44,947 bases of DNA, from positions 32,587 to 77,533 of the forward strand of contig PBTY01000084.1 in assembly GCA_002729235.1 (NCBI GenBank), in the 5' to 3' direction. The translations under genes were made by a program, and so were the position numbers. Each line of letters starts with the position of its first letter. The stretch's first letter is position 1. Source of the stretch: Rickettsiales bacterium. GTDB taxonomy: Bacteria > Bacteroidota > Bacteroidia > Cytophagales > Cyclobacteriaceae. Shown one piece after another: positions 1 through 44,947 of this stretch. The notes under the pieces are model-generated. The model made no database searches. It was given only the letters and a program-made list of their open reading frames with translations, and had not been told where the DNA came from.

Positions 1-1256
1 GGATTAAAAATTTCTTCAATCCATTTTACATCATCGCTTGGAAGTGTTTGATCAGCATCTAGCCATTGAGGAATGACCGCACCTGATAGATTGTTTCCAT
101 ACACATCACTTGATGGCGTACTTCCATCATTGAGAGTAGCTTCCCAAAGAAGGTCTCCATATTGTTGAGCATTCAACATCTCAGGAAGGTTAAAAACCTT
201 TTGAACTCCTGTATATGCATTGAGTTCTACCTTACTCTCAGAAGAAGATCCTGTTTTTGTAGTAATCACCACTACTCCATTGGCAGCTCTTGATCCATAG
301 ATCGCAGCCGCAGAAGCGTCTTTGAGTACCTGAATAGAAGCTATATCTGAAGGATTTACTGAGTTTAATCCATTAGAGATTGGAACTCCGTCTACTATAT
401 ATAAAGGATCGTTATTGTTAATAGTACCATATCCTCTTACTCGAACGGTGACATTTCCTCCAGGTGCATTGTCTGTTAAAACCTGAACGCCGGCCATTCG
501 ACCATCCAACATTTTATCAACACTTGCTGTAGGCAAAGATTTGACCTGGTCAGGATTTACGGTTGCAACGGAACCAGTAAGATCACGCTTGGTTTGAGTG
601 TCATAGCCAAGAACTACAACTTCAGTTAGCTGAGCTACATCTTCCTCCAACGCAATCTCAAAATAGGTTTGTGAGTTTATATCCACGCTAACTCGTAAAT
701 AACCCGTAAACGAAACGATTAAGGTAGATGCCTCATCCGGCACACTTAACTTAAATGCCCCATCAATATCTGTAATAGCCCCCAATGATGTGCCTTCCAC
801 CACAACAGTAGCTCCTATCAAAGGTTCCCCTGTTTTGGTGTCGGTTACTTTTCCTGAAATACTTTTGGTTACGTTTTCAGAGACTTCAATATGATTAGAA
901 TTCTCTCTAGAAACAACATAAATGTTTTGATTGATTCGCTTAAAGTTGAATGGTGTTTTACTAGCCAGCGTTTCTAAAACTTCTTGCAGATTTCCATTCT
1001 CCACTTCAAGATTCAATCGATCTGATACTTTATTGACTTTATGGTTATAAGCAAACTCAAAGTCGGTTTTTGCTTCGATCTCTCTAAAAATTTCAGTCAG
1101 TCGGACCTTTTTCATTTGGAGAGAAATAGTAACATCTTCCAGACTTTGGCTATTACCTGAATTGGCAAACAAAAATTGTATAGCCAACGCCTGAATGAAG
1201 AACATATAGAATAATTGCCTTGACACGACAAGTAGGTTTTGTATATGGTATTTCAT
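1..1256 (-). CDS. SusC/RagA-family TonB-dependent receptor with STN domain (partial, 5' part)
   Basis: This is the N-terminal ~418 residues of an outer-membrane TonB-dependent importer; the rest lies beyond the left edge. I read it by translating the minus strand from the ATG at 1254-1256. Seen in order: a signal peptide, an STN (secretin/TonB N-terminal) domain at about 45-115, a carboxypeptidase-regulatory-like beta-sandwich at about 130-203, a TonB-box-like TEVVVLGYD at 211-219, then the plug with the typical IYGSRAANGVVVITTK motif. In this family the STN domain contacts a FecR anti-sigma factor, and FecR plus an ECF sigma gene lie directly upstream, so the three probably form a trans-envelope signalling unit that switches on import of a glycan or other ligand. 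The ligand cannot be told. This unit lies outside the tRNA-Glu island. Confidence 0.93.
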   Translation of the reverse strand, partial: MKYHIQNLLVVSRQLFYMFFIQALAIQFLFANSGNSQSLEDVTISLQMKKVRLTEIFREIEAKTDFEFAYNHKVNKVSDRLNLEVENGNLQEVLETLASKTPFNFKRINQNIYVVSRENSNHIEVSENVTKSISGKVTDTKTGEPLIGATVVVEGTSLGAITDIDGAFKLSVPDEASTLIVSFTGYLRVSVDINSQTYFEIALEEDVAQLTEVVVLGYDTQTKRDLTGSVATVNPDQVKSLPTASVDKMLDGRMAGVQVLTDNAPGGNVTVRVRGYGTINNNDPLYIVDGVPISNGLNSVNPSDIASIQVLKDASAAAIYGSRAANGVVVITTKTGSSSESKVELNAYTGVQKVFNLPEMLNAQQYGDLLWEATLNDGSTPSSDVYGNNLSGAVIPQWLDADQTLPSDDVKWIEEIFN

Positions 1257-1287
1257 AAATTTATTTTGATTTATACATGAATCATTT

Positions 1288-1344
1288 GGCCCAAGCATTG
1301 TCTGGGCCGAGTCTCGGCCTGGAGTTGTTCCCGCAATTCCAGGC
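1288..1344 (-). promoter_or_regulatory. Overlapping hairpins in the FecR-SusC leader
   Basis: Three inverted repeats share arms in the 189-bp gap between FecR and SusC: GCCTGGA/TCCAGGC (1317-1323 with 1338-1344), GGCCGAG/CTCGGCC (1305-1311 with 1313-1319) and GGCCCA/TGGGCC (1288-1293 with 1303-1308). Neighbouring hairpins use the same bases and so exclude one another. This suggests a leader that modulates SusC expression. The function is inference, and no ligand-binding aptamer is recognised. Confidence 0.4.
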
Positions 1345-1445
1345 TATTTACTTTCAGCCTTGCTGATAGTAGAGAATGATAAAATCCTTAAAATATATTC
1401 ATTGGCCAGGTTCGTTTTCAGTTGATTTTTCCATGGTTCTATTAG

Positions 1446-2444
1446 CTATTGTTCACAGCTGATCCCTGTGATTTCTATTGTTTGATCATCCAGAATTTTA
1501 TAATTGAAATTAACAAGTAGTCGAAGCCCATCGAGCACATTGGATAGTACTTCATTTTTGTATTTTGCGTGAATCAGGCAATTATTGACCACATCATTTT
1601 TCAAAGCAATCTTCACGTTGTACCATCGCTCTAAGGTTTTAATCACATCTTCAAACTTCTCAGAGTCGAAGTAGAGCTCATTTTCTCTCCAGGCCAGGTA
1701 TTTATCAAGGTTCACCTTCGATACTGAAAGAGTATGAGAATCTAGGTCCATCCTTACCTGATCAGAAGGCAACAAAATTGCTTCTTCTGCCAGTGCTTTT
1801 GGAGAGAATTCCACTTTTACCTTCCCTGTCGCAACAGTTACTTCAGTTGATTTATTTCCGTAAGATTTAACATTGAAGGAGGTACCAAGAACTGTTGTCA
1901 GCACCTTCTCAGATTCAACAGTAAAAGGTTTGAGCGTATCTCTAGCCACCTCAAAAAAGGCTTCACCGTGAAGCTTAACCTTTCGCGAATGATCAGAAAA
2001 ATATCTGGGGTAAGAAATTGTCGTTCCCACGTTCAATGTGACTACCGTACCATCAACCAAACTAATACGTGCCCTTTGTCCATTATTGGTCGATTTGGTA
2101 ATCCATTCGATATCCATCACCTTCTCTTTTGAGGTCTGATTGATGTATAGCCAAGTCAAACTCCCAACGAATAGTATGGAGGCTGCAATACGATACCATG
2201 TCTTCCACGTGATCGTAGGCTTGGATTGAAACTCAATTCTTGATTTAGTTGACCTTAGGAGATTTTCAGCTTCTTCAATTTCTAGTGACTTAAAGTCTTC
2301 TTTTGATTGCCAAGCATCAATGATCATTTGATCTAACTCGCCTTTCAAACCTTCATTCTGGATTAAATAATACAGTTCTTCAAGCTCAGATTTTGTACAA
2401 CCCTGGTTTTGGAATTTGGACTTTAGGTAGGTTATTCTATTCAC
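1446..2444 (-). CDS. FecR-family anti-sigma factor
   Basis: Inner-membrane signal-relay protein of 332 residues. It has a short cytoplasmic N-terminal part (1-83) that would hold the sigma factor, one membrane segment at about 84-101, a periplasmic FecR domain at about 115-210 (motif VKLHGEAFFEVARDT), and a C-terminal DUF4974-like domain containing FEDVIKTLERWYNVKI. It lies 77 bp downstream of the sigma gene and 189 bp upstream of the partial STN-type SusC, the standard order for trans-envelope regulation in Bacteroidota. When the receptor binds its ligand, its STN domain is expected to signal through FecR to release the sigma factor. Length and architecture are normal for the family. Confidence 0.93.
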   Translation of the reverse strand: MNRITYLKSKFQNQGCTKSELEELYYLIQNEGLKGELDQMIIDAWQSKEDFKSLEIEEAENLLRSTKSRIEFQSKPTITWKTWYRIAASILFVGSLTWLYINQTSKEKVMDIEWITKSTNNGQRARISLVDGTVVTLNVGTTISYPRYFSDHSRKVKLHGEAFFEVARDTLKPFTVESEKVLTTVLGTSFNVKSYGNKSTEVTVATGKVKVEFSPKALAEEAILLPSDQVRMDLDSHTLSVSKVNLDKYLAWRENELYFDSEKFEDVIKTLERWYNVKIALKNDVVNNCLIHAKYKNEVLSNVLDGLRLLVNFNYKILDDQTIEITGISCEQ

Positions 2445-2521
2445 TACTAGTATGATTCTTTAACCCTAATACTGAATAGTACATTGGAGGGGTGAATCAC
2501 AAAATCACATGTAACAGGATG

Positions 2522-3109
2522 TTAACCCTGAAGTAATGAACCAATAACAGGAATAGCAATTGCAACCACAGGATCAAGGTGTTTGCGAAGTGTTTTGAGA
2601 GCAAGTCGAAGATGAGTTTTAACAGAATTAACGGAGATTCCCATTTGATTCGCAATTTCCGGATTAGATAAATGCTCGTATCGGCTTAACTGATAAATCT
2701 GTTGTTGTTGGGAGGGAAGCTGCCCAACTACATTCTCCTCTACCTGCTTCGTTTCATCATAGCTTAACTGCTGCAAAATTGAAGCAGGAACCTCCTGTTC
2801 CAAATGATCAAAAGTCAATTGTGCTTTTCTTGAATATTCGTTGATATGATCCAAGACTAAATTCCGAGCAATCTTGAAGATGTATGCGTTCAAAGCTTTA
2901 TTGGTATCTATTGACTCTCTTTTCTCCCATATTCTGACAAGAGTTTCTTGTACTATATCCTTGCTCGCTTGCTCGCATGCGAGCAACTTGAAACAGAAGC
3001 CGTACAACTTACCATGATACAGATGAAAAAGCTTCTCAAAAGCCTTTTCGTTCCCTTTTTGTAGCTGAATTGCCAGAAATTGTAGCGATATCTGATCCGT
3101 AAGCTCTAT
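2522..3109 (-). CDS. ECF-type RNA polymerase sigma-70 factor (start uncertain)
   Basis: Sigma factor with region 2 (KAFEKLFHLYHGKLYGF through NAYIFKIARNLVLDH) and region 4 with a helix-turn-helix (LSNPEIANQMGISVNSVKTHLRLAL). It should direct transcription of the adjacent FecR/SusC unit. The only conventional start codon in frame is TTG at 3005-3007, but that would cut off the first part of region 2. The open frame and clear sigma similarity (AIQLQKGNEKAFEKLFHLYH) continue upstream to about 3075, and the frame is open to 3127. No ATG, GTG or TTG exists between that TTG and the upstream stop at 3128-3130. An ATA at 3107-3109, reading IELTDQ, sits where an ATG would be expected, and I placed the end there. 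The gene may use a rare start, carry a point mutation or contain a sequencing error. Confidence 0.8.
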   Translation of the reverse strand: MELTDQISLQFLAIQLQKGNEKAFEKLFHLYHGKLYGFCFKLLACEQASKDIVQETLVRIWEKRESIDTNKALNAYIFKIARNLVLDHINEYSRKAQLTFDHLEQEVPASILQQLSYDETKQVEENVVGQLPSQQQQIYQLSRYEHLSNPEIANQMGISVNSVKTHLRLALKTLRKHLDPVVAIAIPVIGSLLQG

Positions 3110-3244
3110 GGTTGAAACTAGTTTGGTTTAGAGACTTAAAGAACAGAAATTCGATGAGCAAAATCAATCCTGGAGGGATTATGGAATAATTAACTTTTAA
3201 ATAGAATTCTTAATGTTACAGAACGAAATCTCAAGTTAGCTTTT

Positions 3245-4441
3245 CTATATCGGACATTTAGCCTTGTAAAGTATTGAGTCTTCGTCTGCCTCTAACTTAT
3301 ATTGATCTCCAGCACTAACCGAGAAAACCTCACCTTTGGATAACTCCAACTTTTCACTTGAACAAGTAGCCCTAACCTTACCCTGAAGAATAATAACTAT
3401 TTCCACGGTATTGGCCGTAGACTCATAAGTTGAATCAGGTTTCAAGGTAATCTTACTCAATTCAAAATCTGGAGCTGGACTTTTATAAATTCTTTCCAAG
3501 CCATCTTCTTGCTCATCACCTGTTAAGATATTAGGAATAGTTTCTTCAAAAGCTACGTGCTTGAGTAATTCCGGCACATCGACATGTTTTGGCGTAAGAC
3601 CTCCTCTGAGTACGTTATCCGAATTAGCCATCAACTCCATGTTTTGTCCTTCCATGTAGGCGTGAGGAACTCCAGCATCCTGAAATACAGCTTCTCCGGC
3701 GTTGACTTTCACAATATTGAAGAAGTAAATGGAATAAATCCCTTTATCCAGATCACCTTCAGGACAGAAGGTCAAAAAAGCCTTTGCTGCCCAGTAGTCT
3801 GGACTAGTTTTATCTAAAGAACCTGCTTTGTAAAGTGATAATACCCGATCAATTAATGGCTGTAGAACCTTGTTAGTCTCATCAGCAGACTCTTCCATTA
3901 CGTGCTGATACAAGCCTTTGTAGCTCGATGTTTTAAATACATCAACCAAATGACTCAATTCTGGAGTGTCTTCTAAAGTCTTAATCAAATCACCCTCAGG
4001 CATGAAACCATGGAGCAACCAAAACTCCCCCAAAGCCACCATGATTTCTGGCTTGTGGTTATCGTCCTTATAATTTCTGTGAGGAGCAGACAATGGAATC
4101 CCTAACTCATTCTCATGAGCAAATCCTTTCTCAGCTTCTTTTTTGGTTGGATGCACTTGGATGGACAGCATGTCACTGACATCCAACACCTTGAAGAGAA
4201 ATGGCAATTTTCCAAATGCGTCAAAAACTGCCGAACCTAAAAGATTTTGGCTATTTGCAGAGATGTACTTATTGAAGGTCTGACCAGTAGAAATGATTGT
4301 TGCTGGCGCTTTGTCATGTGCACCCATCCAGTACTCCGCACACTTTTCACCTGTTGGTTCTTTGCCAATCAGATTGGGAATGTATTGGGTACCACCCCAC
4401 GCATAATTCTGCACCACACCTTCGATCTTCAATAAAGCCAT
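3245..4441 (-). CDS. manA: Mannose-6-phosphate isomerase, type I
   Basis: Cytoplasmic zinc enzyme (398 residues) that interconverts mannose-6-phosphate and fructose-6-phosphate, feeding GDP-mannose synthesis or mannose catabolism. Type I features are visible: the N-terminal QNYAWGG motif, metal ligands Gln95 and His97 in SIQVHPTKKEAE, Glu132 in HKPEIMVALGEF, and the later PHAYMEGQNMELMANSDN block with the fourth ligand His and the conserved region after it. The C-terminal cupin-like part is complete. It is a single gene on the minus strand; TAATTTCG, one base off the Bacteroidota -7 consensus TAnnTTTG, lies 26 bp upstream of the ATG (4467-4474, minus strand). Nothing ties it functionally to the sigma/FecR unit beside it. 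Confidence 0.95.
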   Translation of the reverse strand: MALLKIEGVVQNYAWGGTQYIPNLIGKEPTGEKCAEYWMGAHDKAPATIISTGQTFNKYISANSQNLLGSAVFDAFGKLPFLFKVLDVSDMLSIQVHPTKKEAEKGFAHENELGIPLSAPHRNYKDDNHKPEIMVALGEFWLLHGFMPEGDLIKTLEDTPELSHLVDVFKTSSYKGLYQHVMEESADETNKVLQPLIDRVLSLYKAGSLDKTSPDYWAAKAFLTFCPEGDLDKGIYSIYFFNIVKVNAGEAVFQDAGVPHAYMEGQNMELMANSDNVLRGGLTPKHVDVPELLKHVAFEETIPNILTGDEQEDGLERIYKSPAPDFELSKITLKPDSTYESTANTVEIVIILQGKVRATCSSEKLELSKGEVFSVSAGDQYKLEADEDSILYKAKCPI

Positions 4442-4549
4442 AGCTAATCTATTAGTTTGATTGCTGCGAAATTAGTGACTTTTATTTTTCTCAAGAACTA
4501 GAGAATGATTAACAAGCCAGTGCTTGATTAGAAAACAAAGCTGGATCTA

Positions 4550-6964
4550 TTACTCTTTCTTTTCTGGTAATTTGAATTGCATTAAGTCAGAAGCTATATA
4601 GCTGGCGATTTCTTCAAATTGTTTGGTCTTATCATAATACTCCTCTAAAGCAACTGCCAGTTGATTACTCGAACTGGCCACTTCTTCCGTTGCTGCAGCT
4701 GTATCTTCAGAAACAGACATGACATATCCAATTTGATCTACTACCTGTTTCACAATATCAAATTGCTGTTCGGATGCTTCTTTGATAATTTGGGATTGCT
4801 CCAACGTTTTCCTAAATAGGTCTCTGGTAGACTCAAACCCAACTCCAACTTTGCCAGTTGCTTCCACACCCTCATCTACTGTGGAAAGCATTTCTTTCAT
4901 TTGATTGAGCGTCTTGTTAGAACTTTCCTGGATACCATTAATGATGCCGTCAATTTCTACAACAGACTCCTTAGATCGAATAGCCAACTTTCTAATTTCA
5001 TCAGCCACTACTGAAAAACCCTTACCCGCTTCACCAGCACTAGCAGCTTCAATCCCGGCATTTAATGAAAGTAAGTTGGTTTGACTCACAATCTCCCCCA
5101 TAATGGTTAATACCTTGCGAATATCATTCATGGAGGTATCCAATGATTGCGCCGAGCTCATGGTTTCCTTTGAAAGCTCACTGATCCGATCCATTCTGCC
5201 AGCGAGCGATTTATTCAATGATGTACCTTCTTCACTTTGGTGATCACCTGAAGCTGCCAGATCGTTCACCAACACAGACAGATCTTTGATTTGACTAGAA
5301 AGATTATTCAATGACTCTATAGAACTCGAAGCTGCTCCTACCTGATGAAGTTGGTCTTGGGCCCCTCTACTAATCCCAGCGATGGAAGCTGATATTTCCT
5401 GCATACTTACTTTGGATTGCTCGCTATTGGCATGCATTTCTTTAGACGAATTCTGAATGAAACCCAATCGCTTATCTATTGCAATGAGCAGCTTGCCAAG
5501 ACTATCCAATGAATTATTGATACTCATGGCCAATTGTTGAATATCCCCTTTGGCTTCATCTGTATAGCGAGATGTTAAGTCACCACCTGCCATGTTGTTG
5601 AAAATGACTCCTACTCTTTGGTAAGGCGTAGTAACAGAGTTTAAAAATTCATTGATCGATCGTGCAAATGTTTTCCATTCTCCTACCTTCTTTTCCTCCT
5701 CCATTCGAGAATCAAAATGACCTTCATTCACTGCCCTGGAAACAATGGATGCTGTTTCACCCATTATATGCTCTATTTGTGCTTTCTGTTCGAGAAGCAA
5801 CTCTTTTTGACTTGCCAGTTCTAGTCGTTGAGCTTCACTAGCCTTAGCCCGCTCCTTTAGTTCTTCAGCTAGTTTTTTGCGATTTCTATAATTCTTGTAA
5901 ACATAAATCCCTCCAAAAAACATAATCACAAGTCCAGCAATGGATACATAAAGCATGATGGATTGATTCTGAATAAAAGTTGACTGAGTCTCAAGCTCTT
6001 TCATTTGTTCAGAGAGTATTCCCTCACCTTTGGCAATAGCTGCTTGTTGATCTTGAATCCTATCCTGATAATAACTAATGAAAAAGGCCAGGTCTCTAAT
6101 TTCTTTAATCGAGCGTAAGATGCTCTGCATTGGTTTTTCATCGATAGTGATAAAACCAGTAAAGTCATCAAAACCATAGCTATCCACTATTTCTTTATAG
6201 AAAGCACTTCCTGTATCCTGGCTAAAAGATAAGAAAGACCTTTCCAACCTATTCTGTAAGCCGGCATCAATTTGATCAGTGGTAGAGAAAAATGAGACCA
6301 TTAATGGAGGAGAAGTCCATATGCTATTGATTTTGCCGATTTCATCTCCTTCAGGACAGGAGCAACCTGCAACATCAATCTTTCCATCAATTACTTCTTT
6401 CTTCACATCAGTATGACCTGTTGAGAAACCAACTGTTTTGAAGTGCATTTCAGGTAATGCAATTCCCTCTACAGCGAGCTCAAGTCTTGGAATCATATGA
6501 CCGGAGGATGAATTAGGTGACGCAAATTTGAAATTCACGTTGGACCCACGATTTTTAAGATCATCTAAATTGACAATACCGCTGCTTTTAGATGCTACGA
6601 TACAGCTATAGTAGTGTAGCAATTGGCCCTTAGAATCTGTAAACCCAATAAATGGTGAAAGTTCCAGGTCGCTATTCCTAGCCAAAGAGTAAAAGTAAAG
6701 TGATGTATATACCAAATCGTACTCCTCAGTTTGTATTTCCTGAATTAAATCTTTCACAGAGGGGGCAGATTTGAACTCAAATGAGATTCCCGTTTCTGCT
6801 TTCAAGTAATCTGCAATTTGGAGTAGATTATTCCAGCGTTTTGAGCCTTCTGCCTCGTTGGTGAGAATTTTTAAGTTTTCTGCACTTTGTGATCTTACTG
6901 GAGTAAAACTGAAGAGAGAATATAGGCTGAGAAGAATTAATACGATTAACCTTTCCTTTATCAA
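4550..6964 (-). CDS. Methyl-accepting chemotaxis protein with PhnD-like periplasmic binding domain
   Basis: Chemoreceptor of 804 residues. A signal peptide (1-25) is followed by a periplasmic domain (about 29-270) resembling the substrate-binding component of phosphate/phosphite/phosphonate ABC transporters (PhnD type; motif [17 protein letters not shown]). Then come a coiled stretch, one membrane helix at about 336-356, another coiled coil (360-400), HAMP-like linkers (about 400-500) and a cytoplasmic signalling domain. The hairpin tip, [20 protein letters not shown] (628-647), is the site where such receptors contact CheA and CheW. A fused binding-protein domain replaces the usual dCache or four-helix sensor, so the receptor probably senses a small anion or similar ligand directly. 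No che genes are in the window. The start ATG precedes a good signal peptide ([20 protein letters not shown]). Confidence 0.92.
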
Positions 6965-7283
6965 AATGAAAATGTTTTAGATGAATACCTGCGAGTTTTT
7001 CATTGATAAAGTGAAGTTATTGAAAAATAATCCGATTCTAAACTTATATCTTTGATCAGGCATAAAGCCTGTGTAATCAGGTATTTATTGGTGTCTCCAT
7101 AGTTATGCCGACACTTTCATACTGACTAAGGAGATAGCAGAATGATGAGAAGAACTACACTGCTCAAAATCAAAAAAGGCATGATTTATTGCAAAGCTGG
7201 GATAACCAATCGTTAAGAAACTTTCCAGTGGAAAGCTTTAGTGAGATAGAGCATGCAGGGAGGGTCCCCCCTACTGTCAAACA
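6965..7283. other. Intergenic region left of the island repeat
   Basis: No credible gene. It separates the chemoreceptor from the left direct repeat. A 24-codon ATG frame near 7141 follows AAGGAG but has no recognisable content. If the island model is right, this is the sequence that originally lay directly downstream of tRNA-Glu. Confidence 0.5.
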
Positions 7284-7338
7284 AAAAAAGGCTCTGAAAC
7301 ATTTGCTTCAGAGCCTTTTGAGAGTAGTCCGTAGGGGA
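7284..7338 (-). repeat. Direct repeat copy 1: tRNA-Glu 3' end plus terminator (att-like)
   Basis: 55 bases identical to 35185-35239, at an offset of 27,901. The match extends to 59 of 60 from 7279. The copy contains the last 14 bases of tRNA-Glu (7325-7338, T-loop edge to discriminator), the short spacer and the whole terminator hairpin (7289-7316, 10-bp perfect stem, 8-base loop). Identity stops inside the T-loop (C at 7339 versus A at 35240), and the rest of the tRNA is absent. This is the expected remnant attachment site of an element integrated into a tRNA 3' end. Confidence 0.9.
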
Positions 7339-7410
7339 CTATTCAATATATTGTTTATCTGATAGTTACACTCTTTATGTAAAACATTTTGTAAATCAAA
7401 TCCACCTTAT

Positions 7411-8454
7411 TTATTGGCCTCTTCTCACTCTCTCAAGAAGTGCCTTTGATCGTTTGATGCCCTCTTCCTCAGATAAGGTCATACCTTCATACTCTACACC
7501 AATGTATCCGCTGAATCCTGCTGATTTCACAAGGTCTAACATTTTGGCATAATCGATAGTTGTTTCATTGCCATCCGCATCAAAATCATATGTCTTGGCA
7601 CTTAAGCCTTTGGCATATGGTAGAAGCTCCTTTACCCCCTGATATCTATCGTACTCGTTGGCACATCCATCACTTGCTTTTTCTATACAGAAGTTGCCAA
7701 AATCTGGTAATGTTCCGCAGTAGCTATTGTTAACTTTTTGAATGACCTCAGTTAACCATTGCCCATTAGAAGAGTATCCACCATGATTCTCCACAATCAC
7801 GTTAATTCCTTCTTTTGAAGCATAGTCCGTCAGTCTACCTATTCCATCGATCGCCGCATCTTTCACCTCGTCATATGTTCCCTGACCTGCAGCATTCACT
7901 CTTATTGAATGACAACCGAGATACTTGGCCGCATTCACCCACTTGTAATGGTTCTCAACTGCCTGAACTCGTTCAGTATCGTTTAGGTTTCCAAGATTGC
8001 CTTCCGCATCACACATAATCAGCAAATTCTTTACTCCTTCGCCCTTGCTTCTAGTGATTAATTCATTCAGATAGGACGTATCTTCTGCTTTGGTAAAAAA
8101 GAACTGATTCACATACTCTACCGCTTCTATACCAAATTTACGTTTGGCAATCACCGCGAAATCAATTGGATTAAGTTCCCCCTGATAAACATTGACTGCA
8201 CCTTCTCTCCTTATCTTTCTTAGCTCTTCTCTTGGCAATTCAAGACTTTTCCCATAGAAGGATCGATGTAGTGACCATTGAGCTAATGAGATCTCGAAAA
8301 AAGAATCATTATTATCCTCAGTAGTGATCATGGACTTATTGCTGGATTTGCTGGAACATGCATTGAGCAGAGATCCCAAACTCGCATATGCTGGAATTGC
8401 TACCAATCCCAACCCAAGATTTTTAATGTGTTTTCTTCGTGATTTATTACTCAT
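7411..8454 (-). CDS. Exported TIM-barrel sugar phosphate isomerase/epimerase-like protein
   Basis: AP-endonuclease-2-like TIM barrel of 347 residues, the family containing xylose isomerase-type epimerases and hydroxypyruvate isomerases. The N-terminus SRRKHIKNLGLG followed by a hydrophobic stretch and LLNAC (Cys33) resembles a Tat signal joined to a lipobox, so it is probably a membrane-anchored periplasmic lipoprotein. Likely metal ligands are Glu222 (VENHGG), Asp251 (LPDFGNF) and Glu321 (GVEYEG). The position where many relatives have a His ligand appears to be Ser285 (GLSAK). It is the last gene of the PUL, 28 bp after the DUF4038 gene. Its substrate is unknown; it may act on a released monosaccharide or keto-sugar. 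Confidence 0.8.
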   Translation of the reverse strand: MSNKSRRKHIKNLGLGLVAIPAYASLGSLLNACSSKSSNKSMITTEDNNDSFFEISLAQWSLHRSFYGKSLELPREELRKIRREGAVNVYQGELNPIDFAVIAKRKFGIEAVEYVNQFFFTKAEDTSYLNELITRSKGEGVKNLLIMCDAEGNLGNLNDTERVQAVENHYKWVNAAKYLGCHSIRVNAAGQGTYDEVKDAAIDGIGRLTDYASKEGINVIVENHGGYSSNGQWLTEVIQKVNNSYCGTLPDFGNFCIEKASDGCANEYDRYQGVKELLPYAKGLSAKTYDFDADGNETTIDYAKMLDLVKSAGFSGYIGVEYEGMTLSEEEGIKRSKALLERVRRGQ

Positions 8455-8482
8455 GATTTCTCGATACTTTTTTGATGTAGAA

Positions 8483-9844
8483 TTATTTCAGGCGTGAATG
8501 TCCCGGTTGTGAATAGTGATAGGCTTCATTATCAATTACCAATACCCAATCATTATCTCCCTCTGATTCTCCTGGGGGATCTAATTCAATGAGATCCAAT
8601 TCTGAGTTAATAATCACTACTTCAGAATTACCTGTTCGTGGATTATACCACCAACCAAGACTATTTCGCCACGGTATCTTTTGGGAGTTTATGATGATAT
8701 TCTCCCCTTGAGCCACATAGATGAATGCATATCCATTCCCCATCAAAGCTCGTGGTTTCTTCACTCCGTCTGTTACATTATTGCCGAATAAATACTGAGC
8801 GGGCTTGCGACCAATATGAGGCCTGGACATCATCAAATCCATTAGATATTTCATCTGAACAGCCCCAGAGTCAAGCACCTCCTTTTTCCAGTCTTCCAAA
8901 CCATCTTCCTTATTTCCGCCATTATAAAAATCCCAGACATGGACATGACCATACGTGTAGCCAGCTGCTCCAGCAAGTACGGTCCAATAAGCCAGTTGAC
9001 GAACATCGTGAGCATTGAAGACTCCCTCTGCACATTGTTGTTTCCAGGCAACACAATGGTCTTCATAATTGGGCTCGCCGTTCAAAGTCGGTTTGGTGGG
9101 TGTACGCATCAAATCCTCGTCCACCTGATCATCAGCTCTTAAATCCCTAAACTTGTGACTGCTTTGCTGCATGTTGAAATCAAGCCAATCCTTATTATGA
9201 AAATGATGTGAAGAAGGATCCCTATATCGAGGATGAAACGTGATCAAGGCATCCTCATCTTGATTGAATATCTCTCCGAATTCATTATACATCCCAGCCT
9301 CATTTCCAACTTCACGATCTCCGCCATTTACCCAAATAATATTCTCAAAGCTTTGGTATCGATTTGTAATCCATTGGGCATAATCACTAGTGGCTTCCAC
9401 ACCCCAGTACGAACCCCAGGCAGGCAAGATGGCCACATAGAGTCCATATTCCTTTGCCGTGTTGATTAACCAATCTACGTGAGACCAATATTTCTCGTTT
9501 GGACGCGTACAATCACCTCCCACAAACGGCACTTCCCCATATGCATTGACATCATTCCATTCTCTACTCCAACCCATCACTGCAACTGCCTGGATGACCG
9601 TAAACCCTTGAGACGCTCGTGTTCGGAAGTAATAATGAGCATCTTCCTGATTTAACTCCTGAAAAACACTCCAGCCAGTATCAGCCAGCCAAAACCAGTC
9701 AGTACCATCAGCTCTCTGAATTCTCAAGCCATCTTGAGAGATGCTTAACTCCCAATTTTCTTCTTTCTGCTGTCCAAAACTCCAGAAGCTCATTGAGCTT
9801 AAAAAAACGAAAATGATGGAACGTAAATAGTTCAATGAATTCAT
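8483..9844 (-). CDS. DUF4038-domain glycoside hydrolase (GH140-like)
   Basis: Secreted 453-residue protein with a cleavable signal peptide (ends near SFGQQ, 21-26) and a TIM barrel of the DUF4038 type. Family landmarks are WFWLADTGWSVFQELNQED (50-68), WVNGGDRE (171-178) and LNGEPNYED (254-262). Asp176 and Glu257 in the last two are the likely catalytic acids, by analogy with GH140 apiosidase. A small beta-rich C-terminal domain (about 360-450) resembles the putative collagen-binding domain that usually follows DUF4038. It overlaps the GH2 gene by 4 bases, so translation is probably coupled. GH140 itself removes apiose from pectin, but most DUF4038 proteins of marine PULs are untested, so the linkage cut here is unknown. 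Confidence 0.83.
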   Translation of the reverse strand: MNSLNYLRSIIFVFLSSMSFWSFGQQKEENWELSISQDGLRIQRADGTDWFWLADTGWSVFQELNQEDAHYYFRTRASQGFTVIQAVAVMGWSREWNDVNAYGEVPFVGGDCTRPNEKYWSHVDWLINTAKEYGLYVAILPAWGSYWGVEATSDYAQWITNRYQSFENIIWVNGGDREVGNEAGMYNEFGEIFNQDEDALITFHPRYRDPSSHHFHNKDWLDFNMQQSSHKFRDLRADDQVDEDLMRTPTKPTLNGEPNYEDHCVAWKQQCAEGVFNAHDVRQLAYWTVLAGAAGYTYGHVHVWDFYNGGNKEDGLEDWKKEVLDSGAVQMKYLMDLMMSRPHIGRKPAQYLFGNNVTDGVKKPRALMGNGYAFIYVAQGENIIINSQKIPWRNSLGWWYNPRTGNSEVVIINSELDLIELDPPGESEGDNDWVLVIDNEAYHYSQPGHSRLK

Positions 9845-12312
9845 TTTGTTAGTCTTAGTTTGACAACACCATCTTCCAAACCATTGGAATGCACGACTAC
9901 TTCAACTTCTCCATTTATCAGGGTGCTTTTTAAATACATTAAAGCCAATCCATTAAAAGTCTTTTTGCTAGCAGCCATGCCTGAGGTCAAATCCATCATG
10001 TCTCCATTTTCTACAGCCAGGACCTTTGCTGGCCCTTTCACTTCATAGGTAAAAGCCACGTTCGCATCTGGAACAAAATTCCCAAACTCATCTACCACCT
10101 TCACTGTGAGATGTGCTACTGAGCGGTTATCGGAAGATAGCACCGTTTTATCTGCGCTTAGTTGGATGGAATGAGGCTCCTTAGCCGTAGTATGATAGGT
10201 ACTGATAATGTCTCCCTGCTTTGTCTTTGCAACAGCCTCAATGGTTCCAGCCTCATAAGGCACATACCAAAGCAACCGAAGGTCATTTGCTGTATCTCGT
10301 TTGATCCCCAGAGATTTATCATTCAGAAACAGCTCAATTTCCTCACAATTGGAGTAAACTACTACTGGAATTTCTTTTCCTACTTTCCCAGGATGTGTCC
10401 AATGGGGAAGAATATGAACCATAGGTTTTTCAGTCCATACGCTCTGATAGAAATAATAGTGATCTTTTTTGAAGCCAGCCAGATCCAAAACTCCGCAATG
10501 CCATCCTCTATTTGGCCAGATATTTTCACCTAAATAATCAAAACCAGTCCACCGAAATTCTCCCATAAACCAATCAAACTGCGAAGTTTTCTTCCACTGA
10601 TCACGAGCTGATATTCTTACAGTAGCATTATCATAGGAGGAGAGATAATTGCTATCATAATCCGTGAACAATTCTTCTTCTGTCAAGTCAGGAATGGGAA
10701 CATATAATCCTTCTTTAGGTTCTTTCCCCATTGTCTGTGGTTCCCATGGCGCTGGAAAGTCCCTACCCCGCCACCATGTCTTTGTGCGGTATACTCCCCT
10801 GGTTTGCCAGGAATGTGGCACCTCCGTACCTACAATCGGCCAATCAGGATGCAGCTGATGTACTGTTTCCAATGTATCAGGAAACTCACCAACGCCATTA
10901 AATCCAGCAATATCTACGATATTGGCATCATGGCCTGCACCAATTGTTACAGCCCTGTTTTGATCCAGTTGCTTAATGGTTTGATATAAAAGATGCTCTA
11001 CACTATCCGATCTACCGCGCACCTCATTTCCAATACTCCACATAATCACACTCGGGTGATTGCGGTCTCTTTTTATGAAATCAGCTAGATCTTGTTCCCA
11101 CCAATCTTCAAAGTAGATTCCATAATCATAGGCCTCCTTTTTAATGTCCCATCCATCAAAAGGTTCGTCCATCACCATCATGCCCATACTGTCACACAAA
11201 GTGTAAAACTCAGGAGCAAAAGGATTATGAGACGTTCTTATGGCATTACAGCCCATGTCTTTCAGGAGCTGAATTCGTCTAACCCAAACATCCTCCGGAA
11301 CCGCTACACCGAGAGATCCGGCATCCTGATGCAAACAAACACCCTTAATTTTTTCTCTTTGGCCATTTAACCAAAAACCAGTCTTAGAGTCAAATGCAAG
11401 GGATCGAACTCCTACTTGAGTGGTGGCAACGTTCAGAACCTCATTTCCGTCTCGAACAGTTGTGATTACCTTATAGCGATAGGGGTTTTGCGGCGACCAC
11501 AACTCTGGACTCAAGACTTCACCTGCCATTTCAATAGTCCGTAATTCTCCTGATTCAATCTCAAAGTCCTTGTAGAATTCATGAACAATAGACCCGTCCT
11601 GTTTCACCAACTTTGCCTCTAAAATCAAACTTTTAGAGTACTCTGATTCGTTGGTCACTTCCGTTTGGATTGACATCATAGCCTTCGAGCTATCTACATC
11701 GGTAAAGGAAACATATGTCCCAGAAATTGGAATATGGATATTGTTTTTCACATCCAACCACACATGGCGATATATTCCTGCTCCGGTATACCATCGACCA
11801 CTTGGCAGCTTGCTATTATCCACTTTTACCAGAATAGTATTGGATCCCCTGTTGAGAAAAGGAGTAAGATCATAAGTAAATCCAATGTACCCATTAGGTC
11901 GATGCCCCAAATGATGTCCATTTACCCACACATCACTATTCATATATACCCCATCAAAAGTGAGCGAAACCAATTGATTCTGCCAGTCATCCGACCACTC
12001 CAAATCCTTTTCATACCAGCCGATTCCTCCTGGGTAGTACCCACCACTCATTCCAGATTTATTGTTCATTTCAGGTTCACCAGCTATGCTCCAGTCATGC
12101 GGAACATCAATCTGATCAAAATCGAGTTCTTTCAAATGTGGTATCTCCTGATTGTCAAAATCGCCAAGGTAAAACCGCCAATCAAAATCGAGGTTAATTC
12201 GCTGGGCAACGTGCTTGGTTGAAGTATCACAACTTGTAAGTAACAATCCAACCATCAGCGACATACCAGTGGTTAAATTGCGGATCAACTTTCCTTTATT
12301 CATACACCACAT
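9841..12312 (-). CDS. Glycoside hydrolase family 2 (probable beta-galactosidase)
   Basis: Exo-acting hydrolase of 823 residues with a lipoprotein signal (LLLTSC, Cys28). Order of domains: sugar-binding jelly roll (about 35-195), Ig-like domain (200-305), TIM barrel (310-620), a DUF4982-like domain and a C-terminal Ig-like module (about 720-820). The general acid/base is Glu430 in WSIGNEVRG; the nucleophile is probably Glu497 in IVGTEVPHS. This layout is typical of Bacteroidota beta-galactosidases, although GH2 also contains glucuronidases and mannosidases. Its start overlaps the stop of the preceding sulfatase by one base (TAATG at 12310-12314). An internal Met4 (12303) gives a cleaner signal peptide. 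Expected location is the periplasm or outer membrane. Confidence 0.9.
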   Translation of the reverse strand: MWCMNKGKLIRNLTTGMSLMVGLLLTSCDTSTKHVAQRINLDFDWRFYLGDFDNQEIPHLKELDFDQIDVPHDWSIAGEPEMNNKSGMSGGYYPGGIGWYEKDLEWSDDWQNQLVSLTFDGVYMNSDVWVNGHHLGHRPNGYIGFTYDLTPFLNRGSNTILVKVDNSKLPSGRWYTGAGIYRHVWLDVKNNIHIPISGTYVSFTDVDSSKAMMSIQTEVTNESEYSKSLILEAKLVKQDGSIVHEFYKDFEIESGELRTIEMAGEVLSPELWSPQNPYRYKVITTVRDGNEVLNVATTQVGVRSLAFDSKTGFWLNGQREKIKGVCLHQDAGSLGVAVPEDVWVRRIQLLKDMGCNAIRTSHNPFAPEFYTLCDSMGMMVMDEPFDGWDIKKEAYDYGIYFEDWWEQDLADFIKRDRNHPSVIMWSIGNEVRGRSDSVEHLLYQTIKQLDQNRAVTIGAGHDANIVDIAGFNGVGEFPDTLETVHQLHPDWPIVGTEVPHSWQTRGVYRTKTWWRGRDFPAPWEPQTMGKEPKEGLYVPIPDLTEEELFTDYDSNYLSSYDNATVRISARDQWKKTSQFDWFMGEFRWTGFDYLGENIWPNRGWHCGVLDLAGFKKDHYYFYQSVWTEKPMVHILPHWTHPGKVGKEIPVVVYSNCEEIELFLNDKSLGIKRDTANDLRLLWYVPYEAGTIEAVAKTKQGDIISTYHTTAKEPHSIQLSADKTVLSSDNRSVAHLTVKVVDEFGNFVPDANVAFTYEVKGPAKVLAVENGDMMDLTSGMAASKKTFNGLALMYLKSTLINGEVEVVVHSNGLEDGVVKLRLTK

Positions 12313-13763
12313 TATCGTTTCTCCAATTGATTTTCTACCAAAGTGACCCCCGCAAGATGAGCATCTCGCAACTCGGTAAGCTCTTTGATTACTTCAGGAT
12401 GGGCTTTAGCAATATTGAATTTCTCAGATGGGTCTTCATTGAGATTGAAAAGCAATGGCGTTTTATAATAGGTCTTACCATCACTATACTCCCCCTGTGT
12501 CACGAAATGGGCTTTAAAAGCACCCTTGCGTATCGCAAACACTTCTGTACCACGGTAATAAATAATGACATCTCTCTTGTTTTCACCCGTTCCTTTTAAT
12601 GCACCAGTCATATCAAACCCATCATATACTCTATCACCTGGCAAGTCGACACCAGCAAGCTGACAAAAAGTAGGCATCAAATCCATGGTATTACCCAATT
12701 CACTGACAACCCCCGGTTGTATGGTCTGAGGCCACCAAAAAATAGTCGGCTCCCGCATGCCACCCTCATAAGTTCCCCCTTTACCACCGCTCAGTAGTCC
12801 GGCGCTACCTCCATGCTGATCATAATTGAGCCAGGGTCCATTATCAGAAGTAAAGACCACCATGGTGTTTTCATCCAATCCACTTTCCTTAAGCTCTTTT
12901 AAAATTTGTCCAACGCTCCAATCCAACTCCTCGATGACATCTCCATAAATACCACGTTTGCTATGACCTTCGAACTCCGCTGATCGAAACAACGGCACGT
13001 GTGGCATAGAGTGAGCCAGGTATAGGAAGAAAGGGTTCTTCTGATTGTTCTTGATAAACTTGATAGCCTCCTCGGTATATCTCCTGGTGATTGTTCGCTG
13101 ATCAGCAGGACGTTCTATGATTTCCTCGTTATGCATCAATGGAACATTGAAATAATCCACTGTAGGATTCATATTGGCTTCATGAACATCACGCCCTCCT
13201 AACCTATCCATATCATTGCTGTAGGGTATACCAAAGTACTCGTCGAACCCATGTGCATTGGGTGTAAATTCAGGTAGATGTCCCAAATGCCACTTACCAA
13301 CACAAGCTGTAGCGTACCCTGCTCCCTTAAGGGCCTTCGCAATGGTCATCTCAGACTGAGGTAATCCGCCTTTTGAATTTGGAAATAAAACACGTCTATT
13401 GTCACTCACCATGCCATACCTCACAGGCAATCGACCTGTGAGTAACCCAGCTCTTGAAGGAGTACAAACTGAAGCCGCCACATAGAAATTAGTCCACTTC
13501 TGCCCCTCATACGCCATTTGGTCAAGGTTAGGAGTCATGATGGTAGGGTGTCCAAAGACACCTAAATCGCCATACCCCATGTCATCCACAAAAATGACAA
13601 TGAAATTAGGCTTTGCTTTTTCCTTTTCGCCACTTAAAGCTGTCAATGACATCAAGATGACTATGCCTAGTAACAGGAAACTAACAGGTGAAAACATGAA
13701 TCGTTGCGTATTCATTGTATTGGAATGTTTTGGTAGGTATGTCATAGAGTTCAGTGAATTCAT
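12312..13763 (-). CDS. Sulfatase, S1 family (first of the overlapping block from the left)
   Basis: Type I formylglycine-dependent sulfatase, expected to remove sulfate esters from the target glycan. Cys100 in SVCTPSRAGLLTG is the residue oxidised to formylglycine by a maturase encoded elsewhere. The metal site begins with VDDMGYGD (59-66), and FTSDNGPW carries later Asp/Asn ligands. Total 483 residues; the true start is probably Met17 (about 13715), giving a signal peptide from MNTQRFMFSPVSFLLLG. The gene overlaps the next sulfatase by 4 bases (ATGA, 13760-13763) and touches GH2. The sugar and sulfate position cannot be told from sequence alone. Confidence 0.93.
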   Translation of the reverse strand: MNSLNSMTYLPKHSNTMNTQRFMFSPVSFLLLGIVILMSLTALSGEKEKAKPNFIVIFVDDMGYGDLGVFGHPTIMTPNLDQMAYEGQKWTNFYVAASVCTPSRAGLLTGRLPVRYGMVSDNRRVLFPNSKGGLPQSEMTIAKALKGAGYATACVGKWHLGHLPEFTPNAHGFDEYFGIPYSNDMDRLGGRDVHEANMNPTVDYFNVPLMHNEEIIERPADQRTITRRYTEEAIKFIKNNQKNPFFLYLAHSMPHVPLFRSAEFEGHSKRGIYGDVIEELDWSVGQILKELKESGLDENTMVVFTSDNGPWLNYDQHGGSAGLLSGGKGGTYEGGMREPTIFWWPQTIQPGVVSELGNTMDLMPTFCQLAGVDLPGDRVYDGFDMTGALKGTGENKRDVIIYYRGTEVFAIRKGAFKAHFVTQGEYSDGKTYYKTPLLFNLNEDPSEKFNIAKAHPEVIKELTELRDAHLAGVTLVENQLEKR

Positions 13764-15265
13764 TGATTATTCTTCATTAAATCGGGATGTTTGGCTCGAA
13801 CCTTTCTATTATCAGGATCAAACTCTGGATTGGGCTTTGGAAATTCAGCGCCTACATCTTCACTCCAGGAGGTCAGTAAAGAAGCCAGTTGTTCAGCTTT
13901 TGCAGGATTAGAGTCAATCAGATTTTGTGTTTCGCTAATGTCATTTTTCAGGTTATATAGCTCCAAAGAACTATCCACCAGATTTCTTACCAGTTTCCAA
14001 TCTCCCTGTCGTACCGCACTGGATGGAACCCCATGGTGGTATACCGGGTAGTGCCAGTATAGCGCACGATCTGTCTCTGTAGATTCCGTGGTTAATTCTG
14101 GCAATATGCTTTTACCATCCAAAACCTGTTCTGAAAACGATGAATTGGAAACTTCAATCAAGGTTGGGAAAAAATCCACACTACTAATCAATGCATTAGA
14201 AACCTGGGATTGACGAATCTGCTTTGGCCACTTGACAATCAGTGGCTCCCTGATGCCTCCTTCATAAACCGTTCCCTTTTCGTCCCTAAGCGGGGTGTTT
14301 TCCGTCGCTACATACAGTAAGGAGTCGTTATCGTCTCGAACTAGATGGCGCTTATCTTCAACCACTACTAACCCTCGATTTCCTGCAGTTCTTAGCCCAC
14401 CATTGTCTGAATAGAATATCAATATGGTATTTTCATCCAACCCAAGCTCCTTTAATTTCCGGTTGATGCGTCCAACACTATTATCCAGATGCTCAATCAT
14501 CGCTGCATAGACCGGGTTACATGGATACCCTTCTACTGTTGGCTTATCAGCATATTTTCGAATCAGATCTTCTTCAGCGTCCAACACCAGATGCACATCA
14601 TAATGTGCCAGAAATAAAAAAAATGGTTGGTCCTTATTTTGCTCAATGAATTCAATCCCGAAATTGGTTAACGATTCGGACAAACGTTGAGTTGGTGTCA
14701 CTTCTCTAGGAGGATCAAACTTCGTGTTGTAATAATCCTTACCCACATTCGCTACATCAAATCCTTGATTTAATGGATGATGCTTTTGCTCATCACCCAA
14801 ATGCCATTTCCCAAAATAACCGGTCTTGTATCCTGCCAACTGCATCATTTCTCCAACAGTTTCAATATCCTCAGGGAGATATTGTGTTCGGTTTCGGGGG
14901 ACAATTACTTCTTCATAAGGCCGCCATTGACCTGGAATGTAATCTATGATTCCCACTCTTGCTGGATATTGTCCAGACATGATACTGGCCCTGGTTGGAG
15001 AACAAACTGGACAAGCTGCATAGGCATCTGTGAAACGAATACCCTCGGCAGCCAACGTATCGATGTTTGGTGCTTCATTGAACTGATTACCATAGACTGG
15101 CAGATCAGCCCAACCCAAATCATCCGCTAAAATAAAAACAACATTCGGGGGTTTATTTGCCTCTTGCGTCTCTGTTGTGGAGCATGAGCTCAATAGCAAT
15201 AATCCTTGTAAAAGGACCCAAAATTGCCCAATGGCATTAAGTCGATTTCTAACGCTTCTATTCAT
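13760..15265 (-). CDS. Sulfatase, S1 family (lipoprotein)
   Basis: 501-residue sulfatase with lipoprotein signal (LLLLSSC, Cys28) and catalytic motif CSPTRAS with Cys88. Metal-binding Asp residues appear in ILADDLGWAD; IFYSDNGGLR supplies the C-terminal-side ligands. The stretch GQYPARVGIIDYIPGQW after the active site resembles subfamilies that act on sulfated algal or host glycans, though I cannot assign one firmly. The gene overlaps the sulfatase upstream by 8 bases and the one downstream by 4 bases. It differs substantially from its three neighbours around the active site, so the block is not a recent tandem duplication; each enzyme probably removes a different sulfate. Confidence 0.93.
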   Translation of the reverse strand: MNRSVRNRLNAIGQFWVLLQGLLLLSSCSTTETQEANKPPNVVFILADDLGWADLPVYGNQFNEAPNIDTLAAEGIRFTDAYAACPVCSPTRASIMSGQYPARVGIIDYIPGQWRPYEEVIVPRNRTQYLPEDIETVGEMMQLAGYKTGYFGKWHLGDEQKHHPLNQGFDVANVGKDYYNTKFDPPREVTPTQRLSESLTNFGIEFIEQNKDQPFFLFLAHYDVHLVLDAEEDLIRKYADKPTVEGYPCNPVYAAMIEHLDNSVGRINRKLKELGLDENTILIFYSDNGGLRTAGNRGLVVVEDKRHLVRDDNDSLLYVATENTPLRDEKGTVYEGGIREPLIVKWPKQIRQSQVSNALISSVDFFPTLIEVSNSSFSEQVLDGKSILPELTTESTETDRALYWHYPVYHHGVPSSAVRQGDWKLVRNLVDSSLELYNLKNDISETQNLIDSNPAKAEQLASLLTSWSEDVGAEFPKPNPEFDPDNRKVRAKHPDLMKNNQ

Positions 15266-16781
15266 TGGACTCTTTATTCTTGCTTTTCAATGACCTTAAA
15301 AGCTGAGCGTATTTCGCATAACCAATATGCTCACCAGACAACAACCTGATATAATCTTCTGGGTATTCGTACTTGACATACTCTAACACCTCCAATGCAA
15401 ATACCTCTGAAGGATCATACACTTCTTTAACCGAGTTGTATGCTTCCTCTTTGGCTAATTGCTGACGCATTGATATTAGAATAGATTCATAATCTGAATT
15501 ATTAGCGAGATTCACCAACTCATCAGGATCGTTTGTCAGGTCGTACAATTCTTCTTTTGGCTTTTCTGCGCTGAAAAATGCGCTTTGTGCATCAGAAAGT
15601 TTTCCTTCCAACTTTTCCTTACGCATGACATGCAATGCAGGCCTGTGAAACTCCAAATAAGCCTGATGAGCATCATATGGCACTTCAGGCATATAGTTTT
15701 TAATATACTTGTACTTACCAGATGTTATGGACCTGGATTTATCCAAAATCTCATCCCATTGATCTCTTGCCGAATAGACATATTCACGATTAAATTTGGG
15801 ATCGAAAACTGATTGTCCATCCATATAAGTTGGCAGCTTGACACCAGCAATATCCAGAACAGTTGCTGTCACATCAATTGTGCTAACTAGATCATTTCTA
15901 ATTTCTCCTTTTGAATTAAATCCCGGCCCTGAAATAATCAGAGGCACCTTAAGTCCCGGCTCATACAAATAACCTTTACCCCTGATATTACAGCGTCCAT
16001 TATCACCCACGAAAATGATTACGGTATTTTCATAGATACCCTGAGCTTTCAAGTCCTTTATAAGTTGCCCAACCTCTGTATCCATGTATGCAATTTGATC
16101 CAGGTACATTGCCCAGTCTTTTCTAATGATTTCATTATCCGAAAAATATGAAGGCAATTCAACCTGATCAGGATCTACCGGAGATTCAACCTTTTGATGA
16201 ATTTCCTCCCACCAATCACCTCGATGAGTAACTTTGAGCTGTATCTGAGCAAAAAACGGCTGATCACTTTGAATGAACTCATCTTTCTTATCGAACAATC
16301 CAAACTGACCAACTCCATCCCATTCACCTAGAGCAGCGTGCTTGAAATTCACATCAATTTTCTCACCCTGATGCAGCACCTTTTCGTTTCCTAAAATGGT
16401 CATATACCCTGCCTTTCTTAGCCAATAAGTGAAGGGCTTGTAAGGTTCTTGCAGTGCTAATTCTTGATTCCCGCGATGATGCTGTGCATTGATTTTACTC
16501 TGGTGCACTCCTACAATCATCGCTGAGCGATTAGGTGAACAGATTGGACTTGTAGAATAGCATCGATCAAACCGGATACCCTCTTCTGCCAATTGATTGA
16601 GATAAGGGGTTTTCACACCCTTCATGCCATAACACTCCAGATCATTGCTAATGTCTTCTGCCATTAACAAGATGATATTGGGTTGCTTTTGCTGTGCGAC
16701 AACTCGCTGCGCGCCGCTATACAGCAAAAGAAGAATGAATAAACTCAGTTTGATGCTTCTCATGAACTTATGAATTATCAC
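15258..16781 (-). CDS. Sulfatase, S1 family (N-sulfoglucosamine sulfohydrolase-like branch)
   Basis: 507-residue exported sulfatase with signal peptide LSLFILLLLYSGAQRVVAQ. The active-site motif is ICSPNRSAMIVG with Cys81; Asn replaces the more usual Ser or Thr after Pro, which still fits the C-x-P-x-R core. The sequence LLMAEDISNDLECYG resembles the heparan N-sulfatase-like branch (SGSH-related, S1_8), whose marine members often act on O-sulfated algal glycans. IFVGDNGRCN provides the other metal ligands. It overlaps the upstream gene by 14 bases and the downstream one by 8. Confidence 0.9.
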   Translation of the reverse strand: MIIHKFMRSIKLSLFILLLLYSGAQRVVAQQKQPNIILLMAEDISNDLECYGMKGVKTPYLNQLAEEGIRFDRCYSTSPICSPNRSAMIVGVHQSKINAQHHRGNQELALQEPYKPFTYWLRKAGYMTILGNEKVLHQGEKIDVNFKHAALGEWDGVGQFGLFDKKDEFIQSDQPFFAQIQLKVTHRGDWWEEIHQKVESPVDPDQVELPSYFSDNEIIRKDWAMYLDQIAYMDTEVGQLIKDLKAQGIYENTVIIFVGDNGRCNIRGKGYLYEPGLKVPLIISGPGFNSKGEIRNDLVSTIDVTATVLDIAGVKLPTYMDGQSVFDPKFNREYVYSARDQWDEILDKSRSITSGKYKYIKNYMPEVPYDAHQAYLEFHRPALHVMRKEKLEGKLSDAQSAFFSAEKPKEELYDLTNDPDELVNLANNSDYESILISMRQQLAKEEAYNSVKEVYDPSEVFALEVLEYVKYEYPEDYIRLLSGEHIGYAKYAQLLRSLKSKNKESNE

Positions 16782-18339
16782 CCAACACCTCCAATTTAAA
16801 ATTCTCTACCTCAGGAACACTATGCTCCTGCTTCATGATGTTGCTGATCTGCTCCACTATTTCCGGAAACTGATCCGCCACATTCTTTTCTTCTTTTGGG
16901 TCATTTTCCAGATCGAAGAGTTCCATCTCTAAACTACCATCGGCAAGTCCCCATCTGATACCTTTCCATTTACCCATTCGGACCGCCTGCTGACCTCCAT
17001 GAGAAGGAAATTCCCAGTATAAAAAGTCATGTTGTGTTTGCTCCTGACCGAGCAGTGCTGGCAGTATACTGATACCATCCTGTTCCGGGTCTGGTGTTGC
17101 TCCAGATACATCAACAAGTGTCGGCATCATATCCCAAAAAGCTATGAGATCATCATTGGTTGTCCCTTTTGGAATTTTACCTTCCCACGATGCAATGAAA
17201 GGGACTCGAATCCCTCCTTCGTGAACATAAGCCTTTCCCCAGCCTTGTGTTTCGTTAAAAACACCCGCACTATTGAAAAAAGTGGGATCTACTCTAGACG
17301 CATCAGATGGTCCATTGTCACTAGTAAAAATGATCAGCGTGTTTTCATAGAGTCCTTTTTCTTTTAGCTTCTTCACTACTTCCCCCACTTGCTCGTCCAA
17401 ATATGAAATCATTCCTGCATACGTGGCTTGAGGGTACCTTACGGGCACATAACTACCAATAAAATCACCTGATGTATAGGGATCCTCTTCACCAAACTTT
17501 TCATGATAGTAATCCACCCATTTTTGGGGTGCCTGTAACGAGACATGAGGTAATGTGAATGGTAAATACAAGAAGAAAGGATCTGAATTTTGATTATCCA
17601 GGAAAGTCAATGTCTTTTCGAGCATTTTCTCTGGAGCATAGTCTGGTTGGTTTTGATACCTGGCATAGCTCTCTGGGTTTAATGAATCGAGATCTTTTGG
17701 CAGCTGTGCTTCATGTGGATCTATCAGTTCGTTATCCAACATCATACGATCTCCATTTTCCCATAAGTGTGTAGGATAATAGGTATGGGCCATTCGTTGG
17801 CAGAGATATCCATAGAAATAATCAAAACCCTGATTGTTAGGATGTCCTACAGAGTTGGGACCACCCAAACCCCATTTACCAATCATTCCGGTGTTATAAC
17901 CTACTTCTTTCAATTTTTCAGCCACTGTGGTTACTGACGCTGGAAGCGGTATTTGACCTTCTAGACTTGGATTATTGAACATATCTTCGAAACTCCACAC
18001 ATCTCCGCGATCGTCCATTTCATCATTACTCCTCAGAAAGGTGTGCCCTGTATGTTCGCCAGTGAGTAACACACATCGTGAAGGTGCGCACACAGGTGAT
18101 CCACTGTACGCCTGGGTAAACATCATTCCATTTTTGGCCAGTGCATCTATGTTTGGTGTTTCGATTTTTTCCTGCCCATATGCTCCGAGCTCGCCATATC
18201 CCAGATCATCTGCCAGAATGAAAACAATGTTCGGTTTTTGTACCGTTGTTTCGTCCTTCTTTTCAGGTTTGGAAGTGCAGCCTGAGACTACAATGATTAA
18301 AATGATTAAGTACTCGAAATACCTCTTCTTACGTATCAT
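16768..18339 (-). CDS. Sulfatase, S1 family (arylsulfatase-like lipoprotein)
   Basis: 523-residue sulfatase with a lipoprotein signal (IVVSGC, Cys21). Catalytic Cys84 lies in PVCAPSRCVLLTGEHTGH, and metal ligands in ILADDLGYGE and IFTSDNGPSD. The insertion between the active site and the second metal half (about 105-200, with SVGHPNNQGFDYFYGYLCQR) is typical of long arylsulfatase A-like enzymes. It lies 6 bp downstream of GH31 and overlaps the next gene by 14 bases, so GH31 and the four sulfatases appear to be translated from one message. Confidence 0.93.
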   Translation of the reverse strand: MIRKKRYFEYLIILIIVVSGCTSKPEKKDETTVQKPNIVFILADDLGYGELGAYGQEKIETPNIDALAKNGMMFTQAYSGSPVCAPSRCVLLTGEHTGHTFLRSNDEMDDRGDVWSFEDMFNNPSLEGQIPLPASVTTVAEKLKEVGYNTGMIGKWGLGGPNSVGHPNNQGFDYFYGYLCQRMAHTYYPTHLWENGDRMMLDNELIDPHEAQLPKDLDSLNPESYARYQNQPDYAPEKMLEKTLTFLDNQNSDPFFLYLPFTLPHVSLQAPQKWVDYYHEKFGEEDPYTSGDFIGSYVPVRYPQATYAGMISYLDEQVGEVVKKLKEKGLYENTLIIFTSDNGPSDASRVDPTFFNSAGVFNETQGWGKAYVHEGGIRVPFIASWEGKIPKGTTNDDLIAFWDMMPTLVDVSGATPDPEQDGISILPALLGQEQTQHDFLYWEFPSHGGQQAVRMGKWKGIRWGLADGSLEMELFDLENDPKEEKNVADQFPEIVEQISNIMKQEHSVPEVENFKLEVLGDNS

Positions 18340-18345
18340 AGTTGA

Positions 18346-19938
18346 TTATTTATTCTCAATTAGGGTGAAGTATGGCAATGTTTCTAAAGTCACGTCCACA
18401 ATCACTTTTTTACCCCCTTTATAGATTTTCCCATTAAATGCCTTCCATTTTCCTGATGGCAAGTTCACCTCATGTTTAGTTATTCCTTGCTCCTGGACAG
18501 GAGCTACTAAAAGTTTATCTCCCAGTAAAAATTGATCTGTTATCTTTTGAAACCCTTGATTGGGGTATACATAATCCATCGTGCGAACAATTGGCTCGCC
18601 TGACTCGGCCGACTCCTTTGCCAATTGCATGATAAGCTCTGTGAACGAATCCCTTATCTTCACCGCATCCATACAGGCATCAAAGTGACTATCGTCCAGA
18701 ATTCTCCAGGGTGCAACAGAAAACTGCATCATAGGCATAAGAGCGTGACATTGAGCAGACCGCACAATGAGTTCCTGATCAATTTTACTATCCCCCAGAA
18801 ACGAAGAAAACTCTCCTCCTCCGATCATATCAGGGCAGGTAAAGTTGTATCCAGACAAACCCTGAACCAGGATATCTGGTACTAACTTGATTAAGTCTTC
18901 CCAGTTGTGCGCTTTGTCTCTTAACCTGTTCACAATAGGTTGACCTGCCATCTGCCACATAGCACGGTACTCGTTAAGTGGATAATCCAAACCTATTTCT
19001 GCATATGCTTTGCATTGCTGCTGCGGAGATGCAGGATCTTCACCCGAATAGCAATTCACATAATGTTCGAAATCACCAGCATCGAACTTGAAGCCATCCA
19101 CTCCATAAGTATTTTGAAGATAATCCAACTGCTCTTTGAACCAATCTGCAGCTCCTTGCTTCGATAGATCCAGGATACCGCTGGCACCGTTCCACCACCG
19201 TACAATTGCAGGCAAGCCACTCTCCTCCATAAGCAGCAAGTCTTTGGAAGCCAGATAGCGATATTCCTCACTATCAGGACTGACCATAGGACATACCCAA
19301 AGCATCACTTTGAATCCCATTTGATGAAGTGAATCCATCATTTTCTTTGGATTGGTGAATCTAGTAGCCTTAAAATCCCACTTGCCATAGTCCTGCTGCC
19401 AGTTGTCATCAATCATGAGTACCCCAGGAGGAAAACCATTTTTGATGATCTGATTGGCATATTCATAAATATCCTCCTCGTTTTGATCATACATCAATTC
19501 GATCCAGGTATTGTATTGTGGAGCTGAGAATAATAACTCATCAGGCATCTGACCCGTTGCAGGAAACCAATTTTCTGAAGCATAAAGAAATGCTTCCTTT
19601 AATGTCTTACCTACCTTCTTGTAGATGATGGTTGATGAGCTTGATTCAACCATTAGTTGATTGTTGCTTAGAGATATCTTAAAGGGTTCTTCTGACCAAA
19701 CCACTTCCCCTGCACTAGAAAGCATCAATGATTGTACCTGATTTCCATAATTGTCATTCAAGTCTGCTACATATCCATTTTGCAGAGGCATCAATTGGCC
19801 ATGATTGGAGATTCCACTCCACCAGGCTACGCCATCCTTAACTTCTATTTTTACCTGATCGGTGGCTTCCTGAGCCACAACTGAATAATGAAAAATGAAA
19901 AAGGCACTCAATACCCATACTAGTCGAAATACTTTCAT
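18346..19938 (-). CDS. Glycoside hydrolase family 31 (alpha-galactosidase-like branch)
   Basis: Secreted alpha-glycosidase of 530 residues with a signal peptide ending near VVAQ (20-23). A short N-terminal beta domain leads into a TIM barrel with VLMIDDNWQQDYGKWDF (173-189), the nucleophile region DGFKFDAGD (Asp286) and the acid/base region CPDMIGGG (Asp370). The FKFDAG form of the nucleophile motif, rather than the alpha-glucosidase WxDMNE type, matches the branch that includes MYORG and bacterial GH31 alpha-galactosidases, so alpha-galactosidase is the best guess. Its start overlaps the Pectate_lyase_3 gene by 4 bases. Together with GH2 it suggests a galactose-containing substrate. Confidence 0.85.
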   Translation of the reverse strand: MKVFRLVWVLSAFFIFHYSVVAQEATDQVKIEVKDGVAWWSGISNHGQLMPLQNGYVADLNDNYGNQVQSLMLSSAGEVVWSEEPFKISLSNNQLMVESSSSTIIYKKVGKTLKEAFLYASENWFPATGQMPDELLFSAPQYNTWIELMYDQNEEDIYEYANQIIKNGFPPGVLMIDDNWQQDYGKWDFKATRFTNPKKMMDSLHQMGFKVMLWVCPMVSPDSEEYRYLASKDLLLMEESGLPAIVRWWNGASGILDLSKQGAADWFKEQLDYLQNTYGVDGFKFDAGDFEHYVNCYSGEDPASPQQQCKAYAEIGLDYPLNEYRAMWQMAGQPIVNRLRDKAHNWEDLIKLVPDILVQGLSGYNFTCPDMIGGGEFSSFLGDSKIDQELIVRSAQCHALMPMMQFSVAPWRILDDSHFDACMDAVKIRDSFTELIMQLAKESAESGEPIVRTMDYVYPNQGFQKITDQFLLGDKLLVAPVQEQGITKHEVNLPSGKWKAFNGKIYKGGKKVIVDVTLETLPYFTLIENK

Positions 19939-22229
19939 TTAGGATTGCCTCTTTTGTATAAACTAAACTGACCTGTTCCGTTGATCCTGACTTCTCCTGA
20001 CGGCACATCAGGTTTCTCGTGAACGATGTTCCATCCCAATGGATTATTACCTGATGTTAGTGCCGTATAAGACTTTAAGCCCTTGTGTTGTGGGTTAATA
20101 TTGGCTAACAAATAGTCATCGCTGGAGGTAATATTGAATATAGAATATCCAGGTCGAGGCATTGCCAGGCCAGCATACCCAAAGACCCGAAATTGGCTGC
20201 TATTTTTAATCAAATAGACCCCATAATCTCCTTCAGATTTAGCACCGAATATGTCTATATTCCTAGAGTCCACGATCTCTACCATAGCAGTGCTCCGTGC
20301 ATGCTGGGGTTCCAACATGTAAAAGCTTAGCGGCTGACTGGTCCCTTCAATTTTGATATGGCGATAATCAGGTCCCATGCTCCACCACTGAACAAAGGAA
20401 CTATTGAACCATTTGCCTCCTCCTGAATTCGAAATTAGGACCATCGGATATCCCATAACAGGTGCGGCGGGGTGCCAATGCTCCTTAAAGTACTCAACAT
20501 CACGAACTACTGAATTGGCTCCAGCCTTCCAATGAATTGCTGAAACGCAAGGGTTAAGAATAGGAATAGCCAATCTCAAAAAAGCCAGTACGGTCTCCGC
20601 ATTTGGATCATCCACTGTCGTAATTAAAGGTTGAGGATGGTCTGCATCATCAAAAACATCGCTATCCGCTGCGGCAGTAATGACAGTCTGTACATTACCA
20701 ACTCCAATCAATTTATTTTTAGCCCCTAAGACAAGAGATTTTGAAATGGCGAAAACCCCTTTGGGGAGGAAGACAATCTTGTGCTCATCCAGGGCTCTTT
20801 GGATCGCGTCAGCATCATCAGTCACACCATCTCCTTTGGCAAAATATGGTGCCTCTTTCACATTTACTGCTCCTTTAGAAAGCCTGGACGGAAAAGGCTT
20901 AGCCCAGTCGTGTTGGTCAACAAATTGCTCCAAACTCTGAGGAGCAGACTCAGTAACGTTCACCACAGACTCATCACTTTTCCGCCCATCAACCCAAAGT
21001 ACATCTGTCCAGATAGTACTGTCAGGCTGCTTTCCTTGTAGGTAAGAAGAAGTACCGGCAAAAACTTCAATATGCAACCAACCCTCAGGGTTACCTGGCA
21101 ACATTTGATGATCTTTTATTTCAATTGCTTTCTGTGCATTTTCTATGTAGACATTGCTGACTACTATTGAATGATTACCTGATATAGCAGGCTCATCCCC
21201 AGTGTTTTTCATGATGGCATCAACAACGTTCAGCGATCCATCCCATTTAAGTTCAATGGAACAATCGGACTGAATCCCAGCTCCTTCGATGTAAGCTCCA
21301 ACAATCGTTAGTGGTCCTCTTCCATCAAATAGAATGGCTTTTTTCTCCTGGTTAATCAGCTTTAGCGAACTAACTTCCGGAGATGGCTGGCTTCCTTTCC
21401 ATCGATGCTTATTCTTAATATACAATCCGTATTGTCCACCATCCACAGTAATTCCGTGCATAGATCCACCGCTTCCCGGAGCATTTTGCAATCCGGCAAA
21501 AGCACCTGTTGCTTTGATGTTAATATCTTCAATGGCTGAATTTTCAGCTCCCTGGTGATTGATTGCTACTGCTCCTGAGTTTCCCTTTCCCAGATCAAAA
21601 TCAATATCAATAATCTTTTGATTAAAATTGATATTGCTTTGAGGCTTCGCAGGATCAATATTTCTGCCGGACTCTCGTCTCGCCCAAAAATGAACAACCG
21701 GTTTAGGGTTATCAGGGTCATTGAATCCTTCAGAATTATCTGCTAAAATCAGTTTTGCTCTACCTCCTTCAGAGGGTCCTATTAAAACACATGGAAACTC
21801 TGACGAAGCATATTGAACGTAGGGATCGGCAGATCCATCATAAAACCAATGATCCCATTCCACAGAACCCTGGACTCCAAAAATGGTATTGGAAATCAGA
21901 TACTCACCAGCAGGTAAGAATGTAACCACCCTACCATCTCTTGCGTCCTTTATGGCTCTTTGGATAGCTTCCGTTGCATCTTTTTGACCAGTTGGGTCAG
22001 CATGATAAGGTGCAAGTGTCACATCCAAATAACCATTCTTTAGAAGACTTTGATCCTCGTATTTGCTTAGGTGTTCATTTGCCCGCTCGATTACGTCTGA
22101 CTCTTTTCGAGTCAACGTATCCTGATCAGGTAGTTGATGGATGCAAGATTGCAAAAGTGCACCTATGTTAATAGTAAGAATTATTCGCCTAAGGGTAATC
22201 TTCATATAAATTCTGTGAAATGGGATCAA
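19935..22229 (-). CDS. Lipoprotein with two Pectate_lyase_3-type beta-helix domains
   Basis: 764-residue lipoprotein (LLQSC, Cys29; Met9 is the likelier start). It contains two copies of the Pectate_lyase_3 entry motif: YHADPTGQKDATEAIQRAIK (about 74-93) and YFAKGDGVTDDADAIQRALD, each followed by FLPAGEYLIS or FLPKGVFAIS and right-handed beta-helix coils. A double beta-helix of this kind occurs in GH55 glucanases and several polysaccharide lyases or hydrolases, but I see no motif placing it in one characterised family. In this PUL it is a candidate endo-acting enzyme or epimerase on the polysaccharide backbone. It overlaps GH31 by 4 bases and follows the beta-helix lipoprotein by 19 bp. Confidence 0.75.
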   Translation of the reverse strand: MIPFHRIYMKITLRRIILTINIGALLQSCIHQLPDQDTLTRKESDVIERANEHLSKYEDQSLLKNGYLDVTLAPYHADPTGQKDATEAIQRAIKDARDGRVVTFLPAGEYLISNTIFGVQGSVEWDHWFYDGSADPYVQYASSEFPCVLIGPSEGGRAKLILADNSEGFNDPDNPKPVVHFWARRESGRNIDPAKPQSNINFNQKIIDIDFDLGKGNSGAVAINHQGAENSAIEDINIKATGAFAGLQNAPGSGGSMHGITVDGGQYGLYIKNKHRWKGSQPSPEVSSLKLINQEKKAILFDGRGPLTIVGAYIEGAGIQSDCSIELKWDGSLNVVDAIMKNTGDEPAISGNHSIVVSNVYIENAQKAIEIKDHQMLPGNPEGWLHIEVFAGTSSYLQGKQPDSTIWTDVLWVDGRKSDESVVNVTESAPQSLEQFVDQHDWAKPFPSRLSKGAVNVKEAPYFAKGDGVTDDADAIQRALDEHKIVFLPKGVFAISKSLVLGAKNKLIGVGNVQTVITAAADSDVFDDADHPQPLITTVDDPNAETVLAFLRLAIPILNPCVSAIHWKAGANSVVRDVEYFKEHWHPAAPVMGYPMVLISNSGGGKWFNSSFVQWWSMGPDYRHIKIEGTSQPLSFYMLEPQHARSTAMVEIVDSRNIDIFGAKSEGDYGVYLIKNSSQFRVFGYAGLAMPRPGYSIFNITSSDDYLLANINPQHKGLKSYTALTSGNNPLGWNIVHEKPDVPSGEVRINGTGQFSLYKRGNPK

Positions 22230-22248
22230 TGATTATTGTTTCTAATTG

Positions 22249-24231
22249 TTAATGAAAGCCAATTTCTAATACTGGTCGGAATTCGACGGTTGCATGCTCG
22301 CTAGATGCGTAATCGATTCTACTAGTTGTACCCGAAGCATCCAAAACGATAGAATATGTACCGTCAGATGATACAAAGTCAGGAGATAGCTCTACTTCCA
22401 CATATTCTCCAACCGCCACGTGAGCGAAATTTCCAACGGTAGTTTCTCCTGCTGGCATGTTGTTCCAGGTAATACTGGATTCACTCCAATCATTTGGTAT
22501 ACTCTGCACCAACGAAGTACCTGCAGCCTCTCCTCTTAGAACATAGAGTTTCAACTTAACACTTGCAACAGTGCCTGATATTCCAGAAACATCAAATTTC
22601 AAGAATGGGGTTTTTCTAAAACCTATTGCTGCATTTGACTGTAAATTGTTGGCATTCGGATAACTGTTGTCTGGTTGGCCTTCATTGGTATAGGTGTCTT
22701 CTACAGAAACAAAGCTCACGTAAGTCAAATCCAACTCATCATCTCCTTCACAGGCCGACTTTCCTTTCTGACCGAAAAATTTCAATGCACCTAAATCAGG
22801 TTTCGCGTCATTTTCTCGATTGTCGGCATCTCGTCTCACCTCATCCAAAATCATTGCTGCATCAATTCCAGGTGACTCTGTAGTCAATCGGAAGAAGTCA
22901 TAGGCCAACTCCCCAGCAGCAGTACTACCAACCATGGCCAATGCAGGATCGCATACGATATCTCCTTCTCCAGAGAAAGCAGGACCAACTTCGGCAGACC
23001 AGTTATTGTGTGAGAAAGAATAGCCATCAGAACTACCGGTAATTACCGGTCCGAAACTTTCAAAATAGACGACATTGTTGATGATTCTGGAGTTTTCAAT
23101 AATGGCACTACCTCTCAATAAAATACCATTACTTTGATTTCCAGATTCGCCTTCCAAGGTATTGATAATCGTATTGTTGGCAATCAAAATATTATCGGCT
23201 CCGTCAACTCCCCAAATCCCAATCGCTGTTGCCTGATTGTAGATCATGTTATTGGAAACTACCACATTGGATGTGTGATTGTCAATCGCCCAAGGCTCAT
23301 CGTTTAAGATAATTCCAGGAGAAGGTTGTGGAGGGTTGTTATCAGCATATCTCCAAAACAAAGTATTGTCCGTGGCGTAGCTTATATTACCATTCAACAA
23401 GGTGTATTGGGAGTTATCAAGGTACAGGTTAACAGCCCAGTTATCATAAGAGATATTGTTTTCAATAGTGGAATAACTTGATCTCAAATCATCAAATCCT
23501 TCACCATAGTTTTGGTAAATACGATTGTTTCGAATAATGGAGTTCGTAGACTCTACATTGTTAAGAGCTGGTGACCAGGTCTCCTTTCTACGATTTGGAG
23601 GCGCATTACTATAAGCATTCTCCCAAATTTCACAGTTCTCTACAGTGACTGATTCGCTTCTGAGTACATGAACCCCGGCATTCCAGTTGTGAAATGCTTC
23701 CAGCCCCTCTAATACGACACCTACCGCATCTACAACAGCAACCCCTCTACCCTTAGAGTACTGAATGATCAAGTCCTTTACTTCAATATAGGAGCCAGTG
23801 ATATCGATCATACCATTGTATTTGACACCCGGATATTCACCAACTGGTAATGTGCTCTCACCATCGATGATCACGGTCTCTTCAGGGTATCCCATCAAGA
23901 TAATAGGATCTTTTGCAGTACCAGATTGCTGGATTGTTACTTCCTGATGGTAAGATCCCTCTCTAACGATTACTTTATCACCAGGTACTGCCAAATCAAT
24001 TGCATGCTGTATTGTCGCAAAAGGATAATCGACAGTACCGTCATTGGAGTCATCTCCATCTACTGCCACATAATATTTGTTACCATTTCCTGAATTGAGG
24101 TTTGCCTCACTAGCGACATCTATTATCTCATTTCCAGAGGTCATCTGAGTAGTATTGCAGCTACTCATTCCAACAAGGAAGAATAGGATCAATGCCTGAA
24201 TCATATAAATAGGTTTATTAAAGTTTTTCAT
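22249..24231 (-). CDS. Beta-helix lipoprotein with C-terminal CBM96/DNRLRE-like module (copy B)
   Basis: 660-residue lipoprotein (GMSSC, Cys25). A DUF1565-like opening (YYVAVDGDDSNDGTVDYPFA) leads into a right-handed parallel beta-helix (about 80-460). The C-terminal module (about 510-660; FLKFDVSGISGTVASVKLKL, WSESSITWNNMP) is of the CBM96/DNRLRE kind, a type shown to bind alginate in other proteins. The neighbour at 24246-26156 has the same architecture and very similar helix core. Shared polar motifs on successive coils (EGFDDLRS, DNWAVNLYLDNSQ, PSPGIILNDE, GIWGVDGADN) suggest a conserved active-site groove. I do not recognise an established lyase or hydrolase family; it is a candidate depolymerase. 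Confidence 0.75.
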   Translation of the reverse strand: MKNFNKPIYMIQALILFFLVGMSSCNTTQMTSGNEIIDVASEANLNSGNGNKYYVAVDGDDSNDGTVDYPFATIQHAIDLAVPGDKVIVREGSYHQEVTIQQSGTAKDPIILMGYPEETVIIDGESTLPVGEYPGVKYNGMIDITGSYIEVKDLIIQYSKGRGVAVVDAVGVVLEGLEAFHNWNAGVHVLRSESVTVENCEIWENAYSNAPPNRRKETWSPALNNVESTNSIIRNNRIYQNYGEGFDDLRSSYSTIENNISYDNWAVNLYLDNSQYTLLNGNISYATDNTLFWRYADNNPPQPSPGIILNDEPWAIDNHTSNVVVSNNMIYNQATAIGIWGVDGADNILIANNTIINTLEGESGNQSNGILLRGSAIIENSRIINNVVYFESFGPVITGSSDGYSFSHNNWSAEVGPAFSGEGDIVCDPALAMVGSTAAGELAYDFFRLTTESPGIDAAMILDEVRRDADNRENDAKPDLGALKFFGQKGKSACEGDDELDLTYVSFVSVEDTYTNEGQPDNSYPNANNLQSNAAIGFRKTPFLKFDVSGISGTVASVKLKLYVLRGEAAGTSLVQSIPNDWSESSITWNNMPAGETTVGNFAHVAVGEYVEVELSPDFVSSDGTYSIVLDASGTTSRIDYASSEHATVEFRPVLEIGFH

Positions 24232-24245
24232 GGTTTCTTAATGCT

Positions 24246-26156
24246 TTAGTTATTGGGGTCGTATAAAATTTTCAATCTTGGTTTACTGGCTCCTGTTGCA
24301 TATTCTCTGGAGGCATAGTCAATGCGACCATTGGTACTATTGCCAATGACAACAAAGGAATAAGTGCCATTACCTGTGACGAATGAGGTACTTATCGGCA
24401 CTTCCACCGTAGAACCAGTATCCTCATGATCAAAAGAACCAACAGAACCTGTTGTTGAAGGCATATTACTCCAGGTGATATCTGTTTCCGTCCAGCTGTT
24501 TGAAGTACTGTAAACAGTAGATGTACCACTGGTTCCAGTGCCGCTATCCACATACAATTTCAGGGTGGCACTTAGAACTGTTCCACTTACTGAACCTGTC
24601 CAGAACTTTAGGAATGGATATTTCCGGTATGAAGTAGAAGAGTTGGAATTGACAGTAGTCTCAGTTCCTTTATTAGAAGAAGCTTGAGCTTCTACTGTAT
24701 AAGAATCCATAAAGGCAACTGCTTCTGTGAAATCTCCAATCTCGTGAGCACCCATATCTGGAGTCGAACTTCTGTCATTTTCGTAGTAGTCTTCTGGTAC
24801 TTCAGTAAGCTCCTGGGCTGCATCTATAACCGGAGACTCCTCTGTCAACTCGAAGTATCCACTGGTCAACTGTCCTGCTCCAGTATTTCCACTTAAGCTC
24901 AACATTGGGTTGCCTACCACATCACCAGTTCCTTGAAATTCGGAATCCACCGATGAGGACCAACTGTTGTAAGAGAATGTCACACCTGTATCATCACCAG
25001 TGATAAGATCACCAGAATTGGTATGGTAGACAATGTTATTGGTCACCACAGAGTTGGTGATAACAGCAGCATCTTTAATCTGTATTCCTAAACAAGCATT
25101 TCCAGTAGATCCTGTTTTGGTATTAATGATGGTATTGTTTGCAATGAGCAAGTTGTCATTGTCATCAACTCCCCATACGCCAATTGCCTCGCTCGTATTA
25201 AAGATCAGGTTATTGATGATCGTCTGATCACTTCCATCATGGTTGTTACTATAACTCTCATCATTAACTATGATCCCGGGAGAAGGTCGTGGAGGAGTTT
25301 CATCATTAAATCGCCAAAACGTGGTATTTCCAGTCGCATAGGCAATATTATTTTGGAGCGTACTGTTTTGTGAGTTATCCAGGTAATAGTTAATTGCCCA
25401 GTTATCATAAGCCACATTATTCTCAATGATGGTGTTTTCAGATCGTAGATCATCAATGCCTTCACCATGATTGTTGCGAGAAGTATTGCCTCGTATTATC
25501 GTGTTGGTAGATTCAACATTCACAAAAGCTGCTGGCCATCCAGAGATATCATGATTGACATTGGTACGGCAATTTTGAAAGACGGTACAGCCTTCCACCA
25601 GAACATTGTTACTCGTTAAAATATGGATGCCAGACCCCAGGTTATAGCTTGTCTCAATGTTGTATAAATAAACATTGGACGCATTGTTTACCTGCATGCC
25701 TCTTCCCAGGGAGTTCTTGATTTTGATATCATGAACTTCCACATAGTCACCAACAACTCTAAATAAAGGCGAACTCAGGCCACTTGGAATACTATTCTGT
25801 CCATCAATAATGGCCGTTTCGCCTGGCTGGGAAGCGATAACAATATGATTAGATGAAGTACCATCATATCCTGCCCAGACAGTTTCATGATAAGTACCTC
25901 CTCTTAGAAAAACCGCGTCCCCGGGACCTGCTGCATCCACTCCATCTTGAATGGAATTGAATGGACTGGAGTAAGAACCGTCTCCTCCTGATGCCGCACC
26001 AGATTGCACGTAATATGCCGTACCACTATAGCTTATAGTAGTTGGCATCTCTTTGAATTCTATCGAATCTAATTCTGCTGTCTCGCAACTACCAAGTATT
26101 AAATTGACCAGTAGAAACAAAAGAGTAACTCTTGAAATTGTAACATGTGATTTCAT
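24246..26156 (-). CDS. Beta-helix lipoprotein with C-terminal CBM96/DNRLRE-like module (copy A)
   Basis: 636-residue lipoprotein (LILGSC, Cys24), paralogue of the gene 14 bp downstream. Same order: signal, DUF1565-like start (YYVQSGAASGGDGSYSSPFN), parallel beta-helix, then a beta-sandwich module (about 485-636; FLKFWTGSVSGTVLSATLKL, WTETDITWSNMP). Helix-core motifs match copy B closely (EGIDDLRS, DNWAINYYLDNSQ, PSPGIIVNDE, GVWGVDDNDNLLIANNTIIN), whereas the N-terminal linker and the carbohydrate-binding module have diverged, suggesting an older duplication kept for different specificities. First enzyme gene after SusD. The catalytic role is inferred, not shown. Confidence 0.75.
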   Translation of the reverse strand: MKSHVTISRVTLLFLLVNLILGSCETAELDSIEFKEMPTTISYSGTAYYVQSGAASGGDGSYSSPFNSIQDGVDAAGPGDAVFLRGGTYHETVWAGYDGTSSNHIVIASQPGETAIIDGQNSIPSGLSSPLFRVVGDYVEVHDIKIKNSLGRGMQVNNASNVYLYNIETSYNLGSGIHILTSNNVLVEGCTVFQNCRTNVNHDISGWPAAFVNVESTNTIIRGNTSRNNHGEGIDDLRSENTIIENNVAYDNWAINYYLDNSQNSTLQNNIAYATGNTTFWRFNDETPPRPSPGIIVNDESYSNNHDGSDQTIINNLIFNTSEAIGVWGVDDNDNLLIANNTIINTKTGSTGNACLGIQIKDAAVITNSVVTNNIVYHTNSGDLITGDDTGVTFSYNSWSSSVDSEFQGTGDVVGNPMLSLSGNTGAGQLTSGYFELTEESPVIDAAQELTEVPEDYYENDRSSTPDMGAHEIGDFTEAVAFMDSYTVEAQASSNKGTETTVNSNSSTSYRKYPFLKFWTGSVSGTVLSATLKLYVDSGTGTSGTSTVYSTSNSWTETDITWSNMPSTTGSVGSFDHEDTGSTVEVPISTSFVTGNGTYSFVVIGNSTNGRIDYASREYATGASKPRLKILYDPNN

Positions 26157-26272
26157 CTCATTTTTGGTTTTATTTCACATAACTGATAGAAATAAATAAA
26201 ATACACCTGTACTCAACTCTTAGGAGCAAGCTCATTCGAGGGTTAATAAAAGGGTGATAAGGATGAATTCTT

Positions 26273-26298
26273 GTCCCTCCATTAAGAAATGAAGGGAC
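26273..26298 (-). promoter_or_regulatory. Hairpin in the SusD to beta-helix gap
   Basis: GTCCCT-C-CATT and AATG-A-AGGGAC form a stem of 10 pairs with one C/A mismatch around an AAGA loop, 20 bp after the SusD stop and within the 161-bp gap before the enzyme genes. No T-run follows on the minus strand, so it is more likely an mRNA-processing or stability element than a full terminator. Confidence 0.4.
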
Positions 26299-26317
26299 TA
26301 AAATTCAATCGTAAGGG

Positions 26318-27988
26318 TTAATCCCAATTAGGATTTTGCACTAGATTTTCATTCAATGAAATTTCATTTAATGGTAGGGGCCACAAATAATGTTTCGTTG
26401 CATCAAACGTTCTGTTTGATGCCGGTTCAACAATGATGACACTATCTCCATCCAGGTTCAACTCTGATGGTGTGATGGAGGTATACTCTGCATTGAAAAA
26501 TCTTACTCCCTTTATTGCTTGAGGGAGTAGATCTTCTGCAGTCTTCCATCTGATCAAATCATCATATCTAAATCCTTCCATTGCTAGTTCCACACGTCTT
26601 TCTCTTCTAATTTCCTCTTTCATATTGAGGCCATTAGCAGTTACGAAAGCGTTGGTAAGGGAAGGCATTTGCACGCGGGCTCTTAATAAATTGATTGAAG
26701 CATTTAATTCACTGTCTGTGATTGTTCCATTCAATTCGTATGTAGCCTCTGCATAATTCAGCAACACCTCTGCATATCGCATGATCATAAGATCCAGATG
26801 GCGTTGGTTATCGATTTCGAAAAATTTCTCCACATGATATCCAGTTAATGCAACGATTTGTGGTGTATAGGCTACATTATCCAGGAAGTACATATCACCA
26901 GGCTTTACTATCGTGCCATCCAATCTTGGATCTCTATCTTGAAACTCTGAACTAACATTTTGCTGACCTTGATACAATGGAGACTGATCAATAGGCAGTC
27001 CATCTGTACACAAATAATCGTCTACTAGCGAACGTGTGGCTGCTAATTCACCATTGCTTACTTGCTGTGATGTATATATAATGTTAACAGAGTTCTCCAT
27101 ATTGAACCCATAGATATAAGCCCACATTGTTTCAGGATTGCTTGAACCTTCTCCTTCACCTTTGAATAAGACATCATAACTATCAACACCATAAGCATCG
27201 AAAAGTGAGTATTCACCACTATTCATCACCTCTAATGCAGCTGCTCTGGCAATCCCGAGATGGTAGTCCTCATCGTGATTGATGTTTCCAGTACCATGAT
27301 ACTTTAATCTGGTACCTTCGTACAATCCCACTCTTGATTTCATGGCCATAGCAGTTCCGCTACTAACTCTCCCATAATCAACACCCTCAGATCTAAGTGG
27401 AAGATTGTCGGCGGCATAATCCAGATCTTCATAAACCTGATCTAGCACAACCTCTCTTGCAGTTCGTGCACTGAAAAGCTCCGCATCATCCGTATCAAGT
27501 GTCTTTAATATCAACGGCACATCACCGTATCGTCTCACCAAATCAAAATACCCGTAAGCTCGAAAATACCTTGCCTCTGCTAGAGAAACCCTTACCAGGG
27601 ATTCACTGATACCAGTTTCTTCTGCTTTTTCAAGTATTTTGTTGGCTGCTCGAATTAATGTATAATTATCTGCCCATGTCTGATATATCTGATCAGTCAT
27701 GAATGTTCCATTTCCAGTTGGAAGAAAGGTTCCGTTACTAACTGGATTAAATGCGAGTCCTACTGCATTATCCGACATGTTATCAGCATAAAGCTGATAA
27801 TCTTCATCGTACCATTCGCGATGCGATGCGCGATACAGATAATTTGCCGCCTGTTCAAAATCATTTTCTGTCTGCCAGTATACTGCATCAGTAAGGTCTG
27901 ACTCTGGAAATCGATCCAAATCGCAAGACCAGAAAGCAGCAGCTAGAAATGTCATCCAAGTATATTTTTTGAAAGTATTCATTTTCAT
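26318..27988 (-). CDS. SusD/RagB-family glycan-binding lipoprotein
   Basis: Outer-membrane surface lipoprotein of 556 residues (FWSC, Cys22) that acts as the lid of the SusC transporter and captures oligosaccharides. Visible traits are DLDRFPESDLTDAVYWQTEN after the lipobox, TPR-like alpha-helical repeats (ILEKAEETGISESLVRVSLAEARYFRAYGYFDLVRRYGD region) and the RERRVELAMEGFRYDDLIRW motif typical of SusD C-terminal halves. It is 24 bp downstream of SusC. Which sugar it binds is not evident. Confidence 0.95.
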   Translation of the reverse strand: MKMNTFKKYTWMTFLAAAFWSCDLDRFPESDLTDAVYWQTENDFEQAANYLYRASHREWYDEDYQLYADNMSDNAVGLAFNPVSNGTFLPTGNGTFMTDQIYQTWADNYTLIRAANKILEKAEETGISESLVRVSLAEARYFRAYGYFDLVRRYGDVPLILKTLDTDDAELFSARTAREVVLDQVYEDLDYAADNLPLRSEGVDYGRVSSGTAMAMKSRVGLYEGTRLKYHGTGNINHDEDYHLGIARAAALEVMNSGEYSLFDAYGVDSYDVLFKGEGEGSSNPETMWAYIYGFNMENSVNIIYTSQQVSNGELAATRSLVDDYLCTDGLPIDQSPLYQGQQNVSSEFQDRDPRLDGTIVKPGDMYFLDNVAYTPQIVALTGYHVEKFFEIDNQRHLDLMIMRYAEVLLNYAEATYELNGTITDSELNASINLLRARVQMPSLTNAFVTANGLNMKEEIRRERRVELAMEGFRYDDLIRWKTAEDLLPQAIKGVRFFNAEYTSITPSELNLDGDSVIIVEPASNRTFDATKHYLWPLPLNEISLNENLVQNPNWD

Positions 27989-28012
27989 GTAATGTTTTAA
28001 GTCCTACAGATT

Positions 28013-31000
28013 TTAGAATGTTAGGTTTACCCCAAACGTGTACTTACGTGTGAATGGATACATAAACGTAGCGCCATTAGGCATCTCTGGATCGATGAAA
28101 TCAAAGGTTTTGGTCATTTCCCATAGATCTCTTCCAGCAAAGTAGAACCGCAATCTCTCTATACCGACTCTATTGACAATAGCCGACGGAATAGTGTATC
28201 CAATTTGAAGATCTTTCAATCTTACATAAGCCGCATTTTGCACCCACTTCTCACTAGGTAAATAATTATGCTCACCTCGTGCATATAGTCTTGGCCAGAA
28301 GGCATCTGGATTATCCTCAGACCAGTAATCCATGTGGTGTCTTTGTGGATGAAGCCATGGACGGAAGTAAGGCATGATTGCAAAATTGTCCATCATAGCA
28401 GTACGTTTCCCAACACCTTGCAGGAATATCATGAAATCGAAATTATTCCAGTTGAAGCCACCACGAACACCAAAATTATATCTCGGGTTGGTGTTACCAA
28501 GATTGACTAAATCCCCATGATCTTCTAAAGTTTGTGCTCCACTATTGATTACATCATCCCCATTCAGATCCACATAAACCAAATCGCCAGGCCCTGTTTT
28601 ACCATTTTGAAATGCATGCTCATCCACCTCTGTCTGAGTCTGGAATAATCCATCAGACTTATACCCCCAAATCGTATTGACTGGTAGGCCTTGAATGTAG
28701 GCATTCGTACCAGGAGAGATCACATCAGCTCCAAGATATTTAACCAGTTCATTTTGATTATCTGAAAGGTTGGCAGACACCCAGTAATTGAAGTTTTTGG
28801 TATTGCTATGTCTCCAGGTAGCACTTAATTCCCACCCCCAGCTCTTCAATTCACCAGCATTCAATACATTAACGTCTACACCAAGTACCGACGGATAAGT
28901 TACCGGAGCAAGCATATCCTTATTTCGTTTCACAAAATAATCTCCAGTAATGCTCAATTTGTCATCAAGCAATCCAAGATCAAACCCGATATCTGAAGAT
29001 TCAACAGTCTCCCATGAAAGGGACTCAGAAGCAAGGTTTCCCTGAAATACGTATTGTGCTCTCTGCTCAGCATCACTTAGTATTAGCTGATCAGCTACAT
29101 TTAGAGTGGAGATAAATCCATAGTTCCCCAGCACGTTTGCATTACCCAGCTGTCCTTTTGATGCTCGAATCTTGAACTCTGAGATAAACGGCACATCAAA
29201 CCATGATTCTTCACTTATCCTCCAACCAACTGATGCGGATGGGAATAAACGATATCGGTCAGATGGTGCAAGTTTTGAACTTCCATCATATCTGAAATTA
29301 GCTTCTACAAGATATCGCTCCTTAAAGTTGTAGGTCACACGTCCGAATACTGACTGAAATGCATTGGTCAACACATTATCACCCAAAACAATCCCATCAT
29401 TTGATGCCCAATTGAAGTCAGCAAGATTTGGATTTACAAGAGCCTGCGCCTCTGCACTGAAAAATTCTCTTCTAAAATCCTGGTGAGAATACCCTGCCAG
29501 TACATAAAAGTTATGATTTTGAGCAAACGTTCTTTTATAGTCAATTAAAGCTTGTAATTCTTTAAATGAAGATTTCGTTTGATCCTTATAGATACTATTG
29601 TGTGCAATCACTGGAGTATCTTCTAAGGTACCATCCACGTTGTGTTCATAAATTGGTTTTTCATGAATAACACTGTTGTTAAAATTAGCATCAGTCACAC
29701 CAATTAACCGTAATCTCAAGCCGTCAACAAAATTTTCAATAGTCAACTGTGAATTAACACGGATATTATTCTGATCTCTTTCATCAAGCCCCACATCATA
29801 GATATGATCTAGAAGTCTATTTCTCGCATCAAACCCTCCCATACGATTCCCATAGGTATAGTATCCATTAGGATCGTACAAAGGAGATACTCCAGGGCTT
29901 TGGAAAATATCAGAGAACAAGGCATTTCTGGACTCCAGTCCATTTCCACTCTGAGTTAACCTGGTAGTACCGGCTGGCTTCTCTATCACATTCCTTGAGT
30001 ATGACAGATTATTAGAAAATGAGATATAGTCATTGATTTTAGTATCCAGGTTTAATCTTCCTGTATACTTTTCATTGTTGTCGTATCCAATTTTAAGAAT
30101 ACCATCATTTTTATAATAAGTCCCTGAAAGTCGATAAGTGATTTTATCAGATCCACCTGAAAGAGACACATTATGTGATTGGATTGGTGTGAAATTTTTC
30201 AGAGCTACATCTACATCATCATAGTTGCCATAGTATAAGTATTGGTTTGGATTATCTGGATCTATCTCATATAAGATATTTGGATCCCTTAGCTTCGTTA
30301 AAATTTCTTCGCTAACCACTGCATTACCACCAGCATTAATTGTTGCTACATTTAATGCTTCTGCGATTTCGTAAGAATTGAGTCTTTCAGGTAATCTAGC
30401 AGCTTTGGAGAAGCTGTAGTAGGAATTGTAATCCACCTGAATCTTACCTTTTTGACCACCCTTGGTTGTAACAAGAATTACACCTCCAGCAGCTTTGGCA
30501 CCATAGATTGACGCAGCGGATGCATCCTTAAGGACAGAGATAGATTCAATGTCTTCAGGACGCACATCTTCAAGCGATCCTTCAATACCATCTACTAATA
30601 TTAAAACAGGGTTGTTATTAACTGATGTTAGGCCCCGAATTTGAATATTAAACTCTTCGTCTCCAGGAGATCCACTGGACTTAGTTACTGTTACTCCTGG
30701 CATAAAACCTTGCAATGCATCTGCTGCACCAACCGCAGGTCTATTTACCAGATCTTCACCTTCTACTACCGAAACAGCTCCGGTCAGGTTCACCTTCTTT
30801 TGAGTGCCATAACCTACTACTACAACTTCATCCAACTGTTCCTGATCCATATCCAGCTGGATCTCAATAGATGTTCTGTTGTTAACCGCAACATTCATTG
30901 GTTTATAACCTACAAACGATACGATAAGAGTTGCATCTTCTGGGCATGACAATCTAAACTTGCCCTCCACGTCTGTGGTTGTTCCCTCATTGGTCCCTTG

Positions 31001-31474
31001 TATGATAATGGTCGCACCTGGTAATGGTTCTCCATTTTCATCCAAAACCACACCACTCACATCAATATTATTGATTATAGTCACCGAAACGTTCTCTACA
31101 GCCTGATTTTTATGCAGTTTGTTAACACTAATGTTATTGTTGACCTGTCTGAATTCTAGCTTATTGTTTCGTGATAATTCTAAAAGGACTTCTTCAACAG
31201 AGGCATTGCTCACATTTAAATTAACAGGCTCTGATGCTTCAATCTTTTCCCAGCTCACACTAAATCTAAACTGAGTTTGTTGTTCAATTAACTCGAAAGC
31301 CTCTTTCAACGAAGCTTTCTCCAACTTAAGGTTTACCCTTACTTCTCGAACGCTTTTAATTTGAGCAGTGCTTTCATTTGCCAGCACCGTGTCCAAGGTA
31401 ATGGATATAACGAAAAAGACATATAGGGTCAACTTAGACATGAGTAGTACTGTCTTAGTAAAATTGTTTTTCAT
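28013..31474 (-). CDS. SusC/RagA-family TonB-dependent oligosaccharide transporter with STN domain
   Basis: Complete 1153-residue outer-membrane transporter. Order: signal peptide (to about 33), STN domain (45-118), carboxypeptidase-regulatory-like domain (137-208), TonB-box-like DEVVVVGYG (215-223), plug (225-340; SVLKDASAASIYGAKAAGGV), then a 22-stranded barrel ending in the aromatic-terminated FGVNLTF. The STN domain, together with the upstream FecR and sigma genes, indicates that ligand binding also triggers expression of the PUL. It pairs with SusD 24 bp downstream and lies 139 bp below FecR. Confidence 0.96.
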   Translation of the reverse strand: MKNNFTKTVLLMSKLTLYVFFVISITLDTVLANESTAQIKSVREVRVNLKLEKASLKEAFELIEQQTQFRFSVSWEKIEASEPVNLNVSNASVEEVLLELSRNNKLEFRQVNNNISVNKLHKNQAVENVSVTIINNIDVSGVVLDENGEPLPGATIIIQGTNEGTTTDVEGKFRLSCPEDATLIVSFVGYKPMNVAVNNRTSIEIQLDMDQEQLDEVVVVGYGTQKKVNLTGAVSVVEGEDLVNRPAVGAADALQGFMPGVTVTKSSGSPGDEEFNIQIRGLTSVNNNPVLILVDGIEGSLEDVRPEDIESISVLKDASAASIYGAKAAGGVILVTTKGGQKGKIQVDYNSYYSFSKAARLPERLNSYEIAEALNVATINAGGNAVVSEEILTKLRDPNILYEIDPDNPNQYLYYGNYDDVDVALKNFTPIQSHNVSLSGGSDKITYRLSGTYYKNDGILKIGYDNNEKYTGRLNLDTKINDYISFSNNLSYSRNVIEKPAGTTRLTQSGNGLESRNALFSDIFQSPGVSPLYDPNGYYTYGNRMGGFDARNRLLDHIYDVGLDERDQNNIRVNSQLTIENFVDGLRLRLIGVTDANFNNSVIHEKPIYEHNVDGTLEDTPVIAHNSIYKDQTKSSFKELQALIDYKRTFAQNHNFYVLAGYSHQDFRREFFSAEAQALVNPNLADFNWASNDGIVLGDNVLTNAFQSVFGRVTYNFKERYLVEANFRYDGSSKLAPSDRYRLFPSASVGWRISEESWFDVPFISEFKIRASKGQLGNANVLGNYGFISTLNVADQLILSDAEQRAQYVFQGNLASESLSWETVESSDIGFDLGLLDDKLSITGDYFVKRNKDMLAPVTYPSVLGVDVNVLNAGELKSWGWELSATWRHSNTKNFNYWVSANLSDNQNELVKYLGADVISPGTNAYIQGLPVNTIWGYKSDGLFQTQTEVDEHAFQNGKTGPGDLVYVDLNGDDVINSGAQTLEDHGDLVNLGNTNPRYNFGVRGGFNWNNFDFMIFLQGVGKRTAMMDNFAIMPYFRPWLHPQRHHMDYWSEDNPDAFWPRLYARGEHNYLPSEKWVQNAAYVRLKDLQIGYTIPSAIVNRVGIERLRFYFAGRDLWEMTKTFDFIDPEMPNGATFMYPFTRKYTFGVNLTF

Positions 31475-31526
31475 ATATTTGGTTAGTTAAATATTGTTTC
31501 ACAAAAGCACAGGTGTGGCAAGGTCG

Positions 31527-31583
31527 AAGATGACACATCTTGGCTTATCGATATTTAATCTTGGGGTCGGCTACTTGCCGGCC
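31527..31583 (-). promoter_or_regulatory. Hairpins in the island FecR-SusC leader
   Basis: Two stems lie in the 139-bp gap ahead of SusC: AAGATG/CATCTT (31527-31532 with 31536-31541) and GGTCGGC/GCCGGCC (31565-31571 with 31577-31583, one G-T pair). The T-rich run beside the second is on the plus-strand side, so on the SusC message it is not a standard terminator. Like the leader at 1288-1344, it may tune SusC against FecR. Function inferred. Confidence 0.35.
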
Positions 31584-31613
31584 TTTTTACTTTTTAGGAG
31601 GTCATTTCATAGG

Positions 31614-32636
31614 TTATTTGAATTTTAATTTTACATTTCTTTTATCAATTGTGTATTCCATATTCATGGAATGACTCATTGTATTTAAAATATTACTTAA
31701 GTATTCGTCTTTGTATTCAGAGCTAAAACTCAACCCCTGATACTTACCATCTAGTTGGATTTCAACTCCATACCAATCTTCTAATTTATTCACCACCTCG
31801 GTTATTGGTGTTTGATCAAAAAGAAGTACACCTTGAGTCCAGGCAATTTCATTCAAATCTGTAATCTCGGATTTCTGACTAAGTCCTGAATTGGCATTAT
31901 ACTCAACCTTCTCATATGGATCCAGCAATCGATGATCCGCTGGATTAGACTCCTCATGAACCAATATCTTTCCTTCAACCAATGTGACTGAGATTGATTC
32001 TCCTTTAGAATTCACATTAAAAGATGTTCCTAAAGCCTGGGTATAAATATTAGCTGATTTAACAATAAAGGGATTTTCAGGATTTTTCTCAACCTCAAAG
32101 TAGGCTTCTCCTGTTAGCTCAATAAATCGGTTATCAGAAAAATCTGAGTAGTACTTAATAGAACTATTGGCATTTAGATGCACTGAGCTACCATCAGCCA
32201 AATGAATTACCGATTTTTGACCTTTCGGATTTTCCTTGATGATTGTCTCAACTTTAACAGCAACATCATTGACTCCTGGACTAGGACTATTTTTAATTAG
32301 AATTATACTGCCAAAAACAAGTATCAATGCAATGGTAGCTGCTACAGCATACCATTGTCTATACCATGACGGGCCAGGCTCACTTGAATGATGCTTCTCC
32401 GAACCTAATATAGACTTGAGAAGATCACTACGCTCTTCATAGCTCACTTGCTCTGGTTCAGAGTAATTCAAAGACAGAATAATTTCTCTTGCCTTTAGTA
32501 CCTGAACCTTCTTTTCAGGATGAAGCTCTATCCAGTGTCTCCAAAACTCATCAGAACCAGACGTTGGACTTAAAACCCAGTCTCTGAATTCTTGACTCGC
32601 TAAAAAATCTTCAATATCAAATTGCTCGTAGCTCAT
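31614..32636 (-). CDS. FecR-family anti-sigma factor of the PUL
   Basis: 340-residue single-pass membrane protein: cytoplasmic N-terminus (1-93), membrane helix about 94-114 (YAVAATIALILVFGSIILI), periplasmic FecR domain (about 130-225; FIELTGEAYFEVEKNPENPF) and C-terminal DUF4974-like domain (ITEVVNKLEDWYGVEIQLDG). It sits 141 bp after the sigma gene and 139 bp before SusC. It is expected to keep the sigma factor inactive until the SusC STN domain signals substrate. The general architecture matches the FecR at 1446-2444, but the sequences are well diverged, so the two systems should not cross-talk readily. Confidence 0.93.
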   Translation of the reverse strand: MSYEQFDIEDFLASQEFRDWVLSPTSGSDEFWRHWIELHPEKKVQVLKAREIILSLNYSEPEQVSYEERSDLLKSILGSEKHHSSEPGPSWYRQWYAVAATIALILVFGSIILIKNSPSPGVNDVAVKVETIIKENPKGQKSVIHLADGSSVHLNANSSIKYYSDFSDNRFIELTGEAYFEVEKNPENPFIVKSANIYTQALGTSFNVNSKGESISVTLVEGKILVHEESNPADHRLLDPYEKVEYNANSGLSQKSEITDLNEIAWTQGVLLFDQTPITEVVNKLEDWYGVEIQLDGKYQGLSFSSEYKDEYLSNILNTMSHSMNMEYTIDKRNVKLKFK

Positions 32637-32777
32637 TAAATAGTTGGCGTTCTTACTATTAAGACTATCTAGAAGCTAAAAGAACATCACCCGGAGCCCA
32701 TTATTTTACAAAAATTATAATATTCACATTCATTATAGAATATTTATAAATTAATCTCAACAAAAAAGGCTAATTGA

Positions 32778-33410
32778 TTAAATATTATCAAAACGCTCTT
32801 TAATCTCTTTCAACGCACGATAGATGAGATTACGCGCTGCTTTGACGCTACCAAAATTCATTATTTCACTGATCTCTTCGTAGCTAAGCTGATTGTAAAA
32901 GAAAAAATGCATTGCCTCTCTTTGTCTGGAAGGCAGTGTAGCAATTATCTGAGTTATTTTATTAAGTTGATCCTCAGTGATCTGACGATCAATCAGCAGC
33001 GTTTCAAATGATGGAATAACATGGAAGTCATGGGTTTGATCATTGTACTCTACCAGTGGCATCTTTGATCGCTTGTTGTAATCATCAATCATCAAATTTC
33101 TCAGACCTTTGATGAGAAATGCCTTAATTGAACTCACTTCAGGAAGTCGTGCACGATTTCGTCTTAACTTTATAAAAAAGTCCTGAATAAAGTCCTTACA
33201 GGAATCACTATCGGGGTTTAACTGCTTGGCGTAGTTAAAAAGAAGCTGAAAATAGGTGTGATAAACTTCGACGAATGCGGACTCGTTTTCTGATCGGAAG
33301 GCCTCCCACAACTCAACGTTGTTACCCCAATTAGATTGAGGCTTACTCTCCTCTTTTCTATTTGAGTCACTCCGCTTAAAGTCATTATTGTCTTTGGAGG
33401 CAGAAAACAT
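32778..33410 (-). CDS. ECF-type RNA polymerase sigma-70 factor of the PUL
   Basis: 210-residue sigma factor. A polar N-terminal extension (1-30) precedes region 2 (ESAFVEVYHTYFQLLFNYAK to IKAFLIKGLRNLMIDDYNKR) and region 4 (LPSRQREAMHFFFYNQLSYE with the helix-turn-helix after it). It starts with ATG at 33408-33410. It should drive FecR, SusC/SusD and the enzyme genes downstream on the same strand. Carried inside the direct repeats, it makes the island self-regulating. The 146-bp AT-rich gap upstream shows no perfect housekeeping promoter. Confidence 0.93.
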   Translation of the reverse strand: MFSASKDNNDFKRSDSNRKEESKPQSNWGNNVELWEAFRSENESAFVEVYHTYFQLLFNYAKQLNPDSDSCKDFIQDFFIKLRRNRARLPEVSSIKAFLIKGLRNLMIDDYNKRSKMPLVEYNDQTHDFHVIPSFETLLIDRQITEDQLNKITQIIATLPSRQREAMHFFFYNQLSYEEISEIMNFGSVKAARNLIYRALKEIKERFDNI

Positions 33411-33556
33411 GAATTAAATATCTAGTAAAGTTAGGTTGATCTAAGAATCATAAAATAACATATTTATAATTAGATAAGCAAATATTATTAATATCATATA
33501 TTTAGGCCGTTACTAGCCACATACCAAGATACGTAGAAATGAGAGTGGTATAGAAA

Positions 33557-35107
33557 TTACTGCATGACACTTTCTAACTGCTGCTCCATGTATGCTAAGG
33601 TATCTGAATATATACCAGCAAGATTTTCCTTCTCTTGAGGGTCCTTTAAAAGGCTATAAAGCTGTGGATCTCCGCTCAAACCTGTTCTCACTTTTTTATA
33701 TTCCAACCAGGCAGGCGTCGGTCTCTCGAACGGTTTAATGTATTTCCAATGTTTCATCCTTAAAGCCAAAGAGAATCCTTCTTCCAAAAGAAATTCTCTA
33801 CCTATCTGGGTGTGCCCAAGCCAGGCCTCCAAATAATCCTCGCTATCCATTTTACTACTTGTTAGCAAGGGTTGATTAACTAATGATGCCAATGATGCCA
33901 TTAGATCGACCTGGCTCAATAAGGCATCACTTGTTCTGCTTTCAATAACTCCTGGCCATGAAACAATGGTAGGAACACGAGTAGCGCCTTCCAGCATGCT
34001 ATACTTACCACCTGAAAACATTCCTGCCGGATGGTGATCACCCAACAATTCCTCCGCTTGATCGATGTACCCGTCATCTAAAATTGGCCCGTTATCACTA
34101 CTAAATATGATGAGCGTATTGGTTAGTAAATCTTCCTCGTTCAGATATTTCAAGAGCTCACCTACACACCAGTCCATTTGAGCAATCGCATCACCTCTTG
34201 GCCCCATGGTACTTTCACCAACGAATTGTTCATTAGGCACTCTTGGTACATGGATATCATGAAATGCCCAATAAAGAAAAAAGGGTTTCTCCTCCGATTC
34301 AGTTATGAATGTTTTAGCCTGATTGATTAATACGAATGGAAAGTCTTCATCCTTCCACAAGGCACTCTCAGCTCCCTTCATAAAACCTATTCTACTAATC
34401 CCATTAATGATCGAATTGTCATGACCTTTGCTTGGATGCATTGTTAATAATTCTGGCTCTTCTTCACCAACAGGATAGCCACCCAGATCTTCCTCATAGC
34501 TTACAAAAAGTGAATCCCCTTCTGCCAGCCCAACCACCTCTCCATTCTGCACAAACACGCATGGAACTCTATCCCCAGTGGCGGGAATTAAAAAACTATA
34601 ATCAAACCCAATTTCATTTGGCCCTGGGGTTATTTTTTGATTCCAGTTGATATTTCCATCACCTAAACCCAAGTGCCATTTACCTACTACCCCAGTAAAA
34701 TATCCGGCTTTTTGAAGGACTCCCGGAAGTGTCTCATAATCCTTTTTAATTATTAGACCGGCATCCCCAGGCAGGATTGCAGCATTATCTCGAAATGCAT
34801 ATCGGCCTGTAAGCAAGGAGTATCTAGAGGGTGTACATGTCGCAGCGGTGCAATGAGCATCTGTGAAGTTGACACCACCAGCCGCAAGTCGATCGATATT
34901 AGGTGTCTCGACTCCTACAGCTCCATTAACGCCAATATCTCCGTATCCTAAATCGTCAGCATAGATAATGATGATGTTGGGCTTCTTTGGAGAATTTTGT
35001 TTGCAAGAACTAAAAAGGATTGATCCAGCTAAACAAAAGACCATTAGACTAAGTGGGTATTTCATTCTCATAAATTGGGTAAATCTATCTACCCATAAGA
35101 CGGTCAA
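33557..35107 (-). CDS. Sulfatase, S1 family (lipoprotein, first gene of the island)
   Basis: 516-residue sulfatase. Met13 or Met15 gives the natural start of a lipoprotein signal (LFSSC, Cys35); the first 12 residues as listed are probably untranslated. Catalytic Cys91 is in ATCTPSRYSLLTGRYAFRDN; the metal site has YADDLGYGD and IFSSDNGPIL. The stretch AAILPGDAGLIIKKDYETLP just after the active site sets it apart from the four sulfatases at 12.3-18.3 kb. It is separated from those by the sigma/FecR/Sus genes and lies nearest the tRNA, 146 bp ahead of the sigma gene, so it may be transcribed with the regulators. Confidence 0.93.
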   Translation of the reverse strand: MTVLWVDRFTQFMRMKYPLSLMVFCLAGSILFSSCKQNSPKKPNIIIIYADDLGYGDIGVNGAVGVETPNIDRLAAGGVNFTDAHCTAATCTPSRYSLLTGRYAFRDNAAILPGDAGLIIKKDYETLPGVLQKAGYFTGVVGKWHLGLGDGNINWNQKITPGPNEIGFDYSFLIPATGDRVPCVFVQNGEVVGLAEGDSLFVSYEEDLGGYPVGEEEPELLTMHPSKGHDNSIINGISRIGFMKGAESALWKDEDFPFVLINQAKTFITESEEKPFFLYWAFHDIHVPRVPNEQFVGESTMGPRGDAIAQMDWCVGELLKYLNEEDLLTNTLIIFSSDNGPILDDGYIDQAEELLGDHHPAGMFSGGKYSMLEGATRVPTIVSWPGVIESRTSDALLSQVDLMASLASLVNQPLLTSSKMDSEDYLEAWLGHTQIGREFLLEEGFSLALRMKHWKYIKPFERPTPAWLEYKKVRTGLSGDPQLYSLLKDPQEKENLAGIYSDTLAYMEQQLESVMQ

Positions 35108-35184
35108 TACAGTGCAAACAACATCACTAAAAATGATCTTTTAATCGAAGAGAGGTATTAGAAAGAAAATGGAGGCAATAAACG

Positions 35185-35239
35185 AAAAAAGGCTCTGAAA
35201 CATTTGCTTCAGAGCCTTTTGAGAGTAGTCCGTAGGGGA
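35185..35239 (-). repeat. Direct repeat copy 2: tRNA-Glu 3' end and terminator (att-like)
   Basis: Identical over 55 bases to 7284-7338. This copy is joined to the intact tRNA gene, overlapping its last 14 bases (35226-35239), and includes its terminator. Confidence 0.92.
35187..35217 (-). terminator. Intrinsic terminator of tRNA-Glu
   Basis: Perfect 10-bp stem AGGCTCTGAA/TTCAGAGCCT (35190-35199 with 35208-35217) with an 8-base loop, followed on the minus strand by six T. It lies 8 bp past the tRNA 3' end. The same hairpin is duplicated at 7289-7316. Confidence 0.88.
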
Positions 35240-35297
35240 ATCGAACCCCTGTTACCAGGATGAAAACCTGGCGTCCTAACCCCTAGACGAACGGACC
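35226..35297 (-). tRNA. tRNA-Glu (anticodon TTC)
   Basis: 72-base cloverleaf: acceptor GGTCCGT/ACGGACT with discriminator A, D-arm GTCT...GGAC, anticodon stem CCAGG/CCTGG with loop TTTTCAT (anticodon at 35262-35264), and T-arm AGGGG/CCCCT. CCA is not encoded. It is intact despite the island beginning inside its 3' end, as expected when an element restores the tRNA on integration. Confidence 0.97.
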
Positions 35298-35348
35298 ATT
35301 TTGTCTTCCAAAGAGAAGTTTTTAACTGCTTCTCTGTGTTTGGGAGTG

Positions 35349-35379
35349 CAAATATAACACCGACTTTTACAATCCCAAA
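35349..35379 (-). promoter_or_regulatory. Promoter of tRNA-Glu
   Basis: On the minus strand TTTG (35376-35379), a 19-base spacer, then TATATTTG (35349-35356): an exact match to the Bacteroidota housekeeping consensus TTTG-N19-TAnnTTTG. It lies 51 bp upstream of the tRNA. Confidence 0.8.
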
Positions 35380-35403
35380 TACTCCAATAAAAATTTTATA
35401 AAA

Positions 35404-35435
35404 AAATTTCAGCCCCGTTTCCAGAGCTGAAATTT
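35404..35435 (-). terminator. Terminator after the M16 peptidase gene
   Basis: Stem AAATTTCAGC/GCTGAAATTT (35404-35413 with 35426-35435) followed on the minus strand by a T-rich run, 19 bp after the peptidase stop. Confidence 0.75.
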
Positions 35436-35453
35436 TAGTGTGGTATCGAAATT

Positions 35454-38300
35454 TTATTGAGCTAATGGATTACCGTATTTGTCAACCAAAATAGGATCCC
35501 CAGGGCCATCTACTCTTAATAACTCATACTGTGTTTCCTTATCTCCCACAATTAAGTAAATCATGTTATTGAGATTCATGTACTCATTGACTGTCTGCTG
35601 AACTTTCTCCACCGTCATCTCTTTCACAGCTTGCTGCTCAATATCCAGGTAGTTCTGCGGCAAGTCATAAGTACTAATGTTCTGAAGGATACCTATCAAG
35701 CTAAATAACGTCTCGAATCTTCTGGTATTCTCCTTAATCAATGAGACTTGAGTTTTCTCCAGATCCTCCTGAGTGTAATTCGTACCATAATTGCCAATCA
35801 CTTCTTTAAAGGTCTCTAACGCCGGAGCTGTTACCGCTGACTGCACACTAGATGAAGCCATCCACATACCTGGATCAAAAGCTTGACGAGATACAAATGA
35901 GTAAGCACCATATGTATATTGCTTCTCTTCTCTTAAAATTTGGAACAGTTGTCCTCCAGAACCTCCACCCAATCTTTCATTAGAAATGCTGATAAGATTA
36001 TATGCAGGATCATCCCCAGCTACAGCCAGTCGTCCGATATTAATCACCGATTGCTTCGCTTTAGGAATATCCACAAAGAACACCTGAGGCTCAGTTGGAA
36101 CAGGAGGAACATCAAACTCAGGAATGATAACCTCTTTAGCTTCCCAACTATTTAATTTCTCCAGTGCCTTCAATGCAGCTGTCTTAGATACTGCTCCGGC
36201 AACATGATAATTGGTCACAGATGGAGAGAAGTTCTTCTCATAAAATGCCTTGACATCATCCAAGGTAATCTGTTCTACCGTCTCAGTATACCCAATAATT
36301 GGATTGGACAAGATATGGTCCTCCCCATAAAACAGCTTGCTTCTAACAGTACTCGCTACTGAATTTGGATTAGCCTCTCTCTGCTGAATGGTATTAATCG
36401 TTCCACTTTTGATTCTTTCAAACTCCTTGGCATCCCATCTTGGCTCTAACAAGATTTCGGATACTAGATCCATAGTCGCTTCATAGTTTCTAGCCAGGCA
36501 ATTTCCAGAAATGGTAATATACTCATTAGAAGTACCCATATTGATAGATGATCCTAACTGACCAATCGCATCTTCTAGCTCCTCAGGAGTTTTGTTAGCC
36601 GTACCTTCCATCATCAGGTCAGTAATCAAATTAGCCGCACCTACTTTCTCAGGATTATCCAAATACAATCCACCCATGATCCTGAAACTGAACTGCACCA
36701 AAGGCAGCTCATTGCTCTCGATACCATACACGTCAATACCATTACCAGTCTTGGCAGTCCAGATTGCTGGAGGTGTTACCAATGGATCTTCACCAAACGC
36801 CGGCTCCACTGTTCTATCAAATGACGATTCCGTTTTCGTATAGGTGAAATCACCTTCTTGCTCCATCACTTCAGATGGTTTGAATTCATTCAATCCTTCT
36901 TCTTTGATCTGAGCAGGTATTGCCGAAGACAATGCCAAATCAGCAGCACCCGTAGGAACGAAATTGGTCACCACACTATTCTTTCCTTTGATGTATTTCT
37001 GATACACGCGCATTACATCATCTTTGGTCACACTTTTGAGGTTTTCAATATCCTTAGTGATGTATGCTGGATCACCAGCATACTCATTGTATAATGCCAG
37101 CTGAAGGGACTTGAAAAATACGCTAGAAATCCCATTGTAGAAACTCGTTTCCTGTCGTGCTTTGATTCGCTCAAGATCTTTCTCTGAGAACCCTTCTGTC
37201 TCAAACTTATCAAGAGCCTGACCAATCAATGTTCTTACAGTGTCTAGATCAACTCCTTTGTTAGCCCTTACTCTAAAAGTGAAAGTACCTGCCAGCTCAT
37301 TCGCGCTGTGCCATGCACTTACTCCGGACTCTGGAGCTACTTCTGCTTCTTCCACCAAAACCTTATACAATGGTGCTCGCTTACCATCAGTCAGGATTTC
37401 AGACAAAGCATCCAAAGCCCACTGATCAGCATTGTACTGCTCCACAGTAGGGAACGTCATTCTGATCTCAGGCAATTGTGCAAAATTATCTTCGTAATAA
37501 AGGACCTTGGTTTCATCAAGCGTAACAGGCATTGGCTGCATTGGCTGATCATCCCCTCGTGAAGGGATCTCACCAAAATACTTATCAACTAATCCTTTAA
37601 CCTCTTCAGATTTGAAGTCACCAGCAATTACTAAGGTTGCGTTGTTTGGACCATACCACTTGTCGTAGAATTCTTTCACATCTTCAATAGTAGCTCCTTG
37701 AAGATCCTCCAATTCGCCAATAACCGTCCAGTTATATGGGTGACCTTCCGGATACAATGCCTTACGAATCACATAATCTGTATGACCATAAGGTTGGTTA
37801 TCCACTCTCTGACGCTTTTCATTTTGAACCACCGGCTTTTCACCTTCCAGATCAGTTAATGAAACCGCATTGATAAAGAAGCCCATTCGGTCTGACTCCA
37901 TCCATAGCACTTTTTCTAATGCGTCTTTAGGAACGGTCTCGAAATAAATCGTATAGTCATTGGATGTTCCTCCATTGAAAGTTCCTCCCCAATCGTTGAT
38001 ATTCTTAAAGAATCCACCTTCTGGTACATTCTCTGACTTTTGGAATAACATATGCTCGAAGAAGTGAGCAAATCCTGTTCTCCCTGGCTTTTCACGATTA
38101 GACCCTACATGTACAACGATCGAAACCGCTACAATTGGATCTGAATGGTCTTCATGAAGCACCACATCGAGCCCGTTGCCTAATTGATATTTTTCAAAGT
38201 CTACAGAGAGCTTAGCACCCTCCTCTTTGGTTTCTGACTGACCACATGACCCAAGTAGAATCACTGCCAGTAGCATCACCACAAATTTTAAGTTTTTCAT
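35454..38300 (-). CDS. M16-family zinc metallopeptidase (insulinase/pitrilysin type), lipoprotein
   Basis: 948-residue periplasmic lipoprotein (LLGSC, Cys19) with two M16 halves fused in one chain. The first half has the inverted zinc motif HFFEH (His79, Glu82, His83) and a downstream glutamate in the KPVVQNEKRQR helix, so it is the catalytic half. The second half (from about 500) lacks HxxEH and carries the arginine/tyrosine substrate-binding region GGGSGGQLFQILREEKQYTY. M16 enzymes degrade short peptides inside a closed chamber. It is a single gene upstream of tRNA-Glu and divergent from gapA; it belongs to the old chromosome, not the island. Confidence 0.94.
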   Translation of the reverse strand: MKNLKFVVMLLAVILLGSCGQSETKEEGAKLSVDFEKYQLGNGLDVVLHEDHSDPIVAVSIVVHVGSNREKPGRTGFAHFFEHMLFQKSENVPEGGFFKNINDWGGTFNGGTSNDYTIYFETVPKDALEKVLWMESDRMGFFINAVSLTDLEGEKPVVQNEKRQRVDNQPYGHTDYVIRKALYPEGHPYNWTVIGELEDLQGATIEDVKEFYDKWYGPNNATLVIAGDFKSEEVKGLVDKYFGEIPSRGDDQPMQPMPVTLDETKVLYYEDNFAQLPEIRMTFPTVEQYNADQWALDALSEILTDGKRAPLYKVLVEEAEVAPESGVSAWHSANELAGTFTFRVRANKGVDLDTVRTLIGQALDKFETEGFSEKDLERIKARQETSFYNGISSVFFKSLQLALYNEYAGDPAYITKDIENLKSVTKDDVMRVYQKYIKGKNSVVTNFVPTGAADLALSSAIPAQIKEEGLNEFKPSEVMEQEGDFTYTKTESSFDRTVEPAFGEDPLVTPPAIWTAKTGNGIDVYGIESNELPLVQFSFRIMGGLYLDNPEKVGAANLITDLMMEGTANKTPEELEDAIGQLGSSINMGTSNEYITISGNCLARNYEATMDLVSEILLEPRWDAKEFERIKSGTINTIQQREANPNSVASTVRSKLFYGEDHILSNPIIGYTETVEQITLDDVKAFYEKNFSPSVTNYHVAGAVSKTAALKALEKLNSWEAKEVIIPEFDVPPVPTEPQVFFVDIPKAKQSVINIGRLAVAGDDPAYNLISISNERLGGGSGGQLFQILREEKQYTYGAYSFVSRQAFDPGMWMASSSVQSAVTAPALETFKEVIGNYGTNYTQEDLEKTQVSLIKENTRRFETLFSLIGILQNISTYDLPQNYLDIEQQAVKEMTVEKVQQTVNEYMNLNNMIYLIVGDKETQYELLRVDGPGDPILVDKYGNPLAQ

Positions 38301-38483
38301 TAGTAGTTAGAAGTTTATTTGATGTTCGAGAATCGAAGTTAAAGAAAAGTGACTTCAGCGGGAATTAAAAGAAAATGAAATCCATTTACATGAATGGAGG
38401 TTATAGTAATCAGATGGATATCAAGGTATTGATAAAAGTCAGTATGAAATGTTCAAACACTGACAAACTAAACCTACAACATA

Positions 38484-38514
38484 TTTGCTTCCAAAAAATC
38501 TAGTTATAGATTTG
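38484..38514 (+). promoter_or_regulatory. Promoter of gapA
   Basis: TTTG (38484-38487), 19 bases, TAGATTTG (38507-38514): a perfect Bacteroidota consensus, 40 bp ahead of the gapA ATG. Predicted transcript start is near 38521. Confidence 0.8.
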
Positions 38515-38530
38515 CAGAGAATTATTTTGA

Positions 38531-39562
<1,032 letters not shown>

Positions 39563-39587
39563 TCCATACAAAGCATAGAATTTTGAT

Positions 39588-39614
39588 AACCCTGGCGATT
39601 CGTCAGGGTTTTTT
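39588..39614 (+). terminator. Terminator of gapA
   Basis: AACCCTG/CAGGGTT stem around GCGATTCGT, followed by six T, 26 bp after the gapA stop. It touches the stop codon of the convergent gene at 39613 and may serve both strands. Confidence 0.85.
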
Positions 39615-40227
39615 ATTTCTGTTTGTACAGGATGAGAAACTGGATAACCAAACCAATTGCAATTAATGCGCCGATCTCCAATTTGGTCATCAAATTACTC
39701 CGATCAATTGCCTGGTTAGAATAATCGATTTGCCTCTTCCCTTCTTTGATTTGTATCTCAAATAGTACATCAAGAATCTCATTAATCTCAAGGTGCTGCT
39801 CATCCAATTGTCGAATATATTCAGAGCTTAAACCCTGATTATCATTAACTAACAATTCTGACTCATACTTTTTCAGAACAGCTAACCCTCTCTTTAATCG
39901 TTGGAAATAGGACTCCTCCTGTGCAACCATTGCCGTTGCGGCAAATTTCCCGATCAAGGAATCAATAGCCGTATTTGATAAGTTATTGGTCTGTTGAATT
40001 TCTACTAACTCCGCCAAGTGAAGTGCTTCCTGTTTCTTTTGAAGTTGTCTGGAAATTTTAAACAAGTAGTCTTTTACCAATAACCGATCTTCATATACAG
40101 TTGTCAGCGCACGTTCCACTACTTCAAAGTGCTGCTTATCCATCAGGTTAGTAGCCAATACCAGTAAGAATACCACAACAAGCGCAACAATTGATTTCAA
40201 TTTACTGAAGGTTCTTCCCTGGGTCAT
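39613..40227 (-). CDS. Membrane protein with four-helix-bundle (MCP sensor-like) domain
   Basis: 204-residue protein with an N-terminal membrane helix (about 12-28, VALVVVFLLVLATNL), a helical periplasmic part (about 30-180) and a second membrane helix (about 184-200, IGALIAIGLVIQFLIL), ending in KQK. The helical part has the length and heptad look of the four-helix-bundle sensor of chemoreceptors (4HB_MCP), but no HAMP or signalling domain follows. It is therefore a stand-alone sensor-like domain, either a truncated receptor or a partner that binds in trans. Function unknown. Confidence 0.65.
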   Translation of the reverse strand: MTQGRTFSKLKSIVALVVVFLLVLATNLMDKQHFEVVERALTTVYEDRLLVKDYLFKISRQLQKKQEALHLAELVEIQQTNNLSNTAIDSLIGKFAATAMVAQEESYFQRLKRGLAVLKKYESELLVNDNQGLSSEYIRQLDEQHLEINEILDVLFEIQIKEGKRQIDYSNQAIDRSNLMTKLEIGALIAIGLVIQFLILYKQK

Positions 40228-40336
40228 CTCGGTAGAAGTTTAAGTCTAAAAGTATTTACGCAAACAATTTATAAAATACCCTCCCAAAAAATACGGATAC
40301 CATTTTAAAGAATATCCACTAGATCACATATCTACA

Positions 40337-41161
40337 TCACATAAACACATCCAAAATAGCCGGACCCCAGTATTTTTTAGTAAAAAAGTATGTGGCTAAG
40401 ACTATAAACGCAGTTGCAGAAAGTAAACCGATAGCCACAATTCCTTCTACATACTTATTTTGAATAATCTTTTTTCTGCTGATGAATAATTGTGCAATCA
40501 AAAGATTAGGGATATAAAAAAAGAAATCCATGAAGTAATCAAAAGGACCAGTAAAGTCACTGGCATGTCCCGCCTTATTCATAAAGACAAACCAAAAACC
40601 GTACTCCATGCGGTATAGCCAGGATCCAATCGCCAAAGCAAACAACCGAATAGCCCATGCACGATGCTTTTCAAAATTGTGCATTCTGGCATATCTAATG
40701 GTTTGAATAGCGACTAAAAAGGTCAAAACACCATATCCTAGAAAACCGACATCCATCAATACCCCTCCTATGGTTCCTTTCACAACAATGAAAACTAAAC
40801 CACCAAGAGCAGCAAAAATGGAAGCCACAACATATACTCTTCCCACCCACCTGTGAAATACTGGAAATCTCTCTCGAACAGCACCTAGTAGTTGAATACA
40901 ACCGAGAATCAGGATAATTCCACCTGCAGCAAAATGCAGTCCAATGCCGGCAGTAGCTGAACGGGTTTGTTCATCATATAAACCAGGCAGAACTTCATTC
41001 CACTGAGTAGTATTTTCTTGAATAAGAGCAATGAAGTAAAACGCTAAAATGTATAAACCAAAAAGCATAGCACTACTCCAAACAGTAGCTACTAACAGTT
41101 TGGAAGTCAGTTGAAAAATTAAAGATGGCCTTTTAACCGAGACACTCAACGATGTATCCAT
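40337..41161 (-). CDS. DUF2306-family integral membrane protein
   Basis: 274 residues with about seven hydrophobic helices. The DUF2306 signature is visible: HFAAGGIILILGCIQLLGAV, then FHRWVGRVYV, and later a KHRAWAIRLFALAIGSWLYR stretch. Conserved histidines in the membrane (His138-type pattern HFAAG, FHRW, KHRAW) recall haem- or metal-binding membrane proteins, but no function is established for the family. It is a single gene; a 21-bp-period direct repeat lies about 125 bp upstream and may be its operator. Confidence 0.8.
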   Translation of the reverse strand: MDTSLSVSVKRPSLIFQLTSKLLVATVWSSAMLFGLYILAFYFIALIQENTTQWNEVLPGLYDEQTRSATAGIGLHFAAGGIILILGCIQLLGAVRERFPVFHRWVGRVYVVASIFAALGGLVFIVVKGTIGGVLMDVGFLGYGVLTFLVAIQTIRYARMHNFEKHRAWAIRLFALAIGSWLYRMEYGFWFVFMNKAGHASDFTGPFDYFMDFFFYIPNLLIAQLFISRKKIIQNKYVEGIVAIGLLSATAFIVLATYFFTKKYWGPAILDVFM

Positions 41162-41283
41162 GAATTCAAAGTTTTCATTAACAGTAATTCAAAAATTGGA
41201 GATCATAATAGCATACATACCCTATTAATCATCAATTCAGGAAGATAAGCTGTAAATTAACTAGTCAAAGGAGGAATAACCTT

Positions 41284-41317
41284 TACTTTCCCGACAATGA
41301 CGAATACTTTCCCGACA
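41284..41317. promoter_or_regulatory. Direct repeat with 21-bp period (operator-like)
   Basis: TACTTTCCCGACA occurs twice, at 41284-41296 and 41305-41317, exact over 13 bases and with starts two helical turns apart. It lies upstream of the DUF2306 gene and past the end of the EamA gene. Paired direct repeats at 21-22 bp spacing are the typical target of LytTR response regulators. The regulator assignment is inference. Confidence 0.6.
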
Positions 41318-41364
41318 GAGTCATCCCCTCAAACTACTGAATATAAATGGATGCTAAGTACATC

Positions 41365-42192
41365 TCACTTTTTCAATACAACATTCAGAGCAACGCCTAA
41401 AATCACTAACCCCATACCCACGTAAGTCATCAGATTAAAGGTCTCATCAAATAAGAACCAGCCAAACAAAATCGCATAAATCAAACCGATGTAATTAAGA
41501 ATGGACACTTTGGACAACTCCTCACTCTGATAAGACTTGGTCATAAAGAACTGTGCTACCTGAGTAAATAGTCCCACCGCCAACAAGACTAACCAATCCC
41601 AACCTTGTGGCTGCACCCAAACAAAAGAAGACCATATACCGGAGATAGGTAGCAAGATCAACGGGAAGTAGAAGATGATGACCAATGGATGCTCAGAGGT
41701 TTTGAGCATGCGGATAAAGTTATAAGCCAGCCCGGCAAAAAAAGAGGCTCCGATACCCATACCAAGATGCAACATGGAAATTCTGGAATCGAATCCACGA
41801 ACAACCAAAACTCCTATAAAACTAATCGCAAAAAATCCCCACTGCCAGGGTTTCACTTTTTCCTTTACTAGAAAAATCCCAAGAATTGAGGTGAAAATCG
41901 GAGCCAGGTACTGCAAAACAGACATGGTCGCTAAAGGAATCTGCTGCAGCAAACTAAAATAGGTCACCAAGGCAATCGCTCCAGCTACTCCACGCATGAC
42001 CAATATAGGTTTGTTATTTCCCCAGACACTTACACTCTGCCGTTTCAGATAATAAACACTGATCACCATCGAGACAATTGATCGAAACAAGATCACTTCA
42101 ATAGCAGGAATATGAGGAACCAATTTCACACTCACCTTCATCAAGGTGAACATAAAGGTCGCCAGGAGCATGTATTGTACTCCTTTAGACAT
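41365..42192 (-). CDS. EamA/DMT-superfamily transporter
   Basis: 275-residue inner-membrane permease with ten predicted helices formed by two EamA repeats (about 1-130 and 140-273). It resembles drug/metabolite exporters such as RhaT/YdcZ-like or S-adenosylmethionine-type permeases; the substrate cannot be told. Its ATG overlaps the stop of the LolD-like gene by one base (TAATG, 42190-42194), so it is translated from the same message. Confidence 0.88.
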   Translation of the reverse strand: MSKGVQYMLLATFMFTLMKVSVKLVPHIPAIEVILFRSIVSMVISVYYLKRQSVSVWGNNKPILVMRGVAGAIALVTYFSLLQQIPLATMSVLQYLAPIFTSILGIFLVKEKVKPWQWGFFAISFIGVLVVRGFDSRISMLHLGMGIGASFFAGLAYNFIRMLKTSEHPLVIIFYFPLILLPISGIWSSFVWVQPQGWDWLVLLAVGLFTQVAQFFMTKSYQSEELSKVSILNYIGLIYAILFGWFLFDETFNLMTYVGMGLVILGVALNVVLKK

Positions 42193-42845
42193 TAAGCAAC
42201 GATTACTCCATCCGCAATCTCCAATTTACGATCTGCCATTTCAGCCAGATCCTTATTGTGAGTTACAATGACAAAGGTTTGCTTGAGTTCATCTCTTAGC
42301 TTAAAAAATAGATTGTGGAGTTCATCCGCATTTTTGGAATCTAGATTACCACTTGGCTCATCCGCAAACACAATAGAAGGATCATTGATCAGTGCTCTTG
42401 CAACCGAAACTCTTTGTTGCTCTCCCCCAGACAACTCAGAAGGCTTGTGATCCTTACGAGCAAGCATCCCTAGCATTTGAAGCAATTCTAAAGCACGCTT
42501 TTTCACCTCGTTGGAATTTCTCCCACCTATCAAACCCGGTATCATCACATTTTCCAACGCAGTAAATTCAGGAAGCAGGTTATGAAATTGAAAAATAAAC
42601 CCAATGTGATCGTTACGAAACGCTGCCAACTTCTGCTGGCTCAGTTTAAAGATACTGGTATCATTTAAAAATATCTCACCCCTATCCGGATGATCTAAGG
42701 TTCCCAGCACATGCAGCAAGGTACTTTTACCAGCACCAGAAGCGCCAACAATAGAAACTACTTCTGCTTCTTTTATCTCAAGATCTATTCCTTTTAATAC
42801 GGGAAGCGTCCCATAAGCCTTTAAAATACCCTGTGCTTTTAGCAT
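42192..42845 (-). CDS. ABC transporter ATP-binding protein, LolD/MacB type
   Basis: 217-residue ATPase: Walker A GASGAGKST (34-42), Q-loop in IFQFHNLLPEFTALENV, signature LSGGEQQR (138-145), Walker B IVFADEP and H-loop VTHNKDLA. The LLPEFTALENV and SGNLDSKNADELH stretches fit the lipoprotein-release (LolD) or MacB group. No permease (LolC/E) is adjacent, so its partner must lie elsewhere. A perfect -7 element TATATTTG (minus strand, 42850-42857) ends 4 bp before the ATG, implying an almost leaderless message; no clear -33 element accompanies it. Confidence 0.9.
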   Translation of the reverse strand: MLKAQGILKAYGTLPVLKGIDLEIKEAEVVSIVGASGAGKSTLLHVLGTLDHPDRGEIFLNDTSIFKLSQQKLAAFRNDHIGFIFQFHNLLPEFTALENVMIPGLIGGRNSNEVKKRALELLQMLGMLARKDHKPSELSGGEQQRVSVARALINDPSIVFADEPSGNLDSKNADELHNLFFKLRDELKQTFVIVTHNKDLAEMADRKLEIADGVIVA

Positions 42846-42937
42846 GCCGCAAATATAGAATCAAAAACGGAGTGATTACCCTGAAGTTGACGAAACCATT
42901 GTATCTACACATTGTTAAGAACTTCTAACACCGAAAG

Positions 42938-42969
42938 GTTGATTAAACAAGCCTTTTACAGTAGATTCG
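42938..42969 (+). promoter_or_regulatory. Probable promoter of sucC
   Basis: GTTG (42938-42941), 20 bases, TAGATTCG (42962-42969): one base from the TAnnTTTG consensus, 18 bp upstream of the ATG. Confidence 0.5.
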
Positions 42970-42987
42970 CACAAAAATTTTGACAGC

Positions 42988-44199
42988 ATGAACATCCACG
43001 AATATCAAGCGAAAGAAGTACTAAAAAGCTATGGTGTAACTATCCAGGAGGGTATCGTAGCTGACACCCCTGAAAAAGCTGTAGAAGCGGCAAAAGAATT
43101 GAACAAAGCAACCGGCACTGATTGGTATGTGGTAAAAGCACAGATCCATGCTGGTGGTCGTGGAAAAGGTAAAGTTCAGGAGACTGGTTCTAACGGTGTA
43201 GTATTAGCAAAAAGCCTTGATGAAGTAGGACCAAAAGCAGAAGCCATCCTTGGCGGAACGTTGGTTACGCACCAAACAGGTCCAGAAGGTAAAAAAGTAA
43301 ATAAGGTATTGATCGCTCAGGATGTATACTATCCAGGCGAGACTGATCCAAAAGAATATTATCTATCTATCCTTTTAGATAGAGCGAAGGGATGCAACGT
43401 AATCATGGCTTCTACCGAAGGTGGAATGGACATTGAAACAGTTGCTGAAGAAACTCCAGAGAAAATCGTAAAAGAGTGGATTGATCCAGCAGTAGGTCTT
43501 CAAGGTTTCCAGGCTAGAAAAGTTGCATTTGCTCTTGGTTTGGAAGGCGAAGCATTCAAAGGCATGGTGAAGTTCATCTTCTCTCTATACAAAGCATACG
43601 TTGCTACAGATAGCTCTCAGTTTGAGATCAACCCAGTGTTGAAAACATCTGACAACAAAATTCTTGCAGTAGATGCAAAAGTAAATCTGGATGACAATGC
43701 GCTTTACAGACATAAAGATCTAGCTGAGCTTAGAGACATCACCGAGGAAGATCCTTTGGAGGTAGAAGCTGGCGAAAGCGGATTGAACTACGTGAAACTA
43801 GACGGCAACGTAGGATGTATGGTAAACGGAGCTGGTTTGGCAATGGCTACTATGGACATCATCAAATTATCTGGTGGTGAGCCTGCAAACTTCCTTGATG
43901 TAGGAGGAGGAGCAAACGCACAAACAGTAGAAGCTGGATTCAGAATCATCTTGAAAGACCCTAATGTAAAAGCAATCTTGATCAACATCTTCGGTGGTAT
44001 CGTAAGATGTGATAGAGTTGCTAACGGGGTTGTGGAAGCTTACAAAAACATTGGTGAAATCAATGTACCTATTATTGTAAGACTTCAAGGAACTAACGCT
44101 GAAGAAGGAGCTAAGATCATCGATGAGTCTGGCTTGAAAGTAGTTTCAGCAGTTGTATTGAAAGATGCAGCAGAAAGAGTAAAAGAAGTTTTGGCTTAA
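42988..44199 (+). CDS. sucC: Succinate-CoA ligase (ADP-forming), beta subunit
   Basis: 403-residue TCA-cycle enzyme subunit that, with SucD, interconverts succinyl-CoA and succinate with phosphorylation of ADP or GDP. The ATP-grasp domain shows [29 protein letters not shown] and FEINPVL; the C-terminal CoA-ligase fold shows [17 protein letters not shown]. Complete, slightly longer than the 388-residue E. coli protein. sucD is not next to it; repeats follow instead. Codon use resembles gapA (highly expressed). Confidence 0.97.
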
Positions 44200-44230
44200 C
44201 GTTTAAGTCATAAATTCAGATGCATATAGA

Positions 44231-44256
44231 AAAGCTACCTCAGGGTAGCTTTTTTT
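44231..44256 (+). terminator. Terminator of sucC
   Basis: AAAGCTACC/GGTAGCTTT stem with TCAG loop and a T7-T9 tail, 31 bp after the sucC stop. Confidence 0.9.
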
Positions 44257-44268
44257 ATTTACAGGGAT

Positions 44269-44389
44269 CGTCATTCCTGCACACGCAGGAATCGCATGAA
44301 GCAGAACTGATCTTCATAATGAGATTCCCCTATAATTCCATTCTAATCACCCAAAGGAATCTTATTCTTGAAGGAATTCGGGAATGACG
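44269..44389. repeat. Repeat unit 1 with inverted termini
   Basis: 121 bp bounded by perfect 9-bp inverted ends CGTCATTCC/GGAATGACG. It holds an inner hairpin ATTCCTGC/GCAGGAAT (44273-44292). It is similar to the unit at 44589-44710. No coding potential. Confidence 0.75.
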
Positions 44390-44404
44390 ATACTATCAAA
44401 CAAA

Positions 44405-44573
44405 CGTCACTCCCTGGTCGGGCACCCCTGAATTTCTAGCACTAGCACATTCTCTTACACGCTTATCAAGAAATTCTAAGGGAGTCTATTTGAGGAGCTG
44501 CAAAGAGATTCCCTTAGAATCAAGAGAAATAATTGATAAAATAAAAGTCTCCTCCAGGATTGAGGGAATGACG
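44405..44573. repeat. Repeat unit 2 with inverted termini
   Basis: 169 bp bounded by CGTCACTCC and GGAATGACG (one mismatch). Its left ~130 bp (CCTGGTCGGGCAC, TTTCTAGCAC, ACACGCTTATCA) recurs at 44726-44860. Confidence 0.7.
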
Positions 44574-44588
44574 ATACCTTAAAACAAT

Positions 44589-44710
44589 TGTCATTCCTGC
44601 GCATGCAGAAATCACATGATATAGTAAGAATCCTCTAAGTGAGATTCCCCTAAAATTCCATCTTAATCGTCTTAAGAAACATAGTTATTGAAGGAATTCG
44701 GGGAATGACA
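44589..44710. repeat. Repeat unit 3 (second copy of unit 1)
   Basis: 122 bp bounded by TGTCATTCC/GGAATGACA. Compared with unit 1, both terminal bases changed together (C/G to T/A), so end pairing is kept. Offset to unit 1 is 320 bp. Confidence 0.72.
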
Positions 44711-44725
44711 ATACCATAAAACAAC

Positions 44726-44860
44726 CGTCACTCCCTGGTCGGGCACTCCTGAATTTCTAGCACTCGCACATTCTCATACACGCTTATCAAAAGAAATTCT
44801 AAGGGAGTCTATTGGGGTAGCAACAAAGAGATTCCCCAAGAATCCAGAGAAATAATTGAC
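44726..44860. repeat. Repeat unit 4 (second copy of unit 2, right end lost)
   Basis: Begins with CGTCACTCC and matches unit 2 through AATAATTGA, but the closing GGAATGACG is absent before the terminator at 44907. The two-unit block (1+2, 3+4) is thus an imperfect tandem duplication with a 320-bp period. Confidence 0.65.
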
Positions 44861-44906
44861 TAGTCCTGAATAAACGATACAGTTTATACAAGGATAAATA
44901 AATTAG

Positions 44907-44938
44907 ATAGCATCGGGGATTTCCTCGGTGCTATTTTT
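44907..44938 (+). terminator. Intrinsic terminator-like hairpin at right edge
   Basis: ATAGCATCGGGG/CCTCGGTGCTAT stem (with G-T pairs) around ATTT, followed by five T. The gene it serves is not in the window; no ORF precedes it on the plus strand after sucC. Confidence 0.6.
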
Positions 44939-44947
44939 GGTTTTATA

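Follow-up and report, generated by a model that had tools for sequence, protein, structure and literature searches.

CIMEs, exemplified by the islands related to ICESt1, are described as having att-like borders, no integration or transfer genes, and relatives in tandem (PMC5704250). Among the ssrA islands of Dehalococcoides, 15 of 31 were reported without an integration module, and their authors suggested possible cis-mobilization (PMC3146451). In gut Bacteroidetes, a survey placed 47 PULs on mobile elements (PMC6907783).

The exchange of PULs among Bacteroidota is known, and the route by which whole loci without mobility genes enter a genome is mostly unclear. No description of integrase-less PUL islands at tRNA genes was found in the titles and abstract openings of open-access papers, which leaves their absence from print unproven. 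Herein, such an island is analyzed within a stretch of 44,947 nucleotides (the window) and compared across six genomes, namely the window genome (G000) and five congeners (G001-G005), of which G002 is M. pacificum MRN461 and G004 is Marinoscillum sp. MSM7. That the window genome is a Marinoscillum follows from its tRNA-adjacent M16 peptidase, which shares 92% identity with the M. pacificum MRN461 protein and 80% with the MSM7 protein. We consider it reasonably probable that the PUL reached the 3' end of tRNA-Glu on an arm-bearing element, through site-specific recombination, and is now a CIME-like island.

A direct repeat at the 3' end of tRNA-Glu

Positions 7284-7338 and 35185-35239 of the window are identical in 55 of 55 bases, as an earlier note on this DNA had observed. 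When the comparison is extended leftward by 5 bases, 59 of 60 are identical (60 nt, 98%). The chance expectation for such repeats within the window is about 5e-24. The target gene, tRNA-Glu(TTC), was called by ARAGORN at 35225-35297 on the minus strand. Each repeat copy contains the terminator hairpin, which is strong in the right copy, and the last 15 bases of the tRNA, and it ends at the edge of the T-loop. The earlier note was right about the tRNA, the terminator and the break at the T-loop; its count of 14 tRNA bases is changed to 15 because the ARAGORN tRNA starts at 35225. An insertion at a tRNA 3' end with a direct repeat is what characterizes a tRNA-targeted genomic island, and both are present here. 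A repeat scattered over the genome was ruled out, with the first 32 repeat bases matching only these two positions at up to 3 mismatches in a search of the 6.55-Mb genome.

The cargo is a single PUL

The 27,846 bases between the repeats hold 16 main ORFs, all on the minus strand and all with PUL functions by Pfam (16/16), which bears out the single-strand glycan-degradation locus claimed earlier. The largest intergenic gap among them is 161 bp. The enzymes are an isomerase-like (xylose isomerase-like) TIM barrel protein (7411-8454), an apiosidase-like glycoside hydrolase (8483-9844), a GH2 protein (9841-12312) whose nearest solved relatives include beta-galactosidases, a GH31 protein (18346-19938) whose closest solved relatives are GH31 alpha-galactosidases, and five sulfatases. 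The sulfatases lie at 12312-13763 (nearest solved relatives arylsulfatases), 13760-15265, 15258-16781, 16768-18339 and 33557-35107 (closest to S1_15 sulfatases). Three beta-helix proteins follow the GH31 gene: one RHGA/epimerase-like (19935-22229) and two with CBM96 (22249-24231 and 24246-26156). The remaining genes encode SusD (26318-27988), a SusC-type TonB-dependent receptor (28013-31474), a FecR anti-sigma protein (31614-32636) and an ECF sigma factor (32778-33410). The island therefore holds a SusC/SusD pair, glycan enzymes and a regulator, which together define a PUL.

Four enzymes were compared with solved relatives, and galactose-containing sulfated glycans were indicated; for the beta-helix protein, the solved relatives were weak only. 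The cargo is predicted to import and degrade a polysaccharide that is sulfated and contains galactose, and any exact substrate would be a guess. The cargo would be turned on via the ECF sigma/FecR pair. Such control is common for many SusC/D loci, and the neighboring locus at 1-3007 also carries an ECF sigma/FecR pair; the earlier note had called a nearly pure cargo island with its own sigma/FecR control unusual.

A donor of the PUL was sought via the 764-aa RHGA/epimerase-like beta-helix protein and was not found among family genomes, phylum genomes or plasmid records. At E 1e-60, the only genome with the protein was that of the window, both among 196 family genomes and among 395 phylum genomes, and no plasmid record contained it. 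When 19,971 of the 27,846 island bases were compared as DNA with the congeners, only short stretches matched (up to 458 bp, 67-91% identical). The G+C content, 41.1% against comparison values of 39.1 and 40.3%, gives no sign of foreign origin.

The left end is shared with three islands of MSM7

The presumed crossover core, GTAGTCCGTAGGGGA, lies at 7324-7338 within the left repeat. The core and the next bases form an inverted repeat, TAGTCC-GTAGG-GGACTA. Inverted-repeat cores are typical of tyrosine recombinases, and we infer that the enzyme was of this type. Read inward from the left repeat, the sequence is GGACTATTC, of which the first bases are within the repeat, followed about 40 bases further by an arm-like motif, TGTAAAACATTTTGTAAA, at 7378-7395 on the plus strand. 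This motif is presumed to be an integrase arm site and may bind the integrase. Positions 7339-7398 form the element end that is conserved with three islands of MSM7.

The same arrangement of terminator, GTAGTCCGTAGGG, NACTATTC and arm is present in MSM7 at C157:29.6 kb, C157:43.8 kb and C231:19.8 kb, the arm at C157:43.8 kb being the most divergent. All three are truncated tRNA-Glu ends beside unrelated cargo. Alignment of the four ends, the window's and the three of MSM7, gives invariant blocks over about 75 bases. Each MSM7 junction has a different terminator, whereas the two terminators of the window are identical.

The cargo of the MSM7 islands was scanned with Pfam for 7 of 17 listed ORFs in locus A, 12 of 16 in island B, 10 of 32 in region C and 1 of 4 in region D. 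Island B (14 kb) is enclosed by two ends; in place of PUL enzymes, its scanned ORFs (12 of 16) encode pirin, DJ-1-family proteins, a TonB receptor and an AraC regulator, so a PUL is not the only kind of cargo. Locus A adjoins B and contains GH92 mannosidases, sulfatases and GH2. Region C, bounded by the C231 end, consists of more than 60 kb of genes on one strand, and its scanned ORFs (10 of 32) include sulfatases, GH2, SusC/D and a hybrid regulator. The contigs bearing A, B and C are unjoined, and the three would form a single array at the tRNA.

The specificity of the end was measured in several genome sets. A genus search with a 13-bp core gave 11 exact places, which are 6 complete tRNA-Glu genes and 5 truncated copies, and 1 match in the reversed control. 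One truncated copy lies on a contig of congener G003 other than that of its tRNA-adjacent integrase; congener G001 has no exact core, its tRNA-Glu differing within the core. The arm motif at up to one mismatch occurs at 4 places in the six Marinoscillum genomes, all 4 near a core (within about 130 bp). These are three of the four aligned ends and a place on MSM7 contig C104, 105 bp from a complete tRNA. At two mismatches, no excess was seen in the six genomes (10 matches in total against 12 in the reversed control). Similarly, the end pattern at 0-1 mismatch gave 4 places among 196 genomes, all in Marinoscillum, and at up to 2 mismatches gave 9 places against about 21 reversed-control matches, again no excess. 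Among the 2-mismatch places, L165 (G069) and L167 (G137) show a terminator-like hairpin and a core by eye.

When the MSM7 C231 end was used as the query against 291 genomes of the order, the window was found at E 6.4e-14 and the next best match at 5.6e-5. Matches at E up to 0.1 were present in 126 of the 291 genomes, and all but the window genome were treated as noise. MSM7 itself was not listed in this search, and the sample of 291 seems to have missed it.

Integrase genes and the right arm

No integrase was found by Pfam on the 16 main ORFs of the island, antisense ORFs shorter than 165 aa being left out. Recombinase, relaxase and conjugation families likewise gave 0 matches among these ORFs. 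The island accordingly lacks the integrase, relaxase or conjugation genes of its own that an ICE or IME carries, and its 16 main ORFs agree with a CIME in having no integration or transfer genes. The tyrosine integrase family PF00589 has no match on the contig of the window (C85) or on the MSM7 contigs that bear the ends; elsewhere in the window genome it has 21 places.

A right arm was searched for with a matrix built on five motif copies, which score 24-28. The best score at the right end of the window island was 7.7, and scores at MSM7 B and D were about 5, so that no right arm was found in the window island, B or D. The att-like borders show a core repeat on both sides and an arm-like motif on the left, the right arm being the part of a CIME border that was not found.

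These results bear on whether the island is a living non-autonomous element, moved in trans by an integrase encoded elsewhere, with the MSM7 islands as its sisters. We regard this as unlikely. It would account for integrase-less islands of unrelated cargo having a left end in common and for the sharp 55/55 repeat, and it could draw on the 21 PF00589 places. It is opposed by the missing right arm, here and in MSM7 B and D, by six genomes in which no integrase gene lies close to the arm motif, and by the viral contigs, in which the element end and arm patterns gave 0 matches each. No helper or parent element was identified in the six genomes. Two candidate proteins of the window genome (C89 and C30) are 45-47% identical to one protein of MSM7, and nothing links either to the tRNA-Glu site. 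The integrase comparison covered the 41 ORFs that remained after a motif filter, leaving out G000 C17, C36, C103, C78 and one C33 place, G002 C31, and some ORFs of other genomes.

Occupancy of the site in congeners

The tRNA-Glu lies near the GAPDH gene in all six genomes, and what lies downstream of it differs. In M. pacificum, an alginate-lyase PUL follows a tandem pair of complete tRNA-Glu genes; G005 has a GntR gene and a SusC/D locus; G001 has a serine recombinase ORF; and G003 has a 410-aa tyrosine integrase with an arm-binding domain, 70 bp from the corresponding tRNA. The MSM7 contig breaks off at a distance of 205 bp from the tRNA. These differing occupants indicate that the site is an insertion hotspot. 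PULs at the site are weak evidence alone, because PULs are frequent in such genomes.

In four of the five congeners, the sequence continues uninterrupted past the tRNA and lacks the PUL of the window; the fifth, MSM7, has its contig edge there. The PUL was not found elsewhere in MSM7, either with the beta-helix protein or with the 19,971 of 27,846 island bases as DNA. The earlier note had named two results that would speak against its reading, the same PUL throughout close relatives and a repeat scattered over the genome; neither was found, the PUL being missing at the site in four congeners and the first 32 repeat bases matching only at their two places.

The earlier note had also proposed that relatives be searched for an empty site, and part of one was found. 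In M. pacificum, the homologue of window positions 7205-7338 runs into a complete tRNA-Glu. The outer left flank at 7205-7283 is homologous to sequence downstream of the second M. pacificum tRNA-Glu, and for bases 7234-7283 none of 2000 shuffles was as good. This flank joins a complete tRNA there, as an empty site would; nothing left of 7205 matches in 18 kb of M. pacificum sequence.

The left flank is variable PUL DNA itself. It starts a second PUL-like locus (ECF sigma, FecR and SusC-type receptor, 1-3007), and it carries an MCP gene whose sensor half is unmatched in the other members of the six-genome set, where matches at E up to 1e-60 begin at residue 339 or later. The claim that both flanks are unrelated chromosomal genes does not hold for this side.

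A hotspot without element-borne entry would arise if PULs were swapped by homologous recombination in the flanks and the repeat were a fossil of an older, unrelated integration. Unrelated cargo at the corresponding congener sites beside conserved right-side genes would fit such swapping, as would an island in which no integrase was found. The left flanks, however, are not common to the compared genomes and hence offer little left-side homology, and the MSM7 contig with successive ends 14 kb apart and different terminators needs repeated site-specific insertion. We consider swapping improbable, the least likely of the readings considered here.

The right border and the tandem tRNA-Glu genes

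The two tRNA-Glu genes of M. pacificum suggest another origin of the repeat, in which its copies lay downstream of two tRNA-Glu genes in tandem and are not attL and attR of one element. The second gene would have taken in an element, whose right end and integrase were later deleted together with that tRNA, so that two terminators now enclose the PUL. The terminators of the complete M. pacificum pair are nearly identical, and the identical terminators of the window, set against those that differ at each MSM7 junction, are what such a pair would leave behind. The missing right arm also fits. A weak likeness to the G005 sequence flanking tRNA-Glu is seen in the 22 bases beside the right repeat (scores as good came from 12 of 2000 shuffles and from 2 of 1108 island windows), which again favors a tandem origin. 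Against it, none of the three M. pacificum flanks is like the 50 bases of the right border (shuffles scoring as well numbered 719, 465 and 934 of 2000). Other congeners have a single tRNA-Glu at the site, and M. pacificum may be alone in having a tandem pair. A tandem-gene origin is possible, and we hold it to be the lesser chance beside insertion of the PUL on an arm-bearing element.

Discussion

The main support for entry on an arm-bearing element is the left end common to the window and three MSM7 islands. The 410-aa integrase beside the G003 tRNA and the part of an empty site in M. pacificum also speak for it. Several observations weigh against it: the right arm is missing, the terminators are identical, the right border is weakly G005-like, no helper integrase was identified, and the G+C content is unremarkable. 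In the proposed mechanism, the PUL would enter the 3' end of tRNA-Glu via site-specific recombination at the core of about 15 bp, from an element with arm sites for a tyrosine integrase at its ends. Today's remnant would be a CIME-like cargo island, its integrase gene and right arm now absent. Elements of this kind would also have been inserted repeatedly at tRNA-Glu in the MSM7 lineage, with unrelated cargo and a common left end.

The mobile-island interpretation of the earlier note thus survives as a site-specific insertion at the tRNA-Glu 3' end and is not supported as an intact element, no integrase gene and no right arm having been found. The island is probably decayed and CIME-like, the integrase having been lost or being located elsewhere. 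A decayed island would fit the identical terminators and the right border at least as well as an intact element. Entry on an arm-bearing element and the tandem-gene origin agree on past integrase action at the tRNA and on an island that now seems immobile alone.

A bolder proposal, which we put forward as speculation with the odds against it, is that Marinoscillum harbors integrase-less cassettes, mostly whole PULs with a common end of about 75 bp, that are serially inserted at tRNA-Glu by a helper integrase. If true, tRNA-Glu would act as a capture site, like that of an integron, for complete pathways of glycan degradation. With the conserved end common to unrelated loci as a sequence handle, one could search for a helper integrase and for more cargo islands of a kind that escapes surveys built on the presence of an integrase.

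Comparison with known systems

The island resembles CIMEs as described: its borders at an integration target are att-like, it lacks genes for integration or transfer, and it has tandem relatives. It differs from them in having no identified parent ICE, an incomplete right att and a whole PUL as cargo (PMC5704250). The PUL elements of gut Bacteroidetes similarly carry SusC/SusD loci as chromosomal mobile-element cargo. The islands in the account of that survey have an integrase or transposase or are related to prophages or ICEs, whereas the window island has none of these (PMC6907783). The integron cassette arrays called CALINs are also integrase-less and are described as movable in trans; they consist of attC cassettes, whereas a tRNA core and arm-like sites are found here, on islands that range from 14 kb to over 60 kb (PMC11389934). 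What appears to be added by the present locus is one conserved tRNA-Glu end, with no integrase found, beside unrelated cargo that is mostly for glycan degradation.

By analogy, the ssrA islands of Dehalococcoides may be regarded as the nearest published parallel found. Their target is a tmRNA gene, their known module has serine recombinases, and their cargo is reductive dehalogenases, in all of which they differ from the island described here. Both are nevertheless tandem cargo islands at one RNA gene with direct repeats of its 3' end, without an integration module (in Dehalococcoides, 15 of the 31), and with extra conservation beside the repeat (PMC3146451).

Recombinase genes and tRNA-Glu sites in Marinoscillum

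At tRNA-Glu, the Marinoscillum genomes show two classes of recombinase, since the tRNA-Glu gene of genome G001 is overlapped by the end of a serine recombinase ORF (locus L057, 10152-11748). In genome G003, which has a 410-aa tyrosine integrase gene 70 bp from its tRNA-Glu, a truncated copy of the tRNA-Glu core was found at the start of contig C92, following a terminator-like hairpin (locus L236, 207-219). This truncated core may mark where the element that carries the G003 integrase ends on its other side. The tRNA-Glu locus of M. pacificum (G002; L053, 17780-18640) is a small array of two complete tandem genes and a degenerate third. Two copies of the core also lie within this array, followed by ACGACC..., which is a different type of end.

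In the genome of the window itself, tyrosine-recombinase genes lie adjacent in pairs on contigs C96, C74, and C11 (loci L193, L164, and L194, respectively). The pairs score equally across the contigs, a pattern such as repeated elements would give.

Flanks of the island

In the left flank, the gene at 4550-6964 encodes a phosphonate-type periplasmic binding domain fused to a methyl-accepting chemotaxis-type protein. In the genus comparison, the signalling half alone was matched in other Marinoscillum genomes. Close to the right end of the window, the stretch beyond the succinate-CoA-ligase-like gene contains two direct copies (44267-44859), each of about 320 bp, with parts that are 75-92% alike.
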